Assembly: GCA_029582155.1 (NCBI GenBank)
Contig: CM055901.1
Location: forward strand, 41,255,616 to 41,319,615
DNA: 64,000 nucleotides
Reading direction: 5' to 3'
Source: Panopea generosa
Lineage: Eukaryota; Mollusca; Bivalvia; Adapedonta; Hiatellidae
A program made the position numbers and the translations under genes. Numbering within the stretch: position 1 is the stretch's first letter; every line of letters starts with the position of its first letter. The notes under the pieces are model-generated. The model ran no database searches. It saw only the letters and a list, made by a program, of their open reading frames with translations, and had not been told where the DNA came from. This document shows positions 1-64,000 of the stretch, piece after piece.

Positions 1-3000
1 ATCTCAGTAGAAATAGGAACCAGATTCATATTAAGTTATTGTAATATCTCAGTAGAAACAGGAATCAGACTCATCCTTACCTATTGGAATATCTCAGTAG
101 AAACAGGAACCATACTAATCCCAACCTGTTGTAATATCTCAGTAGAAACAGGAACCATACTCATCCTAACCTATTGTAATATCTCAGTAGAAATGGGAAC
201 CAGACTCATCCTAACCTATTGTTATCTCAGTAGAAATGGTAACCAGATTCATCTTAACCTATTGGAATATCTCAGTAAAAACAGGAACCAGATTCATCTT
301 AACCTATTGTAATATCTCAGTAAAAACAGGAACCAGACTCAACCTAACTTATTGTAATTTCTCAGTAGAAACAAGAACCAGACTCATCCTTACCTATTGT
401 AATATCTCAGTAGAAACAGGAACCAGATTCATCTTAACCTATTGTAATATCTCAGTAGAAACAGGAATCAGACTCATCCTTACTTATTGTAATATCTCAG
501 TAAAAACAGGAACCAGACTCATCCCAACCTATTGTAATATCTCAGTAGAAACAGGAACCAAATTCATCTTAACCTATTGTAATATCTCAGTAGAAACAGT
601 TACCAGATTCATCCTAACCTATTGTAATATCTCAGTAGAAACAGGAACCAGATTAATCTTAACCTATTGTAATATCTCAGTAGCAGTGGGAACCAGATTC
701 ATCATAACCTATTGGAATATCTCAGTAAAAACAGGAACCAGATTCATCTTAACCTATTGTAATATCTCAGTAGAAACAGGAACCAGACTCATCCTAACCT
801 ATTGTAATTTCTCAGTAGAAACAAGAACCAGACTCATCCTAACCTTTTGTAATATCTCAGTAGAAACAGGAACCAGATTCATCTTAACCTATTGTAATAT
901 CTCAGTAGAAACAGGAATCAGACTCATCTTTACTTATTGTAATATCTCAGTAAAAACAGGAACCAGACTCATCCCAACCTATTGTAATATCTCAGTAGAA
1001 ACAGGAACCAGACTCATCCCAACCTATTGTAATATCTCAGTAGAAATAGGAACCAGACTCATCCTTACCTATTGTAATATCTCAGTAGAAACAGGTATCA
1101 GACTCATCCCTACCTATTGGAATATCTCGATAGAAACAGGAACCATACTAATCCCAACCTATTGTAATATCTCAATAGAAATGGGAACCAGATTCAATAT
1201 AACCTATTGTAATATTTCAGTAGAAATGGTAACCAGATTCATCTTAACCTATTGTAATATCTCAGTAGAAACAGGAACCAGACTCATCCTAACCTATTGT
1301 AATATCTCAGTAGAAATGGGAACCAGACTCATCCTAACCTATTGTTATCTCAGTAGAAATGGTAACCAGATTCATCTTAACCTATTGTAATATCTCAGTA
1401 GAAAAAGTTACCAGATTCATCCTAACCTATTGTAATATCTCAGTAGAAACAGGAACCAGATTAATCTTAACCTATTGTAATATCTCAGTAGCAATGGGAA
1501 CCAGATTCATCGTAACCTATTGGAATATCTCAGTAAAAACAGGAACCAGATTCATCTTAACCTATTGTAATATCTCAGTAGAAACAGGAACCAGACTCAT
1601 CCTAACCTATTGTAATTTCTCAGTAGAAACAAGAACGAGACTCATCCTAACCTATTGTAATATATCAGTAGAAACAGGAACCAGATTCATCTTAACCTAT
1701 TGTAATATCTCAGTAGAAACAGGAATCAGACTCATCCTTACTTATTGTAATATCTCAGTAAAAACAGGAACCAGACTCATCCCAACCTATTGTAATATCT
1801 CAGTAGAAACAGAAACCAGATTCATCTTAACCTATTGTAATATCTCAGTAGAAACAGTTACCAGATTCATCCTAACCTATTGTAATATCTCAGTAGAAAC
1901 AGGAACCAGATTAATCTTAACCTATTGTAATATCTCAGTAGCAATGGGAACCAGATTCATCATAACCTGTTGGAATATCTCAGTAAAAACAGGAACCAGA
2001 TTCATCTTAACCTATTGTAATATCTCAGTAGAAACAGGAACCAGACTCGTCCTAACCTATTGTAATTTCTCAGTAGAAACAGGAACCAGACTCATTCTAA
2101 CCTATTGTAATATCTCAGTAGAAACAGGAACCAGATTCATCTTAACCTATTGTAATATCTCAGTAGAAACAGGAACCAGATTCATCTTAACCTATTGTAA
2201 TATCTCAGTAGAAATTTGAACCAGATTCATCTTAACCTATTGTAATATCTCAGTAGAAACAGGAATCAGACTCATCCTTACCTATTGTATTATCTCAGTA
2301 GAAACAGGAACCAGACTCATCCCAACCTATTGTACTATCTCAGTAGAAATAGGAACCAGATTCATATTAAGTTATTGTAATATCTCAGTAGAAACAGGAA
2401 TCAGACTCATCCTTACCTATTGGAATATCTCAGTAGAAACAGGAACCATACTAATCCCAACCTGTTGTAATATCTCAGTAGAAACAGGAACCATACTCAT
2501 CCTAACCTATTGTAATATCTCAGTAGAAATGGGAACCAGACTCATCCTAACCTATTGTTATCTCAGTAGAAATGGTAACCAGATTCATCTTAACCTATTG
2601 GAATATCTCAGTAAAAACAGGAACCAGATTCATCTTAACCTATTGTAATATCTCAGTAAAAACAGGAACCAGACTCAACCTAACTTATTGTAATTTCTCA
2701 GTAGAAACAAGAACCAGACTCATCCTTACCTATTGTAATATCTCAGTAGAAACAGGAACCAGATTCATCTTAACCTATTGTAATATCTCAGTAGAAACAG
2801 GAATCAGACTCATCCTTACTTATTGTAATATCTCAGTAAAAACAGGAACCAGACTCATCCCAACCTATTGTAATATCTCAGTAGAAACAGGAACCAAATT
2901 CATCTTAACCTATTGTAATATCTCAGTAGAAACAGTTACCAGATTCATCCTAACCTATTGTAATATCTCAGTAGAAACAGGAACCAGATTAATCTTAACC

Positions 3001-4232
3001 TATTGTAATATCTCAGTAGCAGTGGGAACCAGATTCATCATAACCTATTGGAATATCTCAGTAAAAACAGGAACCAGATTCATCTTAACCTATTGTAATA
3101 TCTCAGTAGAAACAGGAACCAGACTCATCCTAACCTATTGTAATTGCTCAGTAGAAACAAGAACCAGACTCATCCTAACCTTTTGTAATATCTCAGTAGA
3201 AACAGGAACCAGATTCATCTTAACCTATTGTAATATCTCAGTAGAAACAGGAATCAGACTCATCTTTACTTATTGTAATATCTCAGTAAAAACAGGAACC
3301 AGACTCATCCCAACCTATTGTAATATCTCAGTAGAAACAGGAACCAGACTCATCCCAACCTATTGTAATATCTCAGTAGAAATAGGAACCAGACTCATCC
3401 TTACCTATTGTAATATCTCAGTAGAAACAGGTATCAGACTCATCCCTACCTATTGGAATATCTCGATAGAAACAGGAACCATACTAATCCCAACCTATTG
3501 TAATATCTTAGTAGAAATAGGAACCAGATTCATCTTAACCTATTGTAATATCTTAGTAGAAACAGGAACCATACTAATCCCAACCTGTTGTAATATCTCA
3601 GTAGAAACAGGAACCATACTAATCCCAACCTGTTGTAATATCTCAGTAGAAACAGAAATCAGACTCATCCTTACCTATTGTTATATCTCAGTAGAAACAG
3701 GAACCATACTAATCCCAACCTGTTGTAATATCTCAGTAGAAACAGGAACCAGACTCATCCAAACCTATTGTAATATCTCAGTAGAAATAGGAACCAGATT
3801 AATCTTAACCTATTGTAATATCTCAGTAGAAACAGGAACCATTCTAATCACAACCTGTTGTAATATCTCAGTAGAAACAGGAACCATACTAATCCCAACC
3901 TGTTGTAATATCTCAGTAGAAACAGAAATCAGACTCATCCTTACCTATTGTTATATCTCAGTAGAAACAGGAACCATACTAATCCCAACCTGTTGTAATA
4001 TCTCAGTAGAAACAGGAACCAGACTCATCCAAACCTATTGTAATATCTCAGTAGAAATAGGAACCAGATTAATCTTAACCTATTGTAATATCTCAGTAGA
4101 AACAGGAACCATTCTAATCACAACCTGTTGTAATATCTCAGTAGAAACAGGAACCATACTAATCCCAACCTGTTGTAATATCTCAGTAGAAACAGGAACC
4201 ATACTAATCCCAACCTGTTGTAATATCTTAGT
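1..4232. repeat. 45-bp minisatellite array with higher-order repeats (about 94 units)
   Basis: The unit is about AATATCTCAGTAGAAACAGG followed by AACCAGATTCATCTTAACCTATTGT. It repeats from the left edge to about 4232, where it degrades into unique sequence. Because 45 is a multiple of three, the plus strand stays open for long stretches (236-1390, 1359-2219, 2572-4257) and spells a 15-residue repeat like NISVETGTRFILTYC. I read these frames as by-products. A large internal duplication copies about 1-1172 onto 2337-3508, an offset of 2336 bp, with very few differences. Smaller blocks recur at about 450 bp (near 1490 and 1940) and 270 bp (near 3841 and 4111). Confidence 0.97.
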
Positions 4233-5504
4233 ACCATTGTATATAAAGTATATCTGAAGTTTAAAATGGCCGTTCATGGAAAAGTATTCATGGGAAAATG
4301 AATGACAAATTCTATATAGATTCAATGAAGGAGCAATATTATTCAATGGTTAAAGGTATAGTTCCACCATTGGAAACAGGAAATACCTCCATGGAGTAGT
4401 TGCATGATGGCGCTTAAAAGTAATCCTTGTTTCTTCTTAAAAAATGCATTTTTGTTATTTTAATGCTCATTTTTTTTTATTTGAATGGCATTATTGATGT
4501 ATTTTGAACATTTAGAAAGCAGTCATGTTTGAATTGTGAATTTAAAAAAAATTGCTTGGAAATTGGGGTATCACTACATGAATTTGGAAATCTAATTTCA
4601 GCTTTGTCAACAGTGTACACACAGAACAGAAAAAAAAATCTCTTGGATGGCACATGACCCCAATTTTTTCATTATATTTTGGTAGTGCAGAGGTTGACAA
4701 ACAATAAAATGTAAGTTTCACTTCTTTCATTTGAGTCTCTCTATGAATGTCAAGCCTGCAAACTTTTTATTTACTACATGACATTGTATAAAATAAAGAA
4801 CAAAAATCAATGACTTAAATACTGTTATTCTGTCATTGCTGTGGTAGTGATACTATTGCGGGTGAATGATGTCAAAAGCCTGGTTCTGATTGTTTCTGAA
4901 GTAGTCGCCTGACTTAAACACTGCAGGTAGGTTGATACAGACACCAGTGTACTCTCTGTCTTCTTATAACAGTAACACTAGAATCAGATAGAAATGATCA
5001 TTTCTCAAAATACATTTATGGAATTGTTTGTTAAAATTACTTGTATTCTAGTCAGTGAAGATATTTCATTCAAATAAAACATTGTCAGAATGACATCTCT
5101 GGAAGGAGACATAATGTCTGTCTTATACAAATTTTCATTGAAGTTAGAAATAAAAATGTTTGCAATATAAACTTGTATACATTTTTATGTTTTTGTTTAT
5201 ACAGTTATTCCATTGTTGGCTCACCTGGCCTAAGATCAGTAGGGCTTCTGTGATGGTAATTTTGTCTGTTCGTCATCCTTAAACTGAGAACTATCGTGCT
5301 TCCACTAGTAACTAGCAAACTTTCTCACAAAGTTTTTGGATCGAGCTGGGATTAATAAACACATGACCTCAGCGATGAAAGGTAAGTGGTCATTCGATGA
5401 CAGCGCCTTAGACCACACCACCACAAAGGACCCTCAGATTAGTGTGAAAATGGCCATTTTCAACTGTTACAGCCATTCAAGTTTTGATCTTGTTTATCCA
5501 ATAT
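4233..5504. other. AT-rich intergenic sequence, no feature recognised
   Basis: This is unique-looking AT-rich DNA between the 45-bp array and the dispersed element. Reading frames are short and have no coding character, and I see no splice-bounded exon. Confidence 0.6.
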
Positions 5505-6117
5505 CAAGAGGCCCAGGAGGGCCTGAATTGCTCTACTGGCAACAAATGGACAGATGAGCATTTCAAAGAAAATGTTTTTAAAGGTTCGCTTAAATTGTGT
5601 TTATAAGCCCTGTGGTGGGGGAGGGGGTCATTTGTTGTCGCATTATGATGGTTCAAGAACTTGTCCGAGATTCTGTGGTTATATAACTGCTGTGCAAGTT
5701 TGGTTAAGATTCGTGTCTACAACATTTTTCCTATATAACTCTGTAAAACAGTGACCTCTGTGGTGGCCTCAAATTTGACCCCAGGGACCCGACTTCCTAC
5801 AAATCGTTTAGGGGACCTCCATGCAATGCCACATGTCAAATATCTAAAGTCTAGGCCTTGAACTTTCAGAGAAAATGTTTTTTTAAAGTTTCGCTTAAAA
5901 TGTGCTTACAAGCCCCGTGGTGGAGGCATTTCTGTTCGAATCACGCTGGTTCAAGAACTCGTCAAAGATCTTCTGGTAATGTAACTGTTGTGGAAGTTTG
6001 GTTAAGATTCAATGAAAAATGAAGGTGTTATTGTGTCTACAAAAAAAAGGTTAACAGATGGATAGCAGACAATTTACCATGACATAAGCCCTGCTTGCTT
6101 TTGGCCAGTAGAGCTAA
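5505..6117 (+). mobile_element. Dispersed element family A, short copy
   Basis: It begins CAAGAGGCCCAGGAGGGCCT and ends TTTTGGCCAGTAGAGCTAA. These are the same ends as the larger copies at 15067-16734 and 26264-27959. The 5' subterminal GCTCTACTGGC (5530-5540) is an exact 11-bp inverted repeat of GCCAGTAGAGC at 6104-6114. Inside, a segment of about 310 bp occurs twice (near 5560 and near 5870, both with 'GAGAAAATG/AAGAAAATG...CCCTGTGGTGG'-type sequence). No transposase or other protein is encoded, so it is non-autonomous. Confidence 0.75.
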
Positions 6118-7034
6118 AAACTGTATTTTTGATTGGATTTAATCAAACTTTCTCCTGTTAGCTCTTGATGGAATAAAATTGACTCTAAAATCTTCATGGT
6201 ATTCAGTTCCTAATTTTATTAGGGCCAATCATTACATAAACCAAGCCGCAAGGTCTTCATTGTCCATCAGAATTTTGTGAATGCCATCCAGCTTAAAACT
6301 TATATATAGGGTATATTGTGGTTGTTGGTACATGACATATGGTACATGTAAAGGCAATGGAAAAAGAAACGTGATGTTGATATTTTCTGTATACTTTATT
6401 TCATAATATTGTAAATGTATACTTAAAGGCAACATACAAATGATATATAATTTGTTAAAATATACTATTATGTACAGTTTGATATATACTATTCTGAATA
6501 CTACATGCATCTCCTATAGTCTACAAAAACAGATATGTTGTATCACACTATTAATACACAGATTTGTAAGAAATGTTTTCTGCTGGAAAATAAAAGTTCA
6601 CATTACAAATACTGGTAGTGATAATTAACTATTTTATTCAAATAATCATGACATAATTAATATAGATGCCAATATAATTGCATTCGTCTCACGAAATATA
6701 TTGATATGTTTGGGAAGTGGAATGTGTATATATGTATTGATATGTTTGTGAAGTGGAATGTGTATATATGTATTGATATGTTTGTGGAATGGAATGTACA
6801 TACTACATATAAACAAACTTGGAACATCCATTGAAGTTTTACTTACGTAACTTCATTGCACAGAAATTACATATGGAAACATCGATGCAGCAGAAGACAT
6901 GACTGTAGTTGCTAAGGAACTTTACTTATTCACAAAATGTTGATGTTACTATCAATGTCCACAAAATGCATGTCTCACTTACTGTAACAAAACAACAGAC
7001 GAGATAAAAGGTAACAGTTCGCACACTTAACAAA
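6118..7034. other. AT-rich sequence with a short triple repeat
   Basis: This is mostly featureless AT-rich DNA. At about 6700-6795 a unit near GATATGTTTGTGAAGTGGAATG plus TGTATATATGTATT (about 36 bp) occurs three times. No gene is seen. Confidence 0.6.
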
Positions 7035-7425
7035 TTGATAACAACTGTACAAAACCAAGATGCTTGTACACCTATTTGATAACGACTGTACAAAACCAAG
7101 ATGCTTTTACAAAACCAAGATGCTTGTACACTTATTTGATAACGACTGTACAAAACCAAGATGCTTGTACACCTATTTGATGACTACTGTACAAAACCAA
7201 GATGCTTTTACAAAACCAAGATGCTTGTACACTTATTTGATAACGACTGTACAAAACCAAGATGCTTGTACACCTATTTGATAACGACTGTACAAAACCA
7301 AGATGCTTTTACAAAACCAAGATGCTTGTACACTTATTTGATAACGACTGTACAAAACCAAGATGCTTGTACACCTATTTGATAACGACTGTACAAAACC
7401 AAGATGCTTGTACACCTATTTTAAT
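7035..7425. repeat. 42-bp / 101-bp composite tandem array
   Basis: The basic unit is about TTGATAACGACTGTACAAAACCAAGATGCTTGTACACCTAT. It alternates with a form extended by a duplicated 'TTTTACAAAACCAAGATGC' piece, so the true period of most of the block is 101 bp (for instance 7060, 7161 and 7262). About four higher-order units are present, nearly identical. Confidence 0.93.
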
Positions 7426-8003
7426 CCCTAGTCACATGATTGGCAGCTGCAGCCTTATTCACCGACATATCTAAATTATGTTGTGGTGTAATTGCAATTC
7501 AAATAAGTTTAAGAGATATTACTTAATGACATTTTATCAGAACAAATGTTAAAGATGGAACTTTCACAAGAACATGTTCTTGTTTGAATGGTTGGCTCTA
7601 TTGTCATAATGTGCCCAAATGCTGGGATCTTGGAATATGCTTTGTAATATTTGATAGAATGGTTAATGTTTGAGAACACACGTCACTCACTGAGGTTTTG
7701 GCTATAAACATTTGCCGACTTTAAGCAAACATCTCTGAGAAAAGTTTGATTGTGTGACATACACAGGAAATGGAAGGACAGCAATGAAGTGGCTCAATTA
7801 CATATTATTGTTTGTTCAGTGGAGGCGCTTAGCATTTATAACAAGATATTTTTCTAGGAAATATTATGTCTTCCACTCGTACAACTGCAAGATGTTAATT
7901 TTAAAAACAGAGTGTTAAGACTGGTAATGGGGCTGCATGAAAAATTGTAATCGAAGCAAATTTTGTCAAAACATGGTCATTGGTTATGGAGAAAGACGGG
8001 GAA
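7426..8003. other. No feature recognised
   Basis: Unique-looking AT-rich sequence with no coding, RNA or repeat signal. Confidence 0.55.
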
Positions 8004-8460
8004 GATTTTTATTAGAAAATTCAAAGGACCTTAACTTGGCAAATATTCACTGTACTGAAATGCAAAGGGATATGTAATTCTAGGCTGATCCTTTCCAGAA
8101 AGTTTCTGTGAAATCCAAATGAAGAACAGACAAGATTCTTCATTGAACGTTGAAAACTTGAACAAAAATCATTGAATGTGATATGTAATAAAATTATGAC
8201 AACTAGATTTCGTACTGATCCTTCTAGGCAAGTTTCATTGAAATGCAAAAGTTGTTTCAAGAGAAGAAAGCACAGACAAGACTTAATTCCAAATATTTTA
8301 TTACCTTCACTCACCAAAAATGGTTGAAACCACAACACAATGAAGGGATATGGGCAACTAGACCTCCCACTTATCTTTCCCAGCAAGTTTCTGCTAAATC
8401 CAATCACAGATGCTGGAAGAGCTCTCTGGACAAGACTTTGTGACAGACTAACGGACAGAC
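8004..8460. repeat. Degenerate dispersed repeat with internal copies of about 110-150 bp
   Basis: Three diverged segments share the order 'ACTAGA...CTGATCCTT(C/T)...AAGTTTC(A/T)...TGAAAT(C/G)CAAA...AGACAAGA' (near 8080, 8205 and 8355). The block ends in 'GACAGACTAACGGACAGACAAAAA', a (GACRGAC)-rich end often seen in mollusc dispersed repeats. Short minus-strand frames across it are not credible genes. Confidence 0.5.
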
Positions 8461-8492
8461 AAAAAGTACCAAAATAATAGGTCTCCTAAACA

Positions 8493-8515
8493 GGGGTGGG
8501 GTGGGGGTGGGGGGG
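8493..8515 (+). other. Strong G-quadruplex motif
   Basis: GGGGTGGGGTGGGGGTGGGG plus three more G gives four G-runs of at least four, separated by single T loops. This is the most stable class of intramolecular G4 motif in vitro. It lies in otherwise AT-rich DNA, at the edge of the dispersed repeat to its left. Confidence 0.85.
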
Positions 8516-8520
8516 AACAT

Positions 8521-9823
8521 ATTTAAGGTTTCCCCCACAGCCCTGTAAAACAAATAGTGTACTGAGCTATCTAGATGCCAAACTGATAACATGAAAATAA
8601 AAAAAAATGACTAAAATGAACATAAATATGGTATATATGATAGAGAGATATGAATATACTCCGATTACAAACAAGTAAAAGCTGGTTATGTGTAAATTTG
8701 CGCTTATCAATGGTATTTACCAGATCTGAAATCTTCCAACTATGTCTTGTTAATTATAAGAGTTCAATATATATTTAACACACTGTTAATATACAAATGT
8801 ACTATATTTTTAATGACATGTAATAACAATCAATGAAAATTCTTGCATACCTGATAAATGTGTACATGTTCATGTATGCTAGAAATTCTTCTTTCCTTTA
8901 AATAGTGCATATTTATGGCCATGTTTAGGGTTCATAAACAAAATATGTGTAAAATATTGATTAAATGTCTTCAAAAACAAAACAAAACAAAAAAATCTTC
9001 GTAGTACATGTGTATGTTGGTAATAAAAGAAGCAATAATAGATATGGTACATGTATTCAACATTAATACATCAGTCATTTGTATTCCCCTGCTCTCCCAA
9101 GCCAACATAGTGAAGGACAGTAGAGCTAAAGTGCCATGATATTACTACATCAACATCCATGCAGTATCGTGAAGGTGCGCAAGTTTTACTTTGGGCCAAA
9201 AATAGCCGTAAGTATAACTGCTTCCTTCCTTTAACTGGCCTGATCATATAATTACTGTCCCAGTTATCTACCCTTGTATTGTCTAAATCTGCTTAATTTG
9301 ATCTTTTGTGCACTAAAGCATTTTCAACAGATCTTAACCAAACTTACACAGTAGTTGTACAAACATAAGAGGTATCTAGTGACAAAATACTAAGTAGGGT
9401 TTTTATCAGTCGTTGAAGGAAAGGATGTTTACCTGTGCTACTCTGAAGAGAGTACACTCAAATTTCCTGCTATGTTGAGCAGGGCAGGGGTTACACTTGA
9501 CTGCTGCATAAACAAAAACATATCCATCTTGCAATAAAGAGGATAATAAATTAGAAAATGTCCCAAACATTGTTTAAAAGTTCTTGTATGACAAAAATAC
9601 ATGTAATATAACTTAATTCACACAAGAAAGATAACTTTTTCATGGATCATGCATATGACGGTTTTATACTTGGGTAAATAGCCTCCACCCTCTGTAGCAA
9701 GTGATGTTATATCACATAAGCACAGATTTGAAGATCTGGTAGAATAATCCAATACAGTTAATTGTATAAAGTATACAAAATCAATTTCTGTATGTATGAT
9801 TTTTGTCATAGACAAGGGGTTGA
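8521..9823. other. AT-rich sequence, no feature recognised
   Basis: No supported gene. It is intergenic to the right of the G4 motif and left of the 67-bp array, with short frames only. Confidence 0.55.
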
Positions 9824-10560
9824 CAATCATGTAGGGCAACATTTCTACAGCACCTGTAATGTCTATCCTGCTACAGTAAATACTGTTGTACAATCATGTA
9901 GGGCAACATTTCTACAGCACCTGTAATGTCTATCCTGCTACAGTAAATACTGTTGTACAATCATGTAGGGCAACATTTCTACAGCACCTGTAATGTCTAT
10001 CCTGCTACAGTAAATACTGTTGTACAATCATGTAGGGTAACATTTCTACAGCACCTGTAATGTCTATCCTGCTACAGTAAATACTGTTGTACAATCATGT
10101 AGGGCAACATTTCTACAGCACCTGTAATGTCTATCCTGCTACAGTAAATACTGTTGTTCAATCATGTAGGGCAACATTTCTACAGCACCTGTAATGTCTA
10201 TCCTGCTACAGTAAATACTGTTGTACAATCATGAAGGGTAACATTTCTACAGCACCTGTAATGTCTATCCTGCTACAGTAAATACTGCTGTACAATCATG
10301 TAGGGCAACATTTCTACAGCACCTGTAATGTCTATCCTGCTACAGTAAATACTGCTGTACAATCATGTAGGGCAACATTTCTACAGCACCTGTAATGTCT
10401 ATCCTGCTACAGTAAATACTGTTGTACAATCATGTAGGGCAACATTTCTACAGCACCTGTAATGTCTATCCTGCTACAGTAAATACTGTTGTACAATCAT
10501 GTAGGGTAACATTTCTACAGCACCTGTAATGTATACCCTGCTACACTAAATAATGCTGTA
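9824..10560. repeat. 67-bp minisatellite, 11 near-identical copies
   Basis: The unit starts CAATCATGTAGGGCAACATT and ends CTACAGTAAATACTGTTGTA. Starts are at 9824, 9891, 9958 and so on. Copies differ at only a few positions (C/T in 'GGGYAAC', T/C in 'CTGYTGTA'); the last copy is more diverged. Each unit carries the near-palindrome ACAGTAAATACTGT. It lies just past the presumed 3' end of the minus-strand gene. Confidence 0.97.
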
Positions 10561-11063
10561 AGTGGCACTGACTATTGTAACTTGTTTATATAATATATAC
10601 TGTGACATCCTAGTTCACATAAATAGGCAATCAAATATGTCATTATCTATTAAACACATGATTTATTACTCAAAAGATCTCAGAATCATAACTCATCATT
10701 ATTCTTCAATCAACCTTTACCTCATTAAAATACAATATTAGGAAATACAAAAACAAAGCATTGAACAAATCGCAATGCTCACAGTGTTGACATGTGATAA
10801 TGCACTTTACCATATATAAGGCACTAAATCAGCATATTTAACAGGTCAACATTATCCTGAAGTCAAGGTCATATTCAGATCTAGACAATTCTGGTAATCC
10901 CGACTACACTCTACAATCATCAGGAATAAAGTTCTCAATATTGGTCAAAATGTTTTTTTTGTCTAGTTAATAATTACAATGGAAGTGCCAGGTAAAATAG
11001 TTTCTCTGTTCTTCTCACTTGACTCAACCTTTGAACACATTTATAGTTACAGAGTTGTTCTTG
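10561..11063 (-). other. Presumed 3' UTR and flank of the MISP/AKAP2-like gene
   Basis: Sequence after the stop codon on the gene strand. It is AT-rich and holds the AATAAA at 10667-10662. No conserved structure recognised. Confidence 0.45.
10662..10667 (-). terminator. Candidate polyadenylation signal for the MISP/AKAP2-like gene
   Basis: TTTATT on the plus strand reads AATAAA on the gene strand, about 400 bases past the stop codon. It is the first canonical hexamer I notice downstream of the stop. The resulting 3' UTR (about 11063-10640) would end just before the 67-bp array at 9824-10560. Cleavage is not demonstrated. Confidence 0.45.
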
Positions 11064-11175
11064 TTAAATGGTCTGTTCAAACTGGGACCGTTTGTTGATG
11101 ACACTGCTACTGTCAGGGCCACGTGGACTATCAGGACCTCTTGGTGACACAACACCAGCCCCTGATCTCTGTGAT
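11064..11175 (-). CDS. MISP/AKAP2-like protein, last coding exon with stop
   Basis: The acceptor TTGTATAATTTCAG|ATCACA supplies one base that completes the phase-2 codon from the previous exon as AGA. Thirty-six codons follow, then TAA at 11066-11064. The tail includes a short internal duplication (SPRGPDSPRGPD) and ends SSSVINKRSQFEQTI. The tail is proline-, arginine- and serine-rich and probably disordered. The fit of phase, acceptor and stop makes this a convincing terminal exon although it is too short to stand out as an open frame. A 51-bp minisatellite in the intron begins only about 20 bases upstream of this acceptor. Confidence 0.82.
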
Positions 11176-11179
11176 CTGA

Positions 11180-11375
11180 AATTATACAACGTTTGTTCAG
11201 TGTGTTAAAGGTGAATACTGTCCCAGCACTCCAGAAGCTCTGTAGCCTCAGTGTGTTACAGGTGAATACTGTCCCATCACATTAGAAGCTCTGTAGCCTC
11301 AGTGTGTTACAGGTGAATACCAAAAGCTCTGTAGCCTCAGTGTGTTACAGGTGAATACTGTCCCAGCACTCCAGA
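11180..11375. repeat. 51-bp minisatellite beside the last 3' splice site
   Basis: The unit contains CAGTGTGTTACAGGTGAATA then CTGTCCCAGCACTCCAGAAGCTCTGTAGCCT. Starts fall at 11198, 11249 and 11300, with a fourth at 11338 that follows a 13-bp deletion. The array sits in intron 5, about 20 bases from the acceptor at 11176, so its first unit lies in the branch-point region of that intron. Confidence 0.9.
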
Positions 11376-11948
11376 AGTTGTATCGACTCAGCGAAACAAA
11401 CAGTTTTGTTTTATCCCACAGTTTGATATCAGAGCCAGGTGGTGATTGATGGAAGTAATTTTTAAAATGAACAAATGTGTTTATTAACTTGTGATTGCAG
11501 ATCTACAATTCTAGTACAGGTATGCAATTAAGTTCTCAAAGATTAATTAGTGTTGGCAAAGAAAACATTATTTATTGTCCATCTTAACAGAGGGTCAGCC
11601 AGCCTGAACTGAGCTTAAGACAACATTTTAGACCATTCCCTTCTGTCTCTGTTGTAGAAAATTTGACTGAACACTGTGTTATTTTGTTAGTGTTTTTAAC
11701 AAAGATTATTCATTTGTGATGGAATTAAAATTTAAAAGAATTTCAAATACTCAGTCCAGAAGTTCTGACTTAGGCAGATAGTGAGTAACGTTATTATATG
11801 GCTATTTTACTACTGTCTGCAATGAAGGGCTGTATTTGTGCCTAGTTAGAACATTCAGGCAGCTAGGTACTTAATAAGCCATGAATACACTCTACATTGT
11901 CATTGTAATGGTTTAAACTAAACTCTGACATCAACAAATATCCAGTCA
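11376..11948. other. Intron 5 sequence, no feature recognised
   Basis: Unique AT-rich intronic DNA between two short arrays. Confidence 0.55.
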
Positions 11949-12085
11949 ATCACCTTCCGTCAACAAGTATCATAATCAGTCGATCACCTTCCGTCAACAA
12001 GTATCATAATCAGTCGATCACCTTCCGTCAACAAGTATCATAATCAGTCGATCACCTTCCGTCAACAAGTATCATAATCAGTCAA
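11949..12085. repeat. 34-bp tandem repeat, four copies
   Basis: The unit is CACCTTCCGTCAACAAGTAT then CATAATCAGTCGAT. Starts are at 11951, 11985, 12019 and 12053, almost perfect, inside intron 5. Confidence 0.95.
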
Positions 12086-12441
12086 TTGCCTTCACTAACA
12101 GTAATACAATACTGTTATAACTAATAACTATATGATGTAGGTTGAAGGTCAAGGTGTAGATCATAGTGACCTAGTTTTTGTAGACAACACCATCTTCTCC
12201 TTGCAGTAATATAGATGTGTCCCATACAAGGTGTTACTGGTATGAGAGTCAAGATGTAGGTTACAGTGACCTACTTTTAGTATGTGACCCTCGTGTAAGA
12301 TACTCTATTTGAATAACAGACATTTTAAGTGAAGTCTTGATAATTTCACTATTAAAAATAACAATAAGTACTATTACTGTATTCAATCATAACACAACAA
12401 TAACAATTGTTATTGTCCAAAATATTGGTAAATAGATTTAC
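12086..12441. other. Intron 5 sequence with a weak direct repeat
   Basis: Two diverged segments share 'AAGGTC/GAGTCAAG(G/A)TGTAG(A/G)T(C/T)A(T/C)AGTGACCTA' (near 12145 and 12245). Nothing else is recognised. Confidence 0.5.
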
Positions 12442-13580
12442 CTTAGTTCTTCTTCTCGCTCCCGCATTTCTCTTAACTCCTGTTCTATTTTTGATTCCGC
12501 TTTGTGTCTAGACTCCTTATAACTGAAGGTAACGCCGCCACTTGACGATACAGAACGACCAAACTTTGGTGCTGGCTGCTGCACTTTTGGAGAGGATTTA
12601 GGTTCAGAAACTCCATTCTGTTTCTCTTTTGCAATTGGCTCACTAACATTTTTACGAGTAATATTAAAGTTCCTTTTAGGTGTTGTTTCTTGTGAAGCTA
12701 TTTCTGTATATTTAACAAGTCCTACATGTTCCTCGGATGTTGATTTTATTTTTCCTTCATCAAGGTATTTTTTTTCCAACTCGTTCTGTTTGTTGATCTC
12801 CTTTTGTAACCTGGATGATGCAAATCTCTGCATAGATCCTGGGTTTTGTTGTGAAGAAGACAGTTTTGACTTTGGCGTATAGGCAACAAACTTTTCTTCT
12901 TCATCCTCAGATGAGTCATATTCAACTTTCTTCTCATCTTTAAGAGGAGGAAGACCTTTGGCTGCACGGAATTCATTTTCTCTTTCACGAGCTAACCTTA
13001 TTTCACGTTCTATAGGTGTCTCTGGTTTCTTTACATTTTTAGGTTTTTCAACACTTTCAGGTGTTTTAAATGCTATTTTATCTCCAAATGATGTTACTTT
13101 TACGTGCTTTGGTGTAGATTTGATAGTTTGTGATTTTTCTGTACTATGGCTTGATAAAGAATCTTGTGACTGTTTGCGATCTTTTTTGTATGGAGACACA
13201 TCTTTCTGATACGAAGGTTTTACATTATCAGAGTTTTTATTTACCACAGGCTCCTTAACACTTGGAGGTGACTGCTGACTTGGCTTGTTAACAATTCCTG
13301 ACAATCTCTCTCTTTGTTTCTTTAACTCTTCTTCTCTTTCTTTTGCTTCTCTCAACTCTCGAGCTATCAAACTTTCTCCATCATGATTTGCATTAGCTAT
13401 AGCTTCCTCATATGAAATTCTTGTTCTGAAATCTGCTGGCTTAGTGTTGGACTGGTCATCTACATCACTGAGGTCACCAGGTGTTGATACTGGGGTGGGG
13501 GAACAACGAATTGGTTCTGTGTATTCTACAGTAATAGTCTCTTCCTCAACTATTTCTTCTGCTTCAACTGATACTCTCTT
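12442..13580 (-). CDS. MISP/AKAP2-like protein, fifth exon in window (four motif copies, coiled coil)
   Basis: The exon runs from acceptor TTTTTGTTTGCAG|AAGAGA to donor CTAAG|GTAAAT and encodes 379 residues (about 657-1035), phase 0 to phase 2. It holds most of the recognisable family sequence. Motif-like segments are LIARELREAKEREEELKKQR (exon residues 71-90), PIEREIRLARERENEFRAAK (189-208), a longer helix QKEINKQNELEKKYLDEGKI (259-278), and a terminal KIEQELREMREREEELR (364-379) that crosses the splice junction. Linkers are rich in serine, proline and lysine (SPYKKDRKQSQDSLSSHS, TPKSKLSSSQQNPGS) and look phosphorylatable. The first and last copies predict strongly helical, charged coiled coil. 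This is the best evidence for MISP/AKAP2 membership. I see no PKA RII-binding helix that I could name with confidence. Confidence 0.9.
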
Positions 13581-13935
13581 CTGCAAACAAAAATCAGAAT
13601 TGTCCAATAAAAATTGCATGCAATATAAGCTAAGTTTTATTTTATTTGAGTTTTGAGATATGTATTTAAATATCAGTACTGTTTACTATACAACCGGCTT
13701 TCTTGTTAATTATTCAATTTGGAGTTCATAGATTCTCTGGAAATTTTAGTTAAACTACAAAATTTACTGAATCTAACTGTAAAGGAAATAGTAAAGTTGA
13801 ACACAAAAAGAAGAATAAACAATACAATTCATTCTATTTTATACTATTGGGGTAAAATTTGATTGAAACAGTTTTATTTTAGTCTGGTTAGTTAGACATC
13901 CCCTATATAAACCTGATACTATCTACGTTCCTTAC
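13581..13935. other. Intron 4 (355 bases), no feature recognised
   Basis: A compact AT-rich intron with strong GT and AG ends and no repeat. Confidence 0.8.
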
Positions 13936-14070
13936 CTGCACTGTTGCATTCTGGGACAGCATCCTATGTCGTTCCAGTTCCCGTTCTCTCTCCTGCTGCA
14001 GCCGTATTTCACGTTCAATAATACTCTCATTTGCATTCTCTTCTTCTTCACTGGACGAGTCCCGGGAATC
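13936..14070 (-). CDS. MISP/AKAP2-like protein, fourth exon in window (one motif copy)
   Basis: This is a 135-base exon of 45 codons in phase 0 on both sides. The acceptor is TTCCTCTGCAG|GATTCC and the donor GTGCAG|GTAAGG, both strong. It encodes an acidic lead (SRDSSSEEEENANES) and then IIEREIRLQQERERELERHR, one complete family motif. The order acidic serine cluster, then NES, then IEREIR repeats what is seen in the preceding exon (SDSDSEN...ANESAIEREIR). That suggests the exon arose by duplication of a motif-bearing unit. Being symmetric (0-0), it could be skipped or included without disturbing the frame, so alternative splicing is plausible but untested. Confidence 0.88.
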
Positions 14071-15066
14071 CTGCAGAGGAACACAATCATACAATAGCCA
14101 TTGTTCCTCGACATTAAAACATAACAGTCATCAAATCATAAAAGTGAAGCATTCAGTAAAAACTTGTTTTTGAGAACATCAACTACATGTACTATAGATC
14201 TACGCACATATTGATATCAATTTCCAGATGGATGCAAGTGACCATGTAATGCTATATTCCCACTATATAAACCTACCATTTTCTGAACTGATAATTCCAA
14301 AAGAAAGATCAGAATAAAGTTACAACTAGTTTTATATCGCCCTTTACATTAGAAAAGTTGTTACAGTCTGAATATTTGAGACACCTGTATTGCTGTCAGT
14401 CAGTGTTAGAGTGTCATAACATTCAAACCAGATTCAGATCAGTTAAATCAGTTTATCTCTGATGACTGTATGGACACACACCTATCAAAGTGTCTCTTTT
14501 AAATATCCTTGTAATCAATCATTAAAATCCCTTAAAGCAGATAACTTTCACTGGCTTTCAGTGTATATTTGTTATGTTATCAATGCCTACACCATGTAAA
14601 CAAACCAACAAATCATATCAACTGGAAACTTCTCTCACACAATGATGGTTTATGTGAGGATATTGGTTAGGTAATGAATCATTCTTTATTTTTTAACATT
14701 GGTTATGATACTGTCACTCTTGATGTCATGGATTGAATATAAATGGGCAAGGGGTTGGTACCTGTTTAGTATCACAAGCTCATTAGCTGTGTAATTTGGT
14801 GGTATACCCCAGTCTGTACCAGCTAGCCCTTGTACTAGCCAGCCCTCACACAACAATATCTGTCAGAGGAGACAGACACTAACTTTTGAAAGCTTGTTTC
14901 AACACAATAGCTATTCAATGGCAGAGAACTGGACAATATAATGAAGTGTGAAGTTTTTTGTAATCAGCCCAATTTTGAACATGAGTAAACTCTGACATGA
15001 GTTTAATACTTAATAAATAACAACACAAGATTATATTTTCTTTGATTTTTTTTCTTCCATACTGAT
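14071..15066. other. Intron 3 sequence, no feature recognised
   Basis: Unique AT-rich intronic DNA between exon four and the family A element. Confidence 0.55.
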
Positions 15067-16734
15067 AACAAGAGGCCCAAGAGGGCCTGAGGATGCTATA
15101 CTGACTCATGAACCCTCGGGGCAGGGGCATTTTTAACCCTAGGGACACCATTTGAATTAATCTAACAATACTATAGTTGGTCATCATTACTACATAAACA
15201 TTTTGAAAATATATTGGGCTGTTCATGAGAAGAATATTTTAAGTTTTGGACTATTTTTAGTAAAGGCCATCTTGAATTTCAGATCGAAAAAAAATCTTCT
15301 GTATAGTCTCCTATGCAACAGAAACATGCATGTGAAGTTTCAGTTTAATTGGCCTAGTGGTTTCAGAATAAATGAAAGAAAAAGAGAATTTTCTGTTTTC
15401 CCATAGTATCCCTATGTAAAATTCTAAGTCCCCTTACAGGGCCCCTATAAATTTTAGCCCTTAATTCTTATCTGCAATCAAACCCCTACACAGGGATAAT
15501 TTATGCCAAATATGAACAAATCTGACATACCGGTTGTCAAGAAAACGATTTTAGTAATTCCCAATTTTTACCCTTTTGGGGCCCCTCCTGACCCCTTAAG
15601 ACAGTGGAACCCATTCATTTTTACAAATCTGAACCTCCTTCACCAAACAATGCTTCTGTGAAGATATAGGCAAAATCATTTCCATTTTAAAAAAAAAAAA
15701 AAAAAAAGTATTATAATGACATGTGTCCCCTAATTGAACCCTCGGGGCGGGGTCATATTTAACCCTAGGGACACCATTTGAACAAATCTAACAATACTAC
15801 AGTTGGTCATCATTACTACATAAACATTTTGAAAATCTGTTGGGCCGTTAATGAGAAGAAGATTTTTTAAGTTTTGGACTTTTTTTAGTAACAGCGGCCA
15901 TCTTGAATTTCAGATCGAAAAAAAAAATCTTCTGTATAGTCTCCTATGCAACAGAAACATGCATGTGAAGTTTCAGTTTAATTGGCCTAGTGGTTTCAGA
16001 ATAAATGAAAGAAAAAGAGAATTTTCTGTTTTCCCATAGTATCCCTATGTAAAATTCTAAGTCCCCTTACAGGGCCCCTATAAATTTTAGCCACTAAATT
16101 CTTATCTGCAATCAAACCCCTACACATAGGGATAATTTATGCCAAATATGAACAAATCTGACATACCGGTTCTCAAGAAAACGATTTTAGTAATTCCCAA
16201 TTTTTACCCTTTTGGGGCCCCTCCTGACCCCTTTAGACAGTGGAACCCATTCATTTTTACAAATCTGAACCTCCTTCACCAAACAATGCTTCTGTGAAAA
16301 TATAGGCAAAACCATTTCAATTTTAAAAAAAAAAAAAAAAAAATATTATGACATGTGTCCCCTAATTGAACCCTTGGGGCAGGGTGATATTTAACCCTAG
16401 GGACACCATTTGAACAAATCTAACAATAGTATAGGTGGTCATCATTACTACATAAACATTTTGAAAATCTGTTGGGCCGTTCATGAGAAGAAGATTTTTT
16501 AAGTTTTGGACTATTTTTAGTAACGGTGTCCATCTTGAATTTCAGATGGAAAAAAAAAAATCTTCTGTATAGTCTCCTATGCAACAGAAACATGCATGTG
16601 AAGTTTCAGTTTAATTGGCCTAGTGGTTTCAGAGAAAGTGCTGCTAACAGACGACAGACGACAGATGACAGACGACGGACGACAGACAACGCGCCATCGC
16701 ATAAGCACTTCTGGCCTTTGGCCAGTAGAGCTAA
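15067..16734 (+). mobile_element. Dispersed element family A, long copy with three internal repeats
   Basis: It starts AACAAGAGGCCCAAGAGGGC and ends GGCCTTTGGCCAGTAGAGCTAA. The body is about 2.6 copies of a unit of about 630 bp. Units begin 'GAACCCTCGGGG' at 15110 and 15736 and 'GAACCCTTGGGG' at 16368; each complete unit ends in an A-rich tract before 'ACATGTGTCCCCTAATT'. A (GACGACA)n-like stretch lies at 16651-16690 near the 3' end. Both ends can fold: AGGCCC/GGGCCT at the 5' side, and a 12-bp imperfect stem around CTGGCC/GGCCAG at the 3' side. No protein is encoded. Short frames inside recur in all units and are not genes. It lies in intron 3, antisense to the host gene. Confidence 0.85.
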
Positions 16735-17336
16735 AAATTGATGAAAAGCCAATATAATTAACACTATTTGTCATAAAATGTAAAAGAATGCACATAATAA
16801 CATTGTTGAAAAAATCTTTAAAAATCGCATGGCTGCAGTGAACTTTTGGCAGGAAATAATTAAAAAGGTCACAAAAGTGTTTCCAAAACTGTATCACAGT
16901 TCATGCATTAGGTATCCTAAGTTTGTATTTGCCAGTAAATTATCTCCCTTTTTATTAAAACTATGCATAATATCGGAATCAAACTCGTTTTAATTGATTT
17001 TTAATAAATTTTGTTTACTGCTGACTAAAATTCAATTTTAAGTTAAGATGTTTAAGATTTATTGGACATGCCGAGCTATGGTGGATTGTGTTTACCTACA
17101 TGTCACAGAATACACACTTTCATCTGTAGATTATAAACTTATAAAGAAAACATGTCCATAACATCTGACATTTGTTTACAAAATGTCAAGTAGACATCAA
17201 TATATATCACACAATTTGACCAATAAATCAACTGACTCCAGAGTTGTCCAATAGATTATCAGTAATACATAATCTTAAATTTGTAATTCCTATTTAAACT
17301 TAACAAAAAATACATCTCAAATTCATGAAAAACAAG
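16735..17336. other. Intron 3 sequence, no feature recognised
   Basis: AT-rich intronic DNA between two element copies. Confidence 0.5.
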
Positions 17337-17700
17337 AGGCTTTCAATTATTTTCGATTTTTGAGTGGACTAAGCCTATGGAGAACTAATAGATGAGAAAA
17401 ATGAGAATGATCTGTTTTCCCATTGCATTCCAATGTACAAATCAGAGACCCGTTACTGCGGCCCAATGGACACTTAGAGCCATTTTATGTGAAAAAACTT
17501 AAAATTGTTGCTCATATAGATCATTCATACCAAATATAAACATTAATTTTCATTAATCAGTTCTTGGGAAAATTCACAATTTTATCCCCTTTGGATGTTA
17601 AATCCCCTTTAAAGGACCCAGTCTCAACTGTTATGACTAAAAAATACACCAGATCTCAAGATGGTTAACTTAATTATACCTCAGCCAAAACTGAGAAATA
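17334..17700 (+). mobile_element. Diverged fragment of element family A
   Basis: It begins 'AACAAGAGGC' and carries worn versions of family A body sequence: 'TCTGTTTTCCCATTGCATTCC', 'CCCGTTACTGCGGCCC', 'CATACCAAATATAAACA' and 'TATCCCCTTTGG' in the same order. The 3' hairpin end is not visible, so it is truncated or decayed. Confidence 0.5.
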
Positions 17701-18020
17701 AAATATAACAAGGCTTATGTTAATGTTATTCCTGAAATTTGATTAGATCTGATATGAATGTTACAGAAAGTATTGTCAGAGACATAAACAGTGTAGTTAA
17801 GTCACTTCTCATTAACTATATGGGAATATGTTATCATGAAAATGTGAATAAGAAACTGCTTGTGACAATGCAATTTTTATATAATCTAATGTTTTGCCTT
17901 AGGGAAAACATAAATGCAATCTTGGTACATGTGCAGGTGATACAGAGCGTGTCTTACTTTAAATACATTCACACTATAAATAGAACAAGAGCAGTCCATA
18001 AGACAGCATGCTGGACAATT

Positions 18021-18330
18021 CGATTGATTGATTGATTGAATATTTAGCGTCATTTTTATGCCATCGAGGGCTAACAGATGAACAGTTAACCTAACCACTG
18101 TTTCCTGGGATCCTGAAAGGTTAACCAATACTCTAGCATACCCCATCTCCGCAAGTAACTGATAACTTTCCCACTTGAATCAGTGGTGAGAGATGAATGA
18201 TTATGAGACACAATGTCATATATTAATCATCACAGAGACTGTTGCCGGGCGGGGATTTGAACTCACGACCCATTCAAACCAGTTAACGAAGAGTATTCCA
18301 CTTAATAAACTGAGTAGGTCTTATAACTGC
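18021..18330 (-). mobile_element. tRNA-derived SINE, copy 1
   Basis: On the minus strand it reads from a tRNA-like head with a B-box-like GGTCGTGAGTTCAAATCC (complement of 18253-18270), through a body, to a 3' end TAAATATTCAATCAATCAAT with a short (CAAT)n tail. The body matches copies at 45953-46215 and 48513-48727. It lies in intron 3 in the same direction as the host gene. Confidence 0.72.
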
Positions 18331-18334
18331 AAGC

Positions 18335-18655
18335 CTTGTAAGTTTTAATCCAATAAATGCAGTGGCTGCTGAGATATCAACTTTAACCAAAATTTCGAAG
18401 TAAAAAAAGAGTTATCTGACTTTGGTTTCATAACTGCAAATTAAGCCTTACATAAAGGGCCATAATTTGCATTATATTCAAGCAAAAGTTATCTAACTTA
18501 ATTATTGTAGTAGGTTTGTGATTGGTGAGATATGGACTTGATGGTACTTGTACGAAAAACTTTAACAAGAATCCCAAGAAAAACAAGGGCCATAGTTTGC
18601 ATTATATTCAAGCCAGTTATTTAACTTAGTTATTGTAGTAGGTTTGATATAGAAT
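18335..18655. mobile_element. Dispersed repeat related to 54010-54230
   Basis: It contains 'AAGGGCCATAATTTGCATTA', 'GTTATCTAACTTAATTATTG' and 'GATATGGACTTGATGG...AACTTTAAC'. The same phrases, in the same order, occur near 54045-54220. Two partly repeated segments are visible (18460 and 18590). No coding capacity. Confidence 0.5.
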
Positions 18656-18745
18656 AGCCCTCCTTATTCTTTGAAAAGTCAAGCTAAAACTGCCAGAATC
18701 AGTTATGACCTTATAAGTAGACAAAATAAGAATGGTGTGTCTTAC

Positions 18746-19440
18746 CTGAAGGCCATTGTTATCTCCCCTGAATGCAGCCTCACGTTCTTGCTGCTCCTGT
18801 AACTCTTGCTGTATCAGCTCCTCCCTCTGCTGCAGCTCTGAACCACGGTCTGCCTCCGTCATCTCGTGGTATGTAGGTTTGTTGTTATTTTGTTCCACGC
18901 CTTCAAACTGGTCTTTCATCCCTGGTTTTGTTGGAGATAGAGATTGACGTGCCTGTAGATCTGCTCGGTCTTCTTGCTCCTTTTTCAGTAACTCCTCACG
19001 TTCCATAGCAAGACGAATTTCTCGCTCTATTGCACTCTCATTTGCATGTTCTGTGTCAGCCATATTTTCAGAATCAGAGTCTGAATTATTTCCGTTGGCA
19101 CGTACTGTATTAGCTGGAACCTTTTTCAAAGGTGTGGGAAGTTTGACCTCCCAATGACGAACTGATTTCAGTTGTTCCTTTGCTTTCTGCGGCGTTTGCT
19201 TTTCCTCTGTTGTTTTCAAAATAGTTTCCCACTGTTGTCGTGTTGTTGATAAGTTTGCAATTGAATCTCTATCTACAGCCTCTGTGTTGTCAGACTCCTG
19301 GATGACGTTTTCACTGTATAGATTTACCTTTTCCGGTTTCTCATCCCAGGAAATATTTGATCGCTTGTTAACTTCAGTCCGCCATTCCTGGACAGTTGTG
19401 TCTGGATCACCTGTGGAAGGAGATTGCTCTAACTGAGAAT
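18746..19440 (-). CDS. MISP/AKAP2-like protein, third exon in window (two motif copies)
   Basis: The acceptor TATATTTTCAG|AT and the donor CTTCAG|GTAAGA are both near consensus. The two leading bases complete the preceding phase-1 codon as GAT, and the exon ends in phase 0. It adds 231 residues (about 381-611). The first part has well-spaced tryptophans (VQEWRTEV, SNISWDEKPEKV, TRQQWETIL, RHWEVKLP), a conserved-looking pattern that may hold short binding motifs. A basic linker follows, then an acidic patch (NNSDSDSENMADTE). Next comes the family motif ESAIEREIRLAMEREELLKK at about residues 515-534, and a divergent copy, ELIQQELQEQQEREAAFR, at about 587-604. Both copies should form amphipathic helix or coiled coil. 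The exon lies after a 36.5-kb intron, so exons between 19441 and 55893 could exist, although phase does not require them. Confidence 0.88.
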
Positions 19441-20344
19441 CTGAAAATATACATAAAATGCCATTGTCATATTTCAACCTAATAAACCAATAAACAAATT
19501 CAATTATACCTGAAAAGTTCAAAACATCAACTACCAATAGATATCTTTGCTTGGTCATCATCTCCTTTGCATGTTTCTTAATATCAACACCCATATCACA
19601 CTAAAAGTAAACCCCTAATTGGTTTATTAACTCCGTACAAAACTCAACCAACTCCTTGTCGACACAGAGAAATACTACTTCTACCTGCCACCACCTGAAA
19701 ATTAACCACAATCATTAGAGTGTCTCTATACCATAATCACCTTGCCTTTCCTTTTATTGAAACATAATCCTTAAATTCTTCCTACAAACCCATAACTGCA
19801 TAACTCTCTATTGAACTGTATAAGAAATATTAAACTCTAACATTGTTTAACTTTATACAACATGATTCAAACAAAGACAAACAATAATGGGTCACTGATT
19901 GCATACTTTTACAGATTTACACAGGTAATGGATTATTTGGCATGGTTCACATGCTTTTCTTTTTTTTAATACTGGTTTCATGGAGCTTGGCATTAAATTA
20001 AATACACATTCATGCAAAACATAGCTCAAAATCAGGTTACAAGGTGCAAAATGTGTAGTGCTTACAGCCACTTATGGATGTTGATAATAGGCACATTTAA
20101 CAGAGATAATACACTCAGCATATTGGACCCATATTATGTTGTAATGCCGATTGACCCATACTTGCCACTACTTAGAAGAAACCCTGTTTCCTATTTCACT
20201 AAAATTTCAATGCTCAAATTAAATTTTGCACTATTTTTGTTTACAGGAATATAGGCAAAATGTCTACATGACCACCTACTGAGCTGAATAATTATTCAAA
20301 TACATTTTATGAAACACAATTAGAAGAAATCTTAATCTGTTTTT
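19441..20344. other. Intron 2, proximal part, no feature recognised
   Basis: AT-rich intronic sequence between exon three and the 53-bp array. Open frames run through it from the exon but lie beyond the acceptor and are not coding. Confidence 0.55.
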
Positions 20345-23300
20345 GCAAAAATTAAGATCTTGCTGGACCTGGGGCTTTGTGACACTGCATGAAAGAAATG
20401 TTGGTGAGAAGTTTAATGGACCAGGGCTGGGGTACACTGCCCTGTTTACATTGCAGGAAAGAAATATTGGTGAGAAGTTTAACTGACCTGGGACCTGTTT
20501 ACATTGCAGGAAACACGTGTTGGTGAGAAGTATAACATACCTCGGACCTGGTAACATTGGAGGAAAGAAGTGTTGGTGAGAAATATAACGGACCTGGTAT
20601 CTGTATACATTGCAGGAAAGACGTGTTGGTGAGAAGTATAACGGACCTGGTTACAATGGAGGAAAGAAGAGTTGGTGAGAAGTATAACGGACCTGGTTAC
20701 AATGGAGGAAAGAAGTGTTGGTGAGAAGTTTAATGGACTTGGGGCCTGGTTACATTGGAGGAAAGAAGTGTTGATGAGAAGTATAACAGACCTGGGACCT
20801 GGTTACATTGCAGAAAAGAATGTTGGTGAGAAGTATAATGGGACCTGTTTACATTGCAGGAAAGAAAAATTAGCGAGAAGTTTAACTGACTTGGGACCTG
20901 TTTACATTTCAGGAAAGAAATGTTGGTGAGAAGTTCAACTAACTTGGGACCTGGTTACAATGGAGGAAAGAAGTGTTGGTGAGAAGTATAACGGACCTTG
21001 GACCTGGTTACATTGGAGGAAAGAAGTGTTGGTGAGAAGTATAACGGACCTGGGACCTGGTTACATTGGAGGACAGAAGTGTTGATGAGAAGTTTAAGTG
21101 ATCTGTGGCCTGTTTACATTGGAGGAAAGATATGATGGTGAAAAGCTTAACTGATCTGGGGCCTGTTTACATTGCAGGAAAGAAATATTGGTGAGAAGTT
21201 CAACTGACGTGGGACCTGCTTACATTGCAGGAAAGAAATATTGGTGAGAAGTTTAACTGATCTGGGGCCTGTTTACATTGCAGGAAAGAAGTATTGATGA
21301 GAAGTTTAACTGACCTGGGACCTGTTTACATTTCAGGAAAGATATATTGGTGAGAAGTTTAACTGACTTTGGACCTGTTTACATTGCAGGAAAGAAGTGT
21401 TGGTGAGAAGTATAACGGACCTTGGACCTTGTTACATTGGAAGAAAGAAGTGTTGGTGAGAAGTATAACGGACCTGGTTACATTGGAGGAAAGAAGTGTT
21501 GCTGAGAAGTTTAAGTGATGTGGGTCCTGTTTACATTAAAGAAAAGAAGTGTTGATGAGAAGTTTAATGGACCTGGGGCCTAGTTACATTGTAGGAAAGA
21601 AGTGTTGATGAGAAGATTAACGGACCTGGGACCTGGTTACATTAGAGGAAAGACGTGTTGGATGAGAAGTTTAACAGACCTGGGACCTGGTTACATTGGA
21701 GGAAAGAAGTGTTGGTCAGAAGTTAAATGGACCTGGAACCTGGTAACATTGGAGGAAAGAAGTGTTGATGAAAAGTTTAACAGACCTGGGACCTGTTTAC
21801 ATTGCAGGAAAGAAATGTTGGTGAGATGGTTAATGGACCTGGGGCCTGGTTACATTGTAGAAAAGAAGTGTTGGTGAGAAGTTTCATGGACCTGGAACCT
21901 GGTTACATTGGAGGAAAGAAGTGTTGGTGAAAAGTTTAACAGACCTGGGACCTGTTTACATTGCAGGAAAGAAGTGTTGGTGAGAAGTATAACGGACCTT
22001 GGACCTGGTTACATTAGAGGAAAGAAGTGTTGGTGAGAAGTTTAATAGACCTGGGACCTGGTTACATTGGAGGAAAGAAGTATTGGTGAGAAGTTTAATG
22101 GACCTGGAACCTGGTTACATTGGAGGAAAGAAGTGTTGGTGAGAAGTTTAATGGACCTAGAACCTGGTTACATTGGAGAAAAGAAGTGTTGGTGAGATGG
22201 TTAATGGACCTGGGGCCTGGTTACATTGCAGGAAAGAAGTATTGGTGAAAAATTTAACAGACCTGGAACCTGTTTACATTGCAGGAAAGAAGTGTTGGTG
22301 AGAAGTATAACGGACCTTGGACCTGGTTACATTTGAAGAAAGAAGTGTTGGTGAGAAGTATAACGGACCTGGTTACATTGGAGGAAAGAAGTGTTGATGA
22401 GAAGTTTAAGTGACCTGGGACCTGTTTACATTGGAGGAAAGATATGTTGGTGAGAAGTATAACGGACCTTGGACCTGGTTACAATGGAAGAAAGAAGTGT
22501 TGGTGAGAAGTATAACGGACCTGGTTACATTGGAGGAAAGAAGTGTTGATGAGAAGTTTAAGTGACCTGGGACCTGTTTACATTGGAGAAAAGATATGTT
22601 GGTGAGAAGTTTAACTGATGTGGGACCTGTTTACATTGCAGGAAAGAAGTGTTGGTGAGAAGTTTAATGGACCTGGGGCCTAGTTACATTGTAGGAAAGA
22701 AGTGTTGATGAGAAGATTAACTGACCTGGGACCTTGTCACATTGTAGTAAAGAAATGTTGATGAGAAGTTTAATGGGCCTGGGATCTGATTACATTGTAA
22801 GAAAGAAAATGTTGATGAGAAGTTTAATGAACCTGGGATCTGGTTACATTGCAGGAAAGAAGTGTTGGTGAGAAGTTTAACTGACCTGGAACCTGGTTAC
22901 ATTGGAGGAAAGAAGTGTTGGTGAGAAGTTTAACTGACCTGGAACCTGGTTACATTGGAGGAAAGAAGTGTTGGTGAGAAGTTTAATGGACCAGGGGGTC
23001 TGGTTTCACTACAGGAAAGAAATGTTGATGAGAAGTTAATGGACCTTGGATCTGGTTACATTGCAGGAAAAAAGTGTTGATGCGAAGTTTAATGGACCTG
23101 GGTCCTGGTTACATTGCAGGAAAGAAGTATTGGTGAAAGTTTAAATGACCTGGGACCTGGTTACAATGGAGGAAAGAAATGTTGATGAGAAGTTTAATGG
23201 ACCTGGGATCTGGTTCCATTGTTGGAAAGAAGTGTTGGTAAGAAGTTTAACATACCTGGGACCTGGTTACATTGGAGGAAATAAGTGTTGGTGAGAAGTT

Positions 23301-23960
23301 AAATGGACCAGGGGGCCTGGTAACACTACAGGAAAGAAATGTTGATGAGAAGTTAATGGACCTGGGATCTGGTTACATTGCAGGAAAAAAGTGTTGGTGC
23401 GAAGTTTAATGGACCTGGGACCTGGTTACATTGCAGGAAAGAAATGTTGGTTAGAAGTTTAACTGACCTGGGACCTGTTTACATTGCAGGAAAGAAATGT
23501 TGATGAGAAGTTTAACTGACCTCGGACCTGGTTACAGTGTAGGAAGAAATGTTGATTAGACATTTAACATACCTGGGACCTGGTTACATCGGAGGAAAGA
23601 AGTGTTGGTGAGAAGTATAACATACCCGGGACCTGGTTACATCGGAGGAAAGAAGTGTTGGTGAGAAGTATAACAGACCTGGGACCTGTTTACATTGCAG
23701 GAAAGACGTGTAGGTGAGAAGTATAATGGACCTGGGACCTGGTTACATTGGAGGAAAGAAATGTTGGTGAGAAGTTTAATGGACCTGGGGCCTGGTTACA
23801 TTGCAGTAAAGAAGTGAAGAAATTACAAAAGTAAATCTGAAGAAGTTTTAATGAACTTAAGAACATGGTTACTGCAGGTATTCAATAGCAAACTTTGGTG
23901 AGAGGTTTAATGCACCTGGGGCCTGGCAACACTGCAGGAAAGTGATAGAGAGAATGCAAA
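20345..23960. repeat. 53-bp minisatellite array (about 65 diverged units)
   Basis: The unit is about GGACCTGGGACCTGGTTACA then TTGGAGGAAAGAAGTGTTGG then TGAGAAGTTTAAC. Units differ by small indels and by alternation of TTGGAGG/TTGCAGG and TTTAAC/TATAAC. Divergence rises toward both ends. Every unit has CAG|G and G|GTGAGAAG-like strings on the plus strand, antisense to the gene. Confidence 0.95.
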
Positions 23961-24335
23961 AGTAAATCCTGGTGTGACCTGTTATGACAGATGACAAGTA
24001 CATTATGCCTCAAATCATTTATTTCTATATCTGATAAGTGGGATACACCCTTAATGCTTATCTGACTCATCCTCTAACTTGTTGTTACATGGCTTTTAAG
24101 TCTGGCCAAACAACCTCAGGGCTTTTATCTATAAATACTTGGTAATGTGTCAAATGAGTGATAGGTATAACCTGTATTAAACGTTCTGTATATATCTTTT
24201 ATTACACTCAATCCATTTACAGTAATGGCAATATGACGTCTGGTGTTCATGGTGCAACTGTAGTCTAAATCAACTGTATTGAATAGCTTCTTAAACCAGA
24301 TAGTCCAGATTGAACTATACAAAGCTGCATACTAT
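23961..24335. other. Intron 2 spacer, no feature recognised
   Basis: Unique AT-rich sequence between the 53-bp and 22-bp arrays. Confidence 0.55.
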
Positions 24336-26172
24336 GTAACTGTATATAACCATATAGGTAACTGTATATAACCATATATGTAACTGTACATAACTATAAA
24401 TGTAACTGTATATAACCATATATGTAACTGTACATAACTATAAATGTAACTGTATATAACCATATATGTAACTGTACATAACTATAAATGTAACTGTATA
24501 TAACCATATATGTAACTGTACATAACTATAAATGTAACTGTATATAACCATCTATGGAACTGTACATAACCATATATGTAACTGCAAAAAGAAGTATATA
24601 CCCATATATGTAACTGTACATAACCATATATGTAACTGTATATACCCATATATGTAATTGTATATACCCATAGATGTAACTGTATATACCCATAGATGTA
24701 ACTGTATATACCCTTATATGTAACTGTATATACCTATATATGTAACTGCAAAAAGCTGTATATACCCATATATGTAACTGTATATAGCCATAGATGTAAC
24801 TGTATATACCGATAGATGTAACTGTATATACCCTTATATGTAACTGTATATACCCATATATGTAACTGTATATACATCGATAGATGTAACTGTATATACC
24901 CTTATATATATCTGTATATACCCATATATGTAACTGTATGTATCAATAGATGTAACTGTATATACCCATATATGTAACTGCAAAAAGCTGTATATACCCA
25001 TATATGTAACTCTACATAAACATATATGTAACTGTATATACCCATAGATGTAACTGTATACACCCATAGATGTAACTTTATATACCCTTATATGTAACTG
25101 TATATACCCGTATATGTAACTGTATATAACCATTTATGTAACTGCATATAACCATATATGTAACTGTACATAACCATATATGTAACTGTATATAACCATC
25201 TATGTAACTGTATATACCCATATATGTAACTGCAAAAAGCTGTATATACCCATATATGTAACTGTATATAGCCATAGATGTAACTGTATATACCTATAGA
25301 TGTAACTGTTTATACCCTTATATGTAACTGTATATACCTATAGATGTAACTGTATATACCCATAGATGAAACTGTATATACCCATAGATGTAACTTTATA
25401 TACCCTTATATGTAACTGTATATACCCATAGATGTAACTGTATATACCCATAGATGTAACTGTATATACCCTTATATTTAACTGTATATACCCATATATG
25501 TAACTGTATATACCAATAGATGTAACTGTTTATACCCTTATATGTAACTGTATATACCTATAGATGTAACTGTATATACCCATAGATGTAACTGTATATA
25601 CCCATAGATGTAACTGTTGATACCCTTATTTTTAACTGCAAAAAGCTGTATATATCCATATATGTAATTGTATATATCCATATATGTAACTGCATATAAC
25701 CATATATGTAACTGTTCATAACCATAAATGTAACTGTACATAGATGTATATGTAACTGCACATAGGTAACTATGTAACTGTATATACCCATATATGTAAC
25801 TGTATATACCCATATATGTAACTGTATATAACCATATATGTAACTGTATGTACCCATATATATGTAACTGCACATAACCATATATGTAACTACATATACC
25901 CATTTATGCAACTGCATATAACCATATATGTAACTGTATATACTCATATATGTAACTGTACATAACCATATATGTAACTGTACATAACAATATATGTATC
26001 TGTACAGAACCATATATGTAACTGTACATAGATGTATATGTAACTGTACATAGGTAAATATGTAACTGTATGTAACCATATATGTAACTATACATAGATA
26101 AATATGTAACTGTATGTAACCATATATGTAACTGTACATAGATGTATATGTAACTGTTCATAGGTAAATAAT
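24336..26172. repeat. 22-bp minisatellite array (about 83 units), main block
   Basis: The unit is about ATGTAACTGTATATACCCAT plus AT. Variants change ACCCAT/AACCAT/ACCTAT/ACATAG, and some copies carry a 'GCAAAAAGC' insertion. Long minus-strand frames with a YSYIYGYIQLHIWVYTVTYMGI-type reading are a by-product: three units of 22 bp give a 22-residue cycle. Confidence 0.96.
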
Positions 26173-26263
26173 GAATGAATGGGGTTTTACGGCGTACCAA
26201 CACATTATAAGTTATTCGACGCCAATAGGAAGGAAGATTCCAGGTTCACTCTACTAATACAAA
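26173..26263. mobile_element. SINE-like fragment, left part
   Basis: 'GAATGAATGGGGTTTTACGG' followed by 'CGTACCAACACATTATAAG' and 'TATTCGACGCC' matches, from memory, the start of a widespread mollusc SINE-like repeat (GGGTTTTACGCCGCAC...). It stops where the family A element begins; a possible right part lies at 28080-28285. Confidence 0.4.
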
Positions 26264-27959
26264 AACAAGAGGCCCAAGAGGGCCTGAGGACGCTCTACTG
26301 ACTCATAGTGGCCATAGCACTTTTTGAAATTCTACTATGCAATAGAAACATCGGGGTGGGGTCAATTTTAACTCTAGGGACATCATTTGAACAAATGTAA
26401 CAAAACTATAGTTGCTCATCATTACTACATAGACATTTTGAAAATCTGTTGGACCGTTCATGAGAAGATTTTTTAAGTTATGGACTATTTTTAGTAATGG
26501 CAGCCATCTTGAATTTTAGATAGAAAAAATAAATCTTTTGTATAGTCTCCTTTGCAATAGAAACATCCATGTGAAATTTCAGTTTAACTGGCCTAGTGGT
26601 TTCAAAATAAATAAAAAAAAAAGCGAATTTTCTGTTTTCCCACAGTATCCCTTTGTAAAATTCTAAGTCCCCTTACAGGGCCCCTATATATTTTAGCCCC
26701 TAAATTGTTATCCGCAATCAAACCCCTACACTTAGAGATTATTTATATCAAATATGTACAAATATGACATACCGGTTCTTAAGAAAACAATTTTACTAAT
26801 TCCCAATTTGTACCCTTTTGGGGCCCCTCCTGACCCCTTAAGACATAGGAACCCAGTAATTTAAAAACATCTTAACCTCCTTTACCTAACAATGCTTTAG
26901 TGAAGATATAGGCAAAATTATTTCCATTTAAAAAAAAATAAAAAAAATATTATACTGACATGTTTCCCCTAATTGAACTCTCGGGGCAGGGTCAATTTTA
27001 ACCCTAGGGACACAACTTGAACAAATCTAACAGAACTATAGTTGCTCATCATTACTACATAAACATTTTGAAAATCTGTTAGGCCGTTCATGAGAAGAAG
27101 ATTTTTTAAGTTTTGGACTATTTTTAGTAATGGTGGCCATCTTGAATTTCAGATAAAAAAAAAAATCTTCTGTATAGTCTCCTATGCAATAGAAACACCC
27201 ATTTGAAGTTTCAGTTTAATTGGCCTAGTGGTTTCAGAATAAATGAAAGAAAAAGAGAATTTTCTGTTTTCCCATAGTATCCCTATGTAAAATTCTAAGT
27301 CCCCTTACAGGGCCCCTATAAATTTTAGCCCATTAATTCTTATCTGCAATCAAACCCCTACACATAGGGATAATTTATGCAAACTATGAACAAATCTGAC
27401 ATACCGGTTCTTAAGAAAACAAATTTAGTAATTCCCAATTTTTACCCTTTTGGGGCCCCTCCTGACCCCTTAAGACAGTGGAACACAGTCATTTTTACAA
27501 ATCGGAACCTCCTTCACCAAACAATGCTTCTGTGAAGATATAGGCAAAATCATTTCCATTTTAAAAAAAAATAAAAAAAAATATTATAATGATATGTGTC
27601 CCCTAATTGAACCCTTGGGGTGGGGTCATATTTAATCCTAGGGACATCATTTGAACAAATCTAACAAAACTATAGTTGGTCATCATTACTACATAAACAT
27701 TTTGAAAATCTGTTGGGCCGTTCATGAGAAGAAGATTTTTTAAGTTTTGGACTATTTTTAGTAATGGCGGCCATCTTGAATTTCAGATATAAAAAAAAAT
27801 CTTCTGTATAGTCTCCTTTGCAATAGAAATACCCATGTGAAGTTTCAGTTTAATTGGCCTAGTGGTTTCAGAGAAAGTGCTGCTAACAGACGACAGACGA
27901 CAGACGACAGACAACGCGCCATCGCATAAGCACTTCTGGCCTTTGGCCAGTAGAGCTAA
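26264..27959 (+). mobile_element. Dispersed element family A, second long copy
   Basis: It starts AACAAGAGGCCCAAGAGGGC and ends TTTGGCCAGTAGAGCTAA. It has the same three-part body as 15067-16734: units start near 26351, 26983 and 27609, a spacing of about 630 bp, and complete units end in A-rich tracts. The 5' subterminal GCTCTACTG opposes 3' CAGTAGAGC. (GACGACA)n lies near 27885-27915. No protein is encoded. It interrupts a SINE-like repeat, which itself interrupts the 22-bp array. Confidence 0.85.
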
Positions 27960-28294
27960 CAACGAATTAACATACAGATTAAAAAAATACATCAACAAAT
28001 GAATATGCAGAATGAACCTAGAACCTTGATACCTGCATAACTGCAGAGTTTCAGCAAATTCAATTGTATTACTCAATTTGTTGCTTCTTACGACATGCAT
28101 AAGCCACAGTGATCCTATTCTTGCCATCACTCATGGCTCCCTAGAACCACACAGGGGTTGATAATTTAACCACCATAGTGAACATTACAAAAAATGATAA
28201 AATGAACATGACACCCATTCGGAGGATTCCTACCCCTCTGCAGAGATTGACAAGGATTCTATTCTTAGCCGGAACAACACGGGCTATAGGTAAA
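27960..28294. mobile_element. Spacer and possible right part of the SINE-like fragment
   Basis: 'CTTCTTACGACATGCATAAG' (near 28085) and 'ATTCTATTCTTAGCCGGAAC' (near 28256) resemble, from memory, the conserved 3' region of a common mollusc SINE-like repeat whose left part may be at 26173-26263. The bases from 27960 to about 28080 are unassigned. Confidence 0.35.
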
Positions 28295-28560
28295 CAAGTC
28301 ATTGTATATAACAATATATGTAACTGTACATATCCATATTTGTAACTGTACATAACCATATATGTAACTGTACATAGATGTATATGTAACTGTACATAGG
28401 TAAATATGTAACTGTATGTAACCATAACTATACATAGATGAATATGTACTGTCAATATGTAACTGTATGTAACCATATACGTAACTGTACATAGATAAAT
28501 ATGTAACTATATGTAACTGTACATAGTTGTATATGTAACTGTACAAAGCTGCATATAGCA
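28295..28560. repeat. 22-bp minisatellite, displaced block
   Basis: Units such as TATGTAACTGTACATAACCA continue the array that ends at 26172, with the same ACATAGATG/ACATAGGTAA variants seen at the right end of the main block. About 12 units. The two blocks are one array split by inserted elements. Confidence 0.9.
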
Positions 28561-29155
28561 TATTAAATTATAAGTAACTGTACATATAACTCCATTATAT
28601 AACTTGTACACACATCTCTTTTCAGATTCAATGTTTAGTTAAATACTTAGACTGATTCAGGTTTCCTCATTATAATAGTAACAACTGTATAATTCCAGAC
28701 AAATACGGTCCAGTGTGAATACATCAATCTTCCAACTGTATAATTCCAGACAAATATAATTTCCCAAACAAGGTCCAGTGTGAATACATCAATCTTCCAA
28801 CTGGTTTAATTCAAACCAGATTTTGAACATGGCTTCTAACAATGTATATATATATGTAATTTGGAAAACACCCATATGACCCAGTTTTGTAACGCTATCA
28901 TAATATTATTTAAATATTTTAATAAAGTTTAAGTTTTAAAACTGAACAATACAAGAGTAACTCTCTGTATAAATTAACAATCCTGGTATGTCAATTTGCC
29001 AGTTTTTTATGACATGAATGTTTTAAACAAAAGCCATCTTTAAGATCATCTATATTTGATAACAAACAACTCAGCACAAAGGGTGTCTGCCAAAACATAA
29101 CAAGTTTTAATGATGACATCAAAATACTGACAAATCCAAATTTTGGTTTGAAGCC
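28561..29155. other. Intron 2 spacer with one short direct duplication
   Basis: 'CAACTGTATAATTCCAGACAAATA' followed by '(A)GGTCCAGTGTGAATACATCA' occurs twice (near 28683 and 28735). The rest is featureless. Confidence 0.6.
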
Positions 29156-29710
29156 GATCTAGGCAGCTAACAAAACACCTGTTTGGGTAAGGTAAACCTG
29201 TTTCACCCCACCAGCTAACAAAACACCTGTTTGGGTAAGGTAAACCTGTTTCAACCCATCAGCTAACAAAACACCTGTTTGGGTAAGGTAAACCTGTTTC
29301 ACCCCACCAGCTAACAAAACACCTGTTTGGGTAAGGTAAACCTGTTTCACCCCACCAGCTAACAAAACGCCTGTTTGGTTAAGGTAAACCTGTTTCACCC
29401 CACCAGCTAACAAAACACCTGTTTGGGTAAGGTAAACCTGTTTCACCCCACCAGCTAACAAAACACCTGTTTGGGTAAGGTAAACCTGTTTCACCCCACC
29501 AGCTAACAAAACACCTGTTTGGGTAAGGTAAACCTGTTTCACCCCACCAGCTAACAAAACACCTGTTTGGGTAAGGTAAACCTGTTTCACCCCACCAGCT
29601 AACAAAACACCTGTTTGGGTAAGGTAAACCTGTTTCACCCCACCAGCTAACAAAACACCTGTTTTGGGTAAGGTAAACCTGCTCCACCCCACCACCCACC
29701 AGCTAACAAA
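29156..29710. repeat. 48-bp minisatellite, about 11 copies
   Basis: The unit is CAGCTAACAAAACACCTGTT then TGGGTAAGGTAAACCTGTTT then CACCCCAC. Copies are nearly identical. Since 48 is a multiple of three, the minus strand stays open (29159-29812) with a 16-residue repeat like TGVLLAGGVKQVYLTQ. I regard the frame as spurious: there is no splice context or non-repetitive domain. Confidence 0.96.
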
Positions 29711-31345
29711 ACACCCCACCAACTTTTTCCCTTTTGACTCACAAAGGACATGTGTACAGTTTGGGTATAATCCAACCTCCTTGCCTCTCATAATACTTTT
29801 GATAAAAAACACACAATGTATTTGGTTAGGTTACCATAATTATGTGTATACCGGTACATACATATGTATTTACATTTTATAAGGTATGAAATCCAAAAAT
29901 ATCAAAGAATACTATTAAAACGAAAAAAAGTGTTGATTTTACCTTTTGGTAATTTTCTTTCGATCATTTTATCATTTAGAAATTTGTAAACTACTCATAT
30001 AACATCCACTAAGGAGTAAATAAGACTGAATAATGTAAATGATTACTTCAACATAAATCTTCCCTGTTTGACTGCAAGACACCTGGGGCTATAACTGTCA
30101 CATGTATACCAATGTACATGTGCAGGGTAATTAAACACGAAGGATCATCCACGTAAGTGCCGGATATAAATCTTTGATGTATACAGTACAAATCAACAAA
30201 ATGCCTAAGTCATATAATCTAAACTGATATTTTTAATTACAGCACTGTGTATGTTTGTAGTACATGTCTGCTGGCCTTTAAAAGCACCCTGAGTAAAGGG
30301 CTGATTTAGAAAAAGATGTTGTATAAAATTTAAAATCAGAAAGTTTAGTTTTCATTAAAATATAGAGACATTTTCTTTCTGATTGACCAATCCTTTCACT
30401 GTTACATAATAGACATTTTTAAACAGTCAAAATATTGATTAAATTAAACCTATTTTAATTGATGAAATACTGATAAATATTACCAGCTATATCCATACAT
30501 ATCCGACAAGTTAAGACATTATGAAACGTTGACATTGATGCAACACTGACCCACCTCTGTTCAACACTGGCTGGAGAACGAGCACGGCACTGGACGAGTA
30601 AATCTTAGTAGGTTCAAAATCCATCATATCAGCCGACATATAAGCAAGACACTTTAAGCATGCAGTGTACTAATACACAGCATACACAATCAAATTTGCT
30701 GAAAAATATCCAGAAGAAAAATAAGATCGTCAGCAGAAAACAATTTGGCAAGTAAATAGTTCCATCCCAACAACTGAAGAATTTTAAAACATCAATATGT
30801 CTGTATCCCACGCACAAGATTCTTTTAAAAACAGTTTTTGTGCAAGTGTGTAAAAATTGTCAGTTTTAAAACTGTGTAATAAGAACACAAGTTTATTTAA
30901 TAATATTTAAATGAAATCCTTTAATTTATCATCAAGTTCTTTATCTCTAGCAAGTTTATCCAGCACTACCTAACTGGAGACCATTAACTGTTCACAAATG
31001 TCAGTCTGTCAAAATGATGAGACCAATTAATCAGCTACAGTATATTATAGGGTACTGCAGTATGAGGTTCTGATGGTCAAGTTCCAAGTTTAACCCCCAG
31101 ACACCTGACCTAAGTCAATTATCAACTTAACTATCTCCCCTGGTGCTGAAAGTTTGGATATTATCATAGATACCAGACTAAAGTTGACAATAACCACCCA
31201 ACAGTTGTCCACTAAATAGATAATGAATTTGATAGGTATTACTACATACAGTGATATCCATTCGACCAAAGTATAACATCTGCTTCTTCCTAATACCCTA
31301 CAAGTAAATTATTTGAATCTATTTTTTACTTGTGGAGATGGGAAG
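29711..31345. other. Intron 2 sequence, no feature recognised
   Basis: Unique-looking AT-rich DNA. No exon with matching splice sites was seen on the gene strand. Confidence 0.5.
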
Positions 31346-31457
31346 TGCTTGAGTACTGGTTAACCTTTCAGGATCCCAGGAAAGAGTGGTTAGGTTAATT
31401 GATCATCTGTTAGCCCTCAATGGCATAAAAATGATGTTAAATATTCAATTGAATCTA
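31346..31457 (+). mobile_element. tRNA-derived SINE, copy 2 (5'-truncated)
   Basis: 'TTGAGTACTGGTTAACCTTT', 'GATCATCTGTTAGCCCTC' and 'GGCATAAAAATGATGTTAAATATTCAATTGAAT' match the body and 3' end of the SINE seen on the minus strand at 18021, 45953 and 48513. Only about 110 bases of the 3' part are present. Confidence 0.7.
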
Positions 31458-32203
31458 CTTTTGAAACTCCAATGGAATGACTTTTTGTATAGTATGATGT
31501 AACACAAATTTATTTTATCACTGTTATTTTTTCACCAAAATCAATCTCACTTTAATTTTAGATATTTGAAGAAAAGTGTCTTCATTTACATTTCTGATAA
31601 TTTCACACACGTTTCCTTTCTCAATCCACACAACTCCAGTATGAAACACAGCATTGCTTTCTTGTTTTAAATGTTTCTTATGTATATTCTACTAATGACA
31701 AGTTTTCTATTATGTTACACATATCCATATTTGAGATGAAGGATGCCCTACATGAGAGATGTCACGACTTCCATATGTTTTACAACAATGCAGGGCAAAT
31801 AATTAACCAAAACAATAGCTCATGACACAAACTGTATTTCAATATAGATATACTCTCAGCAAATGCTCCAGGTAATGTACTGGAAACTGTCAAACAAATC
31901 TCAGTTGAAGGATTCACTGATGCATGCATATTTATGATTAAATCTTCAGTTTCAAGTTTTTTTGCATATTATTAAATACCTGCACTATGAGAATGAGTCA
32001 TAAAGATTTGTTGTTGACAGATGATTAAAGAAAATGTTAAATATTTTTTATAATTTGATGAACAATAATCAACATATTGTGTTCTTTATTTTTTTCTTAA
32101 GTGATTTTAATTGCTTACCATTAGTGTGTCTGGTTTTATATAAAATATATTAACATTATTTGTTTTATATTACACATGAAACAAGCCATGCTACATTGTT
32201 ATA
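31458..32203. other. Intron 2 sequence, no feature recognised
   Basis: AT-rich unique sequence. Confidence 0.5.
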
Positions 32204-32470
32204 CAAAACAGGGTTCAGGATAGCAATATAGTCATGATAGAAGTAAGGCCATCAGCCATTTATCTGCTAGATCAGTGGTGTAGCTGCTTTTACGCCACAA
32301 TGCCCAGGCTTGCACATTTTCTTGCGAATGCATGTTTATATCTCCTTGAAATGCCCCCCAGAAAGCAGGAAATGCACCCTTAAAGTTTGTTTTTTCTGGG
32401 GGAGCATACTCCCCCTCCCTCAAACCTGCTTGGCATGTACACCATGTTAGGATCAGCTACATCACTGTAG
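32204..32470 (-). mobile_element. Possible decayed transposon fragment with short palindrome
   Basis: The palindrome GGGGGAGCATACTCCCCC at about 32398-32415 sits in a stretch whose minus-strand reading includes YAPPEKTNFKGAFPAFWGAF, a phrase I associate loosely with transposon-derived repeats. It is short, with no domain I can name. Tentative. Confidence 0.25.
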
Positions 32471-33289
32471 ATGTAGTCCTCATATTTAAATAAGCAACAG
32501 TAACAACAATTTACAACATAACATAAACAAGAACAACTGAAAACATCAGATGTTCTTAAAGAAGGAAGGATATCTGACAGGCAAAGATAACTGACAAAAT
32601 GCAAAGATTAACTAATGCCATCAATGAGAAACAAGGTCCATTGACCTTACAATGAGAAACAATTTACATTTAGAAGTAAATACAATTGTAGCACATAATT
32701 AAAGAAACAAGGGCAACAGTTTCTGATAAGATAAGAAGAAAAAATATTCCATCTAAAAGGAAAGAAAGACCACTATTTTGCAGTAGAAATTGTTCTACAA
32801 TATGAAATACCAGAAAGAAAAAGGAAAGTTCACAACATGAAACAATAGCAGCTGTATGCTTTAAATAACAAACATATAATTAATCTTCAATAAAATATTA
32901 CTTTGCATTGTGTACTGATTTTGTAACTGCCCACATAAATGTCTGACCAACAGTTCAGTACTAGGGCACTTGGACAGATGTAATAAGTGGTAAATCACCG
33001 ACAACATTACACAATATTCTACTACCATTTTCAGTTTCTTCAGCATAAATCAATTATATTCCCCAGGACATGCTTGATGATGATTTTATGACGTAGCAAT
33101 CTTATCTACATAAAGAGACAAGAAAACAGTTTATTGCTTTACTACATTTATGTGCAGGAGAGACAAGACAGGTACTCATGTCTAGACACATATTTATGAT
33201 ACATCTGACATCTCCTAATAAAACACAAACACTCAAAACTGTCACCTAACCAAAGGGTAAACTGCAAATGTATTTTTAAGTACATTGTT
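32471..33289. other. Intron 2 sequence, no feature recognised
   Basis: AT-rich unique sequence before the 81/96-bp array. Confidence 0.5.
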
Positions 33290-34365
33290 TCTGATGTATG
33301 CCATAAAACAGCCCACTGTCAGTCCATCCCTAGTGCCACAATAAAGGCCAGAGTGTGCAAGCTGGAATCCTGATTTCTCTATATACTGTAATATCTCCAT
33401 AGTACTGCCCACTGTCAGTCCATCCTTAGTGCCACGATAAAGCTGGAATCCTGATTTCTCTATATACTGTAATATCTCCATAGTACTGCCCACTGTCAGT
33501 CAATCCCTAGTGCCACGATAAAGCTGGAATCCTGATTTCTCTATATACTGTAATATCTCCATAGTACTGCCCACTGTCAGTCCATCCCTAGTGCCACGAT
33601 AAAGCTGGAATCCTGATTTCTCTATATACTGTAATATCTCCATAGTACTGCCTACTGTCAGTCCATCCCTAGTGCCATGATAAAGCTGGAATCCTGATTT
33701 CTCTATATACTGTAATATCTCCATAGTACTGCCCACTGTCAGTCCATCCCTAGTGCCACAATAAAGGCCAGAGTGTGCAAGCTGGAATCCTGATTTCTCT
33801 ATATACTGCAATATCTCCATAGTACTGCCCACTGTCAGTCCATCCCTAGTGCCACAATAAAGGCCAGAGAATGCAAGCTGGAATCCTGATTTCTCTATAT
33901 ATTGTAATATCTCCATAGTGCTGCCCACTGTCAGTCCATCCCTAGTGCCATGATAAAGCTGGAATCCTGATTTCTCTATATACTGTAATATCTCCATAGT
34001 ACTGCCCACTGTCAGTCCATTCCTAGTGCCACAATAAAGGCCAGAGAATGCAAGCTGGAATCCTGATTTCTCTATATATTATAATATCTCCATAGTACTG
34101 CCCACTGTCAGTCCATACCTAGTGCCACAATAAAGGCCAGAGACTGCAAGCTGGAATCCTGATTTCTCTATATATTGTAATATCTCCATAGTACTGCCCA
34201 CTGTCAGTCCATCTCTAGTGCCACAATAAAGGCCAGAGTGTGCAAGCTGGAATCCTGATTTCTCTATATATTGTAATATCTCCATAGTACTGCCCACTGT
34301 CAGTCCATCCCTAGTGCCATGATAAAGCTGGAATCCTGATTTCTCTATATTGTAATATCTTGTTT
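33290..34365. repeat. Dimorphic 81/96-bp tandem array (about 12 units)
   Basis: The short unit is 81 bp, from GTACTGCCCACTGTCAGTCC to TATACTGTAATATCTCCATA. The long unit is 96 bp, with an extra 15-bp 'GGCCAGAGTGTGCAA'-type piece before GCTGG. Both lengths are multiples of three, so minus-strand frames stay open (33242-33493, 33500-34009, 34079-34297) and read GSTMEILQYIEKSGFQL...GTRDGLTV with or without AHSGLYC. Order of long and short units is irregular. Confidence 0.95.
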
Positions 34366-34695
34366 GATATACATGTATAACTAAACTAAATGTTTAAATC
34401 ACAAAACAATTGACATTTTTCCATGCCATGTACCATCCTGGCAGATATCCTGACAATAAGGAAGCAACAGAGGAATGCATGACTGCTGACAGACTTCATT
34501 ACCTTCTGTAAACAAACATGTCAGTCACACACTATAAATGGGCATGTGTTCAAGATTGCAGTCATTACATGGTTATTTCTAAAAACAAACTACAAAGCTT
34601 TGTACCAAATAAACTGGGCTGTAATGGTGTATACAAGACTTAGATACTAAGAAACAACCAAACATGTACATGTGACAGGGTTCATATTTCTCTTA
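34366..34695. other. Intron 2 spacer, no feature recognised
   Basis: Unique AT-rich sequence. Confidence 0.55.
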
Positions 34696-35270
34696 CACAG
34701 CTAACAACCACAGTTCACCATTCCATACAAACACTTGTACAACAGGGTAACCACAGTTCACCATTCCATACAAACACTCGTACAACAGGGTAACCACAGT
34801 TCACCATTCCATACAAACACTTGTACAACAGGGTAACCACAGTTCACCATTCCATACAAACACTTGTACAACAGGGTAAGCACAGTTCACCATTCCATAC
34901 AAACACTTGTACAGCAGGGTAAGCACAGTTCACCATTCCATACAAACACTTGTACAACAGGATAACCACAGTTAACCATTCCATACAAACACTTGTAAAA
35001 TAAGATAACCACAGTTCACCATTCCATACAAACAGTTCACCATTCCATACAAACACTTGTACAACAGGGTTACCACAGTTAACCATTTCATACAAACACT
35101 CGTACAACAGGGTAACCACAGTTAACCATTCCATACAAACACTTCTACAACAGGGTAACCACAGTTCACCATTCCATACAAACACTTGTACAACAGGGTA
35201 ACCACAGTTCACCATTCCATACAAACACTTGTACAACAGGGTTAACACAGTTCACCATTCCATACAAACA
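34696..35270. repeat. 43-bp minisatellite, about 13 copies
   Basis: The unit is AACCACAGTTCACCATTCCA then TACAAACACTTGTACAACAGGGT. Copies vary at AACC/AAGC and TTCACC/TTAACC. One truncated unit near 35025 shortens the period locally. Confidence 0.95.
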
Positions 35271-36164
35271 GTTCTCAGTTCTGTATTTGAGTTTTCAAAT
35301 CTTGTAGACACCCATTATTGGATAATATAAGTACACTTCGGTTTATTCAAGGAATTATTAAACTGGAGGTCCGCTTAAACATATTTTCATGTAAAATAAC
35401 ATGTTATACTCCTGAAAATTCACTTTTTCTCTTAATTTCGATGTGATACTATATGAGCATGATTTATTTTAATATTGGCACAACATTTAATCTGAGCATG
35501 ATTTATTTTTATATTGGCACAACATTTAATCAAATAATAGTTCACAACATTCGTCAATGTCATGTTAAAAATATTACAACAGTAGTATTCCAGATTTTGA
35601 CCAATGTGGCTTTTACAGAACTATTTATTTCACATTGTACAATTGTTTGGGTAATTAACAAATGCCAAAAAATGGATGAAAATTAAATACAAATGATACA
35701 AAATACAGGACATAATTGATAATCCAGTTATGATATTCATAATTTTCTTGAAAATTTGTATTTCTAGTGCAACGGTCAAGCAACCTGGTGTTATCCAAGT
35801 TTCACAGCACAGAAAGAGAACTAATATCAAAATGTTATCATTACCCATGATGAGCAATATAAATCCATGCCAATAACCTCAGACGGGTAATGTTTTGATC
35901 ATTGCACTCCTCCTCTTACCTTCCAACACAAGCATTAGAAACAACCAGAAAATACTCAATATGTAAAGTAATATTGTAAAGCTGTGCTTTAAGAATAAAT
36001 ATGTTAATAAACATATAATGCAATGCATGTGACATATGGTCCCTATTGATTGGCAGTTGTTTTCTATACAGTAGGCTTAAACCATTGTGGATTCACAGAC
36101 CATGAAACCACATACATGTGGTATATCTAGGATCATTGCATTGGACATATTACTTTACTTAATT
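35271..36164. other. Intron 2 spacer with a 38-bp duplication
   Basis: 'GAGCATGATTTATTTTAATA' plus 'TTGGCACAACATTTAATC' is present twice in tandem (near 35455 and 35493). Otherwise featureless. Confidence 0.6.
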
Positions 36165-38262
36165 TGTGAGCACAGCTTACATTTTACTTTACACTTAGTT
36201 TGTGAGCATAGCTGACATTTTACTTTACACTTAGTTTGTGAGCACAGCTGACAATTAACTTTACACTTAGTTTGTAAGCACAGCTCACATTTAACTGTAC
36301 ACTTAGTTTGTGAGCACAACTCACATTTTACTTACACTTAGTTTGTGAGCACAACTCACATTTTACTTTAAGCTTAGTTTGAGAGCACAACTCACATTTT
36401 ACTTTACACTTAGTTTGTGAGCACAACTCACATTGTACTTTACACTTAGTTTGTGAACACAACTCACATTTTACTTTATGCTTAGTTTGTGAGCACAACT
36501 CACATTTTACTTTACACTTAGTTTGTGAGCACAACTCACATTTTACTTAACATTTAGTTTGTGAGCACAACTCACATTTTTACTTTACACTTAGTTTGTG
36601 AGCACAACTCACATGGTTCTTTACACTTAGTTTGTGAGCACAGCTGACATTTAACTTAAAGCTTAGTTTGTGAGCACAACTCACATTTTACTTTACACTT
36701 AGTGTGTTAGCACAGCTAACATTTTACTTTACACTTAGTTTGTGAGCACAACTCACATTTTACTGTACACTTAGTTGGTGAACACAGCTAAAATTTTACT
36801 TGACACTTAGTTTGTGAGCACAGCTGACATTTTACTTTACACTTGGTTTGTGAGCACAACTCACATTTTACTTAACATTTAGTTTGTGAGCACAACTCAC
36901 ATTTTACTTGACACTTAGTTTGTGAGCACAGCTCACATTTTACTGTACACTTAGTTTGTGAGCACAGCTGACATTTTACTTTAAGCTTAGTTTGTGAGCA
37001 CAACTCACATTTAACTTTACACTTAGTTTGTGAGCACAACTCACATGGTACTTTACACTTAGTTTGTGAGCACAGCTGACATTTTACTTTAAGCTTAGTT
37101 TGTGAGCACAACTCACATGGTACTTTACACTTAGTTTGTGAGCACAGCTGACATTTTACTTAAAGCTTAGTTTGTGAGCATAACTCACATTTAACTGTTC
37201 ACTTAGTTTGTGAGCACAACTCACATTTTACTATACACTAAGTTTGTGAGCACAGCTGACATTTAACTGTACACTTAGTTTGTGAGCACAACTAACATTT
37301 TACTTTACACTTAGTTTGTGAGCACAGCTGACATTTTACTTTACACTTAGTTTGTGAGCACAACTCACATGGTACTTTACACTTAGTTTGTGAGCACAGC
37401 TGACATTTTACTTTAAGTTTAGTTTGTGAGCACAACTCACATGGTACTTTACACTTAGTTTGTGAGCTCAGCTGACATTTTACTTTAAGCTTAGTTTGTG
37501 AGCACAACTCACATTTAACTGTTCACTTAGTTTGTGAGCACAACTCACATTTTACTATACACTAAGTTTGTGAGCACAGCTGACATTTAACTGTACACTT
37601 AGTTTGTGAGCACAACTAACATTTTACTTTACACTTAGTTTGTGAGCACAGCTGACATTTTACTTTACACTTAGTTTGTGAGCACAACTGACATTTAACT
37701 GTACACTTAGTTTGTGAGCACAACTCGCATTTTACTTAACATTTAGTTTGTGAGCACAACTCACATTTTTACTTTACACTTAGTTTGTGAGCACAACTCA
37801 CATGGTACTTTACACTTAGTTTGTGAGCACAGCTGACATTTTACTTTAAGTTTAGTTTGTGAGCACAACTCACATGGTACTTTACACTTAGTTTGTGAGC
37901 TCAGCTGACATTTTACTTTAAGCTTAGTTTGTGAGCACAACTCACATTTAACTGTACACTTAGTTTGTGAGCACAACTCACATTTTACTATACACTTAGT
38001 TTGTGAGCACAGCTGACATTTAACTTTACACTTAGTTTGTGAGCACAATTAACATTTTACTTTACACTTAGTTTGTGAGCACAGCTGACATTTTACATTA
38101 CACTTAGTTTGTGAGCACAACTCACATTTTACTTAACATTTAGTTTGTGAGCACAACTCACATTTTACTTTACACTTAGTTTGTGAGCACAGCTAACATT
38201 TTACTATACACTTAGTTTGTGAGCACAACTCACATTTTACTATACACTTAGTTTGTGAGTGC
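36165..38262. repeat. 36-bp minisatellite array (about 58 units)
   Basis: The unit is CTTAGTTTGTGAGCACAACT then CACATTTTACTTTACA. Two main variants alternate: ...GCACAACTCACATT and ...GCACAGCTGACATT. The first forms a 6-bp stem TGTGAG/CTCACA. Minus-strand frames read a 12-residue CSQTKCKVKCEL repeat in several pieces, and I treat them as by-products. A block of about 460 bp recurs (compare 37190-37480 with 37505-37890). Confidence 0.96.
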
Positions 38263-39842
38263 AGCTGTTCCTAACTAGAAACAGTTCTGGCAACATTTTT
38301 GTACTGCTGCCAACAACACATCAGTGTAAGAAGCAGTCTGCACCAAAGCATGAGAACATGTTATACATGTCCATGTTTGGAAGGCTGATACCAAGCTCAA
38401 CTGTAGCTACAGTAATGATGAAATATTTGCATCATCCAGCGCACTTAAAATATATTACTGCACAGGTTGGAAATAATATGTTCCTTCTTTTTATTCCAAA
38501 CTTAAAGTTTATTTAAAAAGGAAAAACCTTCAACTAATTGCAATTATGGTATTCAAATATCTATTTTACCTTCATTCTACCAATAGTTTAACAACAACAG
38601 TTAAAAGCAAAATATATAAACTATACCTGTTTTAACACTCCCTTTCATTTAATAAATGACTATGAAAAACTAATTATATATATTTTTTTTATAAAATATA
38701 CCGCTAATCACATTTGCAGGATTGGTTGTTTCATATAAATAGTGTTGTAAACAGGCGTGATTTAAACTGCACTCAAACTGCATTCCCGTATACCATAAAT
38801 ATCAGGTAACAAGGCCAATGTTCACGTGTGCTATTGATTGGATTTTATTGATACTACGATGGGGTTTTATCTATAAAATGTATACCACAAAAATCCCTCT
38901 GCCAAGTTTTCAAGTAGCGTTAAACATTTTAACCAAATATGGGTATATGATGTCATAAAACTGATAAACTACTAAAATTGTATTTTGTGGGTATATTGAC
39001 GAGTCATTATGGAAATGAGATCTACACGTAATGAAAAAGAGCAGGATTCTAGCGGAGAACTAGTTGACTAGACTAAAAGTAGTGAATGACAGGAGGGATA
39101 GGTGTAGAGCCAGTCAAACAGACATGCAAACAGAAAGTAACAGAGACCTTGTTGTATTAAGCTTGCATTTAAACCATACGTTCATCATCAAATATGTGTA
39201 AACTAAACACATGGTTAATCAACAAACCCTACACTATTACATTTCTCTGATTCAAAAAGTTGATCACTATTGATTTCTATTTCAGTTTAATCAAAATTGC
39301 ATCAGATTGATTTAATTTGTATTCCAATTCAATAAGGAGATATTGATACAAGGAATTGATTCTGTGATCCAGTTCATTTGGACTGAGCTATGTAAATATT
39401 GAAGCAACTCTCCGTTTGTTGTCATTTAATATGACCTGCACATGTTGCCAGTCAGGCATTTGTACATCAAAATTGTAATTAATTATAGGAACTTAGGCGT
39501 TAGTATGTATCTACCAGAACTACATGGATAAAATATTGAAACATTCAAATTGAGAAAGAAGAGATGTCGAGACTATTTTTGCTTTGTCACAGAACAGTAT
39601 TTAAATATGATATGTAGGATCATATCATCAGAAAATACCAGGCATACAATCAAACCATCTGTAATATCAGTGAAATAGTAGATGCATGTATGTGCGAGTA
39701 GAAATATGACAAGAGTATAATGCTATGTGTTCATATATATATCAATAATATTAACAACAAAGAACAGTAGTAAATGAAGGGAAGATATGTGGTTGGGGTT
39801 GTTTGAGATGCATGTCACCTAATAGAAATGGAACAGAGGCAG
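38263..39842. other. Intron 2 sequence, no feature recognised
   Basis: Unique-looking AT-rich DNA with no exon candidate that has splice sites and coding character. Confidence 0.5.
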
Positions 39843-42800
39843 TGTGAATATGACAAACCCTGATGTACAGTGTAAATATGATGAACCCTGATGTACAGTG
39901 TAAATATAACAAATCCTGATTTACAGTGTAAATATGACTAACCCTGATGTACAGTGAAAATATGACAAACCCTGATGTACAGTGTAAATATGACTAACCC
40001 TGATGTACAGTGTAAATATGACAAACCCTGATGTACACTGTAAATATGACAAACCCTGATGTACAGTGTAAATATGACAAACCCTGGTGTACAGTGTAAA
40101 TATGACAAACCCTGATGTACAGTGTAAATATGACTAACCCTGATGTGCAGTGTAAATATGACAAACCCTGATGTACACTGTAAATATGACAAACCCTGAT
40201 GTACAGTGTGAATATGACAAACCCTGGTGTACAGTGTAAATATGACAAACCCTGATGTACAGTGTAAATATGACTAACCCTGTCGTACAGTGTAAATATG
40301 ACAAACCCTGATGTACACTGTAAATATGACAAACCCCGATGTACAGTGTAAATATGACAAACCCAGGTGTACAGTGTAAATATGACTTACCCTGATGTAT
40401 ATGACAAACCCTGATGTACAATGTAAATTCGACAAACCCTAATGTACAGTGTAAATATGACAAACCTTATATACAGTGTAATTACGACAAACGCTGAGGT
40501 ACAGTGTAAATATGACAAACCAAAATATATATAGTAAATATGGCAAACCCTTATGTACAGTGTAAATATGACAAACCCTAATGTACAGTGTAAATATGAC
40601 AAACCCTGATATAAAGTGTAAATATGATAAACCCTGATGTACAGTGTAAATATAACAAATCCTGATGTACAGTGTAAATATGACTAACCCTGATGTACAG
40701 TGAAAATATGACAAACCCTGATGTACAGTGTAAATATGACTAACCCTGATGTACAGTGTAAATATGACTAACCCTGATGTACAGTGAAAATATGACAAAC
40801 CCTGATGTACAGTGTAAATATGACTAACCCTGATGTACAGTGTAAATATGACAAACCCTGATGTACACTGTAAATATGACAAACCCTGGTGTACAGTGTA
40901 AATATGACAAACCCTGGTGTACAGTGTAAATATGACAAACCCTGGTGTACAGTGTAAATATGACAAACCCTGATGTACACTGTAAATATGACAAACCCTG
41001 ATGTACAGTGTAAATATGACAAACCCTGATGTACAGTGTAAATATGACTAACCCTGATGTACAGTGTAAATATGACAAACCCTGATGTACACTGTAAATA
41101 TGACAAACCCTGACGTACAGTGTAAATATGACAAACCCTGGTGTACAGTGTAAATATGACTAACCCTGATGTATATGACAAACCCTGAGGTACAGTGTAA
41201 ATTTGACAAGCCTTATATACAGTGTAATTACGACAAACCCTGAGGTACAGTGTAAGTATGACAAACCAAGATATACATAGTAAATATGGCAAACCCTTAT
41301 GTACAGTGTAAATATGACAAACCCTAATGTACAGTGTAAATATGACAAACCCTGATATAAAGTGTAAATATGATGAACCCTGATGTACAGTGTAAATATG
41401 ACAAACCCTAATGTACAGTGTAAATATGACAAACCCTGAGGTACAGTGTAAATATGACTAAACCTGATGTACAGTGTAAATTTTACAAACCCTGATGTAC
41501 AGTGTAAATATGACAAACCCTGATGTACAGTGTAAATATGACAAACCCTGATGTACAGTGTAATATGACAAACCATGGTGTAGTGTAAATATGACAAACC
41601 CCGATGTACAGTGTAAATATGACTAACCCTGATGTACAGTGTAAATAAGACAAACCCTGATGAACAGTGTAAATACGACAAACCCTTGTATACTGTGTAA
41701 TATGACAAACACTGATGTACAGTATAAATATGGCAAACCCTGATGTACAGTGTAATATGACAAACCCTGATGTACAGTATAAAAATGGCAAACTCTGATG
41801 TACAGTGTAATATGACAAACCTGATGTACAGTATAAATATGGCAAACCCTGATGTACAGTGTAACATGACAAACCATCATGTACAGTGTAATATGACAAA
41901 CCCTGTTGTACAGTATAAATATGGCAAATCCTGATGTACAGTGTAATATGACAAACCTTGATGTACAGTGTAAATATGTCAAGCCCTGAGGTACAGTGTA
42001 AATATGACAAACCCTGAGGTACAGTGTAAATATGACAAACCAAGATATACAGTGTAAATATGACAAACCCTAATGTACAGTGTAAATATGTCAAGCCCTG
42101 ATGTACAGTGTAAATATGACATTCCCTGAGGCACAGTATAAATATGACAAACCCTGATGTATAGTGTAAATATGTCAAGCCCTGATGTACAGTGTAATAT
42201 GACAAACCCTGATATACAGTGTAAATATGACTAACCCTGATGTACAGTGTAAATATGACAAACCCTGATGTACAGTATAAATATGACAAACCCTGATGTA
42301 CAGTGTAATATGAGAAATATGTAAATATGACTAACCCTGATGAACAGTGTAAAGATGTACAGTGTAAATATTGCAAACCCTGATGCACAGTGTAAATATG
42401 ACAAACCCTGATGTACAGTGTAATATGACAAACCCTGATGTACAGTGTAAATATGACTAACCCTGATGTACAGTGTAAATATGACAAACCCTGAGTGTAA
42501 TATGACAAACCCTGATGCACAGTGTAAATATGACAAACCCTGATGTACAGTGTAATATGACAAACCCTGATGTACAGTGTAAATATTATTTACCCTGATA
42601 TACAGTGTAAATATGACAAACCCTGATGTACAGTGTAAATATGACTAACCCTGATATACAGTGTAAATATGACAAACCCTGATGTACAGTGTAATATGAC
42701 AAACCCTGATGTACAGCATAAATATTGCAAACCCTGATGTACAGTATAAATATGACAAACCCTGATTTATAGTATAAATATATTATATATCCTGATGTAC

Positions 42801-42890
42801 AGTGTAAATATGACAAACCCCGATATAGTGTAAATTTAACTAACCCTGATATATAGTGTAAATATGACTTACCTTGATGTACTGTGTAAA
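39843..42890. repeat. 28-bp minisatellite array (about 108 units)
   Basis: The unit is about AAACCCTGATGTACAGTGTA plus AATATGAC. In the right half many units lose one A (GTAATATGAC, 27 bp) and several change AAATATGACAAAC to AAATATGGCAAAC. Larger blocks are duplicated: 40380-40640 and 41165-41370 share the unusual 'CTTATATACAGTGTAATTACGACAAAC' and 'AAATATGGCAAACCC' variants in the same order. Minus-strand frames of up to 345 codons are a by-product. Confidence 0.96.
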
Positions 42891-44255
42891 TCCACACCAT
42901 TTTATATAACAGTTCTCTGACTGTATATTATTTGTATAGTTGTATAACTGTGCCTTATAACATGAACTCCTAATACCATATAACAATGTTGTGTTAATAA
43001 TCCAACTAATTAACACAACAAAAGTTAATTAAAAGAAAATGACAATAAATATAAAGTGTAACATCCATCTAGTATATTCCTCCATGTGTTGTGAAGGACT
43101 GCCACTAAAGATAATTACACTAGCAGTATATAATTACATTGTCAGTGCATCTCATTTATATAATTATGCCTTAGCATGACTCTCTCTCATCCTTGTTCTA
43201 TATATAGCACCTGTAATTCAGTAACGACTTTGGTCCTTTTGGGTGACAACTAAGTTGCCACGATCTGGTGAAACGATAATGTTTAAAATTGCTGTCCTAA
43301 AACTATTTGTGAAATCCAGAGTGGATAATTAAAACAATAAGACACTCATAATTTCAACTGATAACAATGTTTACATTTTACAAATGCACAAATCAATACC
43401 AAGCACGAAGTATTCAATACAAATACAATACAATTGTATTGACCCTAGTTATTTAATGTATGGTGATGGGGTTATTTCATGTGCACTATAAGCCATGTCT
43501 ACTGATAAAGCCCGTGACCTTATTTGGCAGTGAATTTGTACTTGCCATAAAACAATAATTCATTGTCTGAATGAAGAATAATTTACCTGAAGAGGACAAT
43601 ATCTAGGTTAACTCTAGCTTGTTTTCTATTTTAGATATTACCACTAAATACATGATTAGTGACAGAACACTCAGACATTTAATCACTATATAGTACATAC
43701 ATTATATAATCACTACATGTATACATCATTCACTTTAAACCTTTAAAAGGCCAATCTATTTCCAAGCCCTCATCATTAACATCAACATTACAACATAGTT
43801 ATGTTCTAAAATGTTAATTTGTCCGCAATACTTACTTAAAGTCATAAAGATAATTTGGAGAATAATTCCAACATCGTATTTTATCTTTAATTGATTCCAA
43901 CTTGAAATAAAGAAACCCCCCCCAAAAAAACAACAAATATAAATGACACCGTTGTCTCTATAACAACATGTTTAACTGTTTATCTACATAAAATTAAATT
44001 TGCAGTATCACAGACCTGGAACAGGAAATGACTAAAGACTAGATTATTATGATATTTAAAAACATATTTGATGCACACAAATCAATATGACAACATTCTA
44101 AAGTCAATAAAATATCAGACAGTTATTGCTGCAATTTAAACCAATTTTCTTCCACAATCTACAATAATATTTGATCAAATTCGCACTTGTGATTTTGACA
44201 AATGTTACATCACCGACCCTGGCACTAAGATTCTGATACTGCATTGACTCCCTTA
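42891..44255. other. Intron 2 sequence, no feature recognised
   Basis: AT-rich unique sequence between two arrays. A short C-tract lies at about 43917-43925. Confidence 0.5.
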
Positions 44256-45845
44256 GGATCGAGTAAGTGAGTGCCTATTCTGTTGTCAATGTAGCCCAGG
44301 TTAAATCCCTGCCCCAGGGATTTAGTGAGAACCTTCTCTTCTGTTGTCAATGTAACCCAGGTTAAATCCCTTCCCCAGGGATTTAGTGAGAACCTTCTCT
44401 TCTGTTGTCAATGTAGCCCAGGTTAAATCCCTGCCCCAGGGATTTAGTGAGAACCTTCTCTTCTGTTGTCAATGTAACCCAGGTTAAATCCCTTCCCCAG
44501 GGATTTAGTGAGAACCTTCTCTTCTGTTGTCAATGTAACCCAGGTTAGAATCCCTGCCCCAGGGATTTAGTGAGAACATTCTCTTCTGTTGTCAATGTAA
44601 CCCAAGTTAAAATCCCTTTCTAATGGTTTTAGTGAGAATCTTCTCTTCTGTTGTCAATGTAACCTAGGTTAGAATCCCTTTCCCATGAATTTAGTGAGAA
44701 CCTTCTCTTCTGTTGTCAATGTAACCCAGGTTAGAATCCCTGCCCCAGGGATTTAGTGAGAACATTATCTTCTGTTGTCAATGTAACCCAAAATAGAAAC
44801 CCTGCCCTAGAGATTTAGTGAGAACCTTCTCTTCTGTTGTCAATGTAACCCAAAATAGAAACCCTTCCCCAGAGATTTAGTGAGAACCTTCTCTTCTGTT
44901 GTCAATGTAACCCAGGTTAGAATCCCTGTCCCAGGGATTTAGTGAGAACCTTCTCTTCTGTTGTCAATATAGTCATGGTTAGAATCCCTGCCCCAGGGAT
45001 TTAGTGAGAACCTTCTCTTCTGTTGTCAATGAAGCCCAGGTTTGAATCCCTGTCCCAGGGATTAAGTGAGAACCTTCTCTTCTGTTGTCAATGTAACCCA
45101 GGTTAGAATCCCTGCCCAAGGGATTAAGTGAGAACCTTCTCTTCTGTTGTCAATGTAACCCAGGTTAAAATCCCTACCTCAGGGATTAAGTGAGAACCTT
45201 CTCTTCTGTTGCAAATGAAGCCCAGGTTAGAATCCCTGTCGCAGGGATTTAGTGAGACCTTCTCTTCTGTTGTCAATGTAACCCAGGTTAGAATCTCTGC
45301 CCCAGGGATTTAGTGAGAACCTTCTCTTCTGTTGTCAATGTAACCCAGGTTAAAATCCCTACCTCAGGGATTAAGTGAGAACCTTCTCTTCTGTTGTCAA
45401 TGTAACCCAGGTTAGAATCCCTGTCCCAGGGATTTAGTGAGAACCTTCTCTTCTCCAAAATAGAAACCTTGCCCTAGAGATTTAGTGAGAACCTTCTCTT
45501 CTGTTGTCAATGTAACCCAAAATAGAAACCCTGCCCCAGGGATTTAGTGAGAACCTTCTCTTCTGTTGTCAATGAAGCCCAGGTTAGAATCCCTGTCCCA
45601 GGGATTTAGTGAGAACCTTCTCTTCTGTTGTCAATGTAACCCAGGTTAGAATCCCTGCCCCATGGATTTAGTGAGAACCTTCTCTTCTGTTGTCAATGTA
45701 GTCATGGTTAGAATCCCTGCCCCATGGATTTAGTGAGAACCTTCTCTTCTGTTGTCAATGTAGTCATGGTTAGAATCCCTGCCCCAGGGATTTAGTGAGA
45801 ACATTCTCTTTTGTTATCAATGTAACCAAAGTTAGAATCATGGTT
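44256..45845. repeat. Minisatellite of about 61-62 bp with a hairpin in each unit (about 26 copies)
   Basis: The unit is about AACCCAGGTTAGAATCCCTG then CCCCAGGGATTTAGTGAGAA then CCTTCTCTTCTGTTGTCAATGT. Most units contain AATCCCTG-CCC-CAGGGATT, an 8-bp stem with a three-base loop. One unit near 45455 is shortened. Variation clusters in the left part of the unit; the part from TTAGTGAG to TTGTCAATG is well kept. Confidence 0.95.
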
Positions 45846-45952
45846 ACAATCATGGTGTTCATAAATATCAATTTCAACTAGAAATACAACAATATACTAA
45901 TATATTAGTCAGTCTCAAATCAGAATAGTCATATGGTATTCAGTTTTTTGTT

Positions 45953-46215
45953 TGTTTGTTGAATGTTTAATGTCTTTTTTATGCCATTGAGGGCTAAAAG
46001 ATGATTAGTTAACCTAACCACTCTTTCCTGCGGACGTTACGTTAACCAGTATTCGAGCACACCGATCCATGCAAGTAACTGATAATTTTCTCACTTGAAA
46101 GCCAAATGACAATGTGAAATGCAATGTCATAGATCATTCATCCCGGAGACTGTGGGGATTTGAACTCATAACCTCTGGATTGGTAGTCAGACATGCTACT
46201 GACTGAGCTAACCAG
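45953..46215 (-). mobile_element. tRNA-derived SINE, copy 3 (with tRNA-like head)
   Basis: On the minus strand the head reads CTGGTTAGCTCAGTCAGTAG (A-box region, about 46215-46196) and, further on, GGTTATGAGTTCAAATCCCC (B-box region, about 46173-46154). A body shared with the copies at 18021 and 48513 follows, then a 3' end TTAAACATTCAACAAACAAA. This is the copy that best shows the tRNA origin. It should carry an internal RNA polymerase III promoter, although activity is unknown. Confidence 0.8.
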
Positions 46216-47371
46216 ATATTCAGTTGTTATAATGACGCTGTTGAAGGAATTAAATCAGATGGACCAACAACTGATAATGACCTTTGGTGGTATGGACGTA
46301 TTAAAGTATCAGCATGTTTGCATCATAGTACAAACAGGGCGTAATGATTTATATCACCTGGGGTGTATTTGCCAGTGAGCAACACTCCTTACTTTTTCTT
46401 ATATCTAATGGGGAGTTACCAAAACCAACCAACAAAATTCCATTTCAATATATTGAATATTGACCAAGATAACCAGGTGATAAAACAAACAATGTGCCAG
46501 GTCAGCATTGGTATGAAGGCAGATAAAACTTTCACAATTTGTAAATATCTCACAGGGCTAGGGTACAAAAGTTCAAACTTAGATAAAAGAATTTATATGA
46601 TCACATTTATGATGCAGTAGCACTACTGTATTCCATCTCCCGTCATAATTGTCCACCTCCTTAGAGGACAGGTGGAGGTTGAAAGCGAGATGTAAAAAGT
46701 TCTATTATTTCCCTTCATGAAACAAAATGTTGTGGATGGATACCCATAAATCTTGGCTCATATAACAAGATCCGGATGTAGATCAGTCTGAAGTTTCACA
46801 CCCAATTAACATAGCATGACCAATATCAGTTATGATGATCAACTTGTCTTATAGTATACACAAGCAAATATTTAGTTGAATCGATTTCGGTTAGTAAATG
46901 GCATATACACTATAGTCTCATTAAACTTCATCATACCAGCAGAGTTACAAACAGTACACACCTGAACTGTCTCGTCATCACAGACAATGTTCAGATATAT
47001 TACCTGTATAACTGATCCTCACACATAACAAATATCCATAAGTGTCAATCCCATCAATAACAGTTACTATGCAAAAATATTCTCATTTCTAAATACGTAG
47101 TGTATGCTTGATCATGAAAACATTTTACTTTTTGTAAGTTTAAATGATCAGAAAACAACAATCTTTCTTTAACTGGAGACAGCACATCAGCGATGAGTCA
47201 CAAATATGCGATGTTCATCATAGTTTAATCATTGTGTCTTGACATATCTAACAGATAATATCAGATATCCAAGTGTACTCTGTCACCCATCAATACATAC
47301 AGGTCTCTCTACAAAATGAAGTACTTATGAACAAGTTGCCTAACAAACAAATCCACAAATAGCTACCATTT
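46216..47371. other. Intron 2 sequence, no feature recognised
   Basis: AT-rich unique sequence. Short plus-strand frames (46193-46378, 46363-46620) lack coding character and run against the gene. Confidence 0.5.
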
Positions 47372-48026
47372 TTAATCCCCGCCACAGCTCATAGAGCGGA
47401 GCAGGGGATATAGAAATGGGCTGCGTCCGTCCATCAATGTGTGCGTGCGTCCCCTGCTCTCAGCACCGTATCTCCTTCAGTTGTGATTGGAATTTTAAAT
47501 AACTTAGCACAAATGTTCACTAGGACAAGATGATGTGTCATGCGAATGACTTGGGTCTGTTCGTCAAAGGTCTAGGTCATAGCTCAAGGTCAAGTGTTTG
47601 AAAATCCAAAGTATACACTGTGTTTTGTCCTGTACGGACCGTATCTCCTTTAGTTGTTATTGCATTTTTAAATAACTTGACACAAATGGTCACTATGACA
47701 AGACGATGTGTCATGCGACTGACTTAGGTCTGTTCATCAAAGGTCAAGGTCACAGCTCCGTCCGTCTGCTGCTATCCGGACCTTATCTTCTTTAGATTGT
47801 TATTGGACTTTCAAATAACTCAGCACAAATGTTTACTAGGACAAGATGATATATCATGCGAATGACTTGGGTCTGTTCTTCAAAGTTCAAGGTCACAGCA
47901 TTGTCTGTCTGTCCACTGCTGTCCAGACCGTATCTTCTTTAGTTGTGATTGGAATTTTAAATAAATTGGCACAAATGCTAACCAGCCCAAGATGATGTGT
48001 CATGCGAATGAGTTGGGTCTGTTCGT
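47372..48026 (+). mobile_element. Dispersed element family B with four internal repeats
   Basis: It opens with TTTTAATCCCCGCCACAGCT and then CATAGAGCGGAGCAGGGGAT, an imperfect hairpin (CCCC..GCTC / GAGC..GGGG). The body has four copies of about 140-175 bp starting 'CCGTATCT(C/T)CTT(C/T)AG' near 47466, 47639, 47770 and 47928, each with 'GCACAAATG', 'ACAAGATGATGTGTCATGCG' and 'GGTCTGTTCRTCAAAG'. No protein is encoded. Worn family B-like sequence ('GGTCTGTATCTCAAAGTTCA') resumes at 48743, and 'GGGGGATATGATCACACTAG...CCTCTTGTT' near 49262 may be its far end. Confidence 0.6.
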
Positions 48027-48490
48027 CAGGGGTTGTCCCTGTACCATGGACACTCTGCTTATGGACTTGCACTGTATGTGAAAGGTCAGTCTACTACATA
48101 TCAATCTCATCATCCAGATACTTTGGAATTTATGGCCCATGTGCTCCATATTCCTACAAGAAATCCTATTCTTCTACATGTAGCAGTTACATATGAACCC
48201 CCCCCCCCACCTCACCAGTTCCTAGTAGAGCTTTCAGAAGTACTTTTAAATGTTCCATAACTGTTTGACATTGTGCTTGGGGGGTGACTTCAACATTGTC
48301 CCTGATGATCTTTCTGTTATAACATTCACAGACAAATTGGGCCTCATTTAGTGGATTGATCCTTATACAGTGACACATTTTAAGGAAGAGCGTTAGACCT
48401 GATCTTTACATCATCATCATTACATGGCTTCCAGTCTGTCTACCCTCTGCCATACACAGACCACTTCTTACATGCTTCACTCTAACGAAG
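48027..48490 (+). pseudogene. Broken APE-type endonuclease fragment of a non-LTR retrotransposon
   Basis: Three plus-strand frames carry pieces of one endonuclease. The first (48033-48260) reads GLALYVKGQST...LEFMAHVL...NPILLHVAVTYEPP and then stops. A second frame from 48277 reads LGGDFNIVPDD, with the GDFN motif of AP-endonuclease-like domains. A third reads LDLIFTSSSLHGFQS...PLPYTDHF, matching the late DH motif of the same fold. The pieces occur in the correct order but are separated by frameshifts and stops (for instance TAG at about 48351), so the gene is dead. No reverse transcriptase follows; a SINE lies immediately downstream. Confidence 0.7.
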
Positions 48491-48501
48491 CCAACACAGT
48501 C

Positions 48502-48738
48502 TGTCAAGTTAATGATTGATTGAATATTTAGCGTCGTTTTTATGCCATCGAGGGCTAACAGATGATCAGTTAACATAACCACTGTTTCCTGGGATAAACC
48601 AGTACTCGAGCACACCCCATCTCCGCAAGTAACTGATAACTTTCCCACTTGAATCAGTGGTGAGAGACGAATGATAATCAGACACAATGTCGTATATCAA
48701 TCATCACGGAGACTGTTGCCGGGCGTGTGTCAAGTTAA
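48502..48738 (-). mobile_element. tRNA-derived SINE, copy 4, with 11-bp target-site duplication
   Basis: The SINE body (48513-48727, minus strand) ends in TAAATATTCAATCAAT and is cut at its 5' side before the tRNA-like head. TGTCAAGTTAA occurs on both sides, at 48502-48512 and 48728-48738. That is an 11-bp target-site duplication and direct evidence of insertion by LINE-type retrotransposition. Confidence 0.85.
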
Positions 48739-49500
48739 AGAGACAGGTCTGTATCTCAAAGTTCAAGGCTAAATGCCACCTTGCAATTAAGGCTAAATGC
48801 TTTAAATAACAATTTTATATTAACCCTTAAAAGCATAACCTGGCCTTCTGTTATAGAGTATAACTATGTCAATACAAAAGCTGAAATAGTTTAGGATGAT
48901 GCAAGTATTTTTCAAAAGTTGATAATATTTAAATACTACCACAACACCAAATTAGACCAAAATGTTCCTTTTATTTTGTTGATGCAATAATAAATGGGTA
49001 TATATAAAGTTTTACTACAAATGCTTTAACTTTCGTTATTACCTCCCTTGTGTCATGTTATCAGCAGTTACCATTACTTGTACAGGTGTACTGTTTCTCA
49101 CAATAAAAGCAAGTACATGGATCGCTTTCCACAGATATATTTTTGCTCTACACAATTGCTCAAAAGCTATACAAGCAATTATATGTCATGGGGCCTTAGA
49201 GGTCCTGCATATGCTTTCACCTTATGTTATTCTCTCGTGTCTCTAAGGGTTAAAGAGGTGGTGGGGGATATGATCACACTAGTGGCAACCTCTTGTTTTT
49301 CATCCAATTTGCAAATATGCTCAGATGAAAAAGGCATAATTTAGAATCTCAAGAAAGCATTATCTTGGCATTAAGAACAATTCAACAACAAAGTCATGCT
49401 ATTATATAAATTGAAATCTTGACGAGGGACCAGGAAAAGGTAAAATAATAAGTAATTTTTTCAAGTTAGTACAAATCACACATTTATCAATGTCTCGTGT
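48739..49500. other. Intron 2 sequence, possibly the remainder of family B
   Basis: The first 40 bases resemble family B internal repeats and 49255-49300 resembles a possible family B end. The rest is unassigned AT-rich DNA. Confidence 0.35.
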
Positions 49501-49504
49501 TATG

Positions 49505-51880
49505 TCTAATTGGGCATATATTGTGTCTGTTGAACCATATGCTGTGTCGAGTGAACCATGTGCTGTAAACAGTCGACTATGTATTGTGTAGAGCGGACCA
49601 CATATTGTGTAGAGCAGACCATGTATTACGTAGAGCGGACCATGTACTGTATCCAGTGGACCATATGCTTTTGTCCAGTGAACCATATGCTGTGTGTTTT
49701 TGGCGGACCATGTGTTGTGTCCAGTGGACCATGTTTTGTGTTAAGTGAACCATATACTGTGTCAAGTGGACCATGTAATGGATAGAGTGAACTATGTGCT
49801 GTGTTAAGGGAACCATGTGCTGTGTTAAGTGAATCATGTATTGTGTTAAGTAAACCATGTGCTGTGTTAAGGGAACCATGAACTGTGTAGAGTGGACCAT
49901 GTACTGTGTTAAGTGAACCATGTGCTATGTTAAGGGAACACTGTACTGTGTAGAGTGGACCATGTACTGTGTTAAGTAAACCATGTACTGTGTAGAGTGG
50001 ACAATGAACTGTGTTAAGTAAACCATGTACTGTGTAGAAGTGGACCATGTACTGTGTAGAGTGTACCATGAATTGGGTAGAGTGAACCATGTACTATGTA
50101 GAGTGGACCATGTACTGTGTAGAGTGTACCATGTAATGGGTAGAGTGAACCATGTACTATGTAGAGTGGACCATGTACTGTGTAGAGTGAACCATATGCT
50201 GTATTAAGGGAACCATGTACTATGTAGAGAGGACCATGTACAGTGTTAAATGGACCATGTACTGTGTAGAGTGGACCATATATAGTGTAGAGTGGACCAT
50301 GTACTGTGTAGAGTGGGCCATGTATTGTGTAGAATGGACCATGTACTGTGTTCATTGTCCAGTGAACCATATGCTGTTTTCAGTGGACCATGTGTTGTGT
50401 AGAGTGGACTATGTGTTGTGTAGTGGACTATGTATTGTGTAGAGTGGACTATGTGTTGTGTAGAGTGGACTATGTATTGTATAGAGTGGACCATGTATTG
50501 TGTACAGTGGACCATGCTCTGTGTACCATGTACACTGTCTCCAATGGACCATGTATTATGTAGAGTAGACTATGTATTGTGTAGAGTGGACCATGTATTG
50601 TGTAGAGTGGACCATGTATTGTGTAGAGTGGACCATGTAGTATGTAGAGTGGACCATGCTCTGTGTACCATGTACACTGTCTCCAATAGACCATGTATTG
50701 TGTAGAGTGAACCATGTATTGTGTAAAGTGGACTATGTATTGTGTAGAGTGGACCATGTATTATGTAGAGTGAACCATGTATTGTGTAAAGTGGACTATG
50801 TGTTGTGTAGAGTGGACTATGTATTGTGTACAGTGGACTATGTATTGTATACAGTGGACCATGTATTGTGTACAGTGGACCATGCTCTGTGTACCATATA
50901 CACTGTCTCCAATGGACCATGTATTATGTAGAGTGGACTATGTATTGTGTAGAGTGGACCATGTATGGTGTAGAGTGGACCATGTAATATGTAGAGTGGA
51001 CCATGCTCTGTGTACCATATACACTGTCTCCAATGGACCATATATTGTGTAGAGTGGACCATGTATTGTGTAAAGTGGACTATGTATTGTGTAGAGTGGA
51101 CCATGTATTATGTAGAGTGAACCATGTATTGTGTAAAGTGGACTATGTGTTGTGTAGAGTGGACTATGTATTGTGTACAGTGGACTATGTATTGTGTACA
51201 GTGGACCATGTATTGTGTACAGTGGACCATGCTCTGTGTACCATGTACACTGTCTCCAATGGACCATGTATTATGTAGAGTGGACTATGTATTGTTTAGA
51301 GTGAACCATGTATTGTGTAGAGTGGACCATGTAATATGTAGAGTGGACCATGCTTTGTGTACCATATACACTGTCTCCAATGGACCATATATTGTGTAGA
51401 GTGGACCATGTATTGTGTAAAGTGGACTATGTATTGTGTAGAGTGGACCATGTATTATGTAGAGTGAACCATGTATTTTGTAGAGTGGACCATGAATTGT
51501 GTAGAGTGGACCATGTATTGTGTAGAGTGGACCATGTATTGTGTAGAGTGGACCATGTATTATGTAGAGTGCACTATGTATTGTGTAGAGTGGACTATGT
51601 ATTGTGTAGAGTGGACCATGTATTGTGTAGAGTTGACTATGTATTGTGTAGAGTGGACCATGTATTATGTAGAGTGGACCATGCTCTGTGTATAATGTAC
51701 ACTGTCTCCAATGGACCATGTACTTTGTCCGGCAGACCATATGCTGTGTGTTTTCAGTGAACCATGTGTTGTGTCCAGTGAACCATGTATTGTGTATAGT
51801 GAACCATGTATTGTGTAGAGGGGACCATGTATTGTGTAGAGTGAACTATGTATTGTGTAGAGTGGACCATGTATTGACAT
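49505..51880. repeat. 21-bp minisatellite array (about 112 units) with 347-bp higher-order repeats
   Basis: The unit is GTGTAGAGTGGACCATGTATT. Being seven codons long, it is open in several frames on both strands (YCVEWTM, VLCRVDH, TQYMVHS readings). The left part (49505-50480) is diverged. From about 50430 to 51720 a 347-bp block containing 'CATGCTCTGTGTACCATGTA' and 'CACTGTCTCCAATGGACC' repeats three to four times with high identity (equivalent points 50430, 50777, 51124). Confidence 0.96.
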
Positions 51881-52550
51881 ATACATGTACATATTTATAT
51901 AAATAGAGATACAGGTATATACATGTACATATTTATAAAAATAGAGATATATACATGTACATATTTATATAAATAGAGATACAGGTACATGTACATATTT
52001 ATATAAATAGAGATACAGGTATATACATGTACATATTTATGTAAATAGAGATATAAACATGTACATATTTATATAAATAGAGATACAGGTACATGTACAT
52101 ATTTATATAAATAGAGATACAGGTACATGTACATATTTATATAAATAGAGATACAGGTATATACATGTACATATTTATGTAAGTAGAGATATATACATGT
52201 ACATATTTATGTAAATAGAGATACAGGTACATGTACATATTTATATAAATAGAGATACAGGTATATACATGTACATATTTATGTAAATAGAGATATATAC
52301 ATGTACATATTTATATAAATAGAGATACAGGTGCATGTACATATTTATATTAATAGAGATACAGGTATATACATGTACATATTTATGTAAATAGAGATAT
52401 ATACATGTACATATTTATATAAATAGAGATACAGGTACATGTACATATTTATATAAATAGAGATACAGGTATATACATGTACATATTTATACAAATATTG
52501 ATATATACATGTTCATATTGATACAAATTGTGATATATATATATATATGT
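51881..52550. repeat. AT-rich 32/34/38-bp tandem array (about 18 units)
   Basis: Units start ACATGTACATATTTATATAA and continue ATAGAGATACAGGTATAT (38 bp), ATAGAGATACAGGT (34 bp) or ATAGAGATATAT (32 bp). The three lengths alternate in a partly regular way. The right end decays into (TA)n near 52535. It directly adjoins the 21-bp array. Confidence 0.93.
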
Positions 52551-53459
52551 ACAGATTTATATAATATCTATCACTTACCAGTATTTAACATTAAACCCTA
52601 ACTGATTTACAAAACAACATATTTAAACATGCATAAATAATATAGTCTAATTTCGCAATTATTCAAGTCATTAACCATAAAACAACTACAACCATATCCA
52701 CATGACTGTGTACATAAATACAAACATTGTACAATACCTTACTGAATGCTTAAATATATCTTTATCCAAAAATATTGATTAACAAGAAATATATATACAT
52801 TCTATTAACCATTCAAAACATCTCATGAAATTTAGATAAACCAAACATACAGGTTAACAAGTATCTCCCTGCAGTATAGCCATTATATCTGTTAACCTGT
52901 ATGAAATCAACCTGCCCACCCTACCATAACTAAAACCGACTTATAGTATTTCCAGCTCTCCATTGAAAACCATTATACTGTGTGATAATTATTCAGTTCA
53001 CAAGTAAATGCAAGGAAGTCTAGGATGTATGCAGGCCTTCAATCTCACAGTGCAAATCTTTTCAATGAATAAAATTCTTTCCACAATCTACATACCACCA
53101 AGTTTAAAATTCATAACAAATATATTCATACAATCTCCTCCTTGTGTTTCTTGACACAAAGTTGCCCGAGGCAATTTCATTTTATCATGTGTTTAAATAT
53201 TTTTAATTACTTAGTTATTAGGCAACAGCTCATTTATTTCCCCAGTTGCCCCTGGGCCGCCAGATGTGGAGAACAGCGGGGCGAAAGTGCAGGGCTCTTG
53301 CCACATCAATGCCCCCACCATGCTGTAGAAGTGCACGAGTTTTTCTTTGTGCAAAGAAAAGTCAGGATTATAGCGGTGCATCGGGAATTTAAACCCCATC
53401 CCAATAATGCCCCCCTCCCTACAAACATTTTCCCTTTTACAAAACAATTCTCAAGAACT
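52551..53459. other. Intron 2 sequence, no feature recognised
   Basis: AT-rich DNA except for a GC-richer patch at about 53230-53340 (CCCCAGTTGCCCCTGGGCCG...). A long plus-strand frame (53142-53852) runs from here into the next array but is antisense to the gene and mostly repeat. Confidence 0.5.
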
Positions 53460-53935
53460 ACTATCAACAACTTTCTCCCAACAGAAACCAACTCCCAGCA
53501 ACAACCTTCTCCCAACAAAAAAAAACTCCCAGCAACAACCTTCTCCCAACAAAAACCAACTCCCAGCAACAACCTTCTACCAACAAAAACCAGCAACAAC
53601 CTTCTACCAATAAAAACCAACTCCCAGCAACAACCTTCTACCAACAAAAACCAACTCCCAGCAACAACCTTCTACCAACAAAAACCAACTCCCAGCAACA
53701 ACCTTCTCCCAACAAAAAACAACTCCCAGCAACAACCTTCAACCAACAAAAACCAACTCCCAGCAACAACCTTCTACCAACAAAAAAAAACTCCCAGCAA
53801 CAACCTTCTACCAACAAAAACCCAACTCCCAGCAACAACCTTCTACCAATAAAAACCAACTCCCAGCAACAACCTTCTACCAATAAAAACCAACTCCCAG
53901 CAACAACCTTCTCCCAATAAAACAACCATTTCAAT
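53460..53935. repeat. 34-bp minisatellite, about 14 copies
   Basis: The unit is TTCTACCAACAAAAACCAAC then TCCCAGCAACAACC. One short unit lies near 53590, and homopolymer A-runs vary in length. Strong strand asymmetry: almost no G on the plus strand. Confidence 0.95.
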
Positions 53936-54712
53936 AAATCGCAACTCCTAACAAGAATTCCGTGGAATGATATGTCTCGCCGTGTCCGCTTTGACAGTTA
54001 ATACACACATGGGAGAGAAAAAAATTAAAATATTATATTCATGCAAGAGTTATCTAACTTGGTTAATGAAGTAAGTTTAATGACTAAGAAATAATGTAGG
54101 AAGTATTGTGTGAAGTTTCGATCAAATACATAAAGTGATTTTTGAGATATGAACTCAAAAAACTTTAACCAGTATTTCTAAGTAAAACATATTTCTAAAC
54201 TTTAACCAGTATTTCTAAGTAAAACATATTTAAAAAAAAAAGAAAAAAAGAAAAAAAGAAAAAAAAAAAAAAGAAAAAAAAAGAAAAGAATAAAGTTTTT
54301 TTTAAATAAATTAAAAAAAAGAAAAGTACTCAGCATTTGCATTATATAATGCAGGGTGTTAGTTGTAACTATGATCCAAGTATAAGTGTCCTAGCACTAG
54401 TCCTTATTGAGAAATAGTGTAAAAATGAAAACTTAACGTTGGAGGTAAATGCAAAATTCAGCATCAAACAATGTCAATGGACCATGAAATGTAGGTCACA
54501 CTCAGCATCTGCAGTATATAATGTGACGCAGGGTGTTAGTTGTAACTATGATCCCAGTATGAGTGCCCTAGCACTTGTACTTGTTGAGAAATAGTGTAAA
54601 AACGAAAACTTAACATTGGAGCTAAATATAAATGTTTGACGCCGCCGCCGTCGACGGAAAAGCAACACCTTAGTCTCATCTCTCCTTCGTTACGGCTAGA
54701 CAAAAATGGCCA
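53936..54712. mobile_element. Dispersed repeat block (family C) with internal duplication and A-rich tract
   Basis: The left part (54010-54230) matches 18335-18655 ('GTTATCTAACTTGGTTAATG', 'AACTTTAACCAGTATTTCTA'). An A/G-poor low-complexity tract lies at 54228-54330. A segment starting 'CAGCATTTGCATTATATAAT...GCAGGGTGTTAGTTGTAACT' (54332) recurs near 54505 with 'AGTGCCCTAGCACT' and 'GAGAAATAGTGTAAAAA'. The block ends GACGCCGCCGCCGTCGACGG near 54640. No protein is encoded. Confidence 0.5.
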
Positions 54713-55095
54713 GGAGCAGGGGTAACAATTAACTGGGGCATTACTGTTTATGGGCAGTATCCCTTCATGTCAGTGCCTTTACCTCAGCTCTGTAGAGAGG
54801 AATGTTTAAATCCTCACCATGTCCCAGGTGGAGCAGGGGTAACAATTAACTGGGGCATTACTGTTTATGGGCAGTATCCCTTCATGTCAGTGCCTTTACC
54901 TCAGCTCTGTAGAGAGGAATGTTTAAATCCTCACCATGTCCCAGGTGGAGCAGGGGTAACAATTAACTGGGGCATTACTGTTTATGGGCAGTATCCCTTC
55001 ATGTCAGTGCCTACCTCGGCTCTGTAGAGAGGAATGTTTAAATCCTCACCATGTCCCAGGTGGAGCATGGGTACCAATTAACTGGGGCATTAAAG
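54713..55095. repeat. 117-bp tandem repeat, 3.3 copies
   Basis: The unit begins GAGCAGGGGTAACAATTAAC and ends CCTCACCATGTCCCAGGTG. Copies are nearly identical; the third lacks a few bases (CCTACCTCGG). The multiple-of-three length produces an open plus-strand frame (54767-55027) with a 39-residue cycle that I do not consider a gene. Confidence 0.93.
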
Positions 55096-55893
55096 TATCA
55101 AGTTCTTCTTACTGCACAAAATCCCACTCTGGGGCATCGTTGTCATACAATTTGGTGTATGATACAAGGTGATTGTGAGGCGTGCATATGTACATGATTA
55201 AAATTAAAAACAATAAAAATGATAACCCTCTCACAACAAATGGTTGGAAACTGACTACCCATGAATCTAGCAAGTACAGAGTTGCAGTAAGAGCCAGAGA
55301 TTATATGAAACATAGTGATGAATATTAACTATTTCAAGAAAATGGCATATCAATAAAGAGACATTCTCCTAAACTGCTATTTTATTTTAGTCATTCTAAA
55401 ATATATGTACAGATGAAGTACAACACACAAAATATAACACTTAATTGACCATTATTTACGCAGTTTATTTAGCGAAATTTAGATCATTTCACTATTTACA
55501 ATTACTGTAAAAATCAACTGGTTAAATACAGAGCTGCCCAGTGATGTTGTGTAGACAATTAGACCTTACCTGAAGTTCCCAGACAAGTCAAAACTATACA
55601 TATTACAAAACTGTAACACAAACTGACTAAAGTAAAAAAATGATTTAACGGTGCTTATGTAAGATTACACTGGTGTAATTACACTTCAAGAGATATATAC
55701 ACAAGATTACACTTCCTGTGGCCGTGTAATGTAATTATCACCTTCCTCAATCCAGTAAGTTACCTTTATCTGCCTCATTATGCAGGAACAATGTGTAACA
55801 TATACTGTATGTACCCAGGGAAGCAACTCTTGTACACTTATTGAAACATTCAATAAGGAGTTACCATTAGTATGTATAATTAATGGCACCTAC
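55096..55893. other. Intron 2, distal part, no feature recognised
   Basis: AT-rich intronic sequence next to the second exon's donor. Confidence 0.55.
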
Positions 55894-56451
55894 CTTGATC
55901 ATTCTGCTCGTACTTGGGTGCAATATTTCGTTTCTTTACAGTGCTCATATTGATCACAGCTTGTCTTTCCACCTCCAACTGCAGATAGTGCTCGTCAGTC
56001 AGATCTTCAGGACTTGTGATTTCTCTCTTCAACTTAACTGTCATCTTTGGTGGTTTTTGTACACTTTCTGCAAACTGGTGAGCCTTCGCCATGAAGTCTT
56101 TTGATCCATTTGGACTACGGACATCCCCTCCAGATCTAGTCTTGTTGCTAGATCTATCGAAAGCCAATTCAAATTTCTTGGCATCCCTAGTGACAACTTC
56201 ACCATTTGTTGGAGGTGCGCTCTCTACTTTGTCTGTTTTTTCTGACACAACATATTCCTCATGTACTATGTCATCTAGCGTGTTACTGAGTGGGTCATTA
56301 GATGTCATGCTTGACTGCATGTCTTCAAAGGCAGAGTCAGGACCAGACTGGTCACTGTTGGGACTGTGCAGTTTGGCATTGTAAGAAATCAACTGGATAC
56401 TGCCATCATCTTCGTTTGTTTCTGTGGGGATATTCCTGGTCACTAGGTTAC
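55894..56451 (-). CDS. MISP/AKAP2-like protein, second exon in window
   Basis: This exon encodes residues about 195-379, beginning NLVTRNIPTETNEDD and ending KKRNIAPKYEQNDQ. The acceptor ATACACGAATCAG|GT has only a weak pyrimidine tract. A stronger-looking acceptor, TTTTATTTCTAG, lies about 42 bases upstream but would put a TAA in this frame, so I chose the nearer one; it also completes the phase-1 codon from the previous exon as GGT. The donor ATCAAG|GTAGGT is strong (GT at 55893-55892) and again leaves phase 1. The C-terminal half is basic and probably helical (EDLTDEHYLQLEVERQAVIN). The N-terminal half is acidic and serine/threonine-rich, so probably disordered. I see no transmembrane segment or catalytic motif. 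Coding status is well supported by both junctions; the function is unknown beyond the family resemblance. Confidence 0.85.
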
Positions 56452-56549
56452 CTGATTCGTGTATAAAATGTAATTAGTGTATTATCCAAAAACTAGAAAT
56501 AAAAGTTTGAAAAGTTTAGCAGTAGTACTGACAAGATTTACCATAAAAA

Positions 56550-56700
56550 TAATAAATGGCCATAACTATGCCAAAAGTCAATGGACTGGAACATAACAAT
56601 ATACTAAGACTTCATACCAATATTTCACAAGTTTGCCAAAATCAGTTTAAAAATGTGGGAGGGGTAGAGCTGACAAGAAAGTGTGACATAGATTTACCAT
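56550..56700 (+). mobile_element. Dispersed repeat family D fragment, left copy
   Basis: 'TGGCCATAACTATGCCAAAA', 'GTCAATGGACTGGAA' and 'GAGCTGACAAGAAAGTGTGAC' match 61625-61770 in order. It stops exactly where the family A-like element begins. Confidence 0.6.
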
Positions 56701-57160
56701 TAACAAGAGACCCAAGAGGGTCTGTTGATGATCTATTGGCTTATATCGATTATAGTACTTTTTGAAATTTCACAATATTAACTGTTTTGGGTGGATCGTC
56801 TTAACCCTTAATGGAAAAAGACCCCTCATCATACCCTAACTGAACAAAAGGTTATTTACTATGAAAAAGGAGTGCTTTAAATTGGATTTTTCAGTTTCCA
56901 ATACCCTTCTTTTGTAAATTAAAAAAAAAGTTCCCTTACAGGACCCCTATACATCTTAGCTTCTTGATTTACACAAACTTCAATCACCCACTCATAGGGG
57001 TTTGCTATGACCAGACAATGCTTTAGATTTTTAATCAAAGGTTTTTTTTGTACAAATGGATGCGAAAATGAAATTTTCTGTTTTCCCCATAAAATTGTAA
57101 TGTAAAAGTTAAAGTCTCCATATAGGGCTACTATAAATTCCATCCCCTTGAACAGCTAAA
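56701..57160 (+). mobile_element. Decayed family A element, left part
   Basis: It begins AACAAGAGACCCAAGAGGGTCT, a worn form of the family A 5' end that still keeps its inverted repeat (AGACCC/GGGTCT). It then has 'GATCTATTGGC', 'CCCTTACAGGACCCCTATAC' and 'TCTGTTTTCCCCATA', as in other copies. Sequence is lost into the 15-bp array at about 57165. Confidence 0.65.
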
Positions 57161-57164
57161 TCTT

Positions 57165-60100
57165 CAACTCCTTGCTGTATCATGTAAGGCTGTATCATGT
57201 AAGGCTGTATCATGTAAGACTGCATCATAACATGAAAGGCTGTATCATATAAGGCTGCATCATGTAAGGCTGTATCATGTAATGCTGTATCATGTAAGGC
57301 TGTTTCATGTAAAACTGCATCATAACATGAAAGGTTGTATCATGTAAGGCTGTTTCATGTAAGACTGCATCATAACATGAAAGGCTGTATCATATAAGGC
57401 TGCATCATGTAAGGCTGTATCATGTAAGGCTGTATCATAGCATGTATGGCTGTATCATGTAAGGCTGTAGTGTATCATGTAAGGCTGTATCATGTAAGAC
57501 TGCATCATGTAAGGCTGCATCATGTAAGGTTGCATTATGTAATGCTGTATCCTGTAAGGCTGCATTAGTAAGGCTGCATAATGTATTTTTGTATCATGTA
57601 AGGCTGTATCATGTAAGGCTGCATCATGCAAGGCTGTATCATGTAAGGCTGTATCATGTAATGTTGCACCATGTATGGATGTATCATGCATCATGTAAGG
57701 CTGTATTGTATTATGTAATGCTGTATCATGTATGACTGTATTATGTAAGTCTGTATCATGTAAGACTGAATCATAACATGAAAAACTGTATCATGTAAGG
57801 CTGCATCATGTAATGCTGTATCATGTAATGCTGCATCATGTAAGGCTGTATCATGTAATGATGCACCATGTATGGCTGTATCATGCATCATGTAAGGCTG
57901 TATTGTATCATACAATGCTGTATCTAAGGCAGCATCATGTACAGCTGTATCATGTAAGGCTGTATTGTGTAAAGCTGTATCATGTAAGGATGCGTCAAAT
58001 AATGTTGTATCATGTAAGGATGTATCATATCATGTATTGCTGTATCATGTAATGCTGCATCATGTAAGGCTGTATCATGTAATGATGCACCATGTATGGC
58101 TGTATCATGCATCATGTAAGGCTGTATTGTATCATGTAATGCTGTATCTAAGGCTGCATCATGTACAGCTGTATCATGTAAGGCTGTATTGTGTAAAGCT
58201 GTATCATGTAAGGCTGCATCAAATAATGTTGTATCATGTAAGGATGTATCATATCATGTATGGCTGTATTATGTAATGCTGTATTGTATCATGTAAGGCT
58301 GTATCATGTAAGGTTGTATCATGTAAGGCTGCATCATAACATGTAAGGCTGTATTATATAAGGCTATATCATATAAGGCTGCATCATAACATGCATGGCT
58401 GTATCATGTAAGGTTGCATCATGTAAGACTGTATAATGTAATGCTGCATCATGTATGGCTGTATCATGTAAGGCTGCATCATGTAAGGTTGTATCATGTA
58501 AGACTGTATAATGTAATGCTGCATCATGTATGGCTGTATCATATAAGGCTGCATCATGTAAGGTTGTATCATGTAATGATGTAGCATGTAAGGCTGTATC
58601 ATGTAAGGATGTACCATGTAATGCTTTATCATGTAAGGCTGTATCATATCATGTAATGTTGTATCATGTAAGACTTATCATGTATGGCTGAATTGTATCA
58701 TGTAATGTATCATGTATGACTGTATCATGTAAGGCTGCATCATGTAAGGTTGTATCATGTAATGCTGTAGCATGTAAGGCTGTATCATGTAAGGATGTAC
58801 CATGTAATGCTTTATCATGTAAGGCTGTATCATATCATGTAATGTTGTATCATGTAAGACTTATCATGTATGGCTGAATTGTATCATGTAATGTATCATG
58901 TAAGCCTGCATTATGTAAGGCTGCATCATGTAAGGCTGCATCATGTAAGACTGCATCATGTATGGCTGAATCATATATCATGTAAGGCTGCATCATGTAA
59001 GTCTGTATCATGTAATGCTGTATCATGTAAGGTTGTATCATATCATGTAATGATGTATCATGTAAGACTGTATAATGTAAGGCTGTATCATGTAAGGCTG
59101 TATCATGTAATGCTATATCATGTTATGCTGTATCATGTAAGGCTACATCATGTAATGCTGCATCATGTAAGGCTGCATCATGTAAGGCTGTATCATGTAA
59201 TGCTCTATCATGTAAGGATGTACCATGTAATGCTCTATCATGTAAGGCTGTATCATATCATGTAATGTTGTATCATGTAAGACTTATCATGTATGGCTGA
59301 ATTGTATCATGTAATGTATCATGTAAGCCTACATTATGTAAGGCTGCATCATGTAAGGCTGCATCATGTAAGACTGCATCATGTATGGCTGAATCATATA
59401 TCATGTAAGGCTGCATCATGTAAGTCTGTATCATGTAATGCTGTATCATGTAAGGTTGTATCATATCATGTAATGCTGTATCATGTAAGGTTACATCATG
59501 TATGGCTTAATCATATCATGTAATACTGTGCCATGTTATGCTGTATCATGTAAGGCTACATCATGTAAGTCTGTATCATGTAATGCTGTATCATGTAAGA
59601 TTTATTGTATCATGAAATGCTGTATCATGTAAGGCTGCATCATGTATGGCTGTATCATGTAAGGATGCATCATGTAATGCTGTATCATGTTATGCTTTTT
59701 CATGTAATGCTGTATCATTGAAGGCTGTATCATGAAAGGATGCATCATGTAAGGCTGCATAATGTAATGCTGTATCATGTTATGCTGTATCATGTAAGGC
59801 TACATCATGTAAGACTGTATTATGTAAGGCAATATCATGTAAAACTATCATGTAATGCAGTATCATGTAAGGATGCATCATGTAATGCTGTATCATGTTA
59901 TGCTGTATCATGTAAGGCTGCATCATGTAAGGCTACATCATGTAAGACTGTATTATGTAAGGCAATATCATGTAATACTATCATGTAATGCTGTATCATG
60001 TAAGGATGCATCATGTAATGCTGTATCATGTAAGGCTGTATCATATAATGTAATATTGTATCATGTATGGCTGAATTGTATCATGTAATGCTTTATCATG

Positions 60101-60775
60101 TAAGGCTGCATCATGTGTGGCTGTATCATGTAAGGTTGTATCATGAAATGCTGTATAATGTAAGGTTGTATCGTGTAAGGATGCATCATGTAATGCTGTA
60201 TCATATCATGTAATGCTGTATCATGTAAGACTGCATCATGTATGGCTGAATCATATCATGTAATGCTGTATCATGTAAGGCTGCATCATATCATGTAATG
60301 CTGTATCATGTAAGGCTGCATCATGTATGGCTGAATCATATCATGTAATGCTGTATCATGTAAGGCTGCATCATGTATGGCTGTATCATGTAAGGCTGCA
60401 TCATGTAAGGCTGTAGCATGTAAGGATGCATCATGTAGTGCTGTATCATGTAAGGCTGTAGCATATCATGTAATGCTGTATCATGTATGGCTGTATCATG
60501 TATGGCTGTATCATGTATGGCTGTATCATGCATGGCTGTATCATGTATGGCTGTATCACCTCATGTTAAGCTGCATCATGTTAGGCTATATCATGTAAGG
60601 CTGTATCATGTTATGCTGCATCATGTAATGGTACATCATGTAAGGCTGCATCATGTAAGTCTGCATCATATAATGCTGTATCATGTAAGGCTGCATCATG
60701 TAATGCTGCATCATGTAAGGTTGTATCATGTAAGGCTGTATCATGTAAGGCTATATTATGTAAAGATAATATATA
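57165..60775. repeat. 15-bp minisatellite array (about 240 units), inside a decayed element
   Basis: The unit is GCTGTATCATGTAAG, with variants TGCATCATG, TAATGCTG, TATGGCTG and occasional extra ATCAT. Higher-order blocks exist: 58850-59270 is repeated at 59273-59500 with an offset of 423 bp, and 57861 and 58085 are equivalent points 224 bp apart. Many frames are open on both strands with five-residue cycles (YHVRL, SCKAV, HDTAL) and are not genes. Confidence 0.96.
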
Positions 60776-60814
60776 AATTACATGTACAAGTTTCAAAGAT
60801 CAGTTACTAGATTA

Positions 60815-61300
60815 TATACTTCTGAAATTTCAAAATTGCGATCCTTTTGGTCCCCCTTTGACCCTTTTGGAAATTAATACTCCTTATTGAACCATATTAT
60901 ATTTGCTCAGATTAGACACTGCTTCAGATCTTGAATTATAAATTAATATTGAACAAATGGATAAGAAAATCAGATTGTTTTTGTTTTCTCATACTAGTAT
61001 GAATAATATAAAATTCAAAATCTCCTATAAAAGGCCTCAATATATCCTAGCCCCTTGACTTGTTAACTCTGTAAATCCCTTACTCATAGAAATGATTTAT
61101 ATCAATTATGAACATATTTGAGAAATTTTTGAAAAATACCACTTTTAACCATTTTGGGGCCGCTTCTTACCCTGCATGGAAATTGAATCCTATTTTAATC
61201 AACCGAATCTAATTTGCTTTACTGGAAAATGCTAAGAATCATATTTACACAAATTAATGAAAAATAATATTTTCGGTTTTCCCATAATGTTCCTATGTAA
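60815..61300 (+). mobile_element. Decayed family A element, right part
   Basis: 'CTATAAAAGGCCTCAATATA', 'TCCTAGCCCCTTGACTT', 'AACCATTTTGGGGCCGCTTC' and 'TTTTCGGTTTTCCCATAATG' follow family A body order. The 3' hairpin end is not found. Together with 56701-57160 this shows that the array grew within, or was inserted into, an old copy. Confidence 0.55.
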
Positions 61301-61302
61301 TG

Positions 61303-61460
61303 TGGTTGTAGGTGTTTAATGTTGCTTTCAACAATTTGTCAGTCATATCACAACAGTGTCTACTTGTGAGGTAGTCTTTTAAGCACTGCCACACTAGAGT
61401 ATCATGCCACAGACACATGGCATGCTACACAACCCAGTCATATTTTACTGACACTGGGCC
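61303..61460. mobile_element. SINE-like repeat fragment
   Basis: 'GTAGGTGTTTAATGTTGCTT' then 'TCAACAATTTGTCAGTCATATC' and 'GTATCATGCCACAGACACAT' fits, from memory, another common mollusc short repeat. No tRNA-like head or target-site duplication is visible. Confidence 0.4.
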
Positions 61461-61504
61461 TACCAAACCTAAATCTGTTCTCTAAATTTTGAGCCATTTG
61501 AGTA

Positions 61505-61775
61505 CCATTTATAAAAGATCATAACTACGCCAAACAACAACTAGATCACAACACGATGATGACACTTATCATCATAAACTTATACTCCTTAACAAGTCTG
61601 GTCAAAATTGGTTGAGAAGAGAAAAAAGGGACCATAACTCTTACAAAAGTCAATGGACTGGAAGCAATGATAATGTGCTGGACTTGACAGCATACTGATA
61701 CTCACCAGTAAATTTGTTGAAAATCTATTGAGGAGTTTAGGAATAGAGCAGACAAGAATGTGTGACATGTGAATG
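61505..61775 (+). mobile_element. Dispersed repeat family D, right copy
   Basis: 'GATCATAACTACGCCAAACA' and, after a partly repeated segment, 'GGACCATAACTCTTACAAAA' then 'GTCAATGGACTGGAAGC' and 'GAGCAGACAAGAATGTGTGAC' parallel the fragment at 56550-56700. It is longer than the left copy and appears to hold two tandem versions. Confidence 0.55.
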
Positions 61776-62164
61776 GATGGACAACTCTTTATACCTTCTA
61801 CTCCCATAATGGCAGAGGCACGCATGAGACAAAAGTGGTACATGTATCTTTTTTACTACAAGCTAATAGAACATTATTAAACGTTTCTTCAGGCATTTAT
61901 ATTGTAGATGCGCATGTCAAAATATGCAATGACAATATCACAACTTTTTTTCCGTAATATCTTTATAATATTCTCATGTTCAAAGTACTTCTGCACTCTA
62001 TGCAAGATCATCAAGCACATAAAATGTAACTAAATAAAGATCTATATGTTTACAATATCATGTTAAGAGATTATTAATCAAAAACATTCTGCCTAAAAAA
62101 ATCTTAATTGCACATAAAAGCAATAATAAATGACCATGTACAAAATGTGTAGCACACATGATTT
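61776..62164. other. Intron 1 spacer, no feature recognised
   Basis: AT-rich unique sequence. Confidence 0.55.
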
Positions 62165-63256
62165 CTATTCATTCATGATAACCAATAGACAAGCATAATT
62201 TCTATTCATGATAACCAATAGTCAAACATGATTTCTATTCATGAAAACCAATAGACAAACATTATTTCCATTCATGATAACCAACAGACAATCATGATTT
62301 TCATTTATGATAACCAATAGACAGGCATGATTCCATTCATGATAACCAACAGACAATCATGATTTCTATTCATGAAAACCAATAGACAAAAGATGATTTC
62401 CATTCATGATAACCAATAGACAAACATTATTTCCATTCATAATAACCAATAGACAAAAGATGACTTCCATTCATGATAACCAATAGTAAAATATGATTTC
62501 CATTCATGATAACCAATAGACAAACATTGTTTCCATTCATGACAACCAATAGACAAAACATGCTTTCCGTTCATGATAACCAATAGACAAAATATGATTT
62601 CCATTCATGATAATCAACAGACAAACATTATTTCCATTCATGACAACCAATAGACAAAACATGCTTTCCATTCATGATAACCAATAGACAAAACATGATT
62701 TCCATTCATGACAACCAATAGACAAAACATTATTTCCATTAATGTTAACCAATAGACAAACCATGATTTCTATTCATGATAACCAATAGACAAAACATTA
62801 TTTCCATTCATGATAACCAATAGACAAACATTATTTCAATTCATGACAACCAATAGACAAAAGATGATTTCCATTCAAGATAACCAATAGGCAAAATATG
62901 ATTTCCATTCATGATAACCAATAGACAAACATTGTTTCCATTCATGATAACCAATAGACAAAACATGCTTTCCATTCATGATAACCAATATACAAAACAT
63001 TATTTCCATTCATGATAACCAATAGACAAAACATGATTTCCATTCATGATAACCAATAGACAAAACATTAGTTCCATTCATGTTAACCAATAGACAAAAC
63101 ACGATTTCCAATCATAATAACCAATAGACAAACATGATTTCCATCATTTTAACCAATACACAAAACATGATTTCCATTCATGATAACCAATAGCCAAAAC
63201 ATGATTTCCATTAATGTTAACCAATAGACAAAACATGATTTCCCTTCATGATAACC
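62165..63256. repeat. 33/34-bp minisatellite with a CCAAT-like core (about 32 copies)
   Basis: The unit is CCATTCATGATAACCAATAG then ACAAAACATGATTT, with a 33-bp form (ACAAACATTATTT). AACCAATAG is the best-kept part across copies; the second half varies. It lies in intron 1, about 160 bases from the donor of the first exon in the window. Confidence 0.95.
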
Positions 63257-63418
63257 ACACGTTTATTTGTTAATTAATTTAGTGCACATTTGATGGTTTT
63301 AAAACCAACACCCACCATTAATAATTCTTTAACAACTTTGAGATGTGCTCTTGAACTATATTTTTTAATTTCAAATTTTAACCTGGAGTGAATGTTCCTG
63401 TAACTTCTGACTGTTTAC

Positions 63419-64000
63419 CTTCATCGTCTGACATATCTGAGTCAGAGTTACTTCCCCTTCTCCTTGCTTCAACATCTACAGACAGGGAACCATTTGTCTG
63501 TATTACACCACCCATGTCTCTTGTTGGCGACCTCACTCTCATGCTGAACAATTGTGCCTTATGATCCGAGAGTGGACTGATTGGCTCCCCTTCTGCTGCT
63601 TTTGGACTTGATTCAACTTGTACAACAGTTTCTGCCATTTCCATTGTTTCCCCAATTTCACCCAGTGATGGAGTGTTTGAATGATTAACTGTTCCTGGGC
63701 AAGGCAGAGGTGGCGGGGCACTATCAGGCAAAGGTGGTGCCTCTGAACCTGAGGAGGAAATATCGGAAGCAATTGAGATGGTGTCTTTTGATTTTTCTTT
63801 CTGTGGGAACAATATAATCTTTTCAAATGTCTGTTCTAAATCATCCGGCTTCTTGTAAGCTATAGGTTTTATATAATCAATAAGTCCATCTGGTTCATCA
63901 TTGTCCAGAAAAACTTTCTCATGAAGTTTGACATCAGAATTCACTACACTTAGATGTTCACTATCGCTGTCAATGTTTCTTTGAATCTCTTGTTCAATTA
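63419..64000 (-). CDS. MISP/AKAP2-like protein, first exon in window (partial at 5' side)
   Basis: The frame is open to the window edge. It starts with the tail of a codon and then IEQEIQRNIDSDSEHL, so the exon continues upstream; the GTG near 63944 is not a start. Residues about 1-193 in window numbering follow. They include an acidic and serine-rich stretch (SIASDISSSGSE), a proline-rich run (APPLPDSAPPPLPCPG) that could bind SH3, WW or EVH1 domains, and a closing acidic serine cluster (SNSDSDMSDDEG) that looks like a CK2-type substrate. The chosen donor is GATGAAG|GTAAAC, with GT at 63418-63417, leaving phase 1. A second donor-like CCAG|GTTAAA sits 36 bases further on, just before an in-frame stop. 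IEQEIQ resembles the repeated family motif. Confident as coding; family call moderate. Confidence 0.85.

Follow-up and report, generated by a model that had tools for sequence, protein, structure and literature searches.

What makes one intron of a geoduck gene carry a dozen minisatellites of different sequence: a property of the locus, a seeding process common to all of them, or neither? The window, that is the whole 64,000-nucleotide stretch of Panopea generosa DNA analysed here and the source of all coordinates, was initially annotated as holding a 36-kb intron between two phase-matched exons, and the predicted splice sites lie exactly there. On the minus strand the donor reads GATCAAG/GTAGGT at 55894/55893 (GT at 55893) and the acceptor TTTTCAG/ATTCTC at 19441/19440 (AG at 19441). 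The reading frames are intact on both sides and the intron is phase 1 at both ends. Nothing in the analysis suggests a function of this intron beyond its length.

Predicted gene structure, in order of transcription.
55894..56451, minus strand: predicted coding exon preceding the long intron, from phase 1 to phase 1, on the evidence of its open frame and splice sites
19441..55893, minus strand: predicted 36,453-bp intron (splice sites), 51% minisatellite (TRF period at least 10, score at least 100)
18746..19440, minus strand: predicted coding exon that follows the long intron, its putative 3′ end set by a GTAC donor at 18745
12438..13580, minus strand: predicted next coding exon (open frame; CAG acceptor ending at 13581), with a weak Pfam AKAP2_C match under the curated cut-off

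Tandem Repeats Finder (TRF) was run on the window. Tandem repeats make up 28,981–29,200 bp of its 64,000 bp, varying with the cut-off, in agreement with the initial estimate of about 29 kb, and 18,547–18,745 of the 36,453 bp of the intron. All the units first listed (53, 22, 48, 81/96, 43, 36, 28, 62, 21, about 32, 34 and 117 bp) were recovered, and a 143-bp array was missing from that list. Eleven of the twelve named units fall within 21–96 bp and one is 117 bp; the 143-bp array is likewise beyond the minisatellite range of about 10–100 bp. The statement that the arrays share no sequence holds for most of them and fails for the 22-bp and 32-bp arrays, which are AT-rich and match weakly (63–69%) on opposite strands. 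A single array contains both the 81-bp and the 96-bp units. Repeats 24328–26157 and 28303–28556 are one 22-bp family (best pairing 86–88%), split by a repeat that itself contains a second repeat.

Tandem arrays found by TRF, given without strand; the first and the last two lie outside the long intron.
1..4233: 45-bp array, continuing into the adjacent piece L032 past the left edge of the window
20441..23816: 53-bp array, 64.5 copies
24328..26157: 22-bp array (44/66-bp higher-order), first part
28303..28556: 22-bp array, second part, separated from the first by nested repeats (26166–28287)
29164..29694: 48-bp array, 11 copies, neighbouring copies 95% identical (identity measurement)
33359..34360: 81/96-bp array
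34706..35274: 43-bp array
36145..38259: 36-bp array, 58.8 copies, 0% indels
39840..42891: 28-bp array, 110 copies
44278..45839: 62-bp array
47440..48028 (start also placed at 47630): 143-bp array, dispersed family (also genome-wide search)
49515..51876: 21/42-bp array
51879..52564: 32-bp array, 104-bp higher-order unit
53465..53923: 34-bp array
54713..55092: 117-bp array, 3.3 copies, 98% matches
57174..60763: 15-bp array, 231 copies, neighbouring intron
62170..63257: 34-bp array, neighbouring intron

Arrays of period at least 15 number 28 in the window and 65 in a 189.5-kb genome sample, against 0 in a 200-kb first-order Markov null; their abundance is therefore not due to chance. In a look at strand asymmetry and composition, the arrays had a purine bias at the expected level, a keto bias (z 2.2) and a slightly higher GC content (z 3.1).

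The genome baseline came from 20 pieces of 10 kb at hand-chosen round coordinates on 15 scaffolds, at about 5%–60% of scaffold length and none on C8, the scaffold of the window. Two pieces contain 5,000 N and one 500 N; genic and non-genic pieces are mixed, with intronic status unsorted. Over 189.5 kb without N they are 22.3% tandem repeat (bootstrap 95% interval of the per-piece mean 12–34%), and the genome paper gives 23.58% for the whole genome; in the accessible text, the annotation gives this total for tandem repeats without a breakdown. As tandem repeats occupy about a quarter of this genome, the intron is better seen as a dense spot in a genome-wide pattern than as a special structure. 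The median sampled piece is about 10% tandem repeat, compared with 51% in the intron. Relative to the sample, the window has about 2-fold coverage (p = 0.024) and 2.7-fold as many arrays of at least 300 bp (p = 0.0026), both p-values being too small because the window was chosen for its repeats.

The excess extends beyond this intron. Tandem repeats occupy 67% of the neighbouring intron of the same gene (and none of another); in six pieces taken beyond the window edges, at distances up to about 1 Mb, they make up 84, 61, 69, 53, 100 and 30%. Thus 6/6 nearby pieces reach at least 30%, compared with 5/20 sampled pieces (Fisher p = 0.002). The region on scaffold C8 is denser over about a megabase, and the repeat excess is not peculiar to the 36-kb intron. 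The proposal that the locus is tolerant of repeat birth is thus partly supported, at the scale of the region or the genome and not as a trait of this intron.

Enrichment on this scale could mark a special domain, for example pericentromeric or late-replicating heterochromatin. The arrays of the nearby pieces have mostly units of their own. Sampled coverage shows a gap (15/20 pieces below 20%, 5/20 at 48% or more), and the genome paper reports, in its available text, that repeat content is uneven and peaks at gene-poor places. These features speak for such a domain. Against it, a pre-set comparison of mid-chromosome with arm positions was negative (2/10 vs 2/10 1-kb pieces above 30%; means 20% vs 13%, p = 0.21), and among the 20 pieces repeat content showed no correlation with distance from the middle (rho −0.27, p = 0.25); mid-chromosome location as the cause was rejected on these results. 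A special domain is possible, if somewhat short of an even bet, and is compatible with the local origin of arrays argued for below.

To address a common seed, k-mers of 4–7 bases in 55 array units were compared with those in length-matched non-repeat segments. The 55 units are what remains once split arrays are merged and the neighbouring 21-bp and 32-bp arrays are treated as one; the coverage tally lists 57 arrays because those cut by 10-kb bins enter twice. No shared seed motif was found in this comparison. The most widespread k-mer stayed under the mean maximum of the null for every k (for 6-mers, 11 vs 14.1 units). Uncorrected for the number of k-mers, some individual ones are commoner than expected for them (ACTGTAC in 5 units vs 0.5, TCACCA in 8 vs 1.7, TGTACA in 7 vs 1.6), an excess partly inflated because related arrays sit in one place.

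The arrays also differ in age: identity of neighbouring copies varies widely from array to array. Four measured arrays have 0% indels, and in the others identity as a function of copy distance is confounded by indels. Between 1 and 7–8 units apart, identity dropped from 0.868 to 0.729 in the 45-bp array, from 0.835 to 0.640 in the 36-bp array and from 0.948 to 0.903 in the 48-bp array; in the 67-bp array, the most uniform, it was flat with copy distance (0.972 to 0.967). Copy numbers form a continuum. Among the 65 sample arrays, 28 have fewer than 2.5 copies and 16 have 2.5–4, followed by 5, 6, 3, 3 and 4 arrays in successive doubling classes up to 64 copies or more.

Three intron arrays (53-, 43- and 143-bp) were searched genome-wide; the others were compared with the fetched pieces alone. 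A 401-bp piece of the 53-bp array matched one place in the genome, its own array. The 43-bp array matched itself and one weak place (66–71%), a 24-bp array on C2 with a resembling core. The 143-bp array gave 1,454 candidate places, and among the 40 that were scored, those elsewhere were 87–90% identical at their best match; dispersed arrays are thus visible to the same tool. One unit at many places, as in a satellite, was seen for the 143-bp array and for neither of the other two.

Among the 72 arrays in fetched pieces, short units common to several places gave weak or short matches only. A 43-bp array in L044 has a 49-bp match in L020 (86%), the 21/42-bp array of the window matches an 18-bp array in L038 at 65–73%, two 18-bp arrays match each other at 73%, and short hits for two window arrays cover 62 bp at 76% and 38 bp at 87%. 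With no excess of a widespread k-mer, differing identities and two short-unit arrays private apart from one weak match, the idea of a seeding process shared by all the arrays was not supported.

A more specific form of common origin is that the arrays arose in non-autonomous Helentron (HINE) elements, either as their central repeats or by seeding within them. This process is known from oysters, where central repeats of HINEs account for the 13 largest clusters according to the available text of PMC7492417. A HINE central repeat is typically bordered by subTIRs, a microsatellite and a 3′ palindrome. The dispersal of the 143-bp array, a family probably carried by mobile elements, fits this; so does the finding that 4/7 arrays with units of at least 140 bp have homologues in other fetched places (72 arrays compared). 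In addition, a 1.7-kb element carrying an (ACAGACG)n tract and, close to its end, a GGCC palindrome is present inside the intron (26264–27963), and both flanks of the 15-bp array (57174–60763) match it in pieces at 71–88%. By these flanks, the 15-bp array sits within a degenerate copy of a dispersed element. A SINE-like dispersed repeat starts 109 bp past the 62-bp array (44278..45839).

The same searches tell against Helentrons as the general source. Dispersal of the HINE kind was not seen for the 53-bp array, which is private, or for the 43-bp array, private apart from its one weak match. In a comparison with the 20 sampled pieces, which detects only families of many thousand copies, a dispersed repeat lies no more than 200 bp from one or both ends of 5/24 window arrays, and 19/24 have none so close on either side. 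The element at the 22-bp array looks like a later insertion, and oyster monomers are mostly 140–180 bp (PMC7492417, available text), compared with units of 15–117 bp here. A Helentron origin of the arrays is therefore improbable. The mobile-element leads are real, yet they touch a minority of arrays; the setting of the 15-bp array and the 5/24 arrays near dispersed repeats suggest that mobile elements may help to seed some. At gathering scores, Rfam gave 0 matches in the window.

Array copy numbers are often wrong in noisy long-read assemblies such as this one, built from PacBio Sequel reads with Falcon, and those given here may be off. That the arrays, or their lengths, are assembly artefacts is nonetheless very improbable, as copies differ from one another within most arrays, the longest array in or at the edge of the window spans about 5.4 kb, well under the read N50 of 26.5 kb (genome paper, available text), and the frames flanking the intron are intact.

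The explanation we favour, at a probability of roughly three in four, is that these are ordinary minisatellites, each of local-duplication origin, within a repeat-rich domain of a minisatellite-rich genome. The length of the intron would then be due mainly to a dozen of them arising separately inside it. Each array would start as a small tandem duplication of local sequence, which could be anything, mobile-element DNA included, and would grow by further local duplication through slippage during replication, template switching at the fork or short-range unequal exchange. Such duplications would be made or kept at a high rate in this genome. The 143-bp array stands apart as a dispersed family of another class. 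The arrays would be neutral, and those outside the genome-wide search would be private as well.

A wider reading is offered tentatively, as one that may well fail. In geoducks, and perhaps other Adapedonta, duplication may be very fast or slowly pruned, giving of the order of a hundred thousand unrelated, locus-private minisatellites that make up about a fifth of the genome and are concentrated in megabase domains that have turned into arrays at nearly every kilobase, this intron being one such domain seen inside a gene. In listings of the literature, no title or abstract on the nature of Panopea tandem repeats was found. Should a fifth of the genome consist of private minisatellites and not of a few satellite families, lineages differ in how fast tandem duplication itself runs, and Adapedonta clams would be well suited to finding what controls that rate.

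Among known systems, the razor clam Sinonovacula constricta, of the same order, has tandem repeats as its largest repeat class (15.4% of the genome; PMC7358530, available text); the accessible text of the Arctica and Indoaustriella comparative papers gave no usable tandem-repeat percentage. The Cg_HINE repeats carried by Helentrons in Crassostrea gigas (PMC7492417, in the text available) are also short dispersed arrays in a bivalve, and the 143-bp array resembles them in its dispersal; most units of the geoduck intron are shorter, and of the two tested, one is private and the other has a single weak match elsewhere. The closest likeness, by the sequence of one assembly, is to human-type minisatellites or VNTRs, with units of about 10–100 bp arranged head to tail, diverged copies, a place in introns and, for the 53-bp and (one weak match apart) the 43-bp array, privacy to the locus. 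The geoduck differs from them in its tandem-repeat share of about a quarter of the genome and in the close spacing of many arrays.

Run on the window, Tandem Repeats Finder (TRF) recovered arrays with the annotated unit lengths, bearing out the initial annotation's description of a 36-kb minus-strand intron (19441..55893; 36,453 bp) filled in large part by a dozen unrelated tandem arrays. Tandem repeats occupied ~29.2 kb of the 64-kb window and 18.5–18.7 kb of the 36.45-kb intron. The exons are predictions from reading frames and splice sites; the intron boundaries were ...GATCAAG/GT at 55893 and TTTTCAG/ATTCTC at 19441, with phase 1 on both sides. One predicted exon matched the A-kinase anchor protein 2 C-terminal domain at 25.6 bits, below the cut-off of 27. 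The long intron is ~17x the mean intron of Panopea generosa if the latter is taken as 2,171 bp, from a source passage that has four numbers for five items (PMC10729735).

The window lies at C8:41255616-41319615 in a 1,474,161,289-bp assembly of 39 pieces (C1, 101,196,518 bp). Tandem repeats are given as 347.6 Mb, or 23.58% of this genome (PMC10729735, Table 3), about equal to the 21.6% given there for DNA transposons. A baseline was obtained from 20 10-kb pieces picked at round coordinates on 15 scaffolds other than C8. Minisatellites, defined by a period of at least 10 and a score of at least 100, made up 42.2 kb of their 189.5 kb without N (22.3%), and the median piece contained ~10%. In the six complete 10-kb bins of the window the share was 49, 9, 60, 39, 53 and 64%, and arrays of 300 bp or more numbered 2.83 per 10 kb in the window compared to 1.06 in the sample. 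The window is thus 2- to 3-fold above average, a figure to be taken with care as the window had been picked for its repeats. Its mean coverage was exceeded in 5 of the 20 sampled pieces (48–89%). Extrapolation from 1.06 per 10 kb gives, with a wide margin, ~150,000 arrays of 300 bp or more in the genome. The observation of the initial annotation is correct, and what it describes is ordinary, the genome being what is unusual; the intron requires no mechanism of its own.

Tolerance of the locus to repeat birth had been proposed to explain the intron. The region is indeed richer than the sample, but the richness is not confined to the intron. The neighbouring intron (56452-63418) was 67% minisatellite, the stretch 1-12437 of the window 46%, and the 10 kb flanking the window on each side 84% and 61%, the left value including the continuation of a 45-bp array. 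Pieces of 5 kb from elsewhere on C8 gave the values below.

Minisatellite content of 5-kb pieces on C8
40.5 Mb: 53%, main unit 47 bp
41.1 Mb: 69%, main unit 59 bp; also one long-unit array (168 bp)
41.5 Mb: 100%, main unit 49 bp
42.2 Mb: 30%, main unit 18 bp

All six pieces near the window reached 30% or more, compared to 5/20 in the sample; a repeat-rich domain at megabase scale around the window is the simplest reading. Array density shifts sharply inside one gene, since 13620-18690, within the next intron (13581-18745) and beside the dense long intron, contained zero minisatellites of score 100 or more. This next intron does carry dispersed repeats. A preset test of whether rich domains sit mid-chromosome was negative: 1-kb pieces above 30% were equally frequent mid-chromosome and in the arms (2/10 vs 2/10), and those with zero minisatellite numbered 6/10 vs 8/10.

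The 45-bp array runs from 1 to 4233 of the window and continues into the adjoining piece (L032, 8815-9998). It seems to contain a large internal duplication, with similar frames beginning at 236 and 2572. As its unit is a multiple of 3, its frame stays free of stops over as many as 561 codons, with no indication of coding.

Whole-genome searches, which pass over very common words and score the best candidates only, were used to locate related arrays. A 401-bp query from the 53-bp array matched only within its own array, and the 43-bp array found its own locus and one 24-bp array on C2 (66–71%), alike in core and different in period. The 143-bp array (47440-48028) had 1,454 candidate places; among the 40 scored, those elsewhere were 87–90% identical at best match, so the search is able to detect dispersed arrays. 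A further comparison took in 72 arrays at least 100 bp long, drawn from 46 fetched pieces and the window itself (47 sources). Seven had units of at least 140 bp, and four of the seven had homologues at other places. Matches among the other 65 were between the L044 43-bp array and L020 (49 bp at 86%), the 21/42-bp array of the window and the L038 18-bp array (65–73%), and two 18-bp arrays (73%). Window arrays gave two short matches in the 20 sampled pieces, one of 62 bp (76%) and one of 38 bp (87%). That the unit is private to its locus is well supported for the 53-bp and 43-bp arrays, and likely, though not proven, for the remaining short-unit arrays. In another piece, L008, arrays of a 93-bp family at 6955-7480 and 9307-9994, in opposite orientation, 1.8 kb apart and 80% alike, are a local copy or inversion of one array.

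Mobile elements adjoin some of the arrays. The 22-bp array is in two parts (24328-26157 and 28303-28556; up to 86–88% alike), separated by a dispersed repeat (26166-26268 and 27958-28287) that runs uninterrupted in L016 (7302-7715, 8987-9399) and in L021. Within it is inserted a 1.7-kb repeat (26264-27963), whose internal period is ~630 bp; it carries an (ACAGACG)n tract and, near the end, a TGGCC...GGCCA palindrome, and we take it to resemble a non-autonomous Helitron/Helentron-type element. Should both parts derive from a single original array, the 22-bp array predates both insertions. A second copy of the 1.7-kb element, about 90% alike, is present at 15067-16737. Pieces of this element (71–88%) also flank, at 56702-57148 and 60951-61300, the 15-bp array outside the long intron (57174-60763), so this array sits in an old copy of the element, either born there or inserted later. 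Dispersed repeats represented in the sampled pieces lay no more than 200 bp from one or both ends of 5/24 window arrays, and near neither end of the other 19; the flanks thus point to mobile-element DNA as one substrate among several. A common SINE-like repeat has four copies in the window.

SINE-like repeat copies in the window
18029-18251, SINE-like repeat
48513-48725, SINE-like repeat
45948-46168, SINE-like repeat
31326-31449, minus strand, SINE-like repeat

The copy at 18029 matched in 7/20 sampled pieces, and any of the four in 9/20.

A seeding process common to all arrays, the other suggestion made from the sequence, is not supported: the most widely spread k-mer among 55 array units was not above chance, although individual k-mers stand out in uncorrected figures. 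Identity of neighbouring copies spans 0.97 to about 0.6, the low end arising partly from indels and mixed periods. Among four measured indel-free arrays, identity dropped with copy distance in three, a mark of growth by local steps, and was flat in the most uniform one. Arrays of fewer than 4 copies were the commonest class in the sample (44/65), with a tail beyond 64 copies; a Markov null gave zero arrays compared to these 65. Birth of a minisatellite would then be a small duplication, and growth would be limited to a few of those newly born.

The point of interest is the genome-level reason for so many seemingly private minisatellites in the geoduck lineage. Tandem repeats are given as 15.4% and the top repeat class in Sinonovacula constricta, of the same order (PMC7358530), and as about 0.9% in Tridacna crocea (PMC10858879); as pipelines differ, this contrast is a lead only. 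In Crassostrea gigas, Helentron elements are described as carrying dispersed satellite-like arrays (PMC7492417, PMC8268682). This model suits the geoduck 143-bp array in kind, whereas the two private short-unit arrays are unlike it.
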